From Neorhizobium alkalisoli (GTDB lineage: Bacteria; Pseudomonadota; Alphaproteobacteria; Rhizobiales; Rhizobiaceae): a stretch of 64,000 nucleotides of DNA. The position numbers and the translations under genes were made by a program. The DNA is taken from assembly GCF_007829835.1 (NCBI RefSeq), contig NZ_VIWP01000001.1, positions 806,001 to 870,000 on the forward strand, in the 5' to 3' direction. Below, in pieces: positions 1 through 64,000 of the stretch. The notes under the pieces are model-generated. The model did not search any database. It had not been told where the DNA came from and saw only the letters and a list, made by a program, of their open reading frames with translations. The first letter of the stretch is position 1; each line of letters begins with the position of its first letter.

Positions 1-650
1 GCGACCGCCCGGACGTCTTCCATATTGTGGCTGATCATGATCACGCCGAGACCCCAATCGCGGACACGCTCGATCAGGTCGAGCACTTCGGCGGTCTGCG
101 CCACACCAAGTGCAGCCGTCGGCTCGTCGAGCATGATCAGCTTCGGATCAAGCAGCAGGGAACGAGCGATCGCGACCGTCTGGCGCTGGCCGCCGGACAG
201 CGAGGCGATCGGCTCGCGAACGCTTGGGATCTTTGCCGACAGTTCATTCAGCAGCTTCCAGGCCCGGACTTCCATCGAGACCTCGTCGAGCTGGTAGGGG
301 CTCATTTCCTTGCCGAGAAAGATGTTGGCGACGACATCGAGATTTTCGCAAAGCGCGAGATCCTGAAAGACTGTGGCAATGCCGAGATCCAGCGCCGCGC
401 TCGGGCTCGGCAGCGTCACGGGTTTGCCTTCGAACAGGATCATGCCCGAAGTCGGCTGGTGGACACCCGCCAGAACCTTGACGAGCGTCGACTTTCCGGC
501 GCCGTTGTCGCCGACCAGCGCGACGACCTCACCCGGATGAACATCAAGCTCGATATCCGTGAGCGCCGAAACCGCGCCGAAATTCTTCGATATGCCGCGC
601 AGGCTGAGCACGGGCTGGCGCGGAGAGACCGCGTTGAGGGGTTCTGACAT
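1..650 (-). CDS. Sugar ABC transporter ATP-binding protein, partial (3' end beyond left edge)
   Basis: Only the first ~216 codons lie in the window; no stop is reached before base 1. The start is the ATG at 650-648, preceded on the minus strand by GAGGAAGG. The protein has a Walker A (GDNGAGKST, bases ~510-484), an ABC signature beginning LSGGQRQ and a Walker B ending LDEPTAALG, followed by the switch region MISHNM. The GDNGAGKS form and the short N-terminus resemble the single-domain ATPases of xylose/ribose-type (CUT2) importers in rhizobia. It lies 64 bp downstream of the binding-protein gene in the same direction, so it very likely energises that transporter; the permease gene is presumably outside the window. 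ATPase function is secure, the sugar is not. Confidence 0.92.
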   Translation of the reverse strand, partial: MSEPLNAVSPRQPVLSLRGISKNFGAVSALTDIELDVHPGEVVALVGDNGAGKSTLVKVLAGVHQPTSGMILFEGKPVTLPSPSAALDLGIATVFQDLALCENLDVVANIFLGKEMSPYQLDEVSMEVRAWKLLNELSAKIPSVREPIASLSGGQRQTVAIARSLLLDPKLIMLDEPTAALGVAQTAEVLDLIERVRDWGLGVIMISHNMEDVRAV

Positions 651-683
651 GACGTGACCTTCCTCGATCAGATGTTTGGCAAA

Positions 684-707
684 CGGGGCCGGTCGGGGCC
701 GGCCCCG
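684..707 (-). other. GC-rich stem-loop between binding-protein and ATPase genes
   Basis: CGGGGCCGG (684-692) and CCGGCCCCG (699-707) form a perfect 9-bp stem with a 6-nt loop, just after the stop codon of the binding-protein gene. No T-run follows, so it is more likely an intra-operon processing or stabilising hairpin than a full terminator. Such hairpins commonly follow binding-protein genes and raise their expression above that of the membrane genes. Confidence 0.55.
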
Positions 708-714
708 CTGGCGG

Positions 715-1770
715 TTACTGCGAGATGCCGAGCTTCTTGCAGCCTTCGGCGTAACGCCCGGTGCAGAGTTCGGCGGCCGTGTTGATCTTCTTGTCGATGA
801 TCTCGGCCTTCAGGTTTTCCGCAGTCACCACTGCCGGAATGAAGAGCTGCGCCGGCGTGTCGTAAAGCGTGGTCTCCGCCTTCGGCTTTTCGCCGGCGAT
901 CAGCTTGACGGCGACATTCGCGGCAGCGGCAGCAACGATTTCCGAGGGCTTGGAGATCGTGTTGTACTGGTCGCCGGCGATGATCAGCTGCAGGGCGGCG
1001 ATCGTCGCATCATTGCCGGTGACGGGCGGCACGGGATCGACGCCGGCCGCCTTGAAGGCCGCGATCGCACCACCGCCGGTGCCGTCATTGGCTGCGACCA
1101 CGCCGACGATCTGCTTGTTGAAGCGGGTGATCTGACCGGCTGCCCATTGCTGGGCGTTGGACGGCAGCCAGTTCGGCGTGTCGTATTCGGCGAGCGTCTT
1201 GTAGCCGCTACTGGCAAGACCTTCATGGATACCGTCGCGGATCAGGCCGGCGGCGGCGTCGGTCGGTGATCCGTTGATCTGCAGCACGCCGACGCCGTCA
1301 GGCGACACGCTCTTTGCTTTCAGATGCTTTACCAGCGAGTCGGCGATTGCCTTGCCGATACCCTTGTTGTCGAAAGAAACGTAAAAGTCGGCCTTAGCCT
1401 TCGGGATGGGCCGGTCATAGGCGATGACCTTGACGTCCTGGCTCTGGGCAAGCTGCACGAGCGAGGCGGCCGCGGCCGAATCCACCGGGTCGAGCACGAT
1501 GACCTTGGCACCCTGGGTGATGGCGGAATTGAACTGCTGCTGCTGTTTAGCGATGTCGCCATCGGCATTCTGGTAGATGATCTTGCAGGAGGCGCACAGC
1601 TTCTTCATCTCGGCAACGAAACCGGGATGGTCATGCTCCTCGTAACGGGTCGAGCCCTGGTCGGGCATCAGGAACGCCACGGTGGCATCCTTGGCGAAAG
1701 CGGCCGAGCCGCCGAGAAGCGTCGAAGCCAGAAGGGCCGCGCCGATGATTTGCCTGTTGATCTCTTTCAT
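715..1770 (-). CDS. Sugar ABC transporter substrate-binding protein (XylF-like, periplasmic)
   Basis: A 351-aa periplasmic sugar-binding protein of the Peripla_BP_4 / CUT2 class. The ATG at 1770 is chosen because GGAGGAG lies 6 nt upstream and because it gives a clean signal peptide (MKEINRQ, hydrophobic core, cleavage near AAFA-KDA). Longer frames to 1899 lack this fit, and the ATG at 1776 abuts the Shine-Dalgarno sequence. Features resembling D-xylose-binding proteins are a VIAYDRPI segment, a YVSFDN segment and a VLDPVDS segment in the first lobe. It is followed by a hairpin and by the ATPase gene. An AraC gene lies upstream in the same direction. The exact sugar cannot be read from sequence. 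Confidence 0.9.
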   Translation of the reverse strand: MKEINRQIIGAALLASTLLGGSAAFAKDATVAFLMPDQGSTRYEEHDHPGFVAEMKKLCASCKIIYQNADGDIAKQQQQFNSAITQGAKVIVLDPVDSAAAASLVQLAQSQDVKVIAYDRPIPKAKADFYVSFDNKGIGKAIADSLVKHLKAKSVSPDGVGVLQINGSPTDAAAGLIRDGIHEGLASSGYKTLAEYDTPNWLPSNAQQWAAGQITRFNKQIVGVVAANDGTGGGAIAAFKAAGVDPVPPVTGNDATIAALQLIIAGDQYNTISKPSEIVAAAAANVAVKLIAGEKPKAETTLYDTPAQLFIPAVVTAENLKAEIIDKKINTAAELCTGRYAEGCKKLGISQ

Positions 1771-1955
1771 TTCCATCTCCTCCTTTGGAAACTCGGTTAT
1801 CGTTCTGCTTTCACCGGCCTCCGGAACGGGGGCACGGCGAATTCCGGGCATAGGTTCTCCTTCGCGAGCCCCATTGTGGTGGCCCTCGTCGGCAGTCACA
1901 TCGATGATTGCTCTCCTCCTATCCTCCTCGTTTGCCTCTGCCGCCCGCCTACCTC

Positions 1956-2837
1956 TCAGGCGGCTCTCGCACCATTCTTGTCACCCAGCAGCTTGCGGAA
2001 GCGGGACGGTGTCATGCCCTTTTCCGCCAGGAACTGGCGATTGAAATTCGACAGGTTGTTGAACCCGACCTCGTAACAGATGTCGATGATCGAGGCCCTG
2101 TCGTCGGTCATCAGGATCTGGCAGGCCAGATTGATGCGCAGGCGCTTCACATACTGGACCAGCGACATGCCGGTATGCCGTCGGAAAGCCCTCGAAAACG
2201 CTGCCGTCGACTGTCCCGCGATCGCGGCAAGATCCGCCTCGTCGAAGGAGCGTGTCAGGTTCTCGCGGATATAGGCGAGCGCCTTGTTGATCCCGGCCGA
2301 CATGTATCCCGACGGATCGGGAAGATAATTCGTGCTGGCAAGCGTGCGCGTATCCTTTGCGCGGCACAGAAGGCCAACGATCATCATGAACAGCTCGACC
2401 CGGCGAACGCCCTGCGCCTTCTGGATCTCGTCCATCAAAGGCGCGAGCTTGAGGCTGGTCTCGCGACCGAACAGCGCCCCCCGCGGCGCAAGCGCCAGAA
2501 CATCCGCGAAGGCACCGAGCTCGGGCAGAAACCGCATAATGTCTGCCGCAAAAGCCTCACTGAACTGTATCAGCTGGCAGCGAAGCGGTATCTCGACGCC
2601 TTCGGGAACATCGCTCACCCAGTTATGGGGGAGGTTCGGGCCGGTCAGCACGAGATTGCCCGGCTCGAAATCACCAATGAAGTCGCCGACGAAATAACGC
2701 CCCGTCGTGGCGACGATCAGATGCAGTTCGTATTCCGGGTGAAAGTGCCAGCGGACCGTGTGGAAGGGATAACCGTGTGCCTTTGCGGCAAACGATTCTC
2801 CGGGTCTGATCTGAATGACCTCCAGGTCCGGTTCCAT
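1956..2837 (-). CDS. AraC-family transcriptional regulator with N-terminal cupin domain
   Basis: A 293-aa protein with an N-terminal cupin-like sensor (HTVRWHFHPEYELH around residues 25-40) and a C-terminal AraC double helix-turn-helix (FSRAFRRHTGMS..., then ICYEVGFNNLSNFNRQF near the end). The start at 2837 has GGAGGAGG about 5 nt upstream; an ATG-proximal extension to 2876 has no such signal. It is the nearest gene upstream of the sugar-binding protein, same strand, with 185 bp between them, so local control of the sugar transporter is the likely role. The ligand is unknown, though such cupins often bind the sugar or a breakdown product. Confidence 0.92.
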   Translation of the reverse strand: MEPDLEVIQIRPGESFAAKAHGYPFHTVRWHFHPEYELHLIVATTGRYFVGDFIGDFEPGNLVLTGPNLPHNWVSDVPEGVEIPLRCQLIQFSEAFAADIMRFLPELGAFADVLALAPRGALFGRETSLKLAPLMDEIQKAQGVRRVELFMMIVGLLCRAKDTRTLASTNYLPDPSGYMSAGINKALAYIRENLTRSFDEADLAAIAGQSTAAFSRAFRRHTGMSLVQYVKRLRINLACQILMTDDRASIIDICYEVGFNNLSNFNRQFLAEKGMTPSRFRKLLGDKNGARAA

Positions 2838-3032
2838 ACGCCTCCTCCGGGTGCGGACGTTGCCGCCGCATTCCACCAGGCCTCCCGCCTGATCTGTGGA
2901 GGAATGTACGCCCAGCCCAAAAGCCGCGCCAACACGATTTCGGCTTAAAACCTATACTTTTTTGATATTTCGCAGCTGCGAAATGTTCCTAGCAGGTGCA
3001 ATGAAGACCATCTCTGATAGCCGGAGCGGCAT

Positions 3033-3791
3033 TCAGGCCTGCGGAACAACAGCCTTCGGCATCCGCAGGCCGGTGGTCACATTGACCTTGTTCAGGCTGA
3101 CATCCAGCAGCGCCGGATCGACTTCGCTGCGCAACCTCTGCAGCGTATCCGCCACGCCGGTCATCATCCGCCGGACATAGGCCTGCGTCTTCGACGCATC
3201 CCCCGAAAGGATGAGACGCAGAAGGCCGATATGGTCCTCGATCATCTGTTCCATCGACTGGCTCTGGCCGAGATAGGTATGGTAGATCCAGCCGCTGCGC
3301 CGATAGAGCGTCTGGAGCGGGATGAGCGTATTGGCGAGCAGCGGCTCGCCCGAGGCCACGAGGATCGCCTTGTTGAGCAGGCGGTCAGTGACGTTGAAAC
3401 GCTCGAGGCTGAGATCGGCCTCGGTCTCTTCCAGATCCCTGATGAAAGCCCGCATGACCACATGATCCTGCGGCGTCGCGCGCTCGCTGGCGAGGCCGGC
3501 TGCAATTGCTTCCATCTCGGTTCGAAGTGGCAGCAGCGTCCGTTCCTGGGTCAGTTTGACCGGGGCGATACGCAATCCGGATCGCGGGCTGACATGGATC
3601 AGCTGGTTGGCCGAGAGCCGCTTGACGGCATCATGGACCGGCGTCCGGCTAAGCCCGGATTCCGTCTGGAGCTGCTGGATCGTGTAGCGGGCGCCGGGCG
3701 CCAGCTGCGTGGAGATGATCAAGGCCTCAAGACAGTCATAAGCTTCGTCGGAGAGGCTCCGCGAGCGCTTTTCAACCGTCTTTTTTGCCAT
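3033..3791 (-). CDS. GntR-family transcriptional regulator (FadR/FCD type)
   Basis: A 252-aa protein: an N-terminal winged helix (residues ~10-75, containing IQQLQTESGLSRTPVHDAVK) followed by an all-helical FCD-type ligand domain. The start at 3791 is preceded by AAGGGGA on the minus strand. It is divergent from the MFS transporter gene at 3950, and FCD GntR proteins beside sugar-acid transporters usually repress them until a uronate or aldonate binds. The 158-bp divergent region carries an inverted repeat that could be its operator (3883-3931). Regulation of the transporter/mannonate dehydratase pair is inferred from position. Confidence 0.9.
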   Translation of the reverse strand: MAKKTVEKRSRSLSDEAYDCLEALIISTQLAPGARYTIQQLQTESGLSRTPVHDAVKRLSANQLIHVSPRSGLRIAPVKLTQERTLLPLRTEMEAIAAGLASERATPQDHVVMRAFIRDLEETEADLSLERFNVTDRLLNKAILVASGEPLLANTLIPLQTLYRRSGWIYHTYLGQSQSMEQMIEDHIGLLRLILSGDASKTQAYVRRMMTGVADTLQRLRSEVDPALLDVSLNKVNVTTGLRMPKAVVPQA

Positions 3792-3882
3792 CCTGTTCCC
3801 CTTGCCGCAGCGCGACTTAGCCCACCGGCATCTCTGTCGCGATCAGATCACTGTCCTTTTGGATATTGACTTTCCGTTCCAT

Positions 3883-3931
3883 ATATCAAGATTATGCCTC
3901 CATGTGAAATTTCAGATTGCCTGCTTGATAT
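3883..3931. promoter_or_regulatory. Candidate GntR operator pair in divergent promoter region
   Basis: ATATCAAG (3883-3890) and CTTGATAT (3924-3931) are exact reverse complements separated by 33 bp. A small palindrome GAAATTTC (3906-3913) lies between them. The second arm is 18 bp upstream of the transporter start codon, so bound repressor would block transcription. The arms are visible; assignment to the GntR protein is inference. Confidence 0.4.
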
Positions 3932-3949
3932 TTCATTTGGGAGGACTTC

Positions 3950-5263
3950 ATGGCACTTAACCACCTATCCGCTGCGGAGACGCTGCAGCGGCCATCGACC
4001 AACCGCCGCTGGTGGATCGGCGGCCTTCTGGCGGTCGGCGTACTCGTCAACTATTTCGACCGCGTCAACCTGACGGTCGCCTCACCCTTCATTCAGGACG
4101 AATTCGGCATCGGACCGGCCGAAATGGGCCTGCTGTTCAGCGCCTTCGGCTGGGCCTATGGTTTTCTGCAGATCCCCGTCGGGGTGCTGCTCGACCGCTT
4201 CGGTGTGACGAAGGTCATGCGCTGGAGCACGTTCTCATGGGGCGTTGCCTCGGTCATCACCGCCTTTTCCACCGGCATGTCGACGCTTTTCCTGTCGCGC
4301 ATGTTGCTCGGCGTGGCCGAGACGCCCGGCTTTCCCGCCAATTCGAAAGCGACCGGCTACTGGTTTCCGCGCCATGAACGCGGACTGGCAACGGCCCTGT
4401 TCGATGCAGCCGCGAAATTTTCTAACGTCATCGCCATTCCGGCTGTCGCCTTCCTGATGCTGCATTTCGGCTGGCGCGGCGGCTTCATCGCAACGGCGAT
4501 CATCAGCCTTGTCTATTTCGCGCTGTTCTTCATGTTCTACCGCGATCCGAGCGCCGACCGGCAACTGTCGAACGAGGAGCGGGACTATATTAAGGCGGGT
4601 GGTGCCGCACAGGAAGGCGAAGCCGCGACCAATGCCGCCGGCCTTCTCGGTTACCTGCTGCGCAACCGCAAGGTCTGGGGCCTTTCCGTCGGCTTTGCCG
4701 CTTATGGCTACGCCTTCGCGCTCTTCATCTTCTGGCTGCCGGACTATCTCGTTCGGGAGATGCACATGAATATCCTGAAGTCCGCGACCTTCACCGCCAT
4801 TCCCTGGATCTTCGCGACCATTTCCGACCTTCTGATCGGCGGCTGGCTGATCGACCACCTGATCCGCAAGGGGCATGACGAATCCAGAGTGCGCAAGGGG
4901 ATCATCATTTTCGGCATGCTGATGGGCCTTGCCGTCGTCGGCGCCGGCCTGACATCCGATCCCTACTGGGCGATCTTCTGGATCACCGTATCGCTAAGCG
5001 GACTGGCGGCTGCGGCCCCGGCCGGCTGGTCGATCCCGTCGCTGATCGCACCGAAGGGCGGCGCTGCCACGATCGGCGGCATCATGAACTTCCTCAACAG
5101 CATTACCGGCATCGCCGCGCCGATCATCACCGGCTTTATCGTCGGTGCCACGCAATCCTTCAGTCGCGCCTTCATTCTGGCTGGCGTGATGCTGGCGATC
5201 GGCATCCTCTCCTACGTCTTCGTTCTCGGCCGTATCGAGCCGATCCCGGAACCGAAGGCCTGA
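3950..5263 (+). CDS. MFS transporter, anion:cation symporter family (hexuronate/glucarate/galactonate type)
   Basis: A 437-aa 12-TM major facilitator. The N-terminal segment ([16 protein letters not shown], residues ~33-48) and the following [19 protein letters not shown] are typical of the ACS family that carries glucarate, galactonate, hexuronates and related acids with protons. A GGGAGGA motif sits 7-8 nt before the ATG. It is followed after 44 bp by a mannonate-dehydratase-type gene, so the pair probably takes up and dehydrates a hexonate or uronate-derived acid. Control by the divergent GntR gene is likely. Exact substrate unknown. Confidence 0.9.
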
Positions 5264-5307
5264 CCCTTTTCCATGTTTCGAATTCCATGCCTCGAAAGGA
5301 CACTTTC

Positions 5308-6510
5308 ATGAAAATCACCAATGCGAAGGTGATCGTCTGCTCGCCGGGACGCAACTTCGTCACCCTCAAGATCGAGACGGATGAGGGTATTTACGGGATC
5401 GGCGATGCGACCGTGAACGGCCGCGAACTGGCCGTCGCCTCCTATCTGCAGGATCACCTCGTGCCCTGCCTGATCGGCCGCGATGCATCGCAGATCGAGG
5501 ATATCTGGCAATATTTCTACAAGGGTGCCTATTGGCGCCGCGGCCCGGTGACGATGGCGGCGATCGCCGCTGTCGACGTGGCGCTGTGGGATATCAAGGC
5601 CAAGGCGGCCAATATGCCGCTCTATCAGCTGCTCGGCGGCGCCAGCCGCAAGCATATGCTGACCTATACCCATGCCAATGGCGAAACCATCGAGGAAACC
5701 GCCGACAAGGTCGCAGCTTTTCAGGAAGAGGGCTGGAAGGCGATCCGCGTCCAGGCCGCCGTTCCCGGCCAGCCGATTACCTATGGCGTTGAAAAGGTCG
5801 GGTCGCTGTCGCAGGCGGAAGACAAGCCGCGCGAAACCTCCTGGGACACGCCGACCTATCTGCGCTTCCTGCCAAAGCTGCTCGATCACCTGCGCGACCG
5901 GTTCGGCTTCGACCTGCATCTGCTGCATGATGTGCACCACCGGCTGACACCGCAGGAAGCGGCAAGGCTCGCCAAGGATGTCGAACGCCACGATCTGTTC
6001 TGGCTGGAAGATGCGGTGCCGGCGGAAAACCAGGAATCCTACCGGCTTATCCGGCAGCATTCGACGACGCCGCTGGCGCTTGGCGAAGTGTTCAACACCA
6101 TACACGACTGCCGCCAGCTGATCCAGGAACAGCTGATCGACTATATCCGTACCACGCCGCTGCATGCCGGTGGCATTACCCATGTCCGCCAGATCGCCGG
6201 ACTGGCGGCGCTTTACCACATCCGCACCGCCTGCCATGGCGCCGCCGATATGTCGCCGATCACCATGGGTGCGGCACTGCATTTCGACCGCTGGGTCCCG
6301 AATTTCGGCATCCAGGAATATGCCTTCCATCCGGAAGAGACCAAAAACGTCTTCCCGCACGAATGGCATTTCAAGGACGGTTATCTTCATAGCGGTGAAA
6401 AGCCCGGCCATGGCGTCGATATCGACGAGAAGGCTGCGGAAAAATATCCCTATCGCCGTGCCTATCTCGACGTTGCCCGCCTCTCCGACGGGACGCTCTG
6501 GAGCTGGTAA
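5308..6510 (+). CDS. manD: Enolase-superfamily sugar-acid dehydratase, D-mannonate dehydratase (ManD) type
   Basis: A 400-aa protein matching the usual ~400-aa length of ManD. The start at 5308 (MKITNAK) has AAAGGA about 8 nt upstream and begins where the family normally begins. Visible family features: [21 protein letters not shown] in the N-terminal cap (residues ~73-93), a metal-ligand segment HDVHHRL (~209-215), WLEDAVP (~235) and GEVFN (~261), then HAGGITH and CHGAADMSP near the C-terminus, all ManD-like. The reaction would be D-mannonate to 2-keto-3-deoxygluconate in the glucuronate pathway. Some ManD members are slow, use D-gluconate, or have other roles, so activity on mannonate is probable, not proven. 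Confidence 0.82.
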
Positions 6511-6870
6511 AACAACGACAAGGACTCGCTGGCGCCAGTGCCGGCGAGTTCACCTCCAGCTGCTTCTCCACCGGGAGAAATGTCGGGAAGTCTTCTTTCC
6601 GGCAAAGACGAGGTAAGCGATCATCCCGCGCCTCGAAAACGCGATCATGCTGAAATGCCGCATGAGATTCGACGCGACGCAAAGTTTTCGCACGCCTGAT
6701 CGGAATGGTCTCTGAATAGATCAGATCGCGACCTGCTAAGCCAATTGGCCCTACAGCAACCCTTCTGCCTGACAGTGCTTCCACCGCCGCGAACGTCGAT
6801 CACGACGCCGTGCCGTTGACTCTCGCAAACTAAGCCGTTAATCGTCGGTGAAACGTTACATGAAAAGACA
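6511..6870 (+). other. 360-bp non-coding region before the LacI-fusion gene
   Basis: No convincing gene is seen. The stretch carries a 10-bp perfect palindrome GCCAATTGGC at 6740-6749 and, at its right end, a recognisable promoter plus LacI-type operator (6816-6860). Open frames here are short and lack Shine-Dalgarno sequences. It probably holds the 3' trailer of the dehydratase transcript and the start of the next transcription unit. Confidence 0.6.
6816..6860 (+). promoter_or_regulatory. Promoter and LacI-type operator of the regulator-fusion gene
   Basis: TTGACT (6816-6821) and TAATCG (6839-6844) are spaced 17 bp and would place +1 near 6851. Overlapping that start is TGAAACGTTACA (6849-6860), an almost perfect palindrome with the central CG that typifies LacI-family operators (5 of 6 half-site positions match). 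It ends 10 bp before the ATG. Position over +1 and just before the translation start suggests autorepression. The -10 match is only fair. Confidence 0.5.
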
Positions 6871-9111
6871 ATGAACCGTAATTCGACGATCAAAGATGTT
6901 GCGCGCCATGCCGGCGTATCGGTTGCCACGGTCTCTAACGTTCTTAACGAACGCGAGACAGTGAACCGCGATATCGTTCGCAAGGTTCGCGAGGCCGTCG
7001 AATTTTTGGGCTACAAGCGGCATCAGTCGGGCTGGCAGCTGAAGACCAAGAAGTCGACGCTGGTGAATGTCATCGTGCCTTCGGTGACCGATCCGCATTT
7101 CGGCGCGCTCTTTACAGGCGCCGAGCGCTTGCTGAACGACCACGGCTATACGGCCGCGCTGCATGTGACATCGGAAATCCGCGCCAAGGAAAACGAACTG
7201 CTGGAAATGTCGCTGCAGCAGCGCGCGGCGGGCGTTTTGATCGCCACCTGCCAGCCGGACGACATGAAGCGCGCCGACGAGCTGCGCGAGGCCGGCATCC
7301 AGGTCGTCTGCCTGGAGCGCGAGCCGGTCGGCGGCGGTTTCACCTTCATCGAACACGACCTGCGCCGGCTGCTGTTCGATGCGACACGCGGCCTGCTGCA
7401 CCAGGGCTATCGCAACATCGTGCTGCTCACCGGCCCCAAGGAATATTCGAGCGAGGAACGGGCGGCGACGGGCTTTCTCGATGCGATCGCGGCGGCCGGC
7501 AGCGATGCCGCCGGTGTCGCCCTCGAAACCAACCACGATCCCGAAACCGCGTTTCGCGTGCTTGTCGAGCATATTGCTCGCGGGCGCCCGGCCGATCTCG
7601 TCGTCTCCACTTCGTCTGCCATTCACCGTGGTGCCCGAAAGGCGCTGCAGCTTCTCGCAAGCCAGCTGCAGGGACATGTCCGCCTAGTCTCGATCGACGA
7701 GGAATCCTGGGCGGACGTGGAAAGCGACGACCGGCTCGTCATCCGCCGCTCCGGTGTCCAGCTTGGCGCTGCCGCTGCCGAAGCCCTGCTCGACAACCTG
7801 CGCAATCCTATCGCCCATGGCGGCGGTTATCGCCGTCTCGCGGTCTCGGCGCCATTTGGCGAACGCAAGCTCGCGGCAAAACGTTATGGCGACCGTGAGG
7901 AATTGCGCGTGCTGATGTTCGACAGCATGTCGCGCCGCGCCATTTCCGACCTGCAGCCGCACTTCGAAGCTCGCCACGGCGCAAAAGTGCATATCGAGGC
8001 GATGTCGGCCGAGCGCCTTCACGGCGTCCTGAGCGATCCATCGAAACGCGCTGCCTATGATATCATCGAGATCGACCAGCCGTGGATGAGCGAGCTCGCC
8101 TCCTCCGGCGCCCTGCTGCGTCTCGACGACCGGTTGAAGCAGCACCCGGAACTGGTGCGCGGCCTCGTGCCGGGTGTGATGGATGCCAATTGCCGTTACG
8201 GCGCCGGTTATTTTGCCCTGCCCTCCCGTTTCGACGTGGAAATGCTGTTCTACCGCAAGGACCTGTTCGACGATCCGAACCAGCGGCTTGCCTATCGCGA
8301 TCTGACGGGCGGCGAATTGCGGCCGCCGGAAACCTGGCGCGAATTCAACACGGTTGCGCGCTTCTTCACCCAGGCCGTCAATCCGGCCTCACCGACGAAA
8401 TACGGAACGTCTCTCGGGGCATCGCTGCCGCATGGCGCGCTGGTGGAATTCCTGACCCGACTCTGGGGCAGTAATAGCCGCGTGCTGGACGATAGCGGCC
8501 GCGTTACGCTCGACAGCCGCGAGGCGGCCGACATTCTGGAAAGTTATGTCGAAAGCACCAGCTATGCCGCACCCGGCTGGCAGGACAAGCAACGGTCAGG
8601 CCAGGTCGACGATTTCGCAACCGGCGATGTCGCGATGGTCGCGCTGTTCTGCGCACCGGCAGCACCGCTGACCGACCGCAGCATATCGCGGGTCGTCGGC
8701 AAGATCGGTTATGCCGCGGTTCCGGGCGGTGTGCCTGTACTGGGCGGCTGGTCGATGGGCATCATTGCCGAATGCGGCCGGCCGGATCTCGCCTTCGACT
8801 GGATGTCCTGGGCGGCCGGCATGGAAATGGCGATCCCGCTCTCGATCATGGGCGGCTCGACGCCGGCGCTGGCGCTTCACAACAGCCTGGAACTGCGCTC
8901 GGTTTATCCCTGGCTCGGCAAGGCGGTCGAACTTTTCCCGAAATCGCGGGCCCGAGCGATCTCGCTCACCACGACCGGCGGGAAACTCAGCGAATTCCGT
9001 TACGAGCAGATCGTCGGCAGCCGCGTGCATCAGGCGCTGCGGCACGAGATCAGTGCCGCCGACGCCCTGCGGGCGGCCGCCGACGAGCTGCGTAACATTC
9101 TCGGCCAATAG
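6871..9111 (+). CDS. LacI-family regulator fused to an ABC-type solute-binding domain (cytoplasmic two-sensor regulator)
   Basis: A 746-aa protein, about twice the length of a LacI regulator. Residues 6-31 are a LacI helix-turn-helix (TIKDVARHAGVSVATVSNVL), residues ~60-340 a normal LacI/type-I periplasmic-binding-protein core. From ~344 to the end the sequence resembles a family-1 extracellular solute-binding protein: it shares with the transporter's own binding protein (10328-11611) the order of an MLFYRKDLF segment (~458), an ETWREF segment (~487) and a VLGGWSMGI segment (~623). There is no signal peptide, and an N-terminal DNA-binding domain means it stays in the cytoplasm. It lies 107 bp upstream of the ABC transporter genes on the same strand. 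It most likely senses imported sugar with one or both binding folds; ligand unknown. No frameshift or internal stop is seen at the junction. Confidence 0.88.
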   Translation: MNRNSTIKDVARHAGVSVATVSNVLNERETVNRDIVRKVREAVEFLGYKRHQSGWQLKTKKSTLVNVIVPSVTDPHFGALFTGAERLLNDHGYTAALHVTSEIRAKENELLEMSLQQRAAGVLIATCQPDDMKRADELREAGIQVVCLEREPVGGGFTFIEHDLRRLLFDATRGLLHQGYRNIVLLTGPKEYSSEERAATGFLDAIAAAGSDAAGVALETNHDPETAFRVLVEHIARGRPADLVVSTSSAIHRGARKALQLLASQLQGHVRLVSIDEESWADVESDDRLVIRRSGVQLGAAAAEALLDNLRNPIAHGGGYRRLAVSAPFGERKLAAKRYGDREELRVLMFDSMSRRAISDLQPHFEARHGAKVHIEAMSAERLHGVLSDPSKRAAYDIIEIDQPWMSELASSGALLRLDDRLKQHPELVRGLVPGVMDANCRYGAGYFALPSRFDVEMLFYRKDLFDDPNQRLAYRDLTGGELRPPETWREFNTVARFFTQAVNPASPTKYGTSLGASLPHGALVEFLTRLWGSNSRVLDDSGRVTLDSREAADILESYVESTSYAAPGWQDKQRSGQVDDFATGDVAMVALFCAPAAPLTDRSISRVVGKIGYAAVPGGVPVLGGWSMGIIAECGRPDLAFDWMSWAAGMEMAIPLSIMGGSTPALALHNSLELRSVYPWLGKAVELFPKSRARAISLTTTGGKLSEFRYEQIVGSRVHQALRHEISAADALRAAADELRNILGQ

Positions 9112-9218
9112 CCGACACGAGATCAGCACCCGGCGGGAGGCCGGATGCGCAGAGTTGAATGGGCGGTCGGACTTGCCGTGAGCGGTCCCGGCCGGAGGTA
9201 CATGAAGGGAGTGAGGCC

Positions 9219-10313
9219 ATGGCCAACGTTTCGTTGCGCGGTGTGGAGAAGTCGTACGGCGCGTTCAAGATCGTCCGGCAGATGGATCTGGAAATCCACG
9301 ACGGAGAGTTTCTTGTTCTGGTCGGCCCGTCCGGTTGCGGCAAGTCCACGACACTGCGCATGATCGCCGGTCTGGAAGACATCAACGAAGGCCAGATCCT
9401 GATCGACGACCAGGTCGTCAACGGCGTTGCGGCCAAGAACCGCGACATCGCCATGGTTTTCCAGAACTATGCGCTTTATCCGCATATGGACGTGTTCCAG
9501 AACATGGCCTTCGGCCTTGAACTGCGCAAGTTTCCGAAAGCGGAGATCAAGAGCCGCGTCGAGGAAGCCGCCGGCATCCTGGCGCTCGGCGATCTCTTGA
9601 AGCGCAAGCCGAAGGAATTGTCGGGCGGCCAGCGCCAGCGCGTCGCGCTCGGTCGCGCCATCGTACGCCAGCCGAAAGTCTTTCTGTTCGACGAACCGCT
9701 TTCCAATCTCGATGCCCAGCTTCGCGTCCAGATGCGCGCCGAAATCTCCCGTCTGCATGCACAGCTGAAGACCACCATGGTCTATGTCACCCATGACCAG
9801 GTCGAGGCCATGACCATGGGCACACGTATCGTCGTGATGAAGGGCGGCGACGTGCAGCAGGTCGGTGCGCCGCTCGAACTCTATAACAAGCCCGCCAACC
9901 GTTTCGTCGCCGGCTTTATCGGCACGCCGCAGATGAACTTTCTCGACGCGACGATCGAAGGCAATGCCGACGCGCCAGTGCTCGTCGCCGAAACGCTGCG
10001 CCTGCCGCTTCAGGACAGGATCGCGGCAGCCGTCAACGGCCTCAAGGAAAAGCGCTGCACACTCGGCATCCGGCCGAGCGACCTGCATGTCGTCGGCACG
10101 CCGGGCGCTGGCCCCATCACCTTTGATGCCGTGATCGACATGGTCGAAGTCCTGGGGGCAGTGCAGGTCGTGCATATCCGTCTTGGAGGACAGACGATGC
10201 GCGCCGAACTGTCGATACGGGTGGCCTGCAAGCCGGGAGACACCATCAGCCTCGCGGCCGAGCCGGAGGCATTTCATATTTTCGACGCGACGAGTGGCGT
10301 TGCGATCGTTTGA
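9219..10313 (+). CDS. Sugar ABC transporter ATP-binding protein (MalK/UgpC family)
   Basis: A 364-aa ATPase of the CUT1 type: Walker A GPSGCGKST (residues ~36-44), signature LSGGQRQRVALGRAIVR, Walker B FLFDEPLSNLDA, H-loop YVTHDQVEAMTMG, and a C-terminal OB/TOBE regulatory domain (~240-364) as in MalK. The start at 9219 is chosen because it begins at the conserved MANVSLRGVEKSYG and has AAGGGAG-GAGG sequence just upstream; longer frames have no such signal. It is the first gene of a compact operon (ATPase, binding protein, two permeases, dehydratase, dehydrogenase) and would energise import of the cognate sugar or sugar acid. Confidence 0.94.
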   Translation: MANVSLRGVEKSYGAFKIVRQMDLEIHDGEFLVLVGPSGCGKSTTLRMIAGLEDINEGQILIDDQVVNGVAAKNRDIAMVFQNYALYPHMDVFQNMAFGLELRKFPKAEIKSRVEEAAGILALGDLLKRKPKELSGGQRQRVALGRAIVRQPKVFLFDEPLSNLDAQLRVQMRAEISRLHAQLKTTMVYVTHDQVEAMTMGTRIVVMKGGDVQQVGAPLELYNKPANRFVAGFIGTPQMNFLDATIEGNADAPVLVAETLRLPLQDRIAAAVNGLKEKRCTLGIRPSDLHVVGTPGAGPITFDAVIDMVEVLGAVQVVHIRLGGQTMRAELSIRVACKPGDTISLAAEPEAFHIFDATSGVAIV

Positions 10314-10327
10314 GGAGGAGAAGACGA

Positions 10328-11611
10328 ATGAAAATATCGACATTCAGAAAGGCCGCGGTCGGCATTGCCGCCGTCCTGATGATGACGGCCTCGGCAGGTG
10401 CCGCCCTTGCACAGCAGAAGATCACCATCATGCCCGGCGCCTGGTCGGGCAATACGATCGACTTCCTGCGCCAGCAGATCAAGCCTTGGGAAGAGAAGAA
10501 CAACACCAAGGTCGAGATCCTCAACGTGCCCAACAACGGCACCGAGATCCTCGCCATCATGCAGCAGAACCTGGCTGCCGAAAATTCCGATATCGACATC
10601 AACGCGATGGACGTCGTCTGGCAGGGCATGCTGGAGCGTTACGCGGTCGATATGAAGCAGTTCTTCACGCCAGAAGAGATCGCCAAATACACGCCGGCGA
10701 CCATTTCGCTCAACACGATCAAGGACCGGCTGATCGCCGTTCCCTTCTATGGCGACGTCGGCCTCTTCTATTACCGCACGGATCTCCTGAAGAAGTACGG
10801 CTATAACGAGCCGCCCAAGACCTGGGCCGAAGTCAAGGACATGTCGGACAAGGTACAGGCCGGCGAACGCGCGGCCGGCAATGCGAATTTCTGGGGCTTC
10901 GTTTATCCGGGCTCCGTCTACGAAGGCTTTGCCACCGACCTCGTCGAATGGATCTCGTCCTATGGCGGCGGCACCTGGGTCGACAAGGACGGCAATGTCA
11001 CGGCCAACAATCCGCATTCCAAGGCAGCTCTTGAAGAGCTGACCTCCTGGGTCGGCAAGACCGTGCCGCCGGGCGTGACCTCCTACATTATCGACGATGC
11101 CCGCGGCGCTTTCCAGTCCGGCAATTACCTGTTCATGCGCAACTGGCCTTATGCCTATGCGGCGATGCAGGCAGACGGTTCGGCTGTGAAGGACAAGTTC
11201 GCGGTCACCGCCATCCCGCATGGCCCGGACGGCAAGTCGGCATCCGGCCTCGGCGGCTGGCAGCTGTGGATCTCGAAATTCTCGAAGAACCAGAAACTCG
11301 CAGCCGACCTGATCAAGTTCATCAACTCGCCGGAAAACCAGAAGGACCGCATGCTGAAGCTGGCGCGTCTGCCCGGTTATCCGGAACTCTTGAACGATGC
11401 GGATATCCTCAAAACCTATCCCTGGGTCGAGATGGTGAAAAACTTCGATCTCGTGGCACGCCCGTCCGGATCCACCGGCACCAAGTATTCGCAGGTCTCG
11501 AATGCCGCGCTGAAGGCCGTCAACGACATGATGACCGGCCGCGCCAAGGTTCCCGAGCGGCTTGAGCAGCTCGACAAGGAGCTGAACCGCATCAAGGGCC
11601 GCGGCTGGTAA
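10328..11611 (+). CDS. ABC transporter substrate-binding protein, family 1 (sugar or sugar acid)
   Basis: A 427-aa secreted protein with a Sec signal peptide (MKISTFRKAA, hydrophobic core, cleavage near ALA-QQK). Start 10328 has GAGGAGGAG 7 nt upstream. Typical family-1 features: GDVGLFYYRTDLLKKYG (hinge region), PKTWAEVKDM, a GLGGWQLWIS segment in the C-terminal lobe, and a KFINSPENQ helix. It sits between the ATPase and the permeases and would capture the substrate in the periplasm. A strong hairpin follows the gene. Its fold reappears fused to the upstream LacI protein, which suggests the same ligand class inside and outside the cell. Confidence 0.93.
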   Translation: MKISTFRKAAVGIAAVLMMTASAGAALAQQKITIMPGAWSGNTIDFLRQQIKPWEEKNNTKVEILNVPNNGTEILAIMQQNLAAENSDIDINAMDVVWQGMLERYAVDMKQFFTPEEIAKYTPATISLNTIKDRLIAVPFYGDVGLFYYRTDLLKKYGYNEPPKTWAEVKDMSDKVQAGERAAGNANFWGFVYPGSVYEGFATDLVEWISSYGGGTWVDKDGNVTANNPHSKAALEELTSWVGKTVPPGVTSYIIDDARGAFQSGNYLFMRNWPYAYAAMQADGSAVKDKFAVTAIPHGPDGKSASGLGGWQLWISKFSKNQKLAADLIKFINSPENQKDRMLKLARLPGYPELLNDADILKTYPWVEMVKNFDLVARPSGSTGTKYSQVSNAALKAVNDMMTGRAKVPERLEQLDKELNRIKGRGW

Positions 11612-11626
11612 TCCTTTCCCGATATC

Positions 11627-11655
11627 GACATCCCGCGCCTGAGGTGCGGGATGTC
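11627..11655 (+). other. Stem-loop between binding-protein and permease genes
   Basis: GACATCCCGC (11627-11636) pairs perfectly with GCGGGATGTC (11646-11655) across a 9-nt loop, 16 bp after the binding-protein stop. No T-run follows. It probably protects the upstream message or limits read-through to the permease genes, adjusting component ratios. Confidence 0.6.
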
Positions 11656-11706
11656 ACCGCCCTGACAGGGCGCTCATACCCCTTTATCCGAAGTCGGGAG
11701 ATCGAG

Positions 11707-12600
11707 ATGATCCTCTTCAAACGCGCCGAGACCCTGGCCGCGACGCACGCGCGCACCGCCGTGCTGTTCCTCGCGCCGACCTTTCTCGTGCTGGCCGCCG
11801 TCGGCCTTTATCCGCTGAGTCGGACGATCTGGCTGAGTTTTACGGATGCCAATTTCTTCGCCGACGAAGCCCGTTTCGTCTGGTTCGACAATTATATCGA
11901 CCTGCATTCCAATCCGGACTGGTGGGCGGCGCTCTACAATACCGTGTTCTTCGCCGTCGCCAGCGTCGCCCTGCAGGTCGTGCTCGGCATTGCCTTTGCC
12001 ATGGTACTGAATGTCAATTTCACCGGGCGCAAATTCGCCCGCGCCGCCAACCTGATCCCGCTCGTGATCGCGCTGACCGTCGCCTCGCAGCTGTGGAAAT
12101 GGATGTATCACGACGTCTTCGGCGTGGTGAATGACGCGCTGCTGCGGCTCGGCCTGATCCAGGATCCGGTCGCCTGGCTGAACAATCCGAGCACGGCGCT
12201 CTGGGCGATCATCGCCATGTCGACCTGGAAATTCGTGCCCTTCGTCACTCTTCTCGTGCTCGCCTCGCTTCAGGGCATTCCGAAGGAGCTTTACGAGGCC
12301 GCCGAAATCGACGGCGCAGGCCCGATCGCCCGCTTCATCCGCGTCACCCTGCCGATGCTGAAAAGTGCGATCGCCGTGGTCGTCGTCTTCCGCATGCTCG
12401 ACGCTTTGCGCGTCTTCGACATCGTCTACGTCATGACCGGCAATTCGCCCGCCACCGTCACGATTTCCATGTTCGCACGCCAGCAGATGATCGAATTCGG
12501 GTTGGTCGGCGCAGGCTCGGCCGCTTCGGTCGAGATCTTCCTGCTGATCATCCTCGGCACGATGGTCTACATGCGCATGCTGAAAGTCGAGGATCGCTGA
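11707..12600 (+). CDS. Sugar ABC transporter permease (MalF/UgpA type)
   Basis: A 297-aa inner-membrane permease with about six TM segments. It carries the binding-protein-dependent transport signature (EAAEIDGAGPIARFIRVTLP, residues ~198-217), the EAA loop that docks on the ATPase. The start at 11707 has GGGAG about 7 nt upstream and begins with a short basic segment before TM1; an earlier frame from 11644 runs through the hairpin region and is not credible. It is followed after 1 bp by the second permease gene. Together they form the membrane channel of the CUT1-type importer. Confidence 0.92.
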   Translation: MILFKRAETLAATHARTAVLFLAPTFLVLAAVGLYPLSRTIWLSFTDANFFADEARFVWFDNYIDLHSNPDWWAALYNTVFFAVASVALQVVLGIAFAMVLNVNFTGRKFARAANLIPLVIALTVASQLWKWMYHDVFGVVNDALLRLGLIQDPVAWLNNPSTALWAIIAMSTWKFVPFVTLLVLASLQGIPKELYEAAEIDGAGPIARFIRVTLPMLKSAIAVVVVFRMLDALRVFDIVYVMTGNSPATVTISMFARQQMIEFGLVGAGSAASVEIFLLIILGTMVYMRMLKVEDR

Positions 12601-12601
12601 G

Positions 12602-13438
12602 ATGATCACCCGCATTCTCTCCCGCACCGCCTTTTATCTCATCCTGGCGATCGGCCTGTTCTACATCCTGTTCCCGTTTTACTGGATGATCGTCAACTCG
12701 CTGAAACCTTCGGCCGAGCTGTTCGCCACGCCGCTGTCCTACTGGCCGCGTCAGCTGACTCTCGACAATTACCGCGCCGTTCTTGCAGATGGCTCCTTCG
12801 TTCGCTCGATTTTCAATTCCTTCGTGGTGGCCGGCGGCGCGACTATCCTCTCGCTCGCCCTGTCCTCGATGGCGGCCTATGCGCTCGCCCGTTACCGCTT
12901 CGCCGGCAAGCAGGCGACGCTCTATATCATCCTTGGAATGAGCACGTTTCCGCAGATCGCCGTGCTCGGCGGCCTGTTCACGCTTGCCCGCGCGCTCGGC
13001 ATCTACAACACCTATTGGGCGCTGATCCTGTCTTACATGATCTTCACCCTGCCCTTCTGCGTCTGGGTGCTGACGAGCTTCGTCAAGGAAATCCCCGACA
13101 CGCTGGACGAGGCCGCCACGATCGACGGCGCCAGCGCCTGGCAGATCCTCTGGAAAGTCATCATCCCGCTTGCAGGCCCCGGCCTCGTCGCCACCGGCCT
13201 GCTCTCCTTCATCAACGCCTGGAACGAGTTCCTCTTCGCGCTGACGCTGACCGCCGACAACCAGGCCCGCACGGTGCCGGTCGCGGTCGCGCTGTTCAGC
13301 GGCCAAAGCGAACACGAACTCCCCTGGGGCAAGATCACCGCCGCCTCCACCGTCGTCACGGTCCCCGTCGTCCTTCTGGCCCTGATGTTCCAGAAGCGCA
13401 TCGTCGAAGGCCTGACCTCAGGCGCGGTCAAAGGTTAA
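12602..13438 (+). CDS. Sugar ABC transporter permease (MalG/UgpE type)
   Basis: A 278-aa permease partner with ~6 TM segments and an EAA loop (DEAATIDGASAWQILWKVIIP, residues ~171-191). The ATG follows the stop of the first permease by one base, with GAGGATCGCTGAG as ribosome site inside the preceding gene, so translation is coupled. The C-terminus (FQKRIVEGLTSGAVKG) is characteristic of MalG-class permeases. It completes the transporter with the ATPase and binding protein upstream. Confidence 0.93.
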   Translation: MITRILSRTAFYLILAIGLFYILFPFYWMIVNSLKPSAELFATPLSYWPRQLTLDNYRAVLADGSFVRSIFNSFVVAGGATILSLALSSMAAYALARYRFAGKQATLYIILGMSTFPQIAVLGGLFTLARALGIYNTYWALILSYMIFTLPFCVWVLTSFVKEIPDTLDEAATIDGASAWQILWKVIIPLAGPGLVATGLLSFINAWNEFLFALTLTADNQARTVPVAVALFSGQSEHELPWGKITAASTVVTVPVVLLALMFQKRIVEGLTSGAVKG

Positions 13439-13452
13439 AAGGAAAGATTTCA

Positions 13453-14646
13453 ATGCGTATTACCGATCTGCGCTGCGTCGTTTACGAAGGCGAGTGCGAC
13501 TATGATGGCCCCTATTACGGCGACCGACAGGTGCGTCCGACCGATATCTACGAGACCTTCCGCATCAAGGAATGGGGCCGCGAGGACAATCTTCCCTTCG
13601 AGACGGCGCCCGGCAAGCTGTCGATCACCGGCCGCTTCCTTTATGTCGATACCGACGAGGGCGTGTCTGGTCTTTTCGGCCCGATCGGCTTGGCACCGGC
13701 CATCCTTGCGCTTCAGATGAAGAACCTGATCATCGGCTTCGATCCGCTGGCGACCAACATGGTCTGGGACGTGCTTTATCGGGCGGCGATCCATGGCCGC
13801 AAGGGCACGCCCATGTTGGCGATCTCGGCGATCGACTGTGCGCTCTGGGACCTGAAGGGCAAGGTTATGGGCCAGCCGCTTTATCGCCTGCTCGGTGGCC
13901 CGACCCGCACCGAGATGACGGCCTATGTCTCCGCTCTCGCCTATCCCGTCGATCCGGAATTCGTCGCCGGCCAGGCACGCCGTTTCGCGGATCAGGGTTA
14001 TGCCGGCCAGAAATGGTTTTTTCGCCATGGCCCCGGTGAAGGAAAGGCGGGTTTGAACAAGAACCTTGCCATGCTGGAGGCTGCCCGGTCAGGCGCTGGC
14101 GAAGACTGCGCGATCATGCTCGACGCCTGGAACAGCTGGACCGTGCCCTATACGCTCGATTTCGCAGCCGCCGCGACCCGCTGGAATCCGGCCTGGATCG
14201 AAGAGCCGGTTCTTCCCGACATGCTCGACCAGATGGCCGAACTGACGCGCCGCTCGCCGGTGCGCATTGCCGGCGGCGAACACGAATATACCCGCTGGGG
14301 TTTTCTCGACATTTTCCAGCGTAAGTCGCTCGACATCGTCCAGGCCGACCCGATGTGGTGCGGCGGCATTACCGAGATGATCTCCATCTGCGCGCTCGCG
14401 TCGGCCTATGGCAAGACCGTCATCCCGCATGGCGAAAGCATTGCCGTCTGCGCCCACATCGTCGCATCGCAGCCGCCGGATCTCTGCCCGCTGGTGGAAA
14501 ACCTTGAAAAGTTCAATACCGGCTGGCAACACTTCCTTGTCGATCCGATCAAGCCCGTCTCCGGCAAGATCCGCCTCGACGACCGGCCCGGCCTCGGGCT
14601 GGTAATCGATCAAAACAAGGTGAAGCGGCAGAGCATGCTCGGCTGA
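13453..14646 (+). CDS. Mandelate racemase/enolase-superfamily dehydratase, rhamnonate-dehydratase-like
   Basis: A 397-aa enolase-superfamily enzyme. The start at 13453 has AAAAGGAAAG just upstream. Features: ISAIDCALWDLKGKVMGQPLYRLLGG (cap/barrel junction, ~residues 123-148), KWFFRHGPGEGKAG (~180, catalytic Lys region as in L-rhamnonate dehydratase), metal ligands in MLDAWNSW (~216), WIEEP (~242) and GGEHEYTRWG (~269), and the acid-base/His segment VIPHGES (~322). It probably removes water from an aldonic acid imported by the preceding transporter, giving a 2-keto-3-deoxy acid. The closest family I recognise is rhamnonate/fuconate-type dehydratases; the exact acid is not readable. Confidence 0.78.
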   Translation: MRITDLRCVVYEGECDYDGPYYGDRQVRPTDIYETFRIKEWGREDNLPFETAPGKLSITGRFLYVDTDEGVSGLFGPIGLAPAILALQMKNLIIGFDPLATNMVWDVLYRAAIHGRKGTPMLAISAIDCALWDLKGKVMGQPLYRLLGGPTRTEMTAYVSALAYPVDPEFVAGQARRFADQGYAGQKWFFRHGPGEGKAGLNKNLAMLEAARSGAGEDCAIMLDAWNSWTVPYTLDFAAAATRWNPAWIEEPVLPDMLDQMAELTRRSPVRIAGGEHEYTRWGFLDIFQRKSLDIVQADPMWCGGITEMISICALASAYGKTVIPHGESIAVCAHIVASQPPDLCPLVENLEKFNTGWQHFLVDPIKPVSGKIRLDDRPGLGLVIDQNKVKRQSMLG

Positions 14647-14675
14647 CCGCCGAGCCTCCTGCCCAAGGCCTTTCG

Positions 14676-15620
14676 ATGCGAAAAAGTCCCGTCATCATCA
14701 ATCAGGTCAGCGCCAAACTCGGCGCGGCCATTGCGGCACATGCCTCGGCCCCGGTCGTGATCGACCAGATCCGGCCGGAACGCCCTTGGGAACTGCCGGA
14801 AGGCGGCGAAATCCTCGTGACGAGTTCCTCGGCCTGGCGCAATGCGCCGGCGGGTTTTCGCCCGCCATCGAGCCTGAAATGGGTGCAGACGGAAACGGCC
14901 GGCGTCGACATCTATCCCGAGGCCCTGAAGCGCGACTGCGTGATGACCTGCGGCCGCGGCCTGACCGCCGTGCCGATTGCCGAATTCGTTTTCGCCGCCA
15001 TGCTCCGCCACGAAAAGAAGCTGGAGGAAACGAGAGCCCGCGCGAAAGCCGACTGGACACGGCCGCCAATTGGCACGCTTTACGGACGCAAGCTCGGCCT
15101 CATCGGTTTCGGGGCTCTCGGGCAGGCGATCGTCCACCGCGCGCTGGCATTCGGCATGGACATCCTCGTCAACCGCCGCGGGGCATGGGCTGAAGTGCCG
15201 CACGGCGTGACGCCATGCGCCAGTGCTGCTGAGGTTTTCGCGAGGGCCGATCACCTCGTGATCGCAGCACCGCTGACATCCGAGACACAGGGCATGGTGG
15301 ATGCGGAACTGCTGTCGCAAGCGAAGGCCGGGCTGCACCTGATCAACATTTCCCGAGGAGCGCTTGTCGATCAGGTGGCACTTCTCGATGCGCTTAATGC
15401 CGGCAAAGTGGGTTACGCGACCCTCGACGTCACGACGCCGGAACCGCTTCCCGACGGGCACCCGCTCTATCTCCATGACAAGGTCTTTATCAGCCCGCAT
15501 ATATCCTGGATGGGTGGAGAAAATTCCGGTCTTTTCCGCGAACGTTTCCTGAAAAACCTCGACGCTTACCTGAGTGGCAGGCCTCTCGATTATCTCGTGG
15601 ATCCTGAACGGGGTTACTGA
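14676..15620 (+). CDS. D-isomer-specific 2-hydroxyacid dehydrogenase (NAD(P)-dependent)
   Basis: A 314-aa protein with the NAD-binding Rossmann segment KLGLIGFGALGQAI (residues ~133-146), the catalytic Arg segment LINISRGALVDQVAL (~225-240) and a C-terminal ISPHISW containing the catalytic His (~273). The GFGALG form keeps the GxGxxG pattern. Start 14676 has only a weak AAGG upstream. It is 29 bp downstream of the dehydratase, so is probably the last gene of the sugar-acid operon, reducing a 2-keto acid or oxidising a 2-hydroxy acid. Specificity unknown. Confidence 0.85.
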   Translation: MRKSPVIINQVSAKLGAAIAAHASAPVVIDQIRPERPWELPEGGEILVTSSSAWRNAPAGFRPPSSLKWVQTETAGVDIYPEALKRDCVMTCGRGLTAVPIAEFVFAAMLRHEKKLEETRARAKADWTRPPIGTLYGRKLGLIGFGALGQAIVHRALAFGMDILVNRRGAWAEVPHGVTPCASAAEVFARADHLVIAAPLTSETQGMVDAELLSQAKAGLHLINISRGALVDQVALLDALNAGKVGYATLDVTTPEPLPDGHPLYLHDKVFISPHISWMGGENSGLFRERFLKNLDAYLSGRPLDYLVDPERGY

Positions 15621-15686
15621 GACCGGCCGCTCCTTCTCCGGCCGATCAGGCACAATGGCCTCCACAAATCGGCAAATGGCCGAACT

Positions 15687-15752
15687 ATTTTCTACAAAAT
15701 TAGTAGAAAAAGAATGACCAGTCTTCCTCGAAGCGAGCCCTCTCCCTAGGCT
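15687..15752 (+). promoter_or_regulatory. Shared regulon promoter, copy A
   Basis: Contains the perfect dyad TTTCTAC (15689-15695) - 7 nt - GTAGAAA (15703-15709), then a conserved AAAGAATGACCAGTCTTCCT stretch and a TAGGCT -10-like box (15747-15752), 17 bp after a poor -35 (TTCCTC). Near-identical blocks occur at 27338-27402 and 34105-34169. The dyad centre lies about 60 bp before the expected +1, the usual position for a LysR-type activator, and it contains a T-N11-A core. It drives the FecBCD-type transporter operon 67 bp downstream. Confidence 0.75.
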
Positions 15753-15819
15753 TTTGTCACACGGTCGGAAACGACCTTCGTGCAATCCGCCTTCAGCTCG
15801 CGAGCGTCAGGGAAGCCCA

Positions 15820-16953
15820 ATGACCGATTCGAACTTCTTGCCCAAACCATCCATCGGGCGCCGCCAGGCGCTTGCCCTTTCCGGCGCTTTCCTGCTGAGC
15901 CCGCTGGCACAGAAACTGGGGGTTTCGGGCATCGCAAAGGCCGAGGCCGCCGAGCAGAAGACCATCACAATCACCGACGAACTCGGACGCGAAGTCACGC
16001 TCAAGGCGCCGATCAAGGCGGTCTATCCCGACCTCTGGTACCAGACCGAAATCGTCCGGGCGATTGGCGCCGGTGACACGATCGTGGCGATCGACCAGAC
16101 ATCCAACCCCAAAAAGAATACGGCAAACAAGGACTATTTCGCCAAGTTTGCGAGCCTTCCGGATGCGGGCAATTTCAACGGTCCCAACTGGGAGACCATC
16201 GCTGCGTCGGGCGCGGAAGTCTTCTTCACCCGTCGCAACGCTCCCTGGCAGGATGCAGTCGAGAAGCTGAAACCCTTCGGCATCGAGGTCGTCGTCGTCA
16301 GCACCTGGGACCCGAAGGTTTTGCGCGCGCAATTGCCCAATATCGGCAAGATCTTCGGCGCCGAGAAAGGCGCGGCCGATCTCGCCCAGCTTTACGACGA
16401 TATCGACAAGGTCCTGACCGACCACCTGAAAGGCGTGGAACCGAAGAAGGTCTATTTCGAAAACAACGCCGATTTCGTCACCTCCCTGCCGGGCTCCGGC
16501 TGGCATGACACGATCGTGCTCGGCGGCGGCAAGAACATTTTTGGCGACATCACCATCGCCAATACCGGCAGTGCCTCGGTGCACACCTACACGGTCGACC
16601 CGGTCGAGATCATCAATCGCAATCCCGATGTCATCATCCATAACGGTATCGACGGGCAGGCCGCCGGTTACGCGCCCTGGGACCAGGAACTGCTGGCCGG
16701 GCAGGCGGAACGCATCGTCAATCGCCCCGGCTGGAATGCGATCCAGGCCGTCCAGAACAAGAATGTCTTCGTCTTCAGCAATTTCTTCTTCTCGGCACTC
16801 GGAAAACAGATCGGCGCGCTGGCCGTTGCCAAATGGCTTTATCCGGATCGTCTCGCCGACGTGGATGTCGATGCCTATTTCGCCCGCTGGCTGAAGGCGC
16901 AGGGGATCGAGCCGCGGCCGGTCGCCGACTACGCCTACAAGCTTGGCGCTTGA
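15820..16953 (+). CDS. ABC transporter substrate-binding protein, BtuF/FhuD/FecB class, Tat-exported
   Basis: A 377-aa class-III binding protein for iron-chelate, cobalamin or similar ligands. It starts at 15820 (AGGGAAG upstream) with a twin-arginine signal: SIGRRQALALSG at residues 11-22, cleavage near AEA-AEQ. Two lobes with the typical ITDELGREVTL opening, an IVAIDQTSN segment, and NPDVIIHNGIDG in the second lobe. The following permease and ATPase genes make a complete importer. Association with monooxygenases and sulfur enzymes suggests the cargo may be an organic chelate or sulfur compound, not ferric siderophore as such. Tat export implies cytoplasmic folding, sometimes seen in this class. 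Confidence 0.88.
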   Translation: MTDSNFLPKPSIGRRQALALSGAFLLSPLAQKLGVSGIAKAEAAEQKTITITDELGREVTLKAPIKAVYPDLWYQTEIVRAIGAGDTIVAIDQTSNPKKNTANKDYFAKFASLPDAGNFNGPNWETIAASGAEVFFTRRNAPWQDAVEKLKPFGIEVVVVSTWDPKVLRAQLPNIGKIFGAEKGAADLAQLYDDIDKVLTDHLKGVEPKKVYFENNADFVTSLPGSGWHDTIVLGGGKNIFGDITIANTGSASVHTYTVDPVEIINRNPDVIIHNGIDGQAAGYAPWDQELLAGQAERIVNRPGWNAIQAVQNKNVFVFSNFFFSALGKQIGALAVAKWLYPDRLADVDVDAYFARWLKAQGIEPRPVADYAYKLGA

Positions 16954-16999
16954 GGCCTCCACCTCGCGACCTCCCTTTCCATCCATGACGAGAGAGACC

Positions 17000-18097
17000 A
17001 TGAGCTCAGTGCATTCTGATCCTCTGCCTTCCCGCCCGGCGGCAAGACCGCGCCCCGCCCATGACAAATACACGACCCAGAAGCTGGCGATCGCGCTCGG
17101 GATTGCGGCAGTCATCGCAGCCGCCCTTGCCGGCATCCAGATCGGAACCTCGGGCGCCACGCTGATCGACGTCCTGCAGACCTTCTGGGCAAAGATCACC
17201 GGCACCGTGCCGACGGACCGTGCCTCGCTCCTGATGCACAATGTCATCTGGGAGCTGCGTCTGCCGCGCGTTCTGCTTGCCATTCTCGGTGGCGCGGCGC
17301 TTGCCATTGCCGGCACGCTGTTCCAGGGCCTGCTGCGCAATCCGCTGGTCAGTCCCTATACGCTCGGCATCGCGCCGGCGGCGGCCTTCGGTGCATCGCT
17401 TGCCATCGTCGTCTTCGGCGCAACGGCGGGCAGCGCGGCGATCTCGCTGGTCATCGGCGCGCTGATCTTTTCCTTCCTCAACACCGCCCTTGTCCTGTCA
17501 CTCGCCTCGACCCGCAACCTGCATGCAACCACGCTCATCCTGGTCGGCATCGCGCTGTCGCAGCTCTTCGGCGCGCTCACCGCCTGCATCCAGTATTTTG
17601 CAGAGGACGAGGTGCTGGCCGCGATCGTGCGCTGGACATGGGGATCGGTCAATAATTCGGCCTGGTATCAGGTTCTGGTCCTTTTCCTGCTTCTCGCGAT
17701 TGCCTTCCCCTATATCCGCTTTCGCAGCAGCGCTCTGAACGCCATCGCCTTTGCCGGGGATGATTCCGCCAAGAGCCTTGGCGTCGCGGTCTCGACGGTG
17801 CGGCTGCAGACCATCGCCATTGCCGCAACGCTGACCGCCGTCACCATCGCCTTCACCGGCATTATCGGCTTTGTCGGGCTTGTCGCCCCGCATATCGCCC
17901 GGCTGGTCGTCGGTGCCAATCACCGTTTCCTCATCGCGTTCTCGGCGATCATCGGTGCCCTGCTTCTGGTCATCTCCGATGCGGTCGGCCGGTTGGTCAT
18001 CACGCCCGGTGTCATTCCGGTCGGCATCATCGATGCCTTGGTCGGCGCGCCGATTTTCCTCTACCTCATCCTCACTCGACAAAAGGCAATCGAATGA
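17000..18097 (+). CDS. FecCD/BtuC-family ABC transporter permease
   Basis: A 365-aa permease with ~10 TM segments and the FecCD landmarks: WELRLPRVLLAILGGAALAIAG (residues ~80-101), GLLRNPLVSPYTLGI (~108-122), and near the C-terminus FTGIIGFVGLVAPHIARLVVG (~285-305). The start at 17000 has GAGAGA just upstream; earlier in-frame starts lack one. A long basic, proline-rich N-terminal tail (~30 residues) precedes TM1. The last four bases overlap the ATPase start. It forms the channel of the importer begun by the Tat-exported binding protein. Confidence 0.92.
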   Translation: MSSVHSDPLPSRPAARPRPAHDKYTTQKLAIALGIAAVIAAALAGIQIGTSGATLIDVLQTFWAKITGTVPTDRASLLMHNVIWELRLPRVLLAILGGAALAIAGTLFQGLLRNPLVSPYTLGIAPAAAFGASLAIVVFGATAGSAAISLVIGALIFSFLNTALVLSLASTRNLHATTLILVGIALSQLFGALTACIQYFAEDEVLAAIVRWTWGSVNNSAWYQVLVLFLLLAIAFPYIRFRSSALNAIAFAGDDSAKSLGVAVSTVRLQTIAIAATLTAVTIAFTGIIGFVGLVAPHIARLVVGANHRFLIAFSAIIGALLLVISDAVGRLVITPGVIPVGIIDALVGAPIFLYLILTRQKAIE

Positions 18098-18951
18098 CCC
18101 TCAGGATTTCCTCACTCGAAGTCGGTTACGGCAAAAGACAGGTCGTCAAAGGCGCCAGCCTGAAAGTCGAGAAGGGCGAACTCGTCGGCCTTCTCGGATC
18201 CAACGGGTCCGGCAAGTCGACGCTGATCAAGACCATTGCCGGGATCAACAGCCAGACCAGCGGCTCCATCACCTGGAACGACGGCACGGACCTGACAAAA
18301 CTCTCGCGCCGGGACCTTGCAAAGATCGTCGCCTATGTGCCGCAATCGATCGGGCTTTCCTTCGGCCTCGACATCAGGGAAGCCGTCCTTCTCGGCCGCA
18401 CGCCCTATTTCGGCACGAAACCGCGGGACGAGGACTGGGCGCATGTCGAAGCCGCCATGCAGCGCATGGGCCTCGACGAACTCGGCGACCGCTCCGTGAC
18501 CGAACTGTCCGGCGGCCAGGGACAGCGGGTCCTGATTGCCCGCGCCCTTGCCCAGGATCCGGAAATCCTGCTCCTCGACGAGCCGACCAGCGCGCTCGAC
18601 ATCCGCTACCAGTGGCAGACGCTGGAAGTCGCCCGCGACGTGACGCGCAAGAACAATGTCGCCGCGATCATCGCAATCCACGATCTCAACCAGGCCGCCC
18701 GCTTCACCGACCGCGTCATATTCCTGCAGGATGGTGTCGTGATCGCCAATGGCCGTCCGGCAGACGTCTATTCGCCGGACCTGATCAAGCGGGTCTATGG
18801 CGTGGATGTCGAATTGTCGGTCCACAAGGGTTTTGTGCAGGTCCACCCGCTCTCCGAACGCGACCATTCGAGGCTCGGCCTCAATGCCACGACACCGGAC
18901 ATCGGCCACCTGCGGCGCCCTGCCGAACAGCGCGACCGTGTGACGGCCTGA
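18094..18951 (+). CDS. FepC/BtuD-type ABC transporter ATP-binding protein
   Basis: A 285-aa ATPase starting in an ATGA overlap with the permease stop. Walker A GSNGSGKST (residues ~34-42), signature LSGGQGQRVLIARALAQ, Walker B ILLLDEPTSALD, H-loop AIHDLNQAARF. The ADVYSPDLIKRVYGVDVEL C-terminal segment is typical for iron-siderophore/cobalamin importers. It completes the three-gene importer and is followed, 23 bp on, by an NtaA-type monooxygenase gene. Confidence 0.93.
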   Translation: MTLRISSLEVGYGKRQVVKGASLKVEKGELVGLLGSNGSGKSTLIKTIAGINSQTSGSITWNDGTDLTKLSRRDLAKIVAYVPQSIGLSFGLDIREAVLLGRTPYFGTKPRDEDWAHVEAAMQRMGLDELGDRSVTELSGGQGQRVLIARALAQDPEILLLDEPTSALDIRYQWQTLEVARDVTRKNNVAAIIAIHDLNQAARFTDRVIFLQDGVVIANGRPADVYSPDLIKRVYGVDVELSVHKGFVQVHPLSERDHSRLGLNATTPDIGHLRRPAEQRDRVTA

Positions 18952-18974
18952 CAATCATTTCGAGGGAAAACGAC

Positions 18975-20294
18975 ATGACGAACAAGTGGGCAGGCCGCCA
19001 AAGCGAACGCGGCCAGGGACTGGTGCTCGGCCTTTTGCTGGGCGGCACCGGGCAGGCGAAGAAACAGGGGCGCAACGGTCCGACGGACAATCTTCTCGAT
19101 ATCGATGCCTATGTCGAACAGGCGCAACAGGCCGAAAAAGGAAAGATACATACGATCTTCCTGGCGGACGCCCTCGTCACCAGCGAGACGGCGCCGAAAC
19201 CTGGTCTGGAGCCGGTCACTCTGTTGAGTGCGCTTGCGGCAAAAACCTCGCGGATCGGCCTGATCGGCTCCATCTCGACCTCCTTCACCGAGCCTTACAA
19301 TCTCGCCCGGCAGGTGCTTTCGCTCGATCACATTTCCAAGGGACGTGCGGGCTGGAACCTCGTCACATCATCGGCAGGCGAGAAGAACTTTGGCAAACCG
19401 CTGCCTGCCCATGACGATCGTTATGCTGTCGCCGAGGAATTTGCCGGCGTGGTGCAGGCATTGTGGGAGAGCTGGGAAGCGGATGCCGTCAGTTATGACG
19501 ATTTCGGCCGCCAGATCGTCGATGCGGGCAAGGTGCATCGTATCGACTGGAACAGCCGGCATTTTTCCGTCCAGGGTCCCCTCAACGTCTCGCGCAGCCC
19601 GCAGGACAGGCCGATCCTCGCCCAGGCCGGCTCTTCCACGGAAGGACGGCAGCTCGGCGCACGGGTGGCGGACGTGATCTTCACCACCGGCCTCACGGAG
19701 ACCGAACCATCAATCGAGCTTTACCGGGATTTCAAGGCGCGGGCCGCCGCCAATGGACGTTCGCCGGATGCGATCAAGATCCTGCCCGGCGTCGCGCCGG
19801 TCATCGGCTCGACCGACGAAGAGGCAAAACGCTTCTGGCAGAAAGTGATCGACGACATCGATTTCGAGGAAGGGCGCAAGTCGCTCGCCAGCCAGTTCGG
19901 CGGCGTCGATTTCGAGGGTATCGATCTCGACGCGGAAATCCCGATCAACGATCTGCCCCAGACCGCGAACGTGCAGGGCCGGCGCTCCCGTTTTGGCGTG
20001 TTCCGCGATCTGATCGAGAGCGGCAAGGTTCGCACGGTGCGTGATCTCATCATCTATCATTCCAGCGGCGCCGGTCACTGGTTCCCGATCGGCTCGGTCG
20101 AAAACGTCGCCGACCAGCTGCAGGACCGTTACGAGCGCGGCGCGACGGACGGGTTCAATTTCCTGGCCTTCACGCTGAAATACGAACTCGGCCTCTCCGC
20201 CGTGACGGATCACCTGATCCCCGAACTGCAGCGGCGCGGAATATTCCACCACGATTACCAGCACGAGACGCTCCGGCAGAATCTCGGCGTGTGA
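18975..20294 (+). CDS. FMN-dependent monooxygenase, NtaA/SnaA/DszA family
   Basis: A 439-aa luciferase-like (TIM barrel) monooxygenase that would use FMNH2 from a separate reductase. It starts at 18975 with GAGGGA ~7 nt upstream. Family features: IFLADALVTSE (~residue 60), LEPVTLLSALAAKTSRIGL, SLDHISKGRAGWNLVTS (~114-130), the HDDRYAVAEEF segment and RPILAQAGSS (~215). Members open nitrilotriacetate, EDTA, dibenzothiophene sulfone and similar substrates. It directly follows the FecBCD-type importer, so it probably acts on the imported compound. An apparent longer frame upstream overlaps the permease and ATPase genes and is not real. Confidence 0.9.
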   Translation: MTNKWAGRQSERGQGLVLGLLLGGTGQAKKQGRNGPTDNLLDIDAYVEQAQQAEKGKIHTIFLADALVTSETAPKPGLEPVTLLSALAAKTSRIGLIGSISTSFTEPYNLARQVLSLDHISKGRAGWNLVTSSAGEKNFGKPLPAHDDRYAVAEEFAGVVQALWESWEADAVSYDDFGRQIVDAGKVHRIDWNSRHFSVQGPLNVSRSPQDRPILAQAGSSTEGRQLGARVADVIFTTGLTETEPSIELYRDFKARAAANGRSPDAIKILPGVAPVIGSTDEEAKRFWQKVIDDIDFEEGRKSLASQFGGVDFEGIDLDAEIPINDLPQTANVQGRRSRFGVFRDLIESGKVRTVRDLIIYHSSGAGHWFPIGSVENVADQLQDRYERGATDGFNFLAFTLKYELGLSAVTDHLIPELQRRGIFHHDYQHETLRQNLGV

Positions 20295-20319
20295 CATAGG
20301 ACAGGACAAGGAGAGACGG

Positions 20320-21348
20320 ATGACACGCTATGTTATCATCGGAGCCGGCGCGGTCGGCGCCAGCCTTGCGGCGCAGTTCGAACTCAACGGCATCACTTAC
20401 GCACTCGTCGGCCGCGGTGCGCAGATCAGCCATATCAGAGAGCACGGCTTGAGTTATCAGCGGCCCTCGGGCACGCAGCAGATCAGGCTCAATGCCTTCG
20501 ATCTTGCCGATCCGCCCGAACTCAGGCCGGATGATATCCTCCTGCTGACGGTAAAGTCGCAGGATGCCACAGGCGCCCTTGCCTTCTGGTCCTGGCGGCC
20601 CGTTGCGGGCACCACGGGCACGGCCGCCGAAAACCTGCCGGTCGTCACCTTCCAGAACGGGCTCGCCACGGAGGCGGCCGCTCTCAGGACATTTGCCAAT
20701 GTCTATGGAGCAAGCATCCTGACGCCTGCCCGGTTTACCGAAACTGGCCAGGTCGTGGTCGGCGGCGATCCAGAGGTCGGCATCGTGACGGTCGGGCGGT
20801 TCCCCGCCGGGGCCGACGAGACCAGCAACCGGATTGCGGCGGACCTCTATCGCGCAGGATATCTCGCCGAACAGAGCAGTGACATCCGCCGCTGGAAATC
20901 GGCAAAACTGCTTCACAACGTCCGCAATGTCCTCGAGCTCTTCGATGGCCCTGCCGACCTTCGCGGCGAAATCGGCGAAGCTCTGGTGGACGAAGCCCGC
21001 CGCACGCTTCAGGCCGCGGGATACAGGCTTGCCGCACCTTCCGAGCGAACGATCGACATTTCGAACTGGCGCGTGGCACAGAACAGCGGCATCCATCCCG
21101 GCCAGCAATCGACCTGGCAAAGTTTTGCTCGCGGCACGTCGAGCGAGGTCGATTTTCTGAATGGCGAAATCGTTCTGCTTGGCCGGCTCCACGGCGTGCT
21201 GACGCCGTATAACGACGCCGTTCAGTTGCTTGCCGGAAAATTGGCGCAGCAGGGCAGCCTTTCGAGCACAGTTCCGCTTGACGTAATCCTTTCTCTCATT
21301 GACAACTCTGAATCAACGAGACAGACCGGTCTTACTTCTGTGCCGTGA
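20320..21348 (+). CDS. 2-dehydropantoate 2-reductase-like NADP oxidoreductase (ApbA/PanE family)
   Basis: A 342-aa protein with a GAGAVG nucleotide motif at residues 8-13, the LLTVKSQD segment carrying the family's catalytic Lys (~80), a TFQNGLATE loop (~110) and KSAKLLHNVRN (~195), followed by a helical ApbA_C domain. AAGGAGAGACGG precedes the ATG. It sits in the transporter/monooxygenase operon, away from pantothenate genes, and is longer than PanE (~300 aa), so a role on the imported compound's breakdown product is more likely than ketopantoate reduction. Substrate unknown. Confidence 0.8.
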   Translation: MTRYVIIGAGAVGASLAAQFELNGITYALVGRGAQISHIREHGLSYQRPSGTQQIRLNAFDLADPPELRPDDILLLTVKSQDATGALAFWSWRPVAGTTGTAAENLPVVTFQNGLATEAAALRTFANVYGASILTPARFTETGQVVVGGDPEVGIVTVGRFPAGADETSNRIAADLYRAGYLAEQSSDIRRWKSAKLLHNVRNVLELFDGPADLRGEIGEALVDEARRTLQAAGYRLAAPSERTIDISNWRVAQNSGIHPGQQSTWQSFARGTSSEVDFLNGEIVLLGRLHGVLTPYNDAVQLLAGKLAQQGSLSSTVPLDVILSLIDNSESTRQTGLTSVP

Positions 21349-21400
21349 TCGGCTGCCGGCCGGTCATGCGATATTGAAACGACCAATTCGAAGCGATGCC

Positions 21401-21970
21401 ATGAGAGAAGCCATATCAGACCAGATCCTCGCCACCGCCGGGGCGCTCTTCTATCGCGAGGGCATAAGGGCGGTCGGGATCGATCGCATCATCGAGGAAG
21501 CCAATGTCGCCAAGGCGACGCTCTACCGGCATTTTCCGTCGAAGGACCATCTCGTCGCAGCCTATCTGCAGGCGCGCCATGAGCGAGTGGTCCGGTCGCT
21601 GCAGGAGGTCGTGGATGCGGCGATGGCACCGAGAGAACAGATCGCGCTGATCTTCCAGCGTCTCCATGAAAAGGCCGACAGCCCGGAATTCCGTGGCTGC
21701 GCCTTTGCACTCGCGGTTGCAGAGCACGGTGATTCCGAGCGGGTCGTCTCCGTTGCCCGGACCCACAAGGCAATGGTGCGGGATATCTTTGCGGCCATCA
21801 TGACGAAAGCCTCCGGCAACCCGGATCAGCCTGCCGCGCATCTTTCGCTTCTTTACGAAGGTGCGCTGGCGACAGTCGCGGTCGGACGGGACCCGCAGGC
21901 AGTCCTCATCGCCCGAGACTGTGCCCTTTCCGTTTTCGACACCGCGAACCTGAACAACCAGCCCATCTGA
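21401..21970 (+). CDS. TetR-family transcriptional regulator
   Basis: A 189-aa regulator with the TetR DNA-binding segment GIRAVGIDRIIEEANVAKATLYRHFPSKDHLVAAYL (split over residues ~20-55; helix-turn-helix at VAKATLYRHF). The start at 21401 gives the normal distance to the helix-turn-helix; the ribosome site is weak (GAAGCG). It is embedded in an otherwise catabolic gene string, same strand, between the PanE-like gene and the isomerase gene. It may be a local repressor of the operon. The C-terminal ligand domain gives no clue to the effector. Confidence 0.87.
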   Translation: MREAISDQILATAGALFYREGIRAVGIDRIIEEANVAKATLYRHFPSKDHLVAAYLQARHERVVRSLQEVVDAAMAPREQIALIFQRLHEKADSPEFRGCAFALAVAEHGDSERVVSVARTHKAMVRDIFAAIMTKASGNPDQPAAHLSLLYEGALATVAVGRDPQAVLIARDCALSVFDTANLNNQPI

Positions 21971-21981
21971 AAGCAGCAGCA

Positions 21982-22584
21982 ATGACCAAGACCATCGACT
22001 ATTTCTTCAGCGTCGGTTCGCCCTGGGCCTTCATCGGCCTTGAAACCTTCGCAGCCCTGGCAAACGCTTATGGCGCGACGGTCCGCCCGCATGTCATTCC
22101 GCTGATCGAAGATAATGGCGGCATCTATTCCCGCAACCGGCCAGAAGCGCGCCGCGCCTACTGGACCAAGGATCTGAAACGCTGGGCCGCGCTGCGCGGC
22201 AAGGCGCTGAATTTCGACAACCGGGCCGCCCTTTCCGATCCGTCACCGGCAGGACTGCTGGTCATCGCCGCAAGCGAGGCCGGCGAAGACTGGCTGAAAC
22301 TGACACAGGCGCTGCAGGAAGCTTTTTGGGGACGCGGCGAGGACATCGGCAAGCTCGAGATCCGTCGTACGGTTGCCGATGCGGCCGGTTTCGACGGTGC
22401 TGCGCTGGAAGAACGGGCCCAGAGCGAGACCGTGCAGGCAATCCGCAAGGCCAGCTACGAAACGGCCAAAGATGCCGGCGTCTTCGGACTTCCGACCTTC
22501 CGCTACGAGGACGAACTCTATTGGGGACAGGACAGCCTGCCCTTCCTCGAACGCCATCTCAAGGGCGAGAAACTGGTCGCCTGA
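21982..22584 (+). CDS. 2-hydroxychromene-2-carboxylate isomerase / DsbA-family GST-kappa-like protein
   Basis: A 200-aa thioredoxin-fold protein of the HCCA-isomerase family: N-terminal IDYFFSVGSPWAFIGL with the family's SPW/SPY active serine (Ser13), and C-terminal GVFGLPTFRYEDELYWGQDSLPFLE, including the cis-proline loop and the WGQDSL segment typical of these glutathione-dependent enzymes. It starts 11 bp after the TetR stop. In naphthalene degraders the enzyme isomerises a hydroxychromene carboxylate; here, next to sulfur enzymes, a glutathione-dependent step on a thiol or conjugate is plausible. Family secure, substrate unknown. Confidence 0.82.
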   Translation: MTKTIDYFFSVGSPWAFIGLETFAALANAYGATVRPHVIPLIEDNGGIYSRNRPEARRAYWTKDLKRWAALRGKALNFDNRAALSDPSPAGLLVIAASEAGEDWLKLTQALQEAFWGRGEDIGKLEIRRTVADAAGFDGAALEERAQSETVQAIRKASYETAKDAGVFGLPTFRYEDELYWGQDSLPFLERHLKGEKLVA

Positions 22585-22664
22585 TCTGCTTGGCTCCGAG
22601 CCGACCTGCGTAGCGACAGCAGCGCAAGTCGGTACATGCCAGAAACATATTTCCGGAGTTTTCC

Positions 22665-23528
22665 ATGTCCCTTTCCCTTCCGGGTTCGCTCGTCTCCTCC
22701 GAATGGCTGGCGGCGCATCTTGATGATGCCAACCTCGTCATTCTCGACGGTTCGTTCAAGCTTCCGGGCGTCACGCCCATCGCCGCCGAAGATTTTGCCG
22801 CGCGGCACATTCCCGGCGCACGCTTCTTCGATATTGACAGGATTGCCGATCACGACACCACGCTGCCACACATGTTGCCCTCGGCCGCAGCTTTCGAGGG
22901 TTATGCCGCCGATCTCGGCATTTCCAACGACAGCATCGTCGTGGTCTATGACACGCCCGGCCTGATGTCGGCCGGCCGTGTCTGGTGGACGTTGCGGACT
23001 TTTGGTCATGACAAGGTCGCAGTCCTCGACGGCGGCCTGCGCAAATGGCTGGCGGAAGGCCGCCCCGTTACGGATGCTCTACCCGCTGTCACCAAAGGAA
23101 GCTTCCGCGCGAGCTTCGATCCCTCGGCCGTCCGCTCCAAGGCGCAGGTTCTCGGCAATCTCGACAGCCATGCCGAACAGGTGATCGACGCACGTTCCGC
23201 CGGACGATTTACCGCCGACGAAAAGGAAGCACGTCCGGGCCTGCGCTCCGGCCATATTCCGGGTAGTCTCAACCTTCCTTTCAACGCGCTTACCAATCCG
23301 GAGACCGGGGAGATCCTCGACATCCCGGCAATCCGCAAGGCTTTCGAGACAGCCGGCCTGGATTTTTCCAAGCCCGTCATCGCAAGCTGCGGTTCGGGCG
23401 TGACGGCAGCGGCCCTCACCTTCGGTCTGCATCTCGCGGGCAAGGATGATGTCGCCATCTATGACGGTGCCTGGACCGAATGGGGTCAGCCGGGCGATAC
23501 GCCGGTCGAAACGGGTTCCGCAAAATGA
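22665..23528 (+). CDS. sseA: 3-mercaptopyruvate sulfurtransferase (rhodanese tandem domain)
   Basis: A 287-aa protein with two rhodanese domains, the length of SseA. The active loop SCGSGVTAAA (Cys242) is the CGSGVT signature that separates mercaptopyruvate sulfurtransferases from thiosulfate rhodaneses (CRxGxR/T). Other features: HIPGARFFDID (~48-58), DTPGLMSAGRVWWTLRTFGH (~96-115), DARSAGRF (~175), GHIPGSLNLPF (~196). It transfers sulfur from 3-mercaptopyruvate to a thiol or cyanide, releasing pyruvate. Its stop overlaps the next start (ATGA) so it is co-translated with an FAD-linked D-hydroxyacid dehydrogenase, which could supply its substrate from mercaptolactate. Confidence 0.9.
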   Translation: MSLSLPGSLVSSEWLAAHLDDANLVILDGSFKLPGVTPIAAEDFAARHIPGARFFDIDRIADHDTTLPHMLPSAAAFEGYAADLGISNDSIVVVYDTPGLMSAGRVWWTLRTFGHDKVAVLDGGLRKWLAEGRPVTDALPAVTKGSFRASFDPSAVRSKAQVLGNLDSHAEQVIDARSAGRFTADEKEARPGLRSGHIPGSLNLPFNALTNPETGEILDIPAIRKAFETAGLDFSKPVIASCGSGVTAAALTFGLHLAGKDDVAIYDGAWTEWGQPGDTPVETGSAK

Positions 23529-24901
23529 GCCAGCTTCCGCCCTCCCTCACCGAAACCCTGAGCAATCGCTTTGCGGACCGGTTTTCGACGTCGCAGGCTC
23601 TGCGCGAACAGCATGGCCGCGGTGAGTCCCACCACACACCGGCAATTCCGGACGCCGTCATCTTTGCCGAGACGACGGGAGAAGTCGCCGAGATCGTGCG
23701 CCTTTGTGCGGCTGAGGGCGTCCCCGTCATCGCCTTCGGCGCAGGGACCTCGCTCGAAGGCCATCTGACGGCCGTGCGTGGCGGCATCTCGATCGACCTC
23801 TCGCGCATGGCAAAAATTACCCGCATCAGCGCGGAAGATCTCGACTGCACGGTCGAGGCCGGTGTTACGCGCGAGCAGCTGAACACCCATCTGCGCGACA
23901 TGGGCCTGTTCTTCCCGATTGATCCCGGCGCCAATGCCTCGCTCGGCGGCATGGCCTCCACGCGCGCATCGGGCACCAATGCCGTGCGTTACGGCACCAT
24001 GCGCGAAAACGTGCTGGGCCTGACGGTCGTGCTGCCAAACGGAAACATCATCCGCACTGGCGGCCGGGCGCGCAAATCCTCGGCAGGGTATGACCTGACC
24101 CGGCTTTTCGTCGGCGCCGAAGGCACGCTTGGCATCATCACTGAGGTGACGCTCCGGCTCTATGGGATTCCCGAAACGATCTCGGCCGCGCTCTGCTCGT
24201 TCGAAAGTGTCGAACAGGCCGTGGCCGCCGCAATTCAGGTCGTCCAGCTCGGCATTCCGGTCGCCCGCATGGAGCTGATGGACCGCGGTCTGATCAAGGC
24301 CGTCAACGCCTATTCCGGCCTGTCGCTGAAGATCGAGGACACGCTTGCCTTCGAGTTTCACGGTTCGCCGGCGGGCGTGCAGGAACAGGTGGAAATGGTT
24401 GCCGCGATCGTCGAGGAAAACGGCGGCAAGGATTTCGAATGGGCCAACGCGCCGGAAGAGCGGAACCGCCTCTGGAAGGCCCGCCACAACGCCTTTTACG
24501 CCGTCGTTTCCCAGCGTGAAAATGCCAAGGGGTGGTCGTCCGACGTCTGCGTGCCCGTCTCGGAACTGAGCGGCTGCATCCTGAAGACACGCGAGCTGCT
24601 TGTCGGTTGCAGTGTCCCGGCAGCCATTCTCGGCCATGTCGGCGACGGCAACTATCACGTCGTCTTCGCCGTCGATCCGGCAAACCAGGCCGAACTTGAT
24701 GAAGTTGCCGCCATCAACAAGAAGATGGTGCAATATGCGATCGCGGTCGGTGGCACATCGACGGGTGAGCACGGCGTCGGTACCGGCAAGATCGCTTATC
24801 TCAGGGCCGAACATGGCGATGCCGTCGACCTGATGGCCGTCATCAAACATGCCATCGATCCGGCCGGCATCATGAACCCCGGAAAAGTCTTGCCGAGTTA
24901 A
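23525..24901 (+). CDS. FAD-linked D-lactate/D-2-hydroxyacid dehydrogenase (GlcD/DLD family)
   Basis: A 458-aa flavoprotein. N-terminal PCMH FAD domain (VIAFGAGTSLEGHLTAVRGGISIDLSRM split at residues ~73-100; PGANASLGGMASTRASGTNAVRYGTM region ~138-163; FVGAEGTLGIITEVTLRL ~196-213) and C-terminal FAD-oxidase domain (GHVGDGNYHVVF ~368, GEHGVGTGK ~415). This is the layout of cytochrome-linked D-lactate dehydrogenases and GlcD. It overlaps sseA by four bases. Acting on D-lactate is possible; because of the coupling with a mercaptopyruvate sulfurtransferase, oxidation of 3-mercaptolactate or a related sulfur hydroxyacid is an attractive alternative. Confidence 0.85.
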   Translation: MSQLPPSLTETLSNRFADRFSTSQALREQHGRGESHHTPAIPDAVIFAETTGEVAEIVRLCAAEGVPVIAFGAGTSLEGHLTAVRGGISIDLSRMAKITRISAEDLDCTVEAGVTREQLNTHLRDMGLFFPIDPGANASLGGMASTRASGTNAVRYGTMRENVLGLTVVLPNGNIIRTGGRARKSSAGYDLTRLFVGAEGTLGIITEVTLRLYGIPETISAALCSFESVEQAVAAAIQVVQLGIPVARMELMDRGLIKAVNAYSGLSLKIEDTLAFEFHGSPAGVQEQVEMVAAIVEENGGKDFEWANAPEERNRLWKARHNAFYAVVSQRENAKGWSSDVCVPVSELSGCILKTRELLVGCSVPAAILGHVGDGNYHVVFAVDPANQAELDEVAAINKKMVQYAIAVGGTSTGEHGVGTGKIAYLRAEHGDAVDLMAVIKHAIDPAGIMNPGKVLPS

Positions 24902-24947
24902 ACCTGTCCGGCTCTTATGAAACGCCTCGACCGCCAAGGATGTCGCC

Positions 24948-27251
24948 ATGAACGTGTTCAAACCCCACAGCTCTCACTGGGGAGCCTTTTCCGGGCGATA
25001 TGAAAACGGCACGCTTGAGATCAAGCCGCATCCCGGCGATCCGCATCCGTCGCCCCTCCTGGGCAATATTCCAGCGATCGCCAACAGTGACGCCCGCATC
25101 AGGCGGCCGGCGATCCGGCGTGGCTGGCTGGAAGGCGCACCCGGCAATGCAGGCAAGCGTGGCGCCGATGATTATGTCGAAGTCAGCTGGCAGGAGGCGG
25201 TCGACCATGTCGGGAAGGAACTGCAGCGTGTCTACACGCAGCATGGTCCGACGGCCGTGTTCGGCGGATCCTACGGTTGGTCGAGCGCCGGCCGTTTTCA
25301 CCATGCCCAGAGCCAGGTGCATCGTTTCCTCAACGTCCTGGGCGGTTATGTCCGATCCGTCAACACCTACAGTTCCGGCGCAGCCTCGGTCATCATCCCG
25401 CATGTTCTGGGGCCGTATGACACGTTCGACCGCAAGAGCGTGACATGGGATGCGATCGAACGGAGCACGGAACTCGTCGTCGCCTTCGGCGGCATGGCGA
25501 TCAAGAATGCCGATGTCCATGGCGGCGGCATCGGCGCACATATCGTGCGGCAAAAGCTTTCCGGCGCCAGCGCGCGCGGTGCTCGTTTCGTATCCGTCAG
25601 CCCGCTGAAGGACGATTTCCCGGCCGAGGTGAGCGCCGAATGGCAGCCGATCATTCCCGGCACCGACGTGGCGCTGATGCTCGGCCTTGCCCATGTGTTG
25701 GCGACCGAAGGGCTGCACGACCGCGAATTTCTGGAGCGCTATACGGTCGGCTACGACCGTTTCGAGGACTATCTGCTTGGCCGATCCGATGGTCTGCCGA
25801 AGACTGCCGAATGGGCCTCCGGCATCTGCGGCATCGATGTCGCGACCATCGAGGAACTGGCACGCGCCATGGCGCGCTCCAGAACGCTGGTCACCGTCAG
25901 CCATTCGCTGCAGCGGGCCGATTATGGCGAGCAGCCGGTCTGGATGGGCATCGTGCTTGCTGCCATGCTCGGCCAGATGGGACTGGACGGCGGCGGTTAT
26001 TCCTATTCGCTCGGTGCGCTCGGCAATATCGGCAAGCGCCAGCTCGCGGTGCCCCTGCCGACCTTCGGGCAGTTCAAGAACCCGGTTCCGGATTTCATAC
26101 CCGTCGCGCGGATCGCCGACATGCTGCTCAATCCGGGCGGCGCGTATCACTATAATGGTCAGGCTTTGCGCTATCCGGATATCCGCCTTGTCTATTGGGC
26201 AGGCGGCAATCCGTTTCACCACCATCAGGACCTCAATCGCCTGCGGGCTGCCTTCAAGCGCCCCGAAACGATCATCGTCCATGAAACCGCCTGGACGGCG
26301 ACCGCCCGCCACGCCGATATCGTGCTGCCGGCAACGACGACGCTCGAACGTGACGATATCGGCGCAGCCGACCGCGACGACCTGATGGTCGCCATGAAGA
26401 AGCTGATCGAACCGGTCGGCGAAGCAAGGGACGATTACGACATCTTTTCTGAGATCGCGCGCACGCTCGGAAAATTCGACGCCTTCACTGAAAACCGCAC
26501 GTCCAGAGAGTGGCTTTCCTTCCTGTTCGAGACCACCCGTACCGCGCTGGACGCTGGCGGATATGATGCCCCGGATTTCGAGACCTTCTGGCAACGCGGC
26601 GAGCTGCGGCTGCCGCTGAGATCCGACGAAGGTGGGCCGGCAACGGCCTTCCGCAAAGACCCGTCAGCTTCTCCCCTTCAGACCCCATCCGGCAAGATCG
26701 AGATCTTTTCGCAAACGATCGAAGGTTTTGGTTACGACGACTGCCGCGGCCATCCGCACTGGTATCCGTCGCGATCGGCATCGGTATCCGAGAACAGCGA
26801 CTATCCGCTGCATCTGGTCTGCAACCAGCCGCACCAGCGCCTGCACAGCCAGCTCGATTACGGCGATTTCAGCCGCTCGACGAAGATCCGCGACCGCGAG
26901 CCGGTCCGCATCAATCCGGCCGACGCGGCTCGGCGTGGCATAAAGGATGGCGATATTATCCGGCTGTTCAACGAGCGTGGCAGCTGCCTTGCCGCCGCGG
27001 TGTTGAGCGAGGATGTGCGCCAGGGCGTGATGCAGCTTTCGACCGGCGCATGGTTCGAGCCGCATGATCGACATGCCGAGAACGCCACCTGCATCCATGG
27101 CAATCCGAATATCCTCACCCGGGATATCGGGACGTCGAAACTGGCGCAGGGATGCACAGGACAGATTACCCGCGTCGAAGCCGAGCGGTTTGTAGACGAG
27201 CTGCCGCCGGTGCGGATTTTCGAGCCGATGGTGTTCGAACCATCGCGATGA
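24948..27251 (+). CDS. bisC: Molybdopterin oxidoreductase, biotin/methionine-sulfoxide reductase type (BisC/DMSO reductase family)
   Basis: A 767-aa protein, near BisC length. It lacks the N-terminal [4Fe-4S] cysteines and any Tat signal, so is a cytoplasmic single-subunit type-III enzyme. Landmarks: GGSYGWSSAGRFHHAQ (residues ~106-121), then SVNTYSSGAASVIIPHVLG (~137-155) with the probable Mo-ligand serine at ~142, GGNPFHHHQDL (~424), and C-terminal molydopterin-dinucleotide domain HLVCNQPHQRLHSQLDYG (~624-641). BisC reduces S-oxides of biotin and methionine. In this sulfur operon it would reduce a sulfoxide before or after uptake. It probably ends the transcription unit that starts at promoter copy A. 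Confidence 0.87.
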   Translation: MNVFKPHSSHWGAFSGRYENGTLEIKPHPGDPHPSPLLGNIPAIANSDARIRRPAIRRGWLEGAPGNAGKRGADDYVEVSWQEAVDHVGKELQRVYTQHGPTAVFGGSYGWSSAGRFHHAQSQVHRFLNVLGGYVRSVNTYSSGAASVIIPHVLGPYDTFDRKSVTWDAIERSTELVVAFGGMAIKNADVHGGGIGAHIVRQKLSGASARGARFVSVSPLKDDFPAEVSAEWQPIIPGTDVALMLGLAHVLATEGLHDREFLERYTVGYDRFEDYLLGRSDGLPKTAEWASGICGIDVATIEELARAMARSRTLVTVSHSLQRADYGEQPVWMGIVLAAMLGQMGLDGGGYSYSLGALGNIGKRQLAVPLPTFGQFKNPVPDFIPVARIADMLLNPGGAYHYNGQALRYPDIRLVYWAGGNPFHHHQDLNRLRAAFKRPETIIVHETAWTATARHADIVLPATTTLERDDIGAADRDDLMVAMKKLIEPVGEARDDYDIFSEIARTLGKFDAFTENRTSREWLSFLFETTRTALDAGGYDAPDFETFWQRGELRLPLRSDEGGPATAFRKDPSASPLQTPSGKIEIFSQTIEGFGYDDCRGHPHWYPSRSASVSENSDYPLHLVCNQPHQRLHSQLDYGDFSRSTKIRDREPVRINPADAARRGIKDGDIIRLFNERGSCLAAAVLSEDVRQGVMQLSTGAWFEPHDRHAENATCIHGNPNILTRDIGTSKLAQGCTGQITRVEAERFVDELPPVRIFEPMVFEPSR

Positions 27252-27337
27252 TCAGGGCGGCGGCCAACAAAGGCCGCCGATTGCATTCCAAAGCCTCCTG
27301 AAACGCCAATCCCCGCATCGCCAAAAACCGCGACAAA

Positions 27338-27402
27338 ATAATCCACAAAATCCATAGAAAAAGAATAACCAGTCTTTCTCATCCGGACCGCCCTGCTAGG
27401 CT
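27338..27402 (+). promoter_or_regulatory. Shared regulon promoter, copy B
   Basis: Aligned without gaps to copies A and C through the dyad region. The left dyad arm is degenerate (ATCCAC), the right arm keeps ATAGAAAAAG, followed by AATAACCAGTCTTTCTC and a TAGGCT -10-like box at 27397-27402. It lies 316 bp upstream of the peptide-binding-protein gene, so that message would have a long leader. Confidence 0.7.
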
Positions 27403-27718
27403 GTGCGTCATGGCATTCATCACACCTGAGAGGAACGCGACATGACCGGAGAATGTACTAGCCCGCGCGCTCCCCGAGTCCAGCAGCCTTGCAAGGCCGC
27501 GCGATAACGGCAGCGCCGTAACCGCTTCCCGCCACTGAGCTGGCCTGAGAAGCGCTCTTCCATCAACAGGCAAGCGTCCAACCCGCCCGACCACGCAGTC
27601 GGCGGAAACGATGACCCATGCCCTGTTTTCTCAAATCGCCGGGAACGCGAAGTGCGACGCAAGGCAGCGTTGGCCCGAAGCCCAGGCAAGACAAAACCGA
27701 AAAATCAGGATATCTCCC
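27403..27718 (+). other. ~310-nt 5' leader of the dipeptide-type transporter operon
   Basis: No full gene fits here. Transcription from promoter copy B would begin near 27409, so the region is an untranslated leader with at least one well-formed mini-ORF (27442-27507). A preceding 11-codon frame starts at 27410, practically at the predicted +1, and ends in an ATGA overlap with the mini-ORF. The rest contains no obvious T-rich terminator. The upstream stretch 27252-27337, between bisC and the promoter, shows nothing recognisable. Confidence 0.5.
27442..27507 (+). CDS. Candidate 21-aa leader peptide with two cysteines
   Basis: ATG at 27442, stop TAA at 27505-27507. A good GAGAGGA Shine-Dalgarno sequence lies 7 nt upstream. 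The peptide begins MTGECTSPRA and ends QQPCKAAR, with Cys at positions 5 and 17 and several Arg/Pro. It occupies the early part of the leader of a putative sulfur-related transporter operon, where a cysteine-sensing leader peptide would make sense. No similar protein is recognised; it could still be chance in a GC-rich leader. Confidence 0.4.
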   Translation: MTGECTSPRAPRVQQPCKAAR

Positions 27719-29371
27719 ATGACCGAACGCTCCTCCCTTATCTCCCTCTCCCGTCGGCGCCTGCTGATCACGACCTCTGTGGCAGCCGCAGCCGCGCTGA
27801 TTGCTCCCTCGTTGTTCAACCCCGCTCAGGCTGCGGAAACCCCGCGTGATGGCGGCGACATCACCTTCCTGATCGACTCTCTTGGCGATACCTGGATCCC
27901 CAATAACAGCGCCATTTCCAGTTTTCAGGGCCATATCTGGGGCCATGTGACCGACAAGCTTCTTTATGTCGACGCAGACGGCAAGGTCAGCCCCTGGCTG
28001 GCGGAAAGCTGGGAGCAGAACGACAAGGCAACCGAATTCACGCTTCATCTGAAGAAGGGCGTGAGCTTCTCGGACGGCACGCCGCTCGATGCCGCGGCCG
28101 TCGTTGCCAATCTCGACATCTGGTATGCCGGCCGCAAGAACGAGGGCATCAACCCGATCGGGCTTTTCCCAAAGACCTATGAGCGCTCGGAGGCCGTCGA
28201 TGCCGCGACCGTAAAAGTCTTCTTCAAGAAGCCGACACTCGGTTTCCTGCCGACCCTCGGATATCACGGCTCGATCCTGATCTCTCCCAAGTCCATCGCA
28301 CAGCCCGCCTCGCAGCAGGCCGACCTCAGCAAGACCGCCGGCAGCGGCCCTTATGTGGTCGACAGCTGGAAGGAGGGTGATTTCGTCAAGCTGGTCAAGC
28401 GCAAGGATTACAACTGGGGTCCGGCAGCCGTCGGCCATACCGGCCCGGCCTTCCTCGACTCGATCACCTACAAGCTCGTCAACGAACCGTCGCTGCGTGT
28501 GGCATCCGTCCAGTCCGGACAGGCCGATGTCGCCTACAACGCCTCGCCTCAGGAACTGAAGTCGCTGAAGGAAGAGGGTTTCACCATCTCGACGCCACGT
28601 TATCTCGGCTTCGTCAACGGCTGGGCAGTCAATACCAAGTTCCAGCCCTATGACGACGTCAAGGTCCGCCAGGCGCTTCAGGCCGCGATCAACCGCCAGG
28701 AAATCATCGACACGGTCTATACGCCCGACTGGAAGCTCGCGACCTCCTTCATCCAGAGCAATGTCCCTGGTGCGACCGACCAGAGTGCTCTTCTCGCCTA
28801 CAATCAGGCCAAGGCGGAAAAACTGCTCGATGAGGCAGGCTGGGTGAAGGGTGCGAACGGCATCCGCAGCAAGGATGGTAAGCCGCTGGCAATCACGCTG
28901 CATTCCAATCCCTATCTCGCAACCTCGAAATCCGTCGACGAGCTGATCGCACAGCAGCTCAGCAAGGTCGGCTGGAAGGTGGATATCCGCGCCTATGACG
29001 TCGTCACCTTCGGCGAAAAGGTGAAATTCGCGGGCACGAACGTGCCGGCCTATGAAGTCACGCGCAGCTTCATCGATGCCGGCACGGTGGCGAGCATCCT
29101 CACCAATGCCAACAATGGCGAGAACTGGTTCGGGCTCGGCGAAAGCGACGCGAAGCTCAACGATCTGCGCGACCAGATCGCCGGTGCCGGCTCGATCGAA
29201 GAGCGCAGCCCGCTTCTGAACGACCTGCAGCACTACGTCCTAGACCAGGGCTATTTCATCCCGCGCACGCAGATCGTCCAGCGCATCTACGTGCAGTCGC
29301 CGACGCTGAGGGGCGAGGTCTATAACGGCGTCGCCTATGCCAGCTATTACACGGCCTTCATCGTCGATTGA
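27719..29371 (+). CDS. ABC transporter substrate-binding protein, family 5 (dipeptide/oligopeptide type), Tat-like signal
   Basis: A 550-aa SBP_bac_5 protein. Start 27719 with AGGA upstream; earlier in-frame ATG at 27611 would bury the signal. The signal is twin-arginine-like (SRRRLLITTS at residues 11-20) with cleavage near AQA-AET. Family features: WLAESWEQNDKATEFTLHLKKGVSFSDGTPL split across residues ~88-118, KTAGSGPYVVDSWKEGDFVKL (~201-221) and DVKVRQALQAAINRQEII (~312-329). It would bind a peptide, opine, glutathione-like or other small solute. Downstream genes supply permeases, ATPase and a monooxygenase, so the cargo is probably an organosulfur compound or conjugate. Confidence 0.9.
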   Translation: MTERSSLISLSRRRLLITTSVAAAAALIAPSLFNPAQAAETPRDGGDITFLIDSLGDTWIPNNSAISSFQGHIWGHVTDKLLYVDADGKVSPWLAESWEQNDKATEFTLHLKKGVSFSDGTPLDAAAVVANLDIWYAGRKNEGINPIGLFPKTYERSEAVDAATVKVFFKKPTLGFLPTLGYHGSILISPKSIAQPASQQADLSKTAGSGPYVVDSWKEGDFVKLVKRKDYNWGPAAVGHTGPAFLDSITYKLVNEPSLRVASVQSGQADVAYNASPQELKSLKEEGFTISTPRYLGFVNGWAVNTKFQPYDDVKVRQALQAAINRQEIIDTVYTPDWKLATSFIQSNVPGATDQSALLAYNQAKAEKLLDEAGWVKGANGIRSKDGKPLAITLHSNPYLATSKSVDELIAQQLSKVGWKVDIRAYDVVTFGEKVKFAGTNVPAYEVTRSFIDAGTVASILTNANNGENWFGLGESDAKLNDLRDQIAGAGSIEERSPLLNDLQHYVLDQGYFIPRTQIVQRIYVQSPTLRGEVYNGVAYASYYTAFIVD

Positions 29372-29407
29372 CCCCAAAAGCAACCGAGTAACGCAAGGGG
29401 GAACGGC

Positions 29408-30418
29408 ATGAGCAATGCTTACCTAACCTACGCCGGAAAACGGCTCGGCCAGGCGGTCGTCGTCATCCTTCTGGCCTATGTCTTCACCTTCGTGGTCGTC
29501 AGCATCCTGCCTGGCGACCCGATCACCAGCGTGCTGCGCAACCCGCAGAACGGCTTTAGCGAGCAGGAAATCGCCGAGATCATCGCGGCGCAGGGCCTTG
29601 ACAAGCCGATCATCGTGCAGCTGTGGAACGCCCTGTCCGGCTTCCTCACCGGCGATCTCGGCATGTCGATGCGGTCCACCCGGCCCGTCTCGACCCTGAT
29701 CGCCGAGGTTCTTCCCTCGACGCTGATCCTGGCATCGGCCGGGCTCACTGTCGCGCTGATCCTTGCGTTCGCGGTTGCCTATGGCACCCGCTTCGTGCCC
29801 AGGCGCTACGGCCAGGGATTGTTGCGGGGTTTCCCGTCGCTTTTCCTGTCGGTGCCGAACTTCGTCATCGGCCTCGTACTGATCCATCTTTTTGGTTTCC
29901 AGCTCGGTCTCTTCCGCGTCATCAATCCGAACAGTTTCTGGGCAACGCTGTTTGCGGCGATCGCGCTCGGCATTCCGGTTTCGGCCCAGATCGCCGAAGT
30001 CCTCATCGCCAATCTCGACAAGGAAGCGGAGCAGGAATATGCCGCGGTCGCCCGCAGCCGCGGCATCGGCCAGGCACGGCTTTTCGCAAAACACCTGCTG
30101 AAACCCGCCTCACTGCCGGTCGTCACCGCCGTCGCGCTGACCATCGGTGAGCTTCTCGGCGGCTCGCTGATCACCGAAACCGTCTTTGGACGCACCGGCG
30201 TTGGCAGTCTCGTGCAGCGCTCCGTCAGCACCCAGGACCTGCCCGTGCTGCAGGCGGTCGTTTCGCTCGGGGCTGTCGTCTTCGTGCTCGTCAACCTGAT
30301 CGCCGACCTTCTCTATCCGCTGCTCGACCCGCGCGTAAAAATCCTCGGCGGCGCGAAACGCCAGCCGACCACGGCGGACGAACCCTCCATCGGTGCGACC
30401 AAGGCGGTGACCCCATGA
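29408..30418 (+). CDS. ABC transporter permease, DppB type
   Basis: A 336-aa permease with the DppB-type N-terminus (first TM, then VSILPGDPITSVLRN, a periplasmic loop, then a 5-TM core). The permease signature includes QEYAAVARSRGIGQARLFAKHLLKPA (~residues 210-235, EAA loop) and the LIGELLGGSLITETVFGRTGVGSLV-like segment (~245-268). AAGGGGGAACGGC precedes the ATG. The end overlaps the next permease by four bases. Component of the dipeptide-type importer. Confidence 0.92.
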   Translation: MSNAYLTYAGKRLGQAVVVILLAYVFTFVVVSILPGDPITSVLRNPQNGFSEQEIAEIIAAQGLDKPIIVQLWNALSGFLTGDLGMSMRSTRPVSTLIAEVLPSTLILASAGLTVALILAFAVAYGTRFVPRRYGQGLLRGFPSLFLSVPNFVIGLVLIHLFGFQLGLFRVINPNSFWATLFAAIALGIPVSAQIAEVLIANLDKEAEQEYAAVARSRGIGQARLFAKHLLKPASLPVVTAVALTIGELLGGSLITETVFGRTGVGSLVQRSVSTQDLPVLQAVVSLGAVVFVLVNLIADLLYPLLDPRVKILGGAKRQPTTADEPSIGATKAVTP

Positions 30419-31257
30419 CCTTCATTTCCGCATCATCCGGCATCAATCGCGTCAACTGGCTTGCGGCGCTTCGCATGCCGCCGATCGTGGCACTTTCCTT
30501 TGTCATCATCGCGATCGTGATTGCCTGGTCGGTCGCACCCGGCCTCTTTACCAGCCATAGCCCAGTCGCCGGCGTGCCGGCGGACAAGCTTCTCCGCCCA
30601 AGCCTGGCACACTGGTTCGGCACCGATCACCTCGGCCGCGACGTCTATACTCGCGTGGTCTATGGCACGGCCTCTTCCGTCTCGAGCGCGCTTGTCGCCG
30701 TCGTGATCGGGGTGGTCGTCGGGGGGCTTATCGGTCTTTTTGCCGGCTTCCTCGGCGGCTGGGTCGATGTCGTCTTCGCCCGGCTGGTCGATGTGCTTCT
30801 GTCGATCCCGAAATTCCTGCTCGCCGTGATCATCGTCACCGCGATCGGCTTCGAGACCATCAATGCCGCCATCGCCACCGGCGTTTCGGCCGTGGCGATT
30901 TTTGCCCGCGTCACCCGCGCCGAAGTGTTGAAGACCCGGCAGGCGACCTTCGTCGAGGCGGCATATCTCTCCGGCGGATCGCGCTGGTACATCCTCTGGC
31001 GGCACGTGCTTCCGAATGCATCGCGCTCGGTGCTGCCGCTGGCCGTTCTGCAGTTCGGTGAATCCATCCTGGTGATCGCCAGCCTTGCCTTCCTTGGCTA
31101 CGGCGACCCGCCGCCTGCCTCCGACTGGGGCCTGCTGATCTCGATCGGCAAGGATTATCTGAAATGGCCGTGGCTCGTTTATGCCCCCGCCTTTGTCACC
31201 ATCTTAACCGTCCTCTCAGTGAACAGGATCAGCCGATGGCTTCGCAAAACAGACTGA
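30415..31257 (+). CDS. ABC transporter permease, DppC type
   Basis: A 280-aa permease. The N-terminal cytoplasmic stretch and TM1 are followed by the DppC hallmark HWFGTDHLGRDVYTRVVYG (residues ~62-80), then the EAA loop (FVEAAYLSGGSRWYILWRHVLPN, ~180-202) and FGESILVIASLAFLGYGDPPP (~217-237). ATGA overlap with DppB-type gene. Its last 22 bases overlap the start of the dual ATPase gene, so translation of the operon is tightly coupled. Confidence 0.92.
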   Translation: MTFISASSGINRVNWLAALRMPPIVALSFVIIAIVIAWSVAPGLFTSHSPVAGVPADKLLRPSLAHWFGTDHLGRDVYTRVVYGTASSVSSALVAVVIGVVVGGLIGLFAGFLGGWVDVVFARLVDVLLSIPKFLLAVIIVTAIGFETINAAIATGVSAVAIFARVTRAEVLKTRQATFVEAAYLSGGSRWYILWRHVLPNASRSVLPLAVLQFGESILVIASLAFLGYGDPPPASDWGLLISIGKDYLKWPWLVYAPAFVTILTVLSVNRISRWLRKTD

Positions 31258-32963
31258 CCGCCACGCTCATTGACGCAATGACACTGGCGCCCCTACCGCA
31301 ACCCGCTGCCGCACCGCTGCTCGAGGTCAACGACCTTTCGGTTTCCTATGGCAAACAGGAAGTCGTCCGCGGTGTCGGCTTCGAGCTTGGACGCGGAAAA
31401 AGCCTGGCGCTGATCGGCGAATCCGGGTCCGGCAAATCCACGATTGCCCGTGCCATCCTGCGGCTGCTGCCCGCAGGCGCCACGGCGCGCGGAGATGTCG
31501 GCTTTGACGGACAGAACCTTCTGGCGCTTCCCGAGCGCCGGTTCCGTCTCTTAAGGGGCCGCGCCATCGGTTTTGTTCCGCAGGATCCCGGCAACGCGCT
31601 CAATCCGGTCCGAACGATCGGCGTGCAGGCAATGGAAGCCGCAGCGCTGACGGACGAGCCGAATGCGGCCATCCGCAAGGCCCTCATCCTCGAAACTTTC
31701 GCGCAGGTCGGGCTCGACAATCCGCAGCGGGTCTACGACTCCTATCCGCATCAGCTCTCCGGCGGCATGCTTCAGCGTGTGCTGATCGGCCTTGCCGTCC
31801 TGCCGCGGCCGGCACTGCTGGTGGCCGACGAACCCACCTCCGCGCTCGATGTGACGATCCAGAAACGGATCCTCGACCTCCTGTCGCGCCTGCAGCACGA
31901 TCTCGATATCAGTCTGCTTCTCATCACCCATGACCTCGCCATTGCAGCGGAACGGACGGATAGTCTCGTTGTTCTGAAGAACGGCGTGGTGCAGGAGGCG
32001 GGCCGGACATCGTCCGTCTTCTCCTCACCGGCCTCGGCCTATGCCAGAAAGCTGCATGCTGACGTTCCGGCCCTCAATCCGGACCGTTATGCCCGGCTGC
32101 GCCAAACCGGCCTGCGCCTGCGCGATGCCGACGAAGCACCGAAGATCGAAGTCAGTGCCGTCACCAAAAAATTTGCGGTCGACGGCAAGATCCTGACCGC
32201 GGTCGATGACGTCTCCTTCTCGGTCCCGGCCGGCACCACCCATGCACTGGTCGGAGAATCCGGCTCCGGCAAAACAACGACGATCCGGCTTCTGCTGGGT
32301 CTCGAAGAGCCGGATAGTGGCACGATTTCCGTTGCCGGCGAGCAGGTTTCCGGTCGCTCGGCCACATCGCTCCGCGCCGTCTGGCGGCATCTTCAGCTGG
32401 TCTACCAGAACCCGTTCACCTCGCTCGACCCGACCTGGAGCGTCGAACACCTCGTCCGCGAGCCACTCGACCGCTTCAAAATCGGCACGCCGGAAGAACG
32501 CACGAAACATGTTCGTGAGGCGCTCGCCAATGTTGGGCTTGCCGACCATCTTTTGACCCGCAAGCCGGGCGCCCTGTCAGGCGGCCAGCGGCAGCGCGTG
32601 GCGATTGCCCGCTCGCTGGTGCTGAAACCCGACGTCATCGTTCTCGACGAACCGACATCGGCACTCGATGTCAGCGTCCAGGCCGATATCGTCGAAGTGC
32701 TGCTATCGCTGCAGGCAAAACTCGGCCTCACCTATATCTTCGTCTCCCATGACCTGGCGCTGGTCCGCCAGCTCGCTCACACCGTCTCCGTCATGCAGCG
32801 AGGCAGGATCGTCGAGCACGGCAACGTCACAGATATTTTTGGCAATCCGCAGCACGCCTATACCGCCTCGCTGCTGGAATCGATCCCATCCGGCATCACC
32901 GAACCGGCGCGCAAGCCGCAACCGGTATCCCGGCAGCATCTGAGACAGGAGCAGTTGGCATGA
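31236..32963 (+). CDS. Fused dual ABC ATPase (DppD-DppF type)
   Basis: A 575-aa protein with two complete ATPase halves. First half: Walker [10 protein letters not shown] (~60-68), LSGGMLQRVLIGLAVLP, LVADEPTSALDVTIQ. Second half: Walker [11 protein letters not shown] (~345), LSGGQRQRVAIARSLVLKP, VLDEPTSALDVSVQ. In most peptide importers these are two genes. The start at 31236 has AGGA upstream and lies inside the DppC-type gene; MTLAPL at 31278 is an alternative. Energises the dipeptide-type importer. The last four bases overlap the following monooxygenase start. Confidence 0.93.
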   Translation: MASQNRLTATLIDAMTLAPLPQPAAAPLLEVNDLSVSYGKQEVVRGVGFELGRGKSLALIGESGSGKSTIARAILRLLPAGATARGDVGFDGQNLLALPERRFRLLRGRAIGFVPQDPGNALNPVRTIGVQAMEAAALTDEPNAAIRKALILETFAQVGLDNPQRVYDSYPHQLSGGMLQRVLIGLAVLPRPALLVADEPTSALDVTIQKRILDLLSRLQHDLDISLLLITHDLAIAAERTDSLVVLKNGVVQEAGRTSSVFSSPASAYARKLHADVPALNPDRYARLRQTGLRLRDADEAPKIEVSAVTKKFAVDGKILTAVDDVSFSVPAGTTHALVGESGSGKTTTIRLLLGLEEPDSGTISVAGEQVSGRSATSLRAVWRHLQLVYQNPFTSLDPTWSVEHLVREPLDRFKIGTPEERTKHVREALANVGLADHLLTRKPGALSGGQRQRVAIARSLVLKPDVIVLDEPTSALDVSVQADIVEVLLSLQAKLGLTYIFVSHDLALVRQLAHTVSVMQRGRIVEHGNVTDIFGNPQHAYTASLLESIPSGITEPARKPQPVSRQHLRQEQLA

Positions 32964-34048
32964 CCATCGCGGCACCCGCGGGCACGCTGCCTGCATATTT
33001 TCACCCGAAACAGCGGCTCGGCTTCAACACCCGCGTCTCGTTCAACGACGATGCCGGGCCGGCGCAGGGGCTGCGCGATGGCATCGAACTGTTCAAGGAG
33101 GCCGAGAGGCTGGGCTACCAGTCCGGCTGGGCCTATCAGCGGCATTTCGACCACTATCTCTCCTCCCCACTGCCGTTCTTCGCCGCTGTCGGCCAACATA
33201 CGCAACGCATCACCCTCGGATCGGCGGTCATCCCGATGCGCTATCAGGACCCGATCCTGCTTGCCGAAGCGGCCGGCACGACGGATCTCCTGATTGACGG
33301 CAGGCTTGAGCTTACCATCGCGACCGGTGCCAATGGTGCCTTCGACGCCGTGTTCGGAACCGCCGATACCGACGCCCGCACCGAAGCAAAACGCCGTCAG
33401 GCCCGTTTTCTCGCAGCGATTTCCGGCGAGGTCCTACACACCGTCACCGAACCGGTCCAGGGTGCAGCGCTGGGGGCCGAGCTACGTGTGACGCCGCACA
33501 GTCCGACGCTGCGAAACCGCATCCGGCAGGGTTCGGCCAGCCTTTCCTCGGCGATTCAGGCCGCGGAACTCGGCATCGGCCTGATTACCGGAACCGTCCT
33601 GCACGACCATGAGGAAGGCGAAAGTTTTGGGGCGTATCAGGCCCGGCTGATCGAGGCCTATCGCAGCACCTGGCGCCGCATCTGGCAAACGGAACCGCCA
33701 TCGGTCGCCGTCGCCGCTTCCATTCTGGTCGGCACCACGGCCGAGCTTCGGGAAAAATATGCGGCCTATGATCTCGACCGCCGAACCAATGGCATCGCCG
33801 CATCGCGTCCGAAAGGTGCACTTGCGCCTCCAGGCACACCCGCTGGCGCGCAAATATCTCCGGTCTTCCAGGGAACGCCCGATCAGGTGATCGACGCGGT
33901 CTTCAACGATCCCGGCCTCGCGGCCGCAGACGAGGTTGTCCTCTTCCTGCCACCAGCCTTCGGGCTTGCTGAAAATGTGCGGCTGCTCACCGATCTCGCC
34001 GGCACGGTCGCGCCGCTCTTCGGCTGGTCGCCCGCCCCCGCCGCTTAA
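32960..34048 (+). CDS. Luciferase-like FMN-dependent monooxygenase
   Basis: A 362-aa luciferase-like protein starting in an ATGA overlap with the dual ATPase gene, so it is a member of the importer operon. Features: LGFNTRVSFNDD near the N-terminus, EAERLGYQSGWAYQRHF (~47-63), RITLGSAVIPMRYQDPILLAEAAGTTDLLIDGRLELTIATG region (~83-125), TLRNRIRQGSASLSSAIQAAELGIGLITG (~185-213). It lacks the full SsuD/NtaA signatures, so is a divergent group. The probable role is oxidative opening of the compound imported by the preceding transporter, using FMNH2 from the reductase at 36668-37228 or another. Confidence 0.85.
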   Translation: MTIAAPAGTLPAYFHPKQRLGFNTRVSFNDDAGPAQGLRDGIELFKEAERLGYQSGWAYQRHFDHYLSSPLPFFAAVGQHTQRITLGSAVIPMRYQDPILLAEAAGTTDLLIDGRLELTIATGANGAFDAVFGTADTDARTEAKRRQARFLAAISGEVLHTVTEPVQGAALGAELRVTPHSPTLRNRIRQGSASLSSAIQAAELGIGLITGTVLHDHEEGESFGAYQARLIEAYRSTWRRIWQTEPPSVAVAASILVGTTAELREKYAAYDLDRRTNGIAASRPKGALAPPGTPAGAQISPVFQGTPDQVIDAVFNDPGLAAADEVVLFLPPAFGLAENVRLLTDLAGTVAPLFGWSPAPAA

Positions 34049-34073
34049 GCGGCAAAACCGCAATCGCGATTGC
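34041..34073. terminator. Two adjacent perfect palindromes at operon end
   Basis: CCGCTTAAGCGG (34041-34052, containing the stop codon) and GCAATCGCGATTGC (34060-34073) are perfect 12- and 14-bp palindromes. They end the dipeptide-type operon just before promoter copy C. There is no T-run, so termination is possible, not certain; a protein-binding role is also possible. Confidence 0.35.
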
Positions 34074-34104
34074 CCAACCTCGTTCAAGGACAGCGGCAGA
34101 GAAT

Positions 34105-34169
34105 ATTTTCTACATAATCGATAGAAAAAGAAAGACCTGTCTTCCTGACTTCCCTGTCGCTGCTTAACC
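34105..34169 (+). promoter_or_regulatory. Shared regulon promoter, copy C
   Basis: TTTCTA (34107-34112) and TAGAAA (34122-34127) form the dyad, followed by AAGAAAGACCTGTCTTCCTG and a TTAACC box at 34164-34169, which aligns with TAGGCT of copies A and B. It is 63 bp upstream of the SsuD-like gene at 34233. Confidence 0.72.
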
Positions 34170-34232
34170 TTCCCTCATTGCCTGAAAATATCAGACCCAA
34201 AATCCCGGTCTCAAAATCTCAAGGAGCGACCC

Positions 34233-35336
34233 ATGACTGCGGAATTCATCAGCGTAAGTTTTCCCAATGCATCGAACGACCTGAACCCCATTCCCGATGC
34301 GCCGGTGGATCCGAACTATCTCGAGCGTTATTCGCGCTCGCTCGATGATTATGGGTTCAACTACACGCTGATCCCCTATTCCTCGTCATCCTTCGATCCG
34401 TTCACGCTCGGCGCGACGGTTCTCGCCCATACGAAGCACATCAAGATCATCGTCGCTTTGAGGCCGAACACGGTCTATCCGACGGTCGCCGCCAAATCGC
34501 TCGCAACCCTCGACCAGCTGAGTGGCGGCCGCGTCGTCGTCCACTTCATTGCCGGCGGCAGCGACGAGGAACAGGCGCGTGAAGGCGATTTCCTCAACAA
34601 GGAGGAACGCTACGAGCGGCAGGAAGAATATATCCGCATCCTGCGCCTCGCCTGGACGTCGAAGGAGCCCTTCGACTTCGACGGCAAATATTACCAGTTC
34701 AAGCAGTTCCGCAGCGCCGTGCGCCCGACCAATGGCCTCATTCCGATTTCGCTCGGCGGCTCGTCGGATGCCGCCTATCGCATCGGCGGTTCGCTCTGCG
34801 ATATCTTTGGCCTCTGGGGCGAGCCGCTTGCGGAAACCAAGCAGCAGATCGAACGCATCTACGCCGAGGCCGCCAAGGCCGGCCGCACGGACCGCCCGCG
34901 TATCTGGGTCACCTTCCGCCCGATCGTTGCCGAAACCGATGATCTGGCCTGGGAAAAGGCGCACAGGGTCTTGGATCGCCTGAACGAGAACCGCCAGAAG
35001 GGCCTCCACCGCTCTCCGCTCAACGCGCCGGCTCCGGCCAATGTCGGTTCGCAGCGTCTGCTGGAAATCGCCAAGCGCGGCGATGTGCATGACCGAGCGC
35101 TCTGGTATCCGACCGTGACCGCCACCAATGCAAGCGGCGCCACCACCGCGCTGGTCGGATCGCCGCGGACGATCGCCGATTCCATCCTCGACTATATCGA
35201 TCTCGGCGCCGACCTGATCTCGATCCGAGGTTACGACAATTACAACGATGCGGTCGATTACGGGCGTTACGTCCTGCCGCTCGTGCGGGAAGGCATTCGC
35301 GAACGGGAAGAAGCAAAGAGGAAGGCCGCGGCCTGA
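34233..35336 (+). CDS. SsuD-like FMN-dependent alkanesulfonate monooxygenase
   Basis: A 367-aa luciferase-like enzyme of the SsuD group. AAGGAGCGACCC precedes the ATG. Features: KHIKIIVALRPNTVYPTVAAKSLATLDQLSGGRVVVHFIAGG region (residues ~68-109), ERYERQEEYIRIL (~127-139), LIPISLGGSSDAAYRIGG (~168-185) and a C-terminal TTALVGSPRTIADSILDYIDLG (~302-323). SsuD enzymes use FMNH2 and O2 to release sulfite from sulfonates. First gene under promoter copy C, with a flavin reductase two genes on. Exact substrate unknown. Confidence 0.88.
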   Translation: MTAEFISVSFPNASNDLNPIPDAPVDPNYLERYSRSLDDYGFNYTLIPYSSSSFDPFTLGATVLAHTKHIKIIVALRPNTVYPTVAAKSLATLDQLSGGRVVVHFIAGGSDEEQAREGDFLNKEERYERQEEYIRILRLAWTSKEPFDFDGKYYQFKQFRSAVRPTNGLIPISLGGSSDAAYRIGGSLCDIFGLWGEPLAETKQQIERIYAEAAKAGRTDRPRIWVTFRPIVAETDDLAWEKAHRVLDRLNENRQKGLHRSPLNAPAPANVGSQRLLEIAKRGDVHDRALWYPTVTATNASGATTALVGSPRTIADSILDYIDLGADLISIRGYDNYNDAVDYGRYVLPLVREGIREREEAKRKAAA

Positions 35337-35454
35337 TGCCGGTGGTCCGGCACCGCTACCGGACCAGCACTCCCGCTTCCTTTCTCCAATGCAGCCGGCC
35401 ATCCGTCTTCTCGTGACGGGTGCCCTCTCTTCCTGAAGCCAGAAGGCAAACCGC

Positions 35455-36636
35455 ATGTCCTATGATCCAATCGCCCTTGATGCTGCCGTGCGTGTTCTCG
35501 CCGAGGCCGCACCCGAAGCGGACCAGACCGGCCAGTTTCCCTGGACCGGCATTCGCGCCGTTCATCAGGCGGGCCTTCTCGAAAGCACTGTCGCCACCCG
35601 TTATGGCGGCCCCGGCGGCACATTGAGCACTGCCGCCCATATTCTCGCCGAACTCGGACGCGGCGATCCGTCAGTGGCGCTGATCAGCGCCATGACGATC
35701 TTCAACCATCTGGGACAGGCGACGAAGAGCCACTGGCCGGACGGTCTCTACCGGCATCTGCTGGGGCAGGCACGGCAGCAGCCGCTGCTCCTCAATGCCG
35801 CGCGTGTCGAACCGGAACTCGGTTCTCCCGCCCGCGGCGGCTTGCCGGCAACGCGCGCCCGCCGCACGGCAAACGGTTGGTCGATCAGCGGCACCAAGCG
35901 TTTTGTCACGGGCGCCCATGGCCTCACGCATTTCCTCGTCTGGGCCCATACGGACGAAGTGCAGGCGCGCGTTGGGACCTTCGTCGTGCCGAACGGCCTG
36001 CCCGGCATCAAGGTCATCGAAAACTGGAAGAGCCTCGGCATGCGCGCCACCGGCTCCCATGACGTCGAATATACCGATGTCGAAATTCCGGCGGAAAACG
36101 TGCTGGAGCTCGTCGATCCATCCGTCGCCCAGCAGGATAACCGAGGCCATGCGGCGATCACGCTGGCGCTGACCGCAATCTATCTCGGGGCCGCCGAAGC
36201 CGCACAGGAAGCCTTCATCCGTTTTGCGCATGAACGCGTTCCTGCCAATCTGGGCCATCCGATCGCCCGCACCGAGCGTTTCATCAATCTTTCGGGCGAG
36301 ATCGACCTCCTGGTCTCCGGCGCCCGCCAGATTATTTTTGGCGCGCTCGAAAACAATCTCGGCGATGCGGAAAGACTGATCAGGGCACGGCTGCTGGCCG
36401 GCCGGCAGATCCGCGATGCGGTTGAGATCGCCGTGCGCGGCATCGGCAATCCCGGCCTCAATGCCGATCTCGGCCTTGAGCGACACTTTCGCGATATCCA
36501 GTCCGTCCTCGTTCATGCGCCGCAGGAGGATACGTCCGTCGCCATTCTTGGCCGCGCCGCTTTCGATCGCTGGAACAAAGCGGAAGCAAGTCGGTCGGAC
36601 TATCCGGAACAGCTACCCATTCTGAAGACAGCCTGA
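35455..36636 (+). CDS. Acyl-CoA dehydrogenase-like flavin monooxygenase (SfnB/DszC type)
   Basis: A 393-aa flavoprotein with the acyl-CoA dehydrogenase fold: helical N-domain, ISGTKRFVTGAHGLTHFLVWA in the beta-domain (~residues 141-161), WKSLGMRATGSHDVEYTDVEIP (~190-211), then a helical C-domain. In neighbours to SsuD/FMN reductase genes this class acts as FMNH2-dependent monooxygenase (DszC, SfnC) or sulfur-acquisition oxidoreductase, not as fatty-acid dehydrogenase. It lies 118 bp after the SsuD-like gene and 31 bp before the FMN reductase gene. The start has no strong ribosome site. Substrate unknown. Confidence 0.83.
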   Translation: MSYDPIALDAAVRVLAEAAPEADQTGQFPWTGIRAVHQAGLLESTVATRYGGPGGTLSTAAHILAELGRGDPSVALISAMTIFNHLGQATKSHWPDGLYRHLLGQARQQPLLLNAARVEPELGSPARGGLPATRARRTANGWSISGTKRFVTGAHGLTHFLVWAHTDEVQARVGTFVVPNGLPGIKVIENWKSLGMRATGSHDVEYTDVEIPAENVLELVDPSVAQQDNRGHAAITLALTAIYLGAAEAAQEAFIRFAHERVPANLGHPIARTERFINLSGEIDLLVSGARQIIFGALENNLGDAERLIRARLLAGRQIRDAVEIAVRGIGNPGLNADLGLERHFRDIQSVLVHAPQEDTSVAILGRAAFDRWNKAEASRSDYPEQLPILKTA

Positions 36637-36667
36637 CCCGGCAAACCCATTTTTGAAAGGAACCTGA

Positions 36668-37228
36668 ATGAGCAACAACCTGATCGTCGGTTTCTCCGGC
36701 AATATCTCCCGCCCTTCGAGCACGAAGCGTTTTGTCGAGAGCGTGACGGAGGCACTGGCAAAGCAGGCGGGCCTCAAGCACGAGGTCTTTGATATCGAGG
36801 ATCTCGGAACCTCGCTGACGGCGGCAAGATCCGTGGCGGATCTCGATCCCGCCGCACGGCGCGTCATCAGGACGATCATCAATGCCGAGGCGCTCGTGAT
36901 CGGATCGCCAACCTACAAGGGCAGCTATACCGGCCTGTTCAAGCACGTCATCGACCTGCTCGATCCTTCAGACCTGCGCGGCAAGCCGATCGTCCTGACG
37001 GCAACCGGCGGCGGCGACCGGCATTCGCTCGTGGTCGAGCATCAGCTGCGCCCGCTCTTCGCATTCTTCGAGGCCTTCGTGACGCCGACGGCGATCTACG
37101 CATCAGGCCGCGATTTCACAGACGGCGCGCCTTCGCCCGCGATCCTGAACCGCGTGAACCAGGCGCTTGGCGAAGCTTCGCTGCTTCTGAGCGCTCGCTC
37201 GCTCTCGGCAGCGATCGCAGCGGAATGA
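36668..37228 (+). CDS. msuE: NAD(P)H-dependent FMN reductase (SsuE/MsuE family)
   Basis: A 186-aa flavodoxin-like reductase. N-terminal GFSGNISRPSSTKRFVESV (residues ~9-27, phosphate-binding loop), GSPTYKGSYTGLFKHVIDLL (~79-98, family signature) and TATGGGDRHSLVVEHQLRPLF (~116-136). GAAAGGAACCTG precedes the ATG. Such reductases supply FMNH2 to two-component monooxygenases such as SsuD and MsuD. It is the only flavin reductase seen in the window, so could serve all six luciferase-like enzymes here. Confidence 0.9.
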   Translation: MSNNLIVGFSGNISRPSSTKRFVESVTEALAKQAGLKHEVFDIEDLGTSLTAARSVADLDPAARRVIRTIINAEALVIGSPTYKGSYTGLFKHVIDLLDPSDLRGKPIVLTATGGGDRHSLVVEHQLRPLFAFFEAFVTPTAIYASGRDFTDGAPSPAILNRVNQALGEASLLLSARSLSAAIAAE

Positions 37229-37320
37229 GCGATGACCGCTCCCGCTTTCATCGAAACAGTAACGTGCGGAATGTGGGTCATGAATAGAGCCCCAGCGATC
37301 TCCGATACATATCTCTGATC

Positions 37321-38331
37321 ATGACAGCAGCAGGAAAATATGTGGTCGGCATAACCGATCACATGATCGGCACGCCCGATCTCGAGGCAGAAGTACTTGG
37401 CGATGATGTCGAGATCGATTTTTTCGCCAGTACCGACGAAGCGTCGTTTTCGCCCGAACGCCTGGCACGGCTTGATGCCCTGATGGTCTGGGGCGCACGG
37501 CTCGGAGCCAAGAGCATCGCGCATCTCAACCGTTGCCGCGGCGTCGTGCGTTATGGTGTCGGCTACGAGAAGATCGACCTCGATGCACTGGCCAAAGCCG
37601 GCATTCCCTTCGCCAACAATCCCGATTACGGCACGGAGGAAGTCGCCGATCATGCGCTGGCGATGATCCTCTCCCTGCATCGGCGGCTCTGGGAACATGA
37701 TGCCCGCGCCCGCGCCTATAGATCCGGATGGCAGGTCCACAGCCTCAAGCCGCTTTCCCGCTCGAACAAGGCGACGGTCGGCGTTGTCGGCGTCGGCAGG
37801 ATCGGCACGGCGGTGATCAACCGGTTAAAGCCCTTCGGTTTCCGCATTCTCGGCTACGACCCGGGTCAACCGCCGGGCCATGAAAAGGCCATCGGATATG
37901 AGCGCATCGACCGGCTGGACGCGCTGTTCGAGCAGGCGGATATCGTCACCCTGCATTGTCCTGCGAATGGCGAGACGCGTGGCCTTCTGGGCAAGGACGG
38001 ACTTGCCCGCTTGAAGCCCGGCGCCATCATCGTCAACACCGCGCGCGGCGAACTGATCGAGGATTTTGACGCGCTCGAAGCCTCGCTCCGGAGCGGGCAT
38101 CTTGCCGCGGCAGCGATCGACACCCTGGTCACAGAGCCGCCCGGTGACCACGCCCTGCTGACCGCCTGGCGGAATCGCGAGGACTGGCTCGCAGGCCGGC
38201 TGGTGATCACGCCGCACAATGCCTTCTATTCCGACCATGCCGCCGTCGAGATGCGCCTGAATGCTGCAAAGACGGTAAAAATACTGCTCGACGAGGGCAG
38301 GCTTCGAAATCGGATCACGGACAGGTCATGA
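37321..38331 (+). CDS. D-isomer-specific 2-hydroxyacid dehydrogenase (CtBP-like)
   Basis: A 336-aa NAD-dependent dehydrogenase: GVVGVGRIGTAVINRLKPFGF (residues ~153-173, GxGxxG), LHCPANGETRGLLG (~216-229), GAIIVNTARGELIEDFDAL (~238-256, catalytic Arg) and ITPHNAFYSDHAAVEM (~297-312, catalytic His). It resembles C-terminal-binding-protein-like and phosphoglycerate-dehydrogenase-like members. No good ribosome site is visible. Its last four bases overlap the following monooxygenase, so the two are functionally tied, possibly reducing a 2-keto acid formed after desulfonation. Substrate unknown. Confidence 0.87.
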   Translation: MTAAGKYVVGITDHMIGTPDLEAEVLGDDVEIDFFASTDEASFSPERLARLDALMVWGARLGAKSIAHLNRCRGVVRYGVGYEKIDLDALAKAGIPFANNPDYGTEEVADHALAMILSLHRRLWEHDARARAYRSGWQVHSLKPLSRSNKATVGVVGVGRIGTAVINRLKPFGFRILGYDPGQPPGHEKAIGYERIDRLDALFEQADIVTLHCPANGETRGLLGKDGLARLKPGAIIVNTARGELIEDFDALEASLRSGHLAAAAIDTLVTEPPGDHALLTAWRNREDWLAGRLVITPHNAFYSDHAAVEMRLNAAKTVKILLDEGRLRNRITDRS

Positions 38332-39395
38332 CAAACCAATCCGAGTTCCTCTGGTACATTCCCAATGACGTAAAAGCCGGTCATCGCGGCGATGTCACCG
38401 CTCCGGATCACAACAGTCTCGACACGCTGACCACCCAGGCAAAAGCGATGGAGGAGCACGGCTGGAAAGGCGCCCTGATCGGCACAGGCTGGGGCCGTCC
38501 CGACACGTTCACGCTGGCGACCGCGCTTGTCGCCCGCACCACGACCTTCGAGCCGCTGATCGCCGCCAGACCGGGATATTGGAAGCCGGCAAACTTTGCA
38601 TCGGCCGCCACGACCCTCGACCAGCTGAGCGGCGGTCGCGTGCGCGTCAATGTCGTCTCCGGGCCGGATGCGCTTGCGGCCTATGGCGACACGGAAGGCG
38701 ATCAGGCGCAGCGTTATGCGCGCACGAAAGAATTCATGCGGCTGGTCCGCAGGCTCTGGACCGAAGAAGACGTCACCTTCGACGGCGACCATTTTCAGGT
38801 TTCCGGCTCGACTGTCGTGCCAAGACCCGCGCAGATCGGCGATCGTCTCCATCCAAAACTCTATTTCGGCGGCGCGTCGGAGGCCGCCGAACAGGTCGCC
38901 GCAACCGAGGCGGACGTCCAGCTCTTCTGGGGTGAGCCGCTTGAAGGTCTACGGGAGCGGATCGAACGGCTGAAGACCTTGAGTGCAAGGCTCGACCGCG
39001 ACCTGCCGCCGCTCGAATTCGGGCTGCGGATCACGACGCTCGTCCGCGACACGACCGAACAGGCCTGGGCGGATGCCGAAGCCAAGGTCGCGAAGATGGC
39101 CGAGGGATCGGCGGGAAGCTGGCAGGACCACCGCCACGGCATCGCTGTCGGCCAAAAGCGCCTGCTCGACCTTACCGGCCGGGGCGATGTACTGGATGAC
39201 AATCTATACACCGCGCCGGGCAAATTCGGTGGTGGCGGAGCGGGAACCACATGGCTTGTCGGCTCCGCGGAGGATGTGGCCCGCTCGCTGCGCAAATATG
39301 AGGCGCTCGGGATTAGCCATTTCGTGCTCTCCGACACCCCCTATCTGACGGAGATAAAGCGGCAGGGCAGCAAGCTGCTTCCGCTCATGATCTGA
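38328..39395 (+). CDS. SsuD-family FMN-dependent monooxygenase
   Basis: A 355-aa luciferase-like enzyme, ATGA-coupled to the hydroxyacid dehydrogenase. Starts with the SsuD-type segment FLWYIPNDVKAGHRGD. Later features: FEPLIAARPGYWKPANFASAATTLDQLSGGRVRVNVVSG region (~residues 65-105), KLYFGGASEAAEQVAATEADVQLFWGEP (~177-204), TTWLVGSAEDVARSLRKYEALGISHFVLS (~305-333). Family activity is FMNH2-dependent cleavage of sulfonates or sulfones. The chain of monooxygenase genes suggests several sulfur substrates. Confidence 0.88.
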   Translation: MTNQSEFLWYIPNDVKAGHRGDVTAPDHNSLDTLTTQAKAMEEHGWKGALIGTGWGRPDTFTLATALVARTTTFEPLIAARPGYWKPANFASAATTLDQLSGGRVRVNVVSGPDALAAYGDTEGDQAQRYARTKEFMRLVRRLWTEEDVTFDGDHFQVSGSTVVPRPAQIGDRLHPKLYFGGASEAAEQVAATEADVQLFWGEPLEGLRERIERLKTLSARLDRDLPPLEFGLRITTLVRDTTEQAWADAEAKVAKMAEGSAGSWQDHRHGIAVGQKRLLDLTGRGDVLDDNLYTAPGKFGGGGAGTTWLVGSAEDVARSLRKYEALGISHFVLSDTPYLTEIKRQGSKLLPLMI

Positions 39396-39533
39396 CATAT
39401 CGGCAGGAAAAGACGGATAACGAGAAAAAACGGCTCAGTTCGGCTCGCTATTTGAAGGTTTATTCCTTCTCCAGACAACCGCTCCGTGGCTGAATGCTGC
39501 GTTAATTCGGGGAGGTTGCCCAGGGAGAATACG

Positions 39534-40751
39534 ATGAGCAGGGTCATCAACTTGGCAAACAAGCTCAGGGCCGTGGCCCCTCATATACGAACCGAGGACG
39601 AGGCGATCGACGCCGCGAGGGCGCTCGCGAACGAAATCCGTATCGGATCGAGCCTGCGCGACCGCCAGCGGATATTGCCGCATCAGGAGATGGAGCTGAC
39701 CGCCCAGTCCGGCATTCTCGGCGTCACCGTTCCCGCAGACTACGGCGGCGCGGATATTTCCAACCCGTTTCTGGCCGAGGTTCTGGCGATCCTGTCAGAG
39801 GCCGACAGTTCGGTCGGCCAGATCCCACAGAACCATTTCTACATTCTCGAAGTCCTCCGGCTTGCCGGCAGCGAGGAGCAGAAGCGCTATTTCTTCACCA
39901 GGGCACTGTCGGGAGATCATTTCGCCAATGCCCTTGCCGAAAAAAACACCGACGCTGCCGGCGTGATCGGCACGAGACTGGTCGAGGACGGTCCCGGTTA
40001 TCGGATATCCGGCCAGAAATATTATTCGACCGGCGCCCTGTTTGCCGACTGGATCGCGGTCTTCGCGCTCGATCCGCAGGACCGGACCGTGATGGCAATC
40101 GTGCCGCGCGAAACGGATGGCCTGACGATCACTGATGACTGGGCAGGGTTTGGCCAGCGAACGACTGCCAGCGGCACAGTCACCATCGACAATATCTATG
40201 TGACGGCGGATTCCGTCATCGCCTACGACAAGGCCTTCGAAACGCCGGCACCGCTCGGATCACTCGGCCAGCTTCTGCATGCTGCCGTCGATCTCGGCAT
40301 TGCCCGCGCTGCCTTTGCCGACATGATCGATTTCGTCAAGAACCGGTCGCGCGGCAATCGCAATCTCGGCATCGAGACCGCCAGCGACGATCCGCTGACC
40401 GTTGCAAAGACCGGATCGATCGCCGTCAGGATAGAGGCGGCTGCAGCCGTGATCGAGCGTGCCGGCCGCAAGGTGGACATGGCCCAGGTCTCGCCATCGC
40501 CGGAAGCGGCGGCAGAAGCATCGCTTGCGGTGGCCGCGGCAAAAATCCTGACGACAGAAGCAGCCCTGGAAGCGACGAACGCGCTCTTCGAGCTTGCCGG
40601 AACCTCGGCGACGGACGAGAATTTGAATCTCGACCGCCACTGGCGCAACGCGCGAACCCATACGGTTCACGACCCGGTCCGCTGGAAGCACCATGCGATC
40701 GGCGATTTTCACCTCAATGGCAGGCTGCCGCGACCGAACGGCCAGTTCTGA
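39534..40751 (+). CDS. sfnB: SfnB-family sulfur-acquisition oxidoreductase (acyl-CoA dehydrogenase fold)
   Basis: A 405-aa flavoprotein. Start 39534 has AGGGAG about 8 nt upstream; an in-frame GTG at 39486 is less likely. Features: LGVTVPADYGGADISNPFLAEVLAILSEADSSVGQIPQNHF region (~residues 62-102), ISGQKYYSTGALFADWIAVFA (~156-176), GFGQRTTASGTVTIDNIYV (~204-222), C-terminal NLDRHWRNARTHTVHDPVRWKHHAIGDFHLNG (~364-395), typical of SfnB and DszC. In Pseudomonas SfnB is induced on sulfur-limited growth with dimethyl sulfone. It ends immediately against the convergent Rrf2 gene with no base between stop codons. Confidence 0.87.
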   Translation: MSRVINLANKLRAVAPHIRTEDEAIDAARALANEIRIGSSLRDRQRILPHQEMELTAQSGILGVTVPADYGGADISNPFLAEVLAILSEADSSVGQIPQNHFYILEVLRLAGSEEQKRYFFTRALSGDHFANALAEKNTDAAGVIGTRLVEDGPGYRISGQKYYSTGALFADWIAVFALDPQDRTVMAIVPRETDGLTITDDWAGFGQRTTASGTVTIDNIYVTADSVIAYDKAFETPAPLGSLGQLLHAAVDLGIARAAFADMIDFVKNRSRGNRNLGIETASDDPLTVAKTGSIAVRIEAAAAVIERAGRKVDMAQVSPSPEAAAEASLAVAAAKILTTEAALEATNALFELAGTSATDENLNLDRHWRNARTHTVHDPVRWKHHAIGDFHLNGRLPRPNGQF

Positions 40752-41198
40752 TCAAAGCGCCTGCTTTTCGGTGGACGGCATAGACCGCTTGGCGGCCATT
40801 TCCTCCAGCGTCATGTTGTCGAGAACGGCGGAAATGGCATCGCGGACTTCCGTCATCGAATGCCGCACCTGACAGTCTTCCGGATCGGCGCAGTCGTCAC
40901 AAGGTTCGAATGCCGTCTTGCTGGCGCAGCGGATCGGCGCGAGCGGGCCGTCGAGAATACGGACGGCCTGGCCGATGGAGATCTGCGAGGCGGGTTTCGA
41001 CAGGGCGTAGCCCCCACCCGGCCCTTTTTTGGATCGCAGAATACCGCCCTTGCGCAATTCCAGAAGAATGGCATCGAGAAACTTCTTGGAAATATTGTTC
41101 TGCTCTGCAATCTCGCTGACGAAAGCGGTCTTGCCGGGTTCGAGCTTGGCGAGATGGATCAGCGCCTTCAACCCGTATTTGCCTTTTTTGGTCAGCAT
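40752..41198 (-). CDS. Rrf2-family transcriptional regulator with four-cysteine loop
   Basis: A 148-aa Rrf2 winged-helix protein. N-terminal MLTKKGKYGLKALIHLAK, recognition region NNISKKFLDAILLELRKGGILRSKKGPGGGYAL (residues ~34-66), then a loop with Cys91, Cys100, Cys103 and Cys109 that could hold an iron-sulfur cluster or sense thiols, as in IscR, RirA and relatives. CymR, another member, represses cysteine genes. Lying tail-to-tail with the sulfur island, it is a candidate sulfur or Fe-S sensor for it. It differs from RirA in sequence and Cys spacing. Target genes are not known. Confidence 0.9.
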   Translation of the reverse strand: MLTKKGKYGLKALIHLAKLEPGKTAFVSEIAEQNNISKKFLDAILLELRKGGILRSKKGPGGGYALSKPASQISIGQAVRILDGPLAPIRCASKTAFEPCDDCADPEDCQVRHSMTEVRDAISAVLDNMTLEEMAAKRSMPSTEKQAL

Positions 41199-41316
41199 CG
41201 AAAGTCCAAATCAGCCGGAAGCGGCCGCGATCATTTGCCTGTAACAACGATCGATACAGGAGGCCCGGAAAAGCTTCAATCCGGAGTGGTCCAACAAACG
41301 GGCCATATCCTGGACA

Positions 41317-41832
41317 TCAGCCTTCGATCGGCTTGAAGTGGACTAGCACGGACTTCAGCTCGACCTCGCGAACCCGCCGCGCAGCCTCGTCGGGGCTGAC
41401 CCAGGCCAGAACGCGCTGCCCTCTTTCCTTGAAGTCTTCGCGGATCTCCGTGACCTTGACCTGGTACAACTCGACCATGACCGGCGTGACATCGCCATTG
41501 TCCAGTTCTTTCAAATAGATGTAGCGGCCGACGGTCACCTTGTTTGCCTTGCCGCGGACACCGGCCTCCTCCCAGGCTTCCGTGGCGGCGGCCTGATGCG
41601 GCTTCTTTCGCTTCATCGGCCAACCCTTGGGAATGACCCATCTGCCGGTGTCGCGGGAGGTAATCACGAGGATTTCGATCCCGGAATTTCCTTCAACCTG
41701 ACGAAAACACAGCGCACCATATTGCACCCGGAAAGCACCGGTGAACAGCTTGCCGGGCTCCTGCGCAAGCTCTCTCAGCAGATTTTGGGATGAGGTCGGG
41801 CGCGATTTCCGGCCCTTTTTCCTGGGTTTCAT
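41317..41832 (-). CDS. Nudix hydrolase (DIPP-like) with altered Nudix box
   Basis: A 171-aa protein with the DIPP-like context RWVIPKGWPMKRKKPHQAAA followed by TEAWEEAGV (residues ~64-92). The canonical box GX5EX7REUXEEXGU is only partly kept: the first Glu is Lys and the Arg before the central Glu is Thr, while the EAWEEAG core with metal-binding glutamates remains. Related members act on diphosphoinositol polyphosphates and dinucleoside polyphosphates. The first ~20 residues are very basic. No clear ribosome site is seen before the ATG. It stands alone on the minus strand, divergent from the phosphate-transport pair. Confidence 0.85.
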   Translation of the reverse strand: MKPRKKGRKSRPTSSQNLLRELAQEPGKLFTGAFRVQYGALCFRQVEGNSGIEILVITSRDTGRWVIPKGWPMKRKKPHQAAATEAWEEAGVRGKANKVTVGRYIYLKELDNGDVTPVMVELYQVKVTEIREDFKERGQRVLAWVSPDEAARRVREVELKSVLVHFKPIEG

Positions 41833-41929
41833 GTCGATCGGAGCTTGTCAAATTTCCCTTTGTGTATCAATTGCCTGTAGAGTTTTATGACAGATTTATG
41901 ACAGTCATCCACATGGAAAGGCCAGCGCC

Positions 41930-42574
41930 ATGATGAGCGTGTTTCGTAAGCTCATGCCCCGCGAAGACAAGTTCTTCGATATGTTTCGCGACCATTCGAA
42001 GACGGTCGTCGAGGCAGCACATGCCCTGAACGAGCTTCTGCAGGGGCAGGGTGTAGAGAAAAATTGCGAACGCATCGTGGCACTGGAAAACGAAGCGGAC
42101 CGCATTACCCATGAGGTGCTGCAGGCGGTCAGGCGCAGTTTCATCACGCCGTTCGATCGCGGCGATATCAAGGATCTGATCCAGTCGATGGATGATGCCA
42201 TCGACACCATGCACAAGACAGTGAAAACGATCCGGCTGTTCGAGCAGACCAGCTTTTCCCCCCTGATGCAGCAGATGGGCGGCGAGATCGTCAAGGCAGC
42301 AGACCTGATTGCGGAAGCCATCCCTCTTCTCGACAAGCTTGGTGCGAATGCGCAGCGCCTTTCGAGCATTGCCGAGGAGATCACCCGCGTCGAGGGCCGG
42401 TCGGACGAACTGCATGACGAAGGTTTGAAAGACCTGTTCCGCCAGCACGGCGCCACCGGCGACGCGATGGCCTACATGATCAGCAGCGAGATCTACGGCA
42501 ACCTCGAGAAAGTGGTGGACCGCTTCGAGGACGTTGCCAATGAGATCAGCGGCATTCTGATCGAGAACGTCTGA
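41930..42574 (+). CDS. DUF47/PhoU-like phosphate transport accessory protein
   Basis: A 214-aa all-helical protein of the DUF47 (PhoU_div) family: FFDMFRDHSKTVVEAAHAL near the N-terminus, CERIVALENEADRITHEVLQAVRRSFITPFDRGDIKDLIQSMDDAIDTM region (residues ~45-90), TGDAMAYMISSEIYGNLEKVVDRFEDVANEI at the C-terminus. GGAAAGG lies upstream. In rhizobia this gene always-or-often precedes pit, and the protein is thought to modulate Pit transport. It overlaps pit by one base. Confidence 0.93.
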   Translation: MMSVFRKLMPREDKFFDMFRDHSKTVVEAAHALNELLQGQGVEKNCERIVALENEADRITHEVLQAVRRSFITPFDRGDIKDLIQSMDDAIDTMHKTVKTIRLFEQTSFSPLMQQMGGEIVKAADLIAEAIPLLDKLGANAQRLSSIAEEITRVEGRSDELHDEGLKDLFRQHGATGDAMAYMISSEIYGNLEKVVDRFEDVANEISGILIENV

Positions 42575-43578
42575 TGGATGCCGTTCTCAGCCTTCCGCTG
42601 CTTGTCGGCCTGATTGGCGTCGCCCTTTTCTTCGATTTCCTGAATGGCCTGCACGATGCGGCAAATTCCATTGCCACGATCGTCTCGACCCGGGTGCTGC
42701 GGCCGCAATATGCCGTGGCCTGGGCCGCGTTCTTCAACTTCATCGCCTTCTTGTTCTTCGGCCTCCATGTTGCCGAGACACTCGGGACCGGCATCATCGA
42801 TCCGTCGATCGTCTCACCGCAACTGATCTTCGCGGCGCTGATCGGAGCGATCGTCTGGAACATCGTCACATGGATGTTCGGCATTCCCTCCAGCTCCTCT
42901 CATGCGCTTGTCGGCGGCCTCGTCGGCGCGGGCCTAGCGAAGGTCGGTTTCAGCGTGATCGTCTGGAACGGCCTTCTGAAAACGGTGGGCGCAATTTTTC
43001 TGTCGCCGGCAATCGGATTTTTCCTCGCGCTCATTCTCGTATTGATCGTCTCCTGGCTATTCGTCCGGCAGACACCATTCGCGGTGGATCGCACCTTCCG
43101 CTACATGCAGTTCATTTCGGCGTCGGCCTATTCCCTTGGCCATGGTGGCAATGACGCCCAGAAGACAATGGGCATCATCGCCATACTGCTTTTCAGCCAG
43201 GGGCAGCTGGGCTCGACCTTTTACGTTCCGCTCTGGGTGGTAATTTCCTGCCAGTCGGCCATGGCGCTCGGGACGCTTTTCGGCGGCTGGCGTATCGTCC
43301 ATACCATGGGCTCGAAGATCACCCGGCTCAATCCGATGCAGGGTTTTTGCGCCGAAACCGGCGGCGCGCTGACGCTGTTCGGGGCGACCTGGCTCGGCAT
43401 CCCGGTCTCGACCACGCATACGATCACCGGGGCGATCGTCGGTGTCGGTGCCGCTCGCCGCGTTTCCGCCGTCCGCTGGGGCATTGCCGGCAATATCGTC
43501 ATCGCTTGGGTGGTAACCATGCCGGCGGCGATGATCATCTCGGCAGCAGCCTACAAGCTGATCGACTGGATGAGCTGA
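42574..43578 (+). CDS. pit: Low-affinity inorganic phosphate transporter (Pit family)
   Basis: A 334-aa membrane protein with two PHO4-type repeats: FDFLNGLHDAANSIATIVSTRVL (residues ~15-37) and YSLGHGGNDAQKTMGIIAILL (~184-204), each carrying the conserved GxxDAAN/GGNDAQ core. PSSSSHALVGGLVG (~106-119) and PVSTTHTITGAIVGVG (~274-289) are the paired helical hairpin motifs. Its ATG overlaps the DUF47 stop (TGATG). It exchanges phosphate or metal phosphate with protons. A convincing terminator follows immediately. Confidence 0.95.
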   Translation: MDAVLSLPLLVGLIGVALFFDFLNGLHDAANSIATIVSTRVLRPQYAVAWAAFFNFIAFLFFGLHVAETLGTGIIDPSIVSPQLIFAALIGAIVWNIVTWMFGIPSSSSHALVGGLVGAGLAKVGFSVIVWNGLLKTVGAIFLSPAIGFFLALILVLIVSWLFVRQTPFAVDRTFRYMQFISASAYSLGHGGNDAQKTMGIIAILLFSQGQLGSTFYVPLWVVISCQSAMALGTLFGGWRIVHTMGSKITRLNPMQGFCAETGGALTLFGATWLGIPVSTTHTITGAIVGVGAARRVSAVRWGIAGNIVIAWVVTMPAAMIISAAAYKLIDWMS

Positions 43579-43584
43579 GGAGGT

Positions 43585-43611
43585 AGAGCCCCTCCAAACT
43601 GGAGGGTCTCT
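43585..43611. terminator. Terminator between pit and the convergent ssuD-type gene
   Basis: CCCTCCA (43590-43596) pairs with TGGAGGG (43600-43606) across AAC; an outer AGAG/CTCT adds four pairs after one mismatch. The following TCTCTCCTT is pyrimidine-rich. It lies 7 bp after the pit stop and 19 bp before the convergent gene's stop, so may serve both. Confidence 0.65.
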
Positions 43612-43629
43612 CCTTCGGAAGCCGGCGTC

Positions 43630-44799
43630 TTACGATCCCGAGGCCACGCGGACATTGCCGCCATGGCCGCCGCCGCCGAAAACCTGACGCTTGCCGAACG
43701 ACGAACGGATCTGGTTGCGCGGCCCGGCAAGGCCGAGTTCGGGAAAGAGCAGTTCCGAAACCCGGTAAGCTTCCTCGAGATGCGGATAACCGGACGCGAT
43801 CACCGTATCGATGCCGAGGTCCTGATATTCCCGAAGCCGCGCCGCAACCGTCTTAGCGGAACCGACAAGGGCAGTACCGGCACCGGAGCGGACGAGGCCG
43901 ACGCCGGCCCAGAGGTTGGGAGAAACTTCCAGCTTGTCGCGGCGCCCATTGTGAAGCGCGACCATGCGCGCCTGACCGACCGAGTCCGAGTTCCTGGCAA
44001 ACACGTCCTGCGCGGCAGCGATCGTCGCATCATCAAGCTTGGAGATCAGGCGCTCCGCATCGGCCCAGGCCTCTTCGTCGGTCTCGCGAACGATGAAATG
44101 CAGCCGGATGCCGAAGGTCACCTGCCTGCCCAGCGCGGCGGCCGCCTTGCGGACCTTGGCGATCTTCTCGGCAACCTGGGCCGGCGGTTCGCCCCAGGTG
44201 AGATATTTGTCGATAATACCCGCGGAAAAATCGATGGCGGCATCGGATGATCCGCCGAAATAGATCGGCGGGCGCGGATCCTGCAAGGGCGGCAGGCCAA
44301 GTTCGGCGTGATGCGCCTGAATGTATTTGCCGTCGAGATGCGCGCTGCCCGTCTCGATCAGCTTGTTGAAGACCTCAAAGAATTCGCCCGCATGCAGATA
44401 ACGCTCGTCATGCGGCAGGAAGATGCCGTCACCGGCCAGTTCCTGCGCGCTTCCTCCAACAACGATATTCAAAAGCAACCGCCCGTTCGAGATACGGTCG
44501 AGCGTCGAGGTCAGGCGGGCATAATAGGAAGGCGATGCGACGCCCGGCCGGATCGCCACGAGAAACTTGAGCTTCTCCGTTCGCGCTGCAAGGTCGGCAG
44601 CAAGGATGAAGGATTCCTCGCAGGCGGCTCCGGTCGGGATCAGCACGCCGGAATAACCGAGCCGGTCGACAGCCTGAGCGATCTCCCGGAAATAGCCCGG
44701 ATCGGCCGGTCGGCTCAGAGCATCCGACCCGAGATAGGCGCCGTCGCCCGACGAGGGAATGAACCAGAGAAAATCGAGCGGTTGGCTGTTCGTCGCCAT
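43630..44799 (-). CDS. ssuD: FMNH2-dependent alkanesulfonate monooxygenase (SsuD)
   Basis: A 389-aa protein with the length and layout of SsuD. Start 44799 ([20 protein letters not shown]) has AAGGA 7 nt upstream; a frame to 44829 is less likely. Features: [39 protein letters not shown] (split over ~residues 71-109), [33 protein letters not shown] (~180-197), [40 protein letters not shown] (~306-328), and the glycine-rich C-terminal tail [13 protein letters not shown] characteristic of SsuD. It releases sulfite from C2-C10 alkanesulfonates. No ssuEABC neighbours are present; the reductase at 36668 may serve it. Confidence 0.92.
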
Positions 44800-44976
44800 G
44801 GCATGATCCTTCGTCAACGCGCGCACCACTTATGGCCGGGCTGGAATGACTGACAGGTTATTGGGAAGCCCGGACGCTCGACAGATCTGACGGCCTAATC
44901 AGGTGCGCCAGCGCAAAATTCTCTTCCCGTCAGAGTAGAAGAGAGGGAATGCCTTTCCCGTCTGTACAGCCGAAGC

Positions 44977-45579
44977 TCAAACGGCTCTCGCGTGCCACCG
45001 GGTGTCGGAAGCTGGCAAGGCCAGATTGGCATGGGTCGCCGATGTTGCGCGGTGAAGAACGCGGTCGAACAGGTCATAACCGGCGGGCCATCGCCCGAAA
45101 CCGCTTGCCACGTTGATATGTCCGGCAAAGCCGATCGTTGTCAGTTCGCTGTCCCAGGCCCGTGCGTGACGCTCCAGCTCCTCGACACTCATATACGGAT
45201 CGTTGAGGCTGCCGACGACCAGACTGGGGAACGGCAGCGGATCCAGCGGCGCACTGCCGAAGTCGACCATGCAGGGATGCATGCGCAAAGTCGTTTCGAG
45301 AGAACAGGGTGCGACCAGCAAGGCGCCGCGAATGCGGGCCGCCTGGCTTCTTTTGGCATAACTGGCAACAAGCAGGCACCCGAGGCTATGCGCAACGAGA
45401 AAGGCGCCATCGACAACCGACAGCGCCTTGTCCAGTTCTTCCTGCCAGTCTTCAAGAACCGGACATGTCCAGTCCTGCTGTTCGACAACGACAGATCTCG
45501 TCTGGTCGCGCGCCCAATGGCGCTGCCAGTGCTCGTCCGACGAACCGTTCAATCCGGGAATAAGAAGCGTGTCGATCAT
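44977..45579 (-). CDS. RBBP9/YdeN-type alpha/beta hydrolase
   Basis: A 200-aa small serine-hydrolase-like protein. Features: N-terminal LLIPGLNGSSDEHWQRHWARD (residues ~5-25), nucleophile elbow AHSLGCLL (Ser ~65), and the C-terminal FAGHINVASGFGRWPAGYDL (~149-168) with the His; these mark the RBBP9 family. GGATGAAG precedes the ATG on the minus strand. It is 177 bp upstream of the ssuD-type gene in the same direction. Native substrate is unknown. The stretch between the two genes shows no clear feature. Confidence 0.9.
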   Translation of the reverse strand: MIDTLLIPGLNGSSDEHWQRHWARDQTRSVVVEQQDWTCPVLEDWQEELDKALSVVDGAFLVAHSLGCLLVASYAKRSQAARIRGALLVAPCSLETTLRMHPCMVDFGSAPLDPLPFPSLVVGSLNDPYMSVEELERHARAWDSELTTIGFAGHINVASGFGRWPAGYDLFDRVLHRATSATHANLALPASDTRWHARAV

Positions 45580-45710
45580 CGCGGCTTCATCCTGATGTTC
45601 ATGGAAAAAGATCGGAAACGGACGGCGCTTCGTCAGCAGACCGCAGCGGCGGTATTGCCAGAGACCGAAGCACCACGGTCAAAAGCCAGCGCGGTCCTGT
45701 GTCTCGCGGA

Positions 45711-45905
45711 TCAGTAGAAGGGATGCACGCCCCAGAAAAACGCTTCGGTATATTCCCTGTCGTCCGTGCGGTTTTCGCTGCGGCGATCTGCGGAGCTGGC
45801 CGAGTTGCCGGCTACAGGTGCGGTCTGTTTATCGACCACAGCCTTACCACGCTTGGCAATTCCAAACAGGTCGAACCCGAAAAGGGACAAGCGATCGGCA
45901 ATCAT
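45711..45905 (-). CDS. Small hypothetical protein (64 aa)
   Basis: The ATG at 45905 is preceded by a strong GGAGG 7 nt upstream, the main support for a real gene. The protein begins MIADRLSLFGFDLFGIAKRG, with an amphipathic/hydrophobic first 20 residues, then a polar, charged middle and an aromatic end (EAFFWGVHPFY). No family is recognised. The hydrophobic start could be a short membrane-associating helix. It lies divergently from the amino-acid transporter operon. Moderate confidence that it is translated. Confidence 0.5.
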   Translation of the reverse strand: MIADRLSLFGFDLFGIAKRGKAVVDKQTAPVAGNSASSADRRSENRTDDREYTEAFFWGVHPFY

Positions 45906-46275
45906 CGAGCAGCCTCCGATTGAATCTATCCACCCTACAATCGTCCGCCAGATCGATATTTCGGTCAATATTGTCTACTAAAAAGCTATACTAATGATCG
46001 GAGCTTCGGGAGATTTTTGCGATCGCCTTTCTCCGATCAACGAGTTTTCGATTTTTTTGGCTGCCCTAACTATCCCGAAACGCGACGTTCGATCGTCGGG
46101 AATGCGGATCTCGTTACCCCTCCTACCGGCGTCACATCACGTATGCGCAAAAAGCCTCGCGTCTCGAGGCGAAATTTCAGTCGATCCGTTCTGCGTTCAC
46201 CCGATGCAGAGCATGAGATTCCTCGTCCTATGCCACAGGCTCAAATATTTTGCGGCGCACACAAGGAGCATATCG
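45906..46275. promoter_or_regulatory. 370-bp divergent promoter and leader region before the amino-acid ABC operon
   Basis: An AT-rich island at 45955-45996 contains a CAATATTG palindrome (45966-45973) and a TATACT -10-like box (45987-45992) pointing toward the transporter; no good -35 is seen. If +1 is near 46000 the leader is ~275 nt. The transporter frame stays open back to 45994, but its best ribosome site (AAGGAG) marks 46276 as the start. No other gene is convincing here. Confidence 0.4.
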
Positions 46276-47112
46276 ATGTTTGCCAAGACCCTTACCAAGG
46301 CTGTTTTCCACCTCACCCTCGCAGTTTCAGCTCTGGCCGCGACCCACGCGTCTGCAGACTCGACGCTAGACCGTATCAAGGGTCGTGGCGCGCTCACCGT
46401 CGGCGTCATCCTTTCGGGCGCCCCTTTCGGCTACATCGACCCGAAAAGCCAGGAGCAGAAGGGCTACAATCTCGACATCGCCAAGGCTTTGGCGGATGAT
46501 CTCGGCGTGAAGCTGGAAACGGTGACGGTGACGCCGCCGAACCGCGTACAGTTCCTGCAGCAGGGCAAGGTCGATATCCTGATCGCCAACATGCAGTATA
46601 CCGAAGAGCGCGCCAAGGTGCTCGACTACGTTCCGACCCCTTATGACCGCGCCGGCGGTGCAGCCGTCGTCCGCAAGGATAGCGGCCTCAAGGACTGGAC
46701 GGATCTCAAGGGCAAGCCGGTCTGCGTCTCGCAGGGCTCCAACTATACCCAACCGCTGATCGAGACCTATGGCGCCACCGTCAAGGCTCTCCCGAGCCAG
46801 CCGGAATCGCTGCTGGCATTGCAGGGCGGCAATTGCGTTGCTGCCGTCCATGTCGGCGGCACGGTTGCTCTGTTGCTTGCAGACCGTCCGGAAGAATGGA
46901 AGGATTACGCCATCCCCTTCCCGACCGAACTGATCCCGTCGGACTCGGTCATCTGGCTGCGCAAGGGTGAGAAGGATACCCAGGCGGCTCTCGACAACAG
47001 CGTCAAGAAGCTGCACGCTTCCGGCAAGCTGATCGAATTTGCCAAGGCCAATCGCCTCCTCAACACGAAATATCTCGAGGAAGAGCAGAAGGCCCTGTCC
47101 GCCGCCAAATAA
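46276..47112 (+). CDS. Polar amino-acid/cystine-type ABC transporter substrate-binding protein (family 3)
   Basis: A 278-aa periplasmic binding protein. Start 46276 has AAGGAG 7 nt upstream and gives a signal peptide MFAKTLTKAV...THA-SAD. Family-3 features: LTVGVILSGAPFGYIDPKSQEQKGYNLDIAKALADDLGV (split over ~residues 38-78), GKVDILIANMQYTEERAKVLDYVPTPYDRAG (~94-124), DLKGKPVCVSQGSNYTQPL (~140-158). It may bind cystine, an acidic amino acid or an aminocarboxylate. The operon also encodes an MmgE/PrpD protein and an NtaA-type monooxygenase, so the cargo may be an N- or S-containing carboxylate. Confidence 0.9.
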   Translation: MFAKTLTKAVFHLTLAVSALAATHASADSTLDRIKGRGALTVGVILSGAPFGYIDPKSQEQKGYNLDIAKALADDLGVKLETVTVTPPNRVQFLQQGKVDILIANMQYTEERAKVLDYVPTPYDRAGGAAVVRKDSGLKDWTDLKGKPVCVSQGSNYTQPLIETYGATVKALPSQPESLLALQGGNCVAAVHVGGTVALLLADRPEEWKDYAIPFPTELIPSDSVIWLRKGEKDTQAALDNSVKKLHASGKLIEFAKANRLLNTKYLEEEQKALSAAK

Positions 47113-47136
47113 GGGCGCGCTGCACGGGAAAGCGAC

Positions 47137-47883
47137 ATGCAGGATATGAGCCTCACCGACCTGTTCGTCAGCCTGACGAACAGGATCGGACTGAATTACG
47201 AGTTTCTGGCGACGGGTTACGAGGCGCAGATATGGCGTGATGGTTTCATCACCACGCTGTATCTGATCGCCCTCCTGATCCCCGTCAGCCTGATCGCCGG
47301 CCTGCTGTTTGCCGCCTGCCTGACATCCGGCAAGATCTGGCTGTCGGCGCCGGTGCGCGGTTTCATCGAACTGACCCGCAACACGCCGACGCTGGTGCAG
47401 CTGATGTTCAGCTTCCTCGTGCTGAACACCGTCGTTTCCAACATGCTCGGCGGAGCCCAGAACAATCCGCTTTCGCCCTTCTTCTGGGTGGTCGCTGTCG
47501 TCGGCCTGCATATCGCCGCGCTGCATGCGGAAGCGATCCGCGCCGGGATCGAAGCCGTACCGGCCTCGACCGTCGAAGCGGCGCGCGGCATCGGCTTCAG
47601 CCAGTTGCAGATCCTGCGGTATGTCGAAGTGCCGCTCGCCTTCCGGTCGTCGCTGCCGGCGATCGTCAACAACCTCATCAATCTGGTCAAACTGACGACG
47701 GTCGGCAATGCGATTGCCGTCAGCGAAATCACCTATGCCTCGATCATGGTCTGGACACAGCGCGACAATGTCGTATCGCTGATGATCGTCATTCTCCTGT
47801 TCTTCAGCGCCATCAACATCATCGTCGCGCGCATCGGCCTCTGGGTCGAACGCAGGCTTGCGGTTCCGGGGTATGGTCTATGA
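47137..47883 (+). CDS. Amino-acid ABC transporter permease (HisM/GlnP type)
   Basis: A 248-aa permease. The first TM region is followed by IELTRNTPTLVQLMFSFLVLNTV (residues ~72-94), a hallmark of HisQM permeases, and an EAA loop EAARGIGFSQLQILRYVEVPLAFRSSLPAI (~147-176). GAAAGCGAC precedes the ATG. The stop overlaps the next start. With the second permease it forms the channel for the family-3 importer. Confidence 0.92.
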   Translation: MQDMSLTDLFVSLTNRIGLNYEFLATGYEAQIWRDGFITTLYLIALLIPVSLIAGLLFAACLTSGKIWLSAPVRGFIELTRNTPTLVQLMFSFLVLNTVVSNMLGGAQNNPLSPFFWVVAVVGLHIAALHAEAIRAGIEAVPASTVEAARGIGFSQLQILRYVEVPLAFRSSLPAIVNNLINLVKLTTVGNAIAVSEITYASIMVWTQRDNVVSLMIVILLFFSAINIIVARIGLWVERRLAVPGYGL

Positions 47884-48659
47884 CGACGGCAACACTTTCC
47901 CAACCGACCAGCCATCGCGTGCTGCGCAATATCGGCTTCCTGGCACTGCCGCTGATCGTCATCGTCTGGTCGCTCGCCGATCCGACACTTGGCCGCGAAG
48001 TCTTGGAATGGATCCCCTATCTTGCCTCGGGCTTCATGATGAATATCGTGATTGCGGTTCTGGCCATGCTTCTCGGGACATTGGTCGGTGCGCTGTTCGG
48101 CATCCTCCAACTCGTGCCCTACCGGCTGGTCCGCCTGCCCGTGGTCGCCTATGTGCAGCTGTTCCGCAATGCGCCGCATCTCGTGCTGATTTTCGCGACC
48201 ACCTACATATTCCCGTTCGAGATCGTCGTGTTCGGCCATTACCTGCCCTTTCCCGACTGGATCAAGGCGGTGATCGGGCTTGCTATTCCCGCCAGCGCCT
48301 ATGTCGCTGAAATTACCCGCGGCGCCATCCTGTCGATCCCAACGACGCAGTGGGAAGCGGCCAAGGGCCTCGGTTTTTCGCGCGGCCAGGCGCTGCGCTG
48401 GATCATCCTGCCGCAATGCCTGCGGCGCTCGCTGCCACCCTGGATGAATGTCGCGGCCTCGATCACCATGGGCACGGCGCTTGCCTCGCTGGTCGGCGTG
48501 CATGAACTCCTGCATGCGGCGACCGATGCCAGCACGGCCGTGCGGCGGCTGGATTTCACCATCATCGCCTATCTCGTCGTGATGGCTGCCTTCTTCCTGC
48601 TTTGCTACCCGATCTCCCGCCTGACGCGACGCCTCGAAGCGCGCTTCAATGCGGCCTGA
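47880..48659 (+). CDS. Amino-acid ABC transporter permease (HisQ type)
   Basis: A 259-aa permease coupled to the previous gene by an ATGA overlap. Features: VAYVQLFRNAPHLVLIFATTYIFPFEIV (split, residues ~89-116) and the EAA loop WEAAKGLGFSRGQALRWIILPQCLRRSLPPWMN (~158-190). The C-terminal third shows two TM segments. Its end is 13 bp before the ATPase start. Confidence 0.92.
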   Translation: MTTATLSQPTSHRVLRNIGFLALPLIVIVWSLADPTLGREVLEWIPYLASGFMMNIVIAVLAMLLGTLVGALFGILQLVPYRLVRLPVVAYVQLFRNAPHLVLIFATTYIFPFEIVVFGHYLPFPDWIKAVIGLAIPASAYVAEITRGAILSIPTTQWEAAKGLGFSRGQALRWIILPQCLRRSLPPWMNVAASITMGTALASLVGVHELLHAATDASTAVRRLDFTIIAYLVVMAAFFLLCYPISRLTRRLEARFNAA

Positions 48660-48672
48660 GGACATTGAGACC

Positions 48673-49464
48673 ATGACCAACCCATCCGCCGACACCGCGA
48701 TCGTCAAGCTGGAAGACGTGCATCTGTCCTTCGGGCAAACGCAGGTGCTGAAGGGCATCGACCTCACCATCAACAAGGGCGATGCCGTTTCGATCATCGG
48801 CCCGTCCGGCTCCGGCAAATCAACCATCCTGCGCTGCATCAACGCGCTGGTTCAGCCCCAGAGCGGCAGGATCACCGTTGATGGCACCCGGGTCGACCAG
48901 CTGACCAAGGAAAGCGAGCGTATCGCGCTGCGCAAGCGCGTCGGCATCGTCTTCCAGCAATACAATCTCTTTCCGCACCTGACGGTGCTCGACAATATCG
49001 TGCTGGCACCAACCCGTATTCTCGGTGTCGACCGTCGCGAGGCAGAAAAGCTTGCCCGTGAACTGCTGGAAAAAGTGCGTCTGTCGGAAAAGGCGGATGC
49101 CTATCCCGGCCAACTCTCCGGCGGCCAGCAACAGCGTGTTGCAATCGCTCGCGCGCTCGCCATGAAGCCGGAGCTTGTCCTGTTCGACGAGGTGACCTCG
49201 GCGCTCGACCCGGAAACGGTCGGCGAAGTGCTTTGGGTCATCCGCGACCTTATCCGTGACGGCATGACCAGCATTCTCGTCACCCACGAAATGCGGTTTG
49301 CCGAGGAGATCAGCGACACGGTGGTGTTTACCGAAAACGGCCGGATCGTCGACCACGGTTCGCCCGAGCAGATCTTTCACAATTCCGACAATCCCCGCAT
49401 CCGCCAGTTCGTCGGCGGCCTGTCGGGCGGTCGCGGCGCGGTGCGGGACGGAGAAGGTATCTGA
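48673..49464 (+). CDS. Polar amino-acid ABC transporter ATP-binding protein (GlnQ/HisP type)
   Basis: A 263-aa ATPase. Walker A GPSGSGKST (residues ~47-55), Q-loop VFQQYNLFPHLTVL, signature LSGGQQQRVAIARALAMKP, Walker B LVLFDEVTSALDPE, H-loop VTHEMRFAEEISD. The DEVTSALDPE form is characteristic of the PAAT family. Start 48673 is chosen at MTNPSADTA, with GAGGA ~11 nt upstream; an ATG at 48649 inside the permease gene is an alternative. It completes the family-3 importer. Two bases later the MmgE/PrpD gene begins. Confidence 0.92.
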   Translation: MTNPSADTAIVKLEDVHLSFGQTQVLKGIDLTINKGDAVSIIGPSGSGKSTILRCINALVQPQSGRITVDGTRVDQLTKESERIALRKRVGIVFQQYNLFPHLTVLDNIVLAPTRILGVDRREAEKLARELLEKVRLSEKADAYPGQLSGGQQQRVAIARALAMKPELVLFDEVTSALDPETVGEVLWVIRDLIRDGMTSILVTHEMRFAEEISDTVVFTENGRIVDHGSPEQIFHNSDNPRIRQFVGGLSGGRGAVRDGEGI

Positions 49465-49466
49465 CC

Positions 49467-50819
49467 ATGGCAACAGCTCCCCTCACCACCGCCTTCGCCG
49501 AGGCGATCGTCCATTCGGACCCAACCCGGGATCCGGCTGCGATCGAAACGGCACGCACGGCGATCATCGACTTCCTCGCCTGCGCCATCGCCGGCGCCAG
49601 CGACCGCACCACGGGCATTCTTGGCCGGGCAATCGGTGCGAGCCTGCCGGGAGAAGCCATCCTGATCGGCAAGGGACGCAGCACCGATCCGCTGACGGCA
49701 GCCGTCGTCAACGCCTATGCCGGCCATGTGCTGGATTATGACGATGTCCATTCCAGCGTCCGCGGCCATCCGACAACGGTGATCATTCCGGCGCTTCTGG
49801 CACTCGTCGCCGAGCGCAAATTTTCCGCAGACGAACTCGTCGCATCCTATGTGGTCGGGCTCGAGGCGATGGCGCGGCTTGGTCTGTCGATCGGCTCCAA
49901 ACATTACGAAAACGGCTTTCACGCCACGGCGACGCTCGGAACCGTCGGCGCTGCAGCCGCCATCACACATTTGACGAAAGCCTCGGTCGAAGAGACGGCA
50001 ATCGCGCTCGGTCTCGCGGCAACCCAGTCTTCCGGTCTGCGACTGCAATTCGGTTACGATGCAAAACCCTATCATGCCGGCATGGCGGCCCAGTCCGGCC
50101 TGCTCGCGGCCCGGCTTGCGGCTGCCGGCTTTGGCGGCGCCCCCGATTTTCTCGACAATGCCGTCGGCTTCCACTCGGCCTTTTCGTTCGGTGCTGAAAA
50201 GCTCGACACATTGACTGCGAACTGGGGCGCGCCCTGGCAGATCGTCTCGCCGGGACTGACGCTGAAAGCCTATCCGTGCTGCACGGCAAGCCATCCGGTC
50301 GCCTCGCTCGGTGTCGAACTGCATCGCGAGGGACTGGTCCCCGACACGATCGAGACCATTATCTTCACCTATCCGCCCGGCGCAGATGCGGCGCTGGTGG
50401 TGAGCAAGCCGACCAATGGCATCGAGGCGCGGTTCAGCCCGGAATATGTGTTTTCCGCAGCACTCCTCGACGGCGCCCTACGGCTCGACCATTTTGACGA
50501 CCGGCCTGTCGAGCCGCGGATCATGGCGCTCGCCAGCCGCGCCGGACGCCGCCACGACGAAAGCGCGCCGCGCATGTCGACGGATCCGACCACCCGTTTC
50601 GTGATCCTCGACATCGCGCTCAAGGATGGCAGCACTGTCACCCGTCGCTTCGACGGGCTTCCGGGCGTTACCGATCCGACCGAAAAATTCCATGACGCGA
50701 CGGCCGGCAACCCGGCTTATGCCGAGATCCCATCCCTCGTCCGCTCGATGAGCAGCCCCGCCGATCTCGATCGGCTGCTGGCACTGCTCAATCAGGACGC
50801 CATTCAGAACCACATTTGA
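49467..50819 (+). CDS. MmgE/PrpD-family protein (isomerase/dehydratase/decarboxylase type)
   Basis: A 450-aa MmgE/PrpD protein: TAIIDFLACAIAGASD (residues ~30-45), VVNAYAGHVLDYDDVHSSVRGHPTTVIIPALLAL region (~77-110), SIGSKHYENGFHATATLGTVGAAAA (~139-163), KAYPCCTASHPVASLGVEL (~265-283). The family includes 2-methylcitrate dehydratase, cis-aconitate decarboxylase and the iminodisuccinate epimerase of an Agrobacterium strain. It starts 2 bp after the ATPase gene and overlaps the following monooxygenase frame, so its substrate is almost certainly the imported compound. Epimerisation or elimination on an aminocarboxylate is my favoured guess. Confidence 0.87.
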   Translation: MATAPLTTAFAEAIVHSDPTRDPAAIETARTAIIDFLACAIAGASDRTTGILGRAIGASLPGEAILIGKGRSTDPLTAAVVNAYAGHVLDYDDVHSSVRGHPTTVIIPALLALVAERKFSADELVASYVVGLEAMARLGLSIGSKHYENGFHATATLGTVGAAAAITHLTKASVEETAIALGLAATQSSGLRLQFGYDAKPYHAGMAAQSGLLAARLAAAGFGGAPDFLDNAVGFHSAFSFGAEKLDTLTANWGAPWQIVSPGLTLKAYPCCTASHPVASLGVELHREGLVPDTIETIIFTYPPGADAALVVSKPTNGIEARFSPEYVFSAALLDGALRLDHFDDRPVEPRIMALASRAGRRHDESAPRMSTDPTTRFVILDIALKDGSTVTRRFDGLPGVTDPTEKFHDATAGNPAYAEIPSLVRSMSSPADLDRLLALLNQDAIQNHI

Positions 50820-50833
50820 CGAAAGACTTTGCC

Positions 50834-52135
50834 ATGAGCGACAAACGACAAATTCATCTGGGCCTGTTCCTGCAGGGCGCCGGCCATCACGTCTCCGGCT
50901 GGCGGCATCCGCATGCCGAGGCCGGCAGCGAAAACTTCGACCTGTTGCGCCGCGTCTCCCAGATCGCCGAGGCGGCCAAGTTCGACATGGTCTTCCTGGC
51001 CGACGGCCTGACCAGCGGCGTCGATGCGCATCCCTCGACGATTGCCCGTTTCGAACCGCTGACGCTGCTCGCTGCGCTCTCGATGGTGACGAACAAGATC
51101 GGCCTCGCCGCCACCGCGTCGACCACCTATAGCGAGCCCTATCATATCGCCCGCGCCTTTTCGTCGATCGACCATTTGAGCCATGGCCGTGCCGCCTGGA
51201 ACATCGTCACCACATCCTACGCCCGCACGGCCAACAACTTTTCGAAGTCCCATCCGGAGCATGATGAACGTTATGCCGTTGCGGAGGAATTCGTCGATGT
51301 CGTCCGCGGTCTGTGGGACAGCTGGGATGACGACGCCTTCATCAAGGACAAGGAAAAGGGTGTTTATGCCGACCCGGCCAAGGTCCATGTTCTCGATCAC
51401 AAGGGCAAATATTACTCGGTCAAGGGACCGCTCAACATCCCGCGCGCGCCGCAGGGCCATCCGATCCTGATCCAGGCCGGCTCTTCCGGCCCCGGCCAGG
51501 ATCTCGCCGCCCGCACCGCCGACGTCGTTTTCACCGCCCAGCAGAGCCTTGAAGAGGCGAAGGCCTTCTACAAGAGCCTGAAGGAACGCGTGGTGAAATT
51601 TGGGCGCCAGGGCGATGAGGTCGCAGTCATGCCCGGCTTCCTGCCGGTCATCGGCCGCACGGCCAAGGAAGCGGCGGAAAAGCTCGCTGAGCTCGACCAG
51701 TGGACCGACCTGAAAAGCGCAATGCCGCTCCTGGAAGAGCGCATCGGCCACAGCCTTGCCTCTTACGATCCCGATGGCCCGCTGCCGGACCTGCCGATTT
51801 CCGACCAGCTGCGCAGCCGCGCCGAACTGCTGACCGCGCTTGCCCGCCGCGAAAACCTGACGATCCGCCAGCTGGCTCTGCGCGTCGCTGCCGGCCGCGG
51901 CCATCACGTCGTGCTCGGCACCCCGGTCGAGATCGCCGACCGCATGCAGCAATGGTTCGACGGCCGCGCCGCCGACGGTTTCAACGTCATGCCGCCCTTC
52001 TTCCCCGACGGTCTCGAAGACTTTACGCAGCTCGTCGTGCCGATCCTGCAGGAACGCGGCCTGTTCCGCACCGACTATGACGGTTCGACGCTGCGCGATC
52101 ATCTCGGCCTGAAAAGACCGGACCTGCTCAGCTAA
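50834..52135 (+). CDS. FMN-dependent monooxygenase, NtaA/SnaA/DszA family
   Basis: A 433-aa luciferase-like monooxygenase, the second NtaA/DszA-type enzyme in the window. Start 50834 (MSDKRQIHLG). Features: GHHVSGWRHPHAEAG (~residues 17-31), FDMVFLADGLTSG (~54-66), FEPLTLLAALSMVTNKIGLAATAST (~79-103), IDHLSHGRAAWNIVTTSY (~117-134), HPILIQAGSSGPGQDLAARTADVVFTAQ (~215-242). Nitrilotriacetate and EDTA monooxygenases and dibenzothiophene-sulfone monooxygenase are relatives. It is last in the amino-acid-type transporter operon and is followed by a clear terminator. Needs FMNH2 from another locus. Confidence 0.91.
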   Translation: MSDKRQIHLGLFLQGAGHHVSGWRHPHAEAGSENFDLLRRVSQIAEAAKFDMVFLADGLTSGVDAHPSTIARFEPLTLLAALSMVTNKIGLAATASTTYSEPYHIARAFSSIDHLSHGRAAWNIVTTSYARTANNFSKSHPEHDERYAVAEEFVDVVRGLWDSWDDDAFIKDKEKGVYADPAKVHVLDHKGKYYSVKGPLNIPRAPQGHPILIQAGSSGPGQDLAARTADVVFTAQQSLEEAKAFYKSLKERVVKFGRQGDEVAVMPGFLPVIGRTAKEAAEKLAELDQWTDLKSAMPLLEERIGHSLASYDPDGPLPDLPISDQLRSRAELLTALARRENLTIRQLALRVAAGRGHHVVLGTPVEIADRMQQWFDGRAADGFNVMPPFFPDGLEDFTQLVVPILQERGLFRTDYDGSTLRDHLGLKRPDLLS

Positions 52136-52148
52136 GCAGAACTGACCG

Positions 52149-52188
52149 ATAAAGAAGCCGTAGAGCAAACGATCTGCGGCTTCTTTAT
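52149..52188. terminator. Bidirectional rho-independent terminator
   Basis: ATAAAGAAGCCG (52149-52160) pairs perfectly with CGGCTTCTTTAT (52177-52188): a 12-bp stem, 16-nt loop, with A-rich and T-rich flanks so that it can act in both directions. It lies between the convergent monooxygenase (stop 52135) and RND pump (stop 52197) genes. Confidence 0.85.
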
Positions 52189-52196
52189 TGTGCGCT

Positions 52197-55100
52197 CTAT
52201 TCGAGGACCTCCTCCCGCCTGGCGTGGCCACGTTCCTCGATCGCGCGGCCGATCATGTAAAGCGCCGGCACCACGAAGACAGACAGGATGGTCGAGATCA
52301 GCATGCCGCTCACCACCGAAATGCCGATCGACTTGCTGGCATTGGCGCCAGCACCGCTTACAAGCACAAGCGGGATCATGCCGACGATGAAGGCGATGGA
52401 TGTCATCAGGATCGGACGGAAACGCAACTTGCCGGCAACGACAGCCGATTCCATCAGCGACTTGCCTTCCTTGATCCTGAGCTCTCGCGCAAACTCGACG
52501 ATCAGAATGGCATTCTTGGCGGCGAGCGCGACCAGCAGCACAAGTCCAATCTGGGTATAGAGCGTGTTCTGCAGCCCCAGCGCCAGCAATACGGCGACCG
52601 TCCCCGCCAGAGCCAGCGGCACGGAAAAGATTACCGGCAGCGGCCCGAGCCAGCTTTCATATTGCCCGGCCAGCACGAAATAGACGAGCACCAGCGCCAG
52701 TGCGAAGGCAATGTAGATCTGGCTGCCTGCCAGCTTCTCCTGATAGGAGATTGCCGTCCAGTCCGTGGTCGCGCCCGAGGGAAGAACCTCAGCTGCGGCC
52801 TTGTCCATGATCTGCATGGCTTCACCGGAACTGATAGCGGATTGCGGTCGGCCGACGATCGACGTGGCCGGATGCAGGTTGTAGAGCGAGATCAGCGAAG
52901 GACCGACCGTCTCCTGCACATCGACCATGCTGGCGATCGGCACCAGCGCGCCCGAGGAATTCGGCACTTTCAGGCGATCGATGCCTTCCGCGACGCTGCG
53001 ATAGGAGCCTTCAGCCTGCACATAGACCTGGAATGTATGGCCGAAACGGGTGAACTGGTTCACATAGGCTGAACCGAGATAACCCGAAAGTGCGTTGAAG
53101 ACGTCGCCGATCGCGACACCGAAAGTGGCGGCCTTGGTGCGATCGACATTGACGGCAAGCTGCGGGCTGTTGAAATTAGCGTTCACCTGCACGCCCTGCA
53201 ATCGCGGATCTTCCAGTGCACGGTTCGCCACGCCCTTGGCAATATCGGCCAGCCGATTGAAATCGCTGCTGCCATCCGACAGCTGGACCATCATGGTGAA
53301 GCCGCCGGTATTGCCGATCCCCTGGATCGAGGGCGGAGGCACGGCAACCGCCATCCCGTCGTCAAGATTGGCAAGTTTTTTGGAGATCGCCTGATAGATC
53401 GGCAGGAGGCCTTCGGACTTGCCACGTTCGTCCCAGGGTTTGAGGACGATGTAAGCGAGACCGGCGCTGGGAAGCGGGGCGTTATTGTCGAGCAGCGAGA
53501 CGCCGGCGACGGTGATGACATTCGCGACACCGGGCTGCTCTTTCAGCCGCTCCTCCACCTGTTTCAGCGATTTGTCGGTACGCTCCAGCGAGGCGCCGGC
53601 GGGCAGTTGAACTGCAGCGACGAGATAGCCCTGATCTTCGAGCGGCAGGAAGCCTGTCGGCACTTTCGACAGGCCCAGAAAGGCCAGCGCGACGACCACC
53701 GCAGTACCCGCTGCAACGAGGTAACGGAAGCGCAGCAACCGGGACAGCAGCGCCGTGTAGCCATCCTCCAGCCTGTTGAAGCCTTTGTCGAACCAGCGGA
53801 AGATGAAATTACGCTGCTCCACCGGCTTGATCGGCCGCATCCAGAGCGCCGCCTGAACCGGTTTCAACGTGATCGCATTGATGGCGCTGATGACAGCCGT
53901 CGCGGCAATGACCAGCGCGAACTGCTGGTAGAGCTTGCCGGTCAGGCCGGGCAGGAAGGCTGCCGGCAGGAAGACCGAGACGAGTACCAGCGTAATGCCG
54001 ATGATCGGCCCGAATAGTTCGTCCATTGCCTTTTCCGCGGCCTGCGGTCCCTTGAGGCCGTAGGACATCTGGCGCGCGGCGCCTTCGACAATGACGATCG
54101 CGTCGTCGACGACGATGCCGATTGCCAGCACGAGTGCAAACAGCGTCGACATGTTGATGGAGAAGCCGAAAGCCGCCATGGCCGTAAAGGCGCCAACGAG
54201 CGTCACCGGCACGGTGGTCGCCGGCACGAGCATGGCCCGCCAGTCCTGCAGGAAGAGGAGGATGACGATGAGAACGATGACACAAGCCTCGATCAGGGTC
54301 TTGTAGACCTCATCGACAGCCGCATTGACGAAGGCCGTGGTGTTGAACGGCACCGAATAGCTCAGCCCTTCCGGAAAGGCTTTTGCCAGTTCCTGCATGC
54401 GCCCTTCCACGGCGTGGGCGACATCGAGCGCATTGGCTTCCGGAAGCTGGCTGATCGCCAGCGAAGCGGATGCCTTGCCATTGACGCGAAAGATCTGGCT
54501 ATAGGATTTCGATCCGAGCTCGACGCGGGCGATATCGCGAACGCGAGTGATCGCACCCGTTTCCGTATCGGTTTTGACCACCACGTCCTCGAACTGATCG
54601 ACCTGGTCCAGCCGTCCGGAAATCTCGATCGGTGTCTGAAAGCCCTGACCGCTTGCGACCGGAGGCATGCCGATCTGGCCACCGGACACGGTCTGGCTCT
54701 GCGACTGGACGGCGCTGACGACATCGGACGGTTTCAGCCCACGCGCCTGCAGCCGGTCGGCATCCAGCCAGATCCGCATCGCATAATCGCCTGCGCCATA
54801 CACCGTCACGTCGCCAACGCCGGGAACCCGCGCGATCGCGTCCTTCAGATTGATCGTCGCATAATTGGCGAGGTAGAGGCTGTCATATTTCGGGTCGGCG
54901 CCATCGAGCGTGACGAAGGCGAGGATCGAGGTCGAACGCTTGCGGACCGTCACCCCCTGCGATTGGACCGAGCTTGGCAGCTGGGCATTGGCAGCGTCGA
55001 CGCGGTTCTGGACGAGGATCTGCGCTTCGTCCGCATCCGTGCCGATATCGAAGGTCACGGTCAGCGAATAGGTGCCGTCGCTGGAACTGGTCGACTGCAT

Positions 55101-55334
55101 GTAGAGCATGCCGGGCACGCCATTGACCTGCTGTTCGATCGGCAGGGCAACCGTGTCCATCAGCGTTCTGGCGCTGGCGCCGGGATAACGCGCCTGAACC
55201 TGAACGGTCGGCGGCACGATGTTTGGATATTGCGCGATCGGCAGGCGCAAGAAGGCGATCGCGCCGAGCAATATCGTCAGGAGCGCGATGACATTGGCGA
55301 GAACCGGGCGTTCGATGAAAAAGCGTGAAAACAT
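52197..55334 (-). CDS. RND multidrug efflux transporter (AcrB/MexB, HAE1 family)
   Basis: A 1045-aa inner-membrane pump of full AcrB length. Features: N-terminal FFIERPVLANVIALL and IAQYPNIVPPTVQVQARYPGASA (split, residues ~6-55), the proton-relay aspartate pair in TM4 within AIGIVVDDAIVIVEGAARQM (~403-422), GFLPLEDQGYL (porter region, ~570), and late TM segments with a GLVLLVALAAKNAILIVEFA stretch (~925-944). It exports drugs, detergents or metabolites with the adaptor encoded 12 bp upstream. No outer-membrane channel gene is adjacent, so it must borrow a TolC-like protein. Regulation by the two-component system upstream is likely. Confidence 0.95.
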   Translation of the reverse strand: MFSRFFIERPVLANVIALLTILLGAIAFLRLPIAQYPNIVPPTVQVQARYPGASARTLMDTVALPIEQQVNGVPGMLYMQSTSSSDGTYSLTVTFDIGTDADEAQILVQNRVDAANAQLPSSVQSQGVTVRKRSTSILAFVTLDGADPKYDSLYLANYATINLKDAIARVPGVGDVTVYGAGDYAMRIWLDADRLQARGLKPSDVVSAVQSQSQTVSGGQIGMPPVASGQGFQTPIEISGRLDQVDQFEDVVVKTDTETGAITRVRDIARVELGSKSYSQIFRVNGKASASLAISQLPEANALDVAHAVEGRMQELAKAFPEGLSYSVPFNTTAFVNAAVDEVYKTLIEACVIVLIVILLFLQDWRAMLVPATTVPVTLVGAFTAMAAFGFSINMSTLFALVLAIGIVVDDAIVIVEGAARQMSYGLKGPQAAEKAMDELFGPIIGITLVLVSVFLPAAFLPGLTGKLYQQFALVIAATAVISAINAITLKPVQAALWMRPIKPVEQRNFIFRWFDKGFNRLEDGYTALLSRLLRFRYLVAAGTAVVVALAFLGLSKVPTGFLPLEDQGYLVAAVQLPAGASLERTDKSLKQVEERLKEQPGVANVITVAGVSLLDNNAPLPSAGLAYIVLKPWDERGKSEGLLPIYQAISKKLANLDDGMAVAVPPPSIQGIGNTGGFTMMVQLSDGSSDFNRLADIAKGVANRALEDPRLQGVQVNANFNSPQLAVNVDRTKAATFGVAIGDVFNALSGYLGSAYVNQFTRFGHTFQVYVQAEGSYRSVAEGIDRLKVPNSSGALVPIASMVDVQETVGPSLISLYNLHPATSIVGRPQSAISSGEAMQIMDKAAAEVLPSGATTDWTAISYQEKLAGSQIYIAFALALVLVYFVLAGQYESWLGPLPVIFSVPLALAGTVAVLLALGLQNTLYTQIGLVLLVALAAKNAILIVEFARELRIKEGKSLMESAVVAGKLRFRPILMTSIAFIVGMIPLVLVSGAGANASKSIGISVVSGMLISTILSVFVVPALYMIGRAIEERGHARREEVLE

Positions 55335-55346
55335 GATGTCACCCGA

Positions 55347-56576
55347 TCAGTTGGTGGCCGGCGCTGCTGCGCCCTGCTTCGGTTCACCGGTCGCAGCCCC
55401 CGACGCGGTCGCCGGTTGCCGTGTCACCTTTTCTCCGGCGCGGACACCGACCACGGCGTTCTGAACCACCCAATCTTGCGCCGAAAGCTTGCCTTCCACC
55501 TGCTGCCAGTCACCGCTGCGGCCGAGAACGGTCACGGAGCGACGCTCGACCATGCCGTCATGCTTGACGGCGAGCACGAAACGCCCCTGCTGATCGGTGC
55601 CGATGGCCGCCGGCGGTACGAGAACGGCATCCGTGACCGTTCCCATCGATATGCGCAGGCGCAGGAACAGGTTTGGTAGAAGATCCCGGTTCTTGTTGTC
55701 GAAGATTGCCCGCACCGTCAGCGTGCCGGTCGCAGCATCAGTCTGGGGAGACACGTAATCGAGCCTTCCCTCATGCGGAAAATCCTTGTCGATCTTGGTC
55801 GCGGCCTCGACCTTGACGTTCCTGAGATCCTTGGGCGTCAGCCCGCGCTCGCGGGCCTGCTTGCGGATCTGCAACATGTCGGTATCGGATATGGAGAAGG
55901 AAACATGCACCGGATCCAGCCTAACGATCGTCGCCAGCGTCGTCGGGCCACCGGTGCCGACCAGCGCACCGACATCCGCCTTGTGTTCGGTGACGAAACC
56001 ATCGAAGGGAGCGGTGATGCTGGTATAACCGAGATTGATCTGCGCCTGTTTCAGGGAAGCCTTGGCCGAGTCCAGCTGTGCTTTGGACGTATCGCGGGTT
56101 GCGCGGGCATTGTCGACATTCGCTTCAGACGTCGTCGATGAGCGGGCAAGCTGCTCCTGCCGTCCCAGCTGAACCTGGGCATTGTCGAGGCTCGCCTGGG
56201 CCTGTTCGACCGCAGCCTGCGCCTGCTGCAGCTGTGCTTCATATTGATCGGGTTCGATCAGGAACAGACGCTGGCCCTGCTTGACCTCCGTGCCATCCCG
56301 GTAATCGATGGATCTCAGATAACCCGTGACGCGGGCCGTCAGATCGACGCTGTCGAGCGCTTTGGTCGTGCCTGTCTCATACAGATAGCGGGTGACCTCT
56401 GCCGTTCTGGGCTGGACGGTGACAACCGGTTTCGGTGCCGCCTCGGCCTTCCCCTGCTCATCACCTTTGCCGTTACAGGCCGCCAGCAGCAGAGCAGCTG
56501 AAGCTATGGCGACCCCTCGAACAGAGACGTGAACGCGTGAAGTGAGGGTCGGCGTCTTGTCGGGACCATGTTGCAT
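55347..56576 (-). CDS. RND efflux periplasmic adaptor lipoprotein (AcrA/MexA type, HlyD family)
   Basis: A 409-aa membrane-fusion protein with a lipoprotein signal: N-region, then VAIASAALLLAACNGKG, lipobox LAAC. Central features: DSVDLTARVTGYLRSIDYRDGTEVKQGQRLFLIEPDQYEAQLQQAQAAVEQA (split; residues ~70-120, lipoyl and hairpin start), a coiled-coil hairpin rich in Ala/Gln (~105-170), ITAPFDGFVTEHKADVGALV (~186-205). The ATG at 56576 lacks a clear ribosome site; an upstream start at 56666 would lengthen the N-region oddly. It links the RND pump to an outer-membrane channel. A tandem GTAACA box lies ~100 bp upstream. Confidence 0.9.
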   Translation of the reverse strand: MQHGPDKTPTLTSRVHVSVRGVAIASAALLLAACNGKGDEQGKAEAAPKPVVTVQPRTAEVTRYLYETGTTKALDSVDLTARVTGYLRSIDYRDGTEVKQGQRLFLIEPDQYEAQLQQAQAAVEQAQASLDNAQVQLGRQEQLARSSTTSEANVDNARATRDTSKAQLDSAKASLKQAQINLGYTSITAPFDGFVTEHKADVGALVGTGGPTTLATIVRLDPVHVSFSISDTDMLQIRKQARERGLTPKDLRNVKVEAATKIDKDFPHEGRLDYVSPQTDAATGTLTVRAIFDNKNRDLLPNLFLRLRISMGTVTDAVLVPPAAIGTDQQGRFVLAVKHDGMVERRSVTVLGRSGDWQQVEGKLSAQDWVVQNAVVGVRAGEKVTRQPATASGAATGEPKQGAAAPATN

Positions 56577-56672
56577 GAGGGTGCCTATCGGTTTGATGAC
56601 TGCCGCGGCGAGACAGATCTGCCGCGAACTTCGCCACCGGTTTAGGCGCGGCCCTTTGCGCGGCATTTGCAA

Positions 56673-56692
56673 TATTGTTACGGTTTGTTTCA
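56673..56692 (-). promoter_or_regulatory. Tandem 10-bp response-regulator box b (pump promoter)
   Basis: On the minus strand: TGAAACAAAC followed directly by CGTAACAATA, two 10-bp half-sites in direct repeat. Similar pairs occur at 59848-59867 and 61345-61364. Position is ~97 bp before the adaptor start codon, fit for activation of the pump genes. Binding by the response regulator at 59094-59813 is inferred. Confidence 0.5.
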
Positions 56693-56716
56693 GCCGGACG
56701 CGGGCAGGCCATCGGG

Positions 56717-57034
56717 CTAGATCGATCGGCCGTCATCGCGGCTTGGCATCGACATTCCGTCCTCCGGCATATCGCCGGACGTGGCCAGGCAATCAAGAAG
56801 CTGTTCGCGCAGGTCGTACAAGGCATCGGCAAAGACGTCGCCGCTGTCGCGGTACATATGCGCCAGGTCCGAGACTTCGAGATAGGCCGCGGCTTCGACA
56901 CTGCACACAGCCGGGGCAACTTCCGCAACAATGCGCGGTGCACCCCACGCGCTGTCCATCGTCACCACGGCAAGAGCGGTGGAAGCGATCGTGGCCAATG
57001 CTGCCGAGATCAGGAAGGTCGCGGTGATCCGCAT
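56717..57034 (-). CDS. Small exported hypothetical protein (105 aa)
   Basis: Start 57034 has GGAGATG ~9 nt upstream and opens with a clear Sec signal peptide (MRITATFLISAALATIASTA, cleavage near ALA or WGA). The mature ~75 residues are acidic, with two cysteines (Cys44, Cys82) that could pair in the periplasm, a short EVAPAVCSVEAAAYLEVSDL stretch and an acidic end. No family is recognised. It lies between the two-component system and the pump on the same strand, so may be co-expressed with them. Confidence 0.6.
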   Translation of the reverse strand: MRITATFLISAALATIASTALAVVTMDSAWGAPRIVAEVAPAVCSVEAAAYLEVSDLAHMYRDSGDVFADALYDLREQLLDCLATSGDMPEDGMSMPSRDDGRSI

Positions 57035-57124
57035 CGGGTCATCTCCATATGAGGTTGCCGGATAGATTCGTCCCTTGCGCTGCGGCGTGTCTCCCACACC
57101 GCAGCGCCCGATCGATCTCCGGGA

Positions 57125-57364
57125 TCAGTTCTCGCGCTTCGCCAGCACGTCCTTGATCGTCGAGGAGCAGGTTGGGGAGAGCTTTTCCTTGTTGGTCTTG
57201 ATGCAGGCCATCAGCCCGCCATCACCCGGCTTGATACCGGGGCAAAGCTTCTGGATATCGTCCTTGCAATTGTCGCGCAGGGCGAGCTTGTCCGACATGG
57301 ACAACTGCTGCGCCGAGACGACGCTTGTGCTCGCGAGAAATGCGACGGCGAAATACTTCAGCAT
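57125..57364 (-). CDS. Small secreted cysteine-rich-repeat protein (79 aa)
   Basis: Start 57364 has AAAGGAAA upstream. An 18-residue signal peptide (MLKYFAVAFLASTSVVSA-QQ) is followed by a single GLG1-like cysteine-rich repeat: Cys33-x7-Cys41-x12-Cys54-x11-Cys66, with the pattern C..DI.KLCPGI..G.G....C...N...LS..C. Such periplasmic proteins of ~80-120 aa are common in rhizobia; function unknown. Two disulfides would be expected. Same strand as the two-component system and efflux genes. Confidence 0.78.
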   Translation of the reverse strand: MLKYFAVAFLASTSVVSAQQLSMSDKLALRDNCKDDIQKLCPGIKPGDGGLMACIKTNKEKLSPTCSSTIKDVLAKREN

Positions 57365-57493
57365 GGGTGTTTCCTTTCAGGTCTTCCGGAGCAATGCCGA
57401 CTTGTTTCGGCAACCTGCTCGCGGAGGCTGTTTTCCCACCGCTACGTCGCATCTTGATTTCGGAAATATTTCCGTTCTTTGCAGCGGCGCCCA

Positions 57494-57667
57494 TCAGCAC
57501 CGGCTGTCTTTGCGATAGGCCTGACGGGCATACGGATCGAGCCTGGCCGCGACTTCCGTCATCAGGTTTTCGAGCTCGGCAGGAGAGACACGATCCGCTC
57601 TCATGACCTGACGGATGAGTGGATCATTCAGGATGGCGGAGCGGGTCATTTCGTATTCGGCGAGCAT
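57494..57667 (-). CDS. Small hypothetical protein (57 aa)
   Basis: ATG at 57667 with a strong AAGGAG 8 nt upstream. The short protein MLAEYEMTRSAILNDPLIRQ... ends DPYARQAYRKDSRC and is predicted helical and soluble, with a single C-terminal Cys. It follows the histidine kinase gene on the same strand (67 bp). I recognise no family. The good ribosome site and sensible composition support it being real. Confidence 0.6.
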   Translation of the reverse strand: MLAEYEMTRSAILNDPLIRQVMRADRVSPAELENLMTEVAARLDPYARQAYRKDSRC

Positions 57668-57734
57668 GGCGCTTACTCCTTCCATGATGAGGCAGGAGCA
57701 TTTCTATCTCGCCGGGTTTGCACGCTTTATGCGA

Positions 57735-59087
57735 TCATGTTTCAACTTGTACGGCCTGATCCGAAACAGCGTCGGGCCGAAACAATGGAAGCGAGACTGT
57801 CGCCTTGAGGCCAGATCGCGCCTCTCTGCCGGAGAGCTGGATCGTACCGCCCTGCGCATCGAGAATCTGCCTGACGATGGCAAGGCCGAGGCCGGTGCCG
57901 CCGTGATCGCGGTTTCGCGACGGTTCGCCCCGGAAAAAGGGCTCGAACACGAGTTCAAGATCTCCGGGCGGAATACCCGGGCCGTCGTCTTCGACGATCA
58001 GGATGGCCCGGCCGTCACGGACCTGCGTCCCGACATAGGCGTGGTGACCGTATCGCAGCGCGTTGGACAGAAGATTGTCGATCACCCTCTGCAGGGCCGT
58101 CGCCGGTATTTTTACCGGAACGGCGTCAGGACCGGATGCAAGTTCGATCCGACTGCCCTGCGGATCCATCTCGCTGGCGCAGCGTCTCAGGGTCTCGGAA
58201 AGATCGACGATCTCCGTTTCCGATCTTGCGGCGGATTCGCTGGCAAATAACAGGGCATCGCCCAGCAGCTGTTCCATCGCCTCGACATCGCGAATGGCCT
58301 TGTCGCGGTGTGTGCCGGCCGGCATCATTTCCAGCCTCAGGCGAAAGCGCGTGAGATAGGTCTTCAGGTCATGCGATATCGCACCGAGAAAGAGCGTGCG
58401 ATTGTTGAGAAGCCCCAGAATGCGGTCCTGCATCTTGTTGATGGCGCGGATCAGGGTGCGCAATTCGCGTGCCCCCCGTTCCTTGACCTCGATCGGCTCG
58501 ACGCGGCTGCCGAGTTCATCGACGCTGTGTGCCAGCTGCGAGAGCGGTCGAGTTTCGCGGGCCACGGCAAAAATGGCGAGAAGCGCGATGGCGATGCCGA
58601 AGAACCCGGCGATGAAGCCGATCGGCATGTTCCAGACCCGAAGCGTCGTCTTGTCCGAGACCGTGAAGACCGCGAATTCACGCGTCTTCAATTGGGTGAT
58701 GAAGGTTATGGTGAAGGCATCGCGCTGCTGGTTTTTGAGCGTACCGGCCCTGACCGTGCGGCCCGGCGCATAGTCATCGAGCATCGACTGGGCAAGCACA
58801 CGCATCCGGGCAAAGCTGAAGTCATCGACAAATGTCTCCGGCACGCGCGGCATGATCTCTACGCTGAAGCCGCTGACATCCGCGACGGCGAGCGCCTGGG
58901 CCCTCAGGCCCTGCGGCGCATCATCGAGCAGGCGCACGACTGCCGAGATCCGGTTGGCGATCGCGTAAGGCGGCAGGGGCGAGCGCTCCGACTGCCACAT
59001 ATAGGATGCGACGAAGGCGATTTGTCCGAGAAACAGCGCCCCGGTGACGATGAGCGCAATTCTGGCGACGATGCCGAGCTGGTTCAT
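57735..59087 (-). CDS. Sensor histidine kinase (EnvZ-type)
   Basis: A 450-aa membrane kinase: TM1 (~8-29), a ~125-residue periplasmic sensor, TM2 (~153-175), HAMP (~176-228), DHp domain with H-box FLGAISHDLKTYLTRFRLRLE (phospho-accepting His239), and HATPase_c with N-box VIDNLLSNALRYG (~334-346), DDGPGIPPGDLELVFEPFFRG (G1/F, ~367-387) and GGTGLGLAI (G2, ~395-403). It lies 6 bp downstream of the response-regulator gene, clearly its partner. The periplasmic domain gives no ligand. It probably senses envelope stress or a toxic compound that the pump exports. Confidence 0.94.
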   Translation of the reverse strand: MNQLGIVARIALIVTGALFLGQIAFVASYMWQSERSPLPPYAIANRISAVVRLLDDAPQGLRAQALAVADVSGFSVEIMPRVPETFVDDFSFARMRVLAQSMLDDYAPGRTVRAGTLKNQQRDAFTITFITQLKTREFAVFTVSDKTTLRVWNMPIGFIAGFFGIAIALLAIFAVARETRPLSQLAHSVDELGSRVEPIEVKERGARELRTLIRAINKMQDRILGLLNNRTLFLGAISHDLKTYLTRFRLRLEMMPAGTHRDKAIRDVEAMEQLLGDALLFASESAARSETEIVDLSETLRRCASEMDPQGSRIELASGPDAVPVKIPATALQRVIDNLLSNALRYGHHAYVGTQVRDGRAILIVEDDGPGIPPGDLELVFEPFFRGEPSRNRDHGGTGLGLAIVRQILDAQGGTIQLSGREARSGLKATVSLPLFRPDAVSDQAVQVET

Positions 59088-59093
59088 CGGGTT

Positions 59094-59813
59094 TCAGCCA
59101 TCCGTCACGGTCGGGTTGAAAAGATAACCCGCATTCCTGACCGTGGTGATCACCTGCGCGTTCGGCGGCAGGCAGGCGGCAAGCTTGGTGCGCAGGCGTG
59201 AAATCGCCACGTCGATCGTCCGGTCATAAGCGTCCGTGGCCGATCCGCGCGTGTAATCCAGCAACTGGTCGCGGGACAGAACCCGTCTCGGCCTCTCCAG
59301 AAAACAGGCCAGAAGATCGAATTCCGTCGTCGTCAGAGGAACGGATGCCCCGTCCTCCGTCGTGATGCTGCGTGCCTCGGGATCAACCACCAGTCCGGCA
59401 AAACGTTTTATCCCGCTTCCGCCAGCCAAGGGAGCTGCCGACGCATTCGTCCGCCGCAGCACTGCGCGGATACGGGCAAGAAGCTCGCGCGGATTAAAGG
59501 GTTTGCCGAGATAGTCGTCGGCACCGAATTCCAGCCCAACAATGCGATCGATTTCGGCAGTCTTCGCCGTCAGCATGATGATCGGAACCTGCGAGCGCAC
59601 CCGGATGCGCCGGCAGAAGGAAAGCCCGTCCTCGCGCGGCATCATCAGGTCAAGGATGACGAGATCGGCCCATTTGCGCTCGACCAGCGGATCGGCCGAA
59701 GCGGGACTGTCTGCCGTGCGGACGACATAACCTTCGCCGGTGAGAAACTCGTCCAGCAGGTCGCGGATTTCCGGATCGTCTTCCACAACCAGAATTTTCA
59801 GCGCTTCTTCCAT
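59094..59813 (-). CDS. OmpR-family response regulator
   Basis: A 239-aa regulator. Receiver domain with acidic cluster VVEDD (residues 9-13), phospho-acceptor Asp55 in VILDLMMPREDG, Thr/Lys positions (MLTAKTAEIDR, GADDYLGKPFNPRELLARIRAVLRR), then a winged-helix DNA-binding domain with VPLTTTEFDLLACFLERPRRVLSRDQLLD (split, ~160-190) and RTIDVAISRLRTKL. Start 59813 has AGGAGG ~9 nt upstream; a longer frame to 59855 lacks one. Divergent from an HdeD-like gene; the space between holds tandem GTAACA-type half-sites at 59848-59867. Probably regulates itself and the efflux genes. Confidence 0.95.
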   Translation of the reverse strand: MEEALKILVVEDDPEIRDLLDEFLTGEGYVVRTADSPASADPLVERKWADLVILDLMMPREDGLSFCRRIRVRSQVPIIMLTAKTAEIDRIVGLEFGADDYLGKPFNPRELLARIRAVLRRTNASAAPLAGGSGIKRFAGLVVDPEARSITTEDGASVPLTTTEFDLLACFLERPRRVLSRDQLLDYTRGSATDAYDRTIDVAISRLRTKLAACLPPNAQVITTVRNAGYLFNPTVTDG

Positions 59814-59847
59814 CTCTTCTGCTCCTCCTTTCGGCCGGCGAGCATAC

Positions 59848-59867
59848 CGTAACATTCCGTCACACGG
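59848..59867 (+). promoter_or_regulatory. Tandem 10-bp response-regulator box a (autoregulation/HdeD promoter)
   Basis: CGTAACATTC then CGTCACACGG, two adjacent 10-bp half-sites in direct repeat on the plus strand. They are 35 bp upstream of the response-regulator start and 65 bp upstream of the HdeD-like start, in the only shared promoter region. 10-bp tandem spacing is the usual arrangement for OmpR/PhoB-type dimers. Confidence 0.55.
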
Positions 59868-59931
59868 ACGGCATCATTCCGCAAACTGCGGGACGGATTG
59901 TGATGCGGATCCCAACGAATTGGAACGCATC

Positions 59932-60531
59932 ATGGCCCGGACGACGAGACCCGCTTCTTACCCCCAACAGACGACCCTGTTGAAGGAGCGCCAGGGCAAC
60001 ATCCTCGTGACCGGCATTCTGGTCACGGCGGCCGGCATGACCTTCTTCTGCAACATCGTCGCGGTTGCCGGTGTCTCCTGGCAAGTGATAGGACTGATGC
60101 TGCTGACCACCGGCCTGCTGCAATTTCACGCCAGCTGGCAGATCAGGGAACGGGTCCCGTCCGTCATGTGGGGCACGACCGTGGCCCTCTATGCCGCCTT
60201 CGGTGTGCTGGCATTCATCAATCCGTCGACCCGCATCGCGGCACTCAGCCTGGCCTTCTTTGCCGGTCTCATCGCCACAGGCACGATGCGATGTTGTTGC
60301 GGTTATGTCCTGCAAGCGGCCGGCCGGGGCTGGCGCTGGCTGGTGACGGGCGGAGGCTTCACCATTGCAATGGGAAGCCTGCTCATGGCCGGCTGGCCAT
60401 ATAACGACCTTGCGACCGCCGGCCGGCTGCTGGCACTGGACCTGACGGCCTATGGTCTCAGCCTTGTCGGCTTTGCCCTGTATCTCGGTTCCGACGTTAC
60501 GAAGGGCCGGGCAAAGAAGCGGTTGAGATGA
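59932..60531 (+). CDS. HdeD-like (DUF308) membrane protein
   Basis: A 199-aa protein with about six TM helices and short loops, the pattern of HdeD, an acid-resistance membrane protein. Features: GNILVTGILVTAAGMTFF (first helix, ~22-39), LMLLTTGLLQFHASWQIRERVP, and a third/fourth helix with STRIAALSLAFFAGLIATGTMR containing the DUF308 repeat character. ATG 59932 with GGAA upstream. It is divergent from the response regulator. It contains three consecutive Cys in helix 5 entry (RCCCGY). Function in stress resistance is inferred. Confidence 0.75.
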   Translation: MARTTRPASYPQQTTLLKERQGNILVTGILVTAAGMTFFCNIVAVAGVSWQVIGLMLLTTGLLQFHASWQIRERVPSVMWGTTVALYAAFGVLAFINPSTRIAALSLAFFAGLIATGTMRCCCGYVLQAAGRGWRWLVTGGGFTIAMGSLLMAGWPYNDLATAGRLLALDLTAYGLSLVGFALYLGSDVTKGRAKKRLR

Positions 60532-60550
60532 CCTGACCACGGAATCCACC

Positions 60551-61237
60551 TCAGCCTCTCAAAAGCGATTTCAGGGATGTGGCCGTCGTCGACGAACCGC
60601 GATCAATGCCGGCCTTGGCCGCATCGAGTGGCCGGATGCTGGCAGGGATATCGAGTGCATTCGGATATTGGCGTGCCACGAAGGCATAAACGAGCTTTCC
60701 GCTGCGGGAATCAAAGAGTTCGACCGCATAGGTGATGGCGCCGTTGAAACTGCCCTCCCGGTCCGTTGCCGCGCGGACGCCGCTCAAGGCAAGGCCGACG
60801 GGTGTCAGTTTTGTTACCGTCCCGAGAACCGGAACACTCTCTTCGGCTCCCGTAAGCGTGACACGCATGCGAAGCACCTGAGGTCCGGCGGCGCCGGCGA
60901 GAAGGTTCCGGCGACCGAGCTCGGATCTGAATTTCTGGTCGGCATGGCGGGCCAGTTCCGCCTTGGATTCTTCCGAAATCTTGCCGAACTGATGGTCGCG
61001 ACCACGATAGATCGCCACCGGTTCCAGCGTGATGGAGGCGTAGGATTTGAGTGCGGCGGTATCGAGCGTGCTGTTGAAGGCAACCTGCCGGTCGCCGCCG
61101 CTTGTATTGGCATGCAACTCAGCCGTGGAGGACAGCGCCTGATAATGCACCGGCCGCGTGCTGCATGCCGTACATGCGAGTGCAGCGGCGATCACGCCCG
61201 CTCCCTGAAGAACCGTCATTCCCCGTGACTGAGCCAT
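60551..61237 (-). CDS. DUF3313-like outer-membrane lipoprotein
   Basis: A 228-aa lipoprotein: N-terminal GVIAAALACTACSTRPV with lipobox CTAC. The body contains YASITLEPVAIYRG (residues ~66-79), KFRSELGRRNLLAGAAGPQVLRMRVTLTGAE (split, ~102-132), and LSGVRAATDREGSFNGAITYAVELFDSRSGKLVYAFVARQYP (~149-190), the beta-rich pattern of DUF3313. AAGGGAAG lies before the ATG at 61237; a second start at 61219 is possible. Function unknown; related proteins are expressed in stress and chemotaxis-poor envelope contexts. It shares the upstream GTAACA box region with the SH3 protein. Confidence 0.75.
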   Translation of the reverse strand: MAQSRGMTVLQGAGVIAAALACTACSTRPVHYQALSSTAELHANTSGGDRQVAFNSTLDTAALKSYASITLEPVAIYRGRDHQFGKISEESKAELARHADQKFRSELGRRNLLAGAAGPQVLRMRVTLTGAEESVPVLGTVTKLTPVGLALSGVRAATDREGSFNGAITYAVELFDSRSGKLVYAFVARQYPNALDIPASIRPLDAAKAGIDRGSSTTATSLKSLLRG

Positions 61238-61344
61238 GATGGCCGGACTTCCCTTCGCTCAAAATCGCCTTCCGACGCACAGGCCGGAATTGCCGCAATG
61301 GCGGCATCGCATCTGACGACAGGCAATTTTCATGGGAATTGCAG

Positions 61345-61364
61345 GAATGTTACAGTTCTTTACA
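61345..61364 (-). promoter_or_regulatory. Tandem 10-bp response-regulator box c (lipoprotein/SH3 promoter)
   Basis: On the minus strand: TGTAAAGAAC then TGTAACATTC, in direct repeat. A further TGTAAACTTC sits on the plus strand at 61386-61395, so TTTACAGCC/GGCTGTAAA also forms an inverted repeat with a 14-nt gap. The box lies 107 bp upstream of the lipoprotein gene and ~109 bp upstream of the SH3 gene. Confidence 0.5.
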
Positions 61365-61472
61365 GCCGGGCAATGCCGTCCGGGCTGTAAACTTCTGCAT
61401 CAAATCCGAAACAGGCACGTAAAACTCGCCGCGGATCATCGGTCATCTTCAACAAGAGGAGCCGAAAAGCCC

Positions 61473-62219
61473 ATGTCCTTCCACACCCTCCCGGGAACTG
61501 TCGTGGCAACACGCCCGTCGCGGTTTTTCCTGCGCATTCCCGGCCTCAGAAAACTTGCCGCGTCGATCATGCTCGCCCTGACAATCGCAATGTCCTTCGG
61601 CGGATTGACGCCGGCCTCCGCCACCGTCAGCGGCGTCGCGCTGGCAAATGTAAACCTGCGCGCCGGCCCCAGCACACGCTATCCCGTCGTCATGACGATG
61701 CCGCAGAGCGCATCTCTGGCCGTTTACGGCTGCATCGCGGACAGGTCGTGGTGCGATATCAGCTGGGGCGGCAGCCGCGGCTGGGTTTCTGCCAGCTATA
61801 TCCAGGTCTTTTATGCCGGCAAGCCGACCGTTCTGACGGCGGCTGTCGTGCCTGCGGTCGGAATTGCCACGGTCGCCTTCACGGTGGCCTATTGGGACGC
61901 CCACTATCATTCGCAGCCATGGTACGGCCATTGGGACCGCTATTATGTCGGTGGTGGCTCGAGATCCGTCGTTGCAGGCTGCGGTGATCGTGGTTGCGGA
62001 GCAGCGGCCGTGACCCATGGGGCTTACGGTGGTGCGCGAGCAGCCGCCGGCGGATGCCGGGACGGCAATTGCGGCGGTGCCGCAGTGACGCGTGGCCCGA
62101 ACGGAGGCGGTCGCGCCGCCATCGGCGGATGCGGCGACGAACGCTGCGGTGGCGCTTCCGTCACACGCGGACCACGGGGCAATACCGTTATCCGCCATGG
62201 CAGCGTCGAGCGCCCATGA
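61473..62219 (+). CDS. Exported SH3-like (SH3b) protein with C-terminal cysteine-pair repeats
   Basis: A 248-aa protein. Start 61473 (AGAGGA ~12 nt upstream) gives an N-terminal basic segment and a signal core LAASIMLALTIAMSFGG, cleavage near ASA-TVS. Residues ~55-112 form an SH3b domain (ANVNLRAGPSTRYPVV, SLAVYGCIADRSWCDISW, GWVSASYI). After a hydrophobic segment (~120-140) and a His/Tyr/Trp-rich linker, three tandem 25-residue repeats begin at 169, 194 and 219, each with GC-x2-3-C-GGA.VTRG. SH3b domains often bind peptidoglycan. The repeats are unusual; each Cys pair could form a disulfide or bind metal. Confidence 0.82.
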   Translation: MSFHTLPGTVVATRPSRFFLRIPGLRKLAASIMLALTIAMSFGGLTPASATVSGVALANVNLRAGPSTRYPVVMTMPQSASLAVYGCIADRSWCDISWGGSRGWVSASYIQVFYAGKPTVLTAAVVPAVGIATVAFTVAYWDAHYHSQPWYGHWDRYYVGGGSRSVVAGCGDRGCGAAAVTHGAYGGARAAAGGCRDGNCGGAAVTRGPNGGGRAAIGGCGDERCGGASVTRGPRGNTVIRHGSVERP

Positions 62220-62275
62220 CACGGCCTCGGGCGAGATCTCGATGACGCGGATGAGCGTTCAGCTCACCGCTTGAA

Positions 62276-62311
62276 TTCCTGAATGGCGCCCGCGAGAGTG
62301 CCATTCAGGAA
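62276..62311. terminator. Stem-loop between convergent SH3 and peptide-ATPase genes
   Basis: TTCCTGAATGGC (62276-62287) pairs perfectly with GCCATTCAGGAA (62300-62311), a 12-bp stem and 12-nt loop. T-runs are lacking on both sides, but its position between convergent genes (stops at 62219 and 62416) suits a terminator. The rest of 62220-62415 shows no gene. Confidence 0.6.
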
Positions 62312-62415
62312 GAATACTATTGATTGAACAGCCCAGCCGAACACAGCGTCGGCCACGCCCATGCCGAGGAACCGGCTCTAGCGGACCATGGCAGTGCGCT
62401 CGGGAGATGGCCGCA

Positions 62416-64000
62416 CTACCCCGCGGAGCGTCGAAGAGATCGATAAAATGTCGGATCCGGTATCGGAACAGCCTTCATCAGCGCCTTGGTATAATCCTCA
62501 CGCGGGCTCTCGAAAATCTCGCGGCGCGTGCCCGCCTCGACGATCCGGCCGCCATGCATGACGGCGACCTTGTGCGACATGCGCTCGATCACGGCCATGT
62601 CGTGCGAGATGAAGAGGTAGGCGAGGCCCATCGTCTCCTGCAGTTCCAGCATCAGGTCCAGCACCTGCGCACGGACGGAAACGTCGAGGGCGGCAACGCT
62701 CTCGTCGGCGACGATCAGTTTCGGTTCGAGCGCAAGCGCGCGGGCGATGCAGATGCGTTGGCGCTGGCCGCCCGAAAATTCGTGCGGATAGCGGGTTGCC
62801 GCATCCGGTGTCAGACCGACCCGCCGCAGAAGGTCCGCAACCCGGTCGCGGCGCTCGGCGGGCGTGCCGATGCCGTGAATGGTCATCGGTTCGGCAATCG
62901 CCCTGCCGACGGACATACGCGGATCGAGAGAAGCATAGGGATCCTGAAAGATCATCTGCGCCGAGCGGCGCACGGGCCGCATCTCGGGCTGTGACAGCCG
63001 GGATATGTCGTAACCGTCGATCTCGACCGAGCCTGAGAACGGAATGAGGCCGAGAACCGCTTTGCCGGTCGTCGATTTTCCGGAGCCGCTTTCGCCGACC
63101 AGACCCATCGTTTCGCCCGGCATGATCTCGAAGGAAATCTCGCGCACCGTCGCCGGCGGCACCTGTCGGCGGAACAGCATGCCGGAGCCACGGCCATAGC
63201 TGACACTGAGATCGCGCACGTTCAGGATCGGCGCCGTTTCCCGCTGCTTCTGCTGAAGAGGTGCTTTCGAAATCCTCGGCGGGCCATCCGTCCCAGCAAA
63301 AGCGCCCAGCCGTGGAACTGCCGCCAGCAGGCGGCGGGTGTAAGGCTCAGACGGGCTCGCGAAGAGATCCAGCGAGTTGCGTTGCTCGACGATGCGACCA
63401 TTCTGCATGATCGCGACGCGATCGGCCATCTCGGCGACCACGCCCATGTCATGGGTGATCATCACGATCGAGGTGCCGAACTCGCCCTTCAGCTCACGCA
63501 TCAGATTGAGGATCTGCGCCTGTACCGTCACATCGAGAGCCGTGGTCGGCTCGTCGGCGATCAGCACTTTGGGCCTGCAGGAGAGCGCCATGGCGATCAT
63601 TACGCGCTGGCGCATGCCACCGGAAAGCTCATGCGGATATTGCTTCAGCCGTAGCACCGGATCGGCGATATGCACCGCATCCAGCATCTGCCGGGCGACC
63701 GTTTCAGAATTGTCCGCCTGCTGATGCTCGCGGATCGCCTCGATGAGCTGCGCGCCGATGCTCATCACCGGGTTGAGCGAGGTCATCGGCTCCTGAAAGA
63801 TCATGGCGATCTCGCCGCCGCGGATATCCCGCATCTGGCTGTTTGAAAGCCGCGTCAGCTCCCGATCGCCCAGAATGATATTGCCGGAGGTGATGCGCAG
63901 GGACGCTTTCGGCAACAGGCCCATGATCGACAGCGAGGTCACCGATTTACCCGACCCGCTTTCGCCGGCAAGGCAGAGCGTATCCCCGGCCCGAAGGTCG
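62416..64000 (-). CDS. Fused dual ABC ATPase of a peptide/nickel-type importer, partial (5' end beyond right edge)
   Basis: The reading frame is open to base 64000, so the start lies outside. ~527 residues are visible with two ATPase halves. First half: Walker A GESGSGKS (bases ~63960-63937), [30 protein letters not shown]. Second half: Walker [45 protein letters not shown] (the usual DEP is DES here) and the late [28 protein letters not shown]. It ends [12 protein letters not shown]. It belongs to a second dipeptide/oligopeptide-type transporter whose other genes are to the right. Confidence 0.93.

Follow-up and report, generated by a model that had tools for sequence, protein, structure and literature searches.

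The window analysed here is a 64,000-nucleotide stretch of the Neorhizobium alkalisoli genome. It contains three operons, each preceded by a copy of a 65-bp promoter block, and genes for two regulators that are candidates for reading the block:

15687..15752, plus strand: promoter block copy 1, 67 bp 5' of the Peripla_BP_2 gene, with dyad 1 (15689-15709), dyad 2 (15711-15728), a -35 box CTTCCT (15723-15728) and a -10 box TAGGCT (15747-15752)
15820..27251, plus strand: operon 1, encoding Peripla_BP_2, FecCD permease, ATPase, DmoA/NtaA-type monooxygenase, ApbA-like and TetR proteins and, further, DsbA-like, 3-mercaptopyruvate sulfurtransferase, GlcD-like and BisC-type S/N-oxide reductase proteins
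21319..21336, plus strand: extra dyad 2 copy, AGACAGACCGGTCTTACT, inside the 3' end of apbA and 64 bp 5' of the tetR start codon (ATG)
21401..21970, plus strand: TetR-family regulator, candidate reader of dyad 2 (Pfam TetR_N, E 2.4e-15)
27338..27402, plus strand: promoter block copy 2, with an imperfect dyad 1 (27340-27360), dyad 2 (27362-27379) and a -10 box TAGGCT (27397-27402)
27442..27507, plus strand: small upstream ORF, MTGECTSPRAPRVQQPCKAAR, in the operon 2 leader, then a short hairpin; a lead only
27611..34048, plus strand: operon 2, encoding a peptide/nickel-type ABC importer and a luciferase-like monooxygenase
34105..34170, plus strand: promoter block copy 3, 62 bp 5' of an SsuD-like gene, with dyad 1 (34107-34127), dyad 2 (34129-34146) and a -10 box TAACCT (34165-34170)
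34233..40751, plus strand: operon 3, encoding SsuD-like, SfnB-like (acyl-CoA-dehydrogenase fold), MsuE FMN reductase, 2-hydroxyacid dehydrogenase, SsuD-like and SfnB proteins
40752..41198, minus strand: Rrf2-family regulator, CymR-like, candidate reader of dyad 1 (Pfam Rrf2, E 5e-38)
45974..45991, plus strand: decayed dyad-1-like site that precedes a transporter operon and retains the left half TCTAC, the right half being lost

The three operons likely scavenge sulfur from organic compounds. The sulfur theme proposed in an earlier, sequence-only reading of this DNA is supported. In operon 2, the binding protein is related to TIGR04028 and the monooxygenase to TIGR04027, both below the family cut-offs.

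A promoter block in three copies

The sequence-only reading had described three near-identical blocks, and an almost gap-free alignment with 37 of 74 columns invariant confirms them. In the window copies, boxes fitting -35 and -10 elements are spaced 17-18 bp apart. The spacing of the two dyads is constant; in copy 1, 20.5 bp, or about two helical turns, separate their centres. A scan of the 7.03 Mb genome with a profile built from the three blocks returned three matches at E<=10, the blocks themselves, whose own scores carry no proof. With only these three matches in the genome, the block is not a dispersed repeat, a reading that is also ruled out by its conservation in congeners.

The congeners provide an independent test: at E<=1e-4, the three-copy profile detects 27 copies of the block, distributed over 12 of the 35 other genomes of the genus that were searched. 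It stands at the same operons in 11 of these 12, some with copies 2 and 3 only; in the twelfth genome, G023, the copy sits at the end of a contig and was left out of the operon mapping. Where all three copies share one contig (G003, G013 and G034), they are spaced 11.6-11.7 kb and 6.7-6.8 kb apart, matching the 11.65 and 6.77 kb of the window. Letters specific to one copy are preserved between species, as with AAATAATCCA in copy 2. The claim of a shared promoter defining a local regulon is thus supported, with three full copies only in the genome.

Dyad 2 and the TetR gene of operon 1

The core AAAGAATRACCAGTCTTYCT noted previously is mostly a second palindrome, AGAAAGAC-CN-GTCTTTCT, that had been missed. 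This dyad 2, AGAAWGAC-CN-GTCTTYCT, overlaps the -35 box. All eight pairs are formed in 5 of 32 copies, and 6, 6 and 7 of the eight in the window copies; a centre two bases further left gives 0.65 versus 0.75 over the copies. The dyad is weak in copy 2 (6/8 pairs) and in copy 3 of G003, G024 and G034 (4/8), genomes that have a TetR orthologue despite this weak copy 3. At up to two mismatches, the pattern also gives scattered matches in genomes without the cluster.

The palindrome is present both at tetR itself and at the putative target promoters, the three blocks. Among ten tetR orthologue loci (71-100% identity, our own included), the exact core AGAC-N2-GTCT lies upstream in six, with one mismatch in two and not at all in two, so that eight of ten have it either exactly or with a single mismatch. 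A second set of 18 TetR homologues at 35-45% identity, from an order-wide search of 297 genomes, has the exact core within 420 bp upstream in nine cases; 55.6 kb of flanking DNA around this set has none. Grouped by helix-turn-helix, 16 of 24 homologues of the window's class are preceded by the exact core, versus 2 of 24 others. When the ten cluster orthologues are removed, the same class still gives 10 of 14 (Fisher 6e-5, relatedness ignored). A TetR orthologue of at least 71% identity occurs in 10 of 13 block-bearing genomes versus 0 of 23 congeners without the block. The TetR protein from operon 1 is the best candidate for reading dyad 2, whose copy at 21319..21336 is the predicted autoregulatory operator of tetR.

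Dyad 1 and the Rrf2 gene

The upstream palindrome, dyad 1, was named in the sequence-only reading as TTTCTAC-N7-GTAGAAA. In that form it is perfect in copy 1 and has one mismatch in copy 3, but more than two in copy 2, which deviates from the shorter TCTAY-N7-RTAGA at one position only. Counted with up to two mismatches in our own genome, the exact dyad occurs at 8 places versus 15 for a backwards control, so this count is uninformative alone. Exact N7 sites are likewise not above the backwards-pattern control genome-wide in most genomes. In 22 genomes of the genus there are 58 sites at N7 (14 inside blocks), 8 at N8 and 40 at N6; the N6 count may reflect kept codon phase. In our own genome, a model of dyad 1 (R2) matches only the three blocks. 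It was built from 24 of 30 distinct rows; those left out as degenerate, weak, partial or gapped were two from L052, those of L055 and L056, and the second copy at both L048 and L050. The decayed site at 45974..45991 is not matched by R2 in the window; in G021, an 86% identical relative of its transporter operon carries a complete solitary dyad 1, placed about equally far from the gene.

Solitary copies of dyad 1 in congeners lie upstream of SsuA-like, MetQ-like, luciferase-like monooxygenase and DASS/CitMHS-type permease genes, the calls for SsuA in L210 and (narrowly) L213, MetQ in L206 and DASS in L216 being below the NCBIfam cut-offs. Several of these sites are about 14-99 bp 5' of the called start codon. 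Among 13 regions chosen for a solitary site, five have no sulfur-type gene directly downstream.

Around 21 Rrf2 orthologues, the exact TCTAY-N7-RTAGA occurs 11 times, at eight loci, in 403 kb (Markov mean 0.15), and none of the other spacings between 0 and 15 gives a site in the same DNA. Around 80 Rhizobiaceae orthologues there are 16 exact sites in 13 loci (Markov mean 0.18), and 0-3 sites at any spacing from 0 to 15 other than N7. The exact site is missing from 13 of the 21 neighbourhoods and from 67 of the 80. By class of Rrf2, dyad 1 lies within 1 kb upstream of rrf2 at 5 of 6 loci of the 55-60% identity class and at 0 of 11 of the 41-47% class. The two classes differ in the recognition helix, residues 37-45 reading SKKFLDAIL in 6/6 of the former and PKKFLEQIL in 9/11 of the latter. 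The 41-47% class was rejected as a reader of dyad 1 on the strength of its 11 loci without a site within 1 kb upstream; one of these loci, L224, has a single exact site ~3 kb away. For Rrf2 proteins of at least 72% identity, 24 of 27 loci, the window included, lack dyad 1 in the 1 kb upstream of rrf2 (550 bp being available at L057), so rrf2 autoregulation holds only for some relatives.

In the window Rrf2, the domain covers the whole protein, which scores 114 bits against TIGR00738 (cut-off 73.3) and 88.4 bits against NCBIfam CymR, below the cut-off of 195. It may have a CymR-like function at most and is not classed as CymR. Fe-S sensors of the Rrf2 family hold an iron-sulfur cluster; the sequence of the window protein has cysteines at positions 91, 100, 103 and 109. 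For NsrR, an Rrf2 protein, a binding site of 23 bp with 7 bp at its centre is reported (PMC9338935). Dyad 1 has the corresponding family form, a long palindrome with a central 7-bp region, and we infer that the window Rrf2 binds it. The solitary sites before sulfur-type genes, together with the sites upstream of rrf2 in the 55-60% class, make the gene at 40752-41198 on the minus strand the best candidate for the reader of dyad 1, in preference to a LysR protein.

Proposed two-input control, rival readings and known systems

We consider it probable that dyad 2 of the 65-bp block is the operator of the TetR repressor from operon 1 and that dyad 1, centred near -60, is that of the CymR-like Rrf2 encoded at the end of operon 3. 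TetR would repress through dyad 2, be released on binding a compound taken up or oxidised by the cluster, and control its own gene. Rrf2 would signal the cell's sulfur or cysteine status; since solitary dyad 1 is often so close to the called start codon, Rrf2 is most likely a repressor that acts when sulfur is replete. Together the two would form an AND gate that turns the operons on only when a sulfur shortage coincides with the presence of the substrate. The least secure step of this model is the direction in which Rrf2 acts from -60.

The sequence-only reading had favoured a single LysR-type activator. Its T-N11-A dyad is present, as TAC-N7-GTA in copy 1 with a centre ~60 bp before the inferred start, but this form is not LysR-specific. 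We regard it as unlikely, while still the foremost alternative, that dyad 1 is the site of a CysB-like sulfur activator encoded elsewhere, dyad 2 being its activation half-site or belonging to TetR. LysR proteins usually bind with a centre near -60, and our genome has 107 LysR matches; with TAY-N7-RTA conforming to T-N11-A, a LysR protein acting from elsewhere remains compatible with the sequence. However, no LysR domain occurs in the 60 window ORFs scanned (of 165 listed), no LysR gene lies in the window among the matches listed in a search of our own genome, and a search near some solitary sites found none. In G013, G018 and G028, the LysR genes among the matches listed are at least 20 kb from the dyad 1 and rrf2 loci. 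Dyad 2 has an even centre and a sequence other than that of dyad 1, unlike paired LysR half-sites. The recurrence of dyad 1 upstream of rrf2 also speaks against LysR, as do the solitary sites close to start codons, a position typical of repressor sites. A single LysR regulator is therefore unsupported: there are two operators, each better explained by a regulator of a different family encoded in the cluster.

That TetR alone controls the operons, dyad 1 being an A+T-rich upstream promoter element without a protein of its own, seems to us distinctly improbable. Dyad 2 does overlap the -35 box and recur before tetR, and the A+T-rich dyad 1 sits at the usual position of an UP element, but solitary dyad 1, without dyad 2, precedes sulfur-type genes, and its N7 spacing is strict around rrf2. 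We give very little credence to the blocks being one promoter copied by recent duplication and saying little on control: three near-identical copies do lie within 19 kb, yet each retains its own letters across species, and 12 other congeners have also kept copies, which stand at the same operons in the 11 that were mapped.

If the two-input reading is right, the locus supplies a putative regulator with an operator motif, a regulon that can be tested throughout the family, and a small natural promoter with two inputs, present three times. A broader proposal, which we advance tentatively and rate somewhat short of an even chance, is a Rhizobiaceae-wide organosulfur regulon under an undescribed Rrf2, its recognition helix altered to DA in place of EQ, with TCTAY-N7-RTAGA as a new operator: an answer to CysB and CymR. 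Here this operator would sit two helical turns from that of TetR as a true AND gate on three operons, with a cysteine-codon leader peptide of operon 2 as a third check. The titles and abstract openings searched mentioned no sulfur or sulfonate regulon under an Rrf2 protein in Rhizobiaceae, and in them sulfur-shortage sensing and the choice of organic sulfur sources in rhizobia appear poorly mapped. The operator letters as a literature query gave matches mostly outside bacterial regulation.

The physiological task resembles that of enterobacterial CysB/Cbl, which turn on sulfonate genes at low sulfate or cysteine; these are LysR-type proteins, a family absent from the scanned window ORFs. In the same order, the tauA promoter of Sinorhizobium meliloti is also organosulfur-inducible, but TauR is an activator required for taurine induction, unlike the repressors proposed here, and the main text of that article does not mention Rrf2 (PMC4254191). 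The solved structures closest to the window TetR belong to other TetR proteins (3g7r, E 7.1e-24; 3jsj, E 1.7e-21), and YxaF (QdoR, 1sgm) matches at E 8.8e-7. The operator of QdoR/YxaF and LmrA is an AGAC-YR-GTCT-type box; in the window, the putative operator is stacked beside a second dyad. In Bacillus subtilis, QdoR is a repressor both of its own gene and of a catabolic one (PMC8481877). The nearest solved relatives of the window Rrf2 are CymR of Bacillus subtilis and Staphylococcus aureus (3t8r, E 3.6e-19; 2y75, E 6.6e-19), an Rrf2-family regulator of cysteine metabolism. Four cysteines of the window protein lie in a stretch that is cysteine-free in CymR; unlike CymR, the window protein also carries DA rather than EQ in its recognition helix and would serve an organosulfur cluster in an alphaproteobacterial host.

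Promoter blocks and the operons they head

The sequence-only reading placed a near-identical promoter block of about 65 bp ahead of each of three operons, and all three blocks are present. Profile R1, built from these blocks and scanned against the organism's own genome, matched those three only.

Promoter blocks, operons and regulator genes of the cluster (operon contents by family matches)
15687-15752: block copy 1, ahead of operon 1 (FecBCD-type importer, DmoA/NtaA-type monooxygenase, TetR regulator, DsbA-like protein, 3-mercaptopyruvate sulfurtransferase, BisC-type S/N-oxide reductase)
27338-27402: block copy 2, ahead of operon 2 (peptide/nickel-type importer and luciferase-like monooxygenase)
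34105-34170: block copy 3, ahead of operon 3 (two SsuD-like monooxygenases, MsuE, SfnB)
21401-21970 (+): tetR, inside operon 1
40752-41198 (-): rrf2, downstream of operon 3 on the opposite strand

About 2.4 kb beyond rrf2 lies the end of a full SsuD gene, which scores 575 bits (cut-off 518). The regulators belong to the TetR and Rrf2 families, the Rrf2 protein falling below the CymR family cut-off. From the gene families we infer that the cluster functions in sulfur acquisition from organic compounds. Such a regulon came up in none of the titles and abstract openings listed by literature searches that covered few subscription papers.

The block contains two dyads. Dyad 1 (TCTAY-N7-RTAGA) lies near -60, and dyad 2 (AGAAWGAC-CN-GTCTTYCT) covers the box CTTYCT, read as -35. 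The sequence taken for the -10 box, TAGGCT or TAACCT, comes 17-19 bp after CTTYCT where found. In copy 1, the centres of the two dyads are separated by 20.5 bp. Symmetry was scored over 32 copies, being 35 matches minus three overlapping or partial rows, with the weak L055 match retained. For dyad 1, 0.75 of arm pairs are symmetric compared with at most 0.40 at shifted centres; for dyad 2 the value is 0.75, and the runner-up centre, shifted left by two bases, scores 0.65. Dyad 2 pairing is perfect in five copies, 6/8 in most instances of copy 2 and only 4/8 in copy 3 of genomes G003, G024 and G034.

With R1, 27 block copies (E<=1e-4) were detected among 35 other genomes of the genus, 12 of which carry the block. 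In the 11 of these 12 that were mapped (all but G023), the copies lie at the same operons, although some genomes have just copies 2 and 3. None was found at E 1e-4 in 24 same-order genomes. The best match there (L024, G043:C238:4433-4472), in a genome from another family of the order, matches the block in part at E 5.5e-4, with one mismatch in dyad 2.

Dyad 2 and TetR

Promoter architecture, conservation and co-occurrence are direct observations; which regulator binds which dyad, the direction of control and the signals sensed we infer. TetR is the candidate reader of dyad 2. A pattern search located a further dyad 2 site 64 bp ahead of tetR, within the end of apbA. Of ten tetR orthologue loci, six carry the exact site and two a version with one mismatch; the other two (L067, L068) lack it, and there a promoter with the block lies upstream of tetR. 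The exact core occurs at 9 of 30 homologue loci in the first TetR set as a whole, with no exact occurrence elsewhere in those loci, and at 9 of 18 in a second set, obtained by searching 297 genomes across the order, with none exact in 55.6 kb (the own and G039 loci, common to both searches, count towards the first set alone). When loci are grouped by the helix motif G[IV]DR[IV], a grouping picked after the data were seen, the exact core is found at 16 of 24 with the motif and 2 of 24 others; with the ten cluster orthologues excluded, the motif class still has the core at 10 of 14.

Two genomes without a close TetR, G012 and G032, have lost the GTCTT arm in copy 3, an arm kept in TetR-bearing genomes. 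This loss speaks weakly for the pairing of TetR with dyad 2, given the 4/8 copies in G003, G024 and G034.

Other features of the window

The operon 2 leader contains a small ORF (27442-27507, +) that includes cysteine codons and has a ribosome-site-like AGGA of its own. Behind this ORF comes a short hairpin, and the window and its relatives differ on both sides of the hairpin's outer pair. Counting the window, 9 of the 12 loci read have an ORF at this position. The leader ORF is different yet Cys-rich in L048 and L050 and absent in L049, and the L051 and L052 leaders have only a different 14-aa ORF. The window ORF may encode a cysteine-responsive leader peptide.

At 6871-9111 (+), a protein of 746 aa joins a LacI-type regulator to an ABC-type solute-binding domain. 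Fourteen homologues (65-89% identity) resemble it in length and domain make-up, and two remoter ones (46 and 32%) also combine LacI and binding-protein domains, so the fusion is a real conserved family.

A decayed dyad-1-like half site (45974-45991, +) lies ahead of a family-3 binding-protein transporter operon; in G021 the site before the 86% identical relative is intact.

Dyad 1 and Rrf2

Rrf2 is the candidate reader of dyad 1. Four other congeners (G009, G019, G020, G025) have weak block matches close to rrf2, which pointed to solitary dyad 1 sites that lack dyad 2. Within 403 kb around 21 Rrf2 orthologues, exact dyad 1 occurs at 11 sites in 8 loci, with N7 spacing only; some of these sites are orthologues of one another, which lowers the number of independent events. 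A larger set of 80 Rhizobiaceae Rrf2 loci, covering 663 kb and taken from genomes partly overlapping the first set, contains 16 exact sites in 13 loci. Other spacings there give no site from N0 to N6 or at N8, and 0-3 from N9 to N15. Genome-wide, exact N7 sites do not exceed a backwards control in most genomes, and 22 same-genus genomes hold 58 N7 sites (14 in blocks), 8 N8 and 40 N6, the last count possibly inflated because N6 preserves the codon phase of the two arms. The dyad 1 motif is therefore informative in context and not as a bare genome-wide count.

Eight of 13 regions fetched for solitary dyad 1 (L203-L215) have a sulfur-type gene starting within about 260 bp. Six of these genes were family-tested, those of L205, L207 and L208 scoring above an NCBIfam cut-off and those of L206, L210 and L213 below one; L211 and L214 were judged by eye. 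Further cases are L135 (SsuA above cut-off), L139, L144 and L145. In other same-genus genomes, solitary sites precede monooxygenase, MetQ-like, SsuA-like and divergent permease genes (L205, L206, L207, L211, L213, L216-L218, L220, L221), which suggests a wider sulfur regulon.

Where Rrf2 is 55-60% identical, 5 of 6 loci have dyad 1 at 262-573 bp upstream of rrf2, adjoining a divergent permease (in L216 above the Pfam CitMHS cut-off and below that of NCBIfam DASS; elsewhere assigned by eye). Within 1 kb upstream of rrf2, the dyad is present at 3 of 27 loci with Rrf2 of at least 72% identity and at none of 11 in the 41-47% class. In G032, which has no close Rrf2, the copies of dyad 1 are degenerate. 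Helix residues 37-45 of Rrf2 read SKKFLDAIL in all six members of the 55-60% class and PKKFLEQIL in 9 of the 11 members at 41-47%; in some 74-77% members P replaces the first S and DA is retained. In IscR, specificity is set by a glutamate at this place in the helix.
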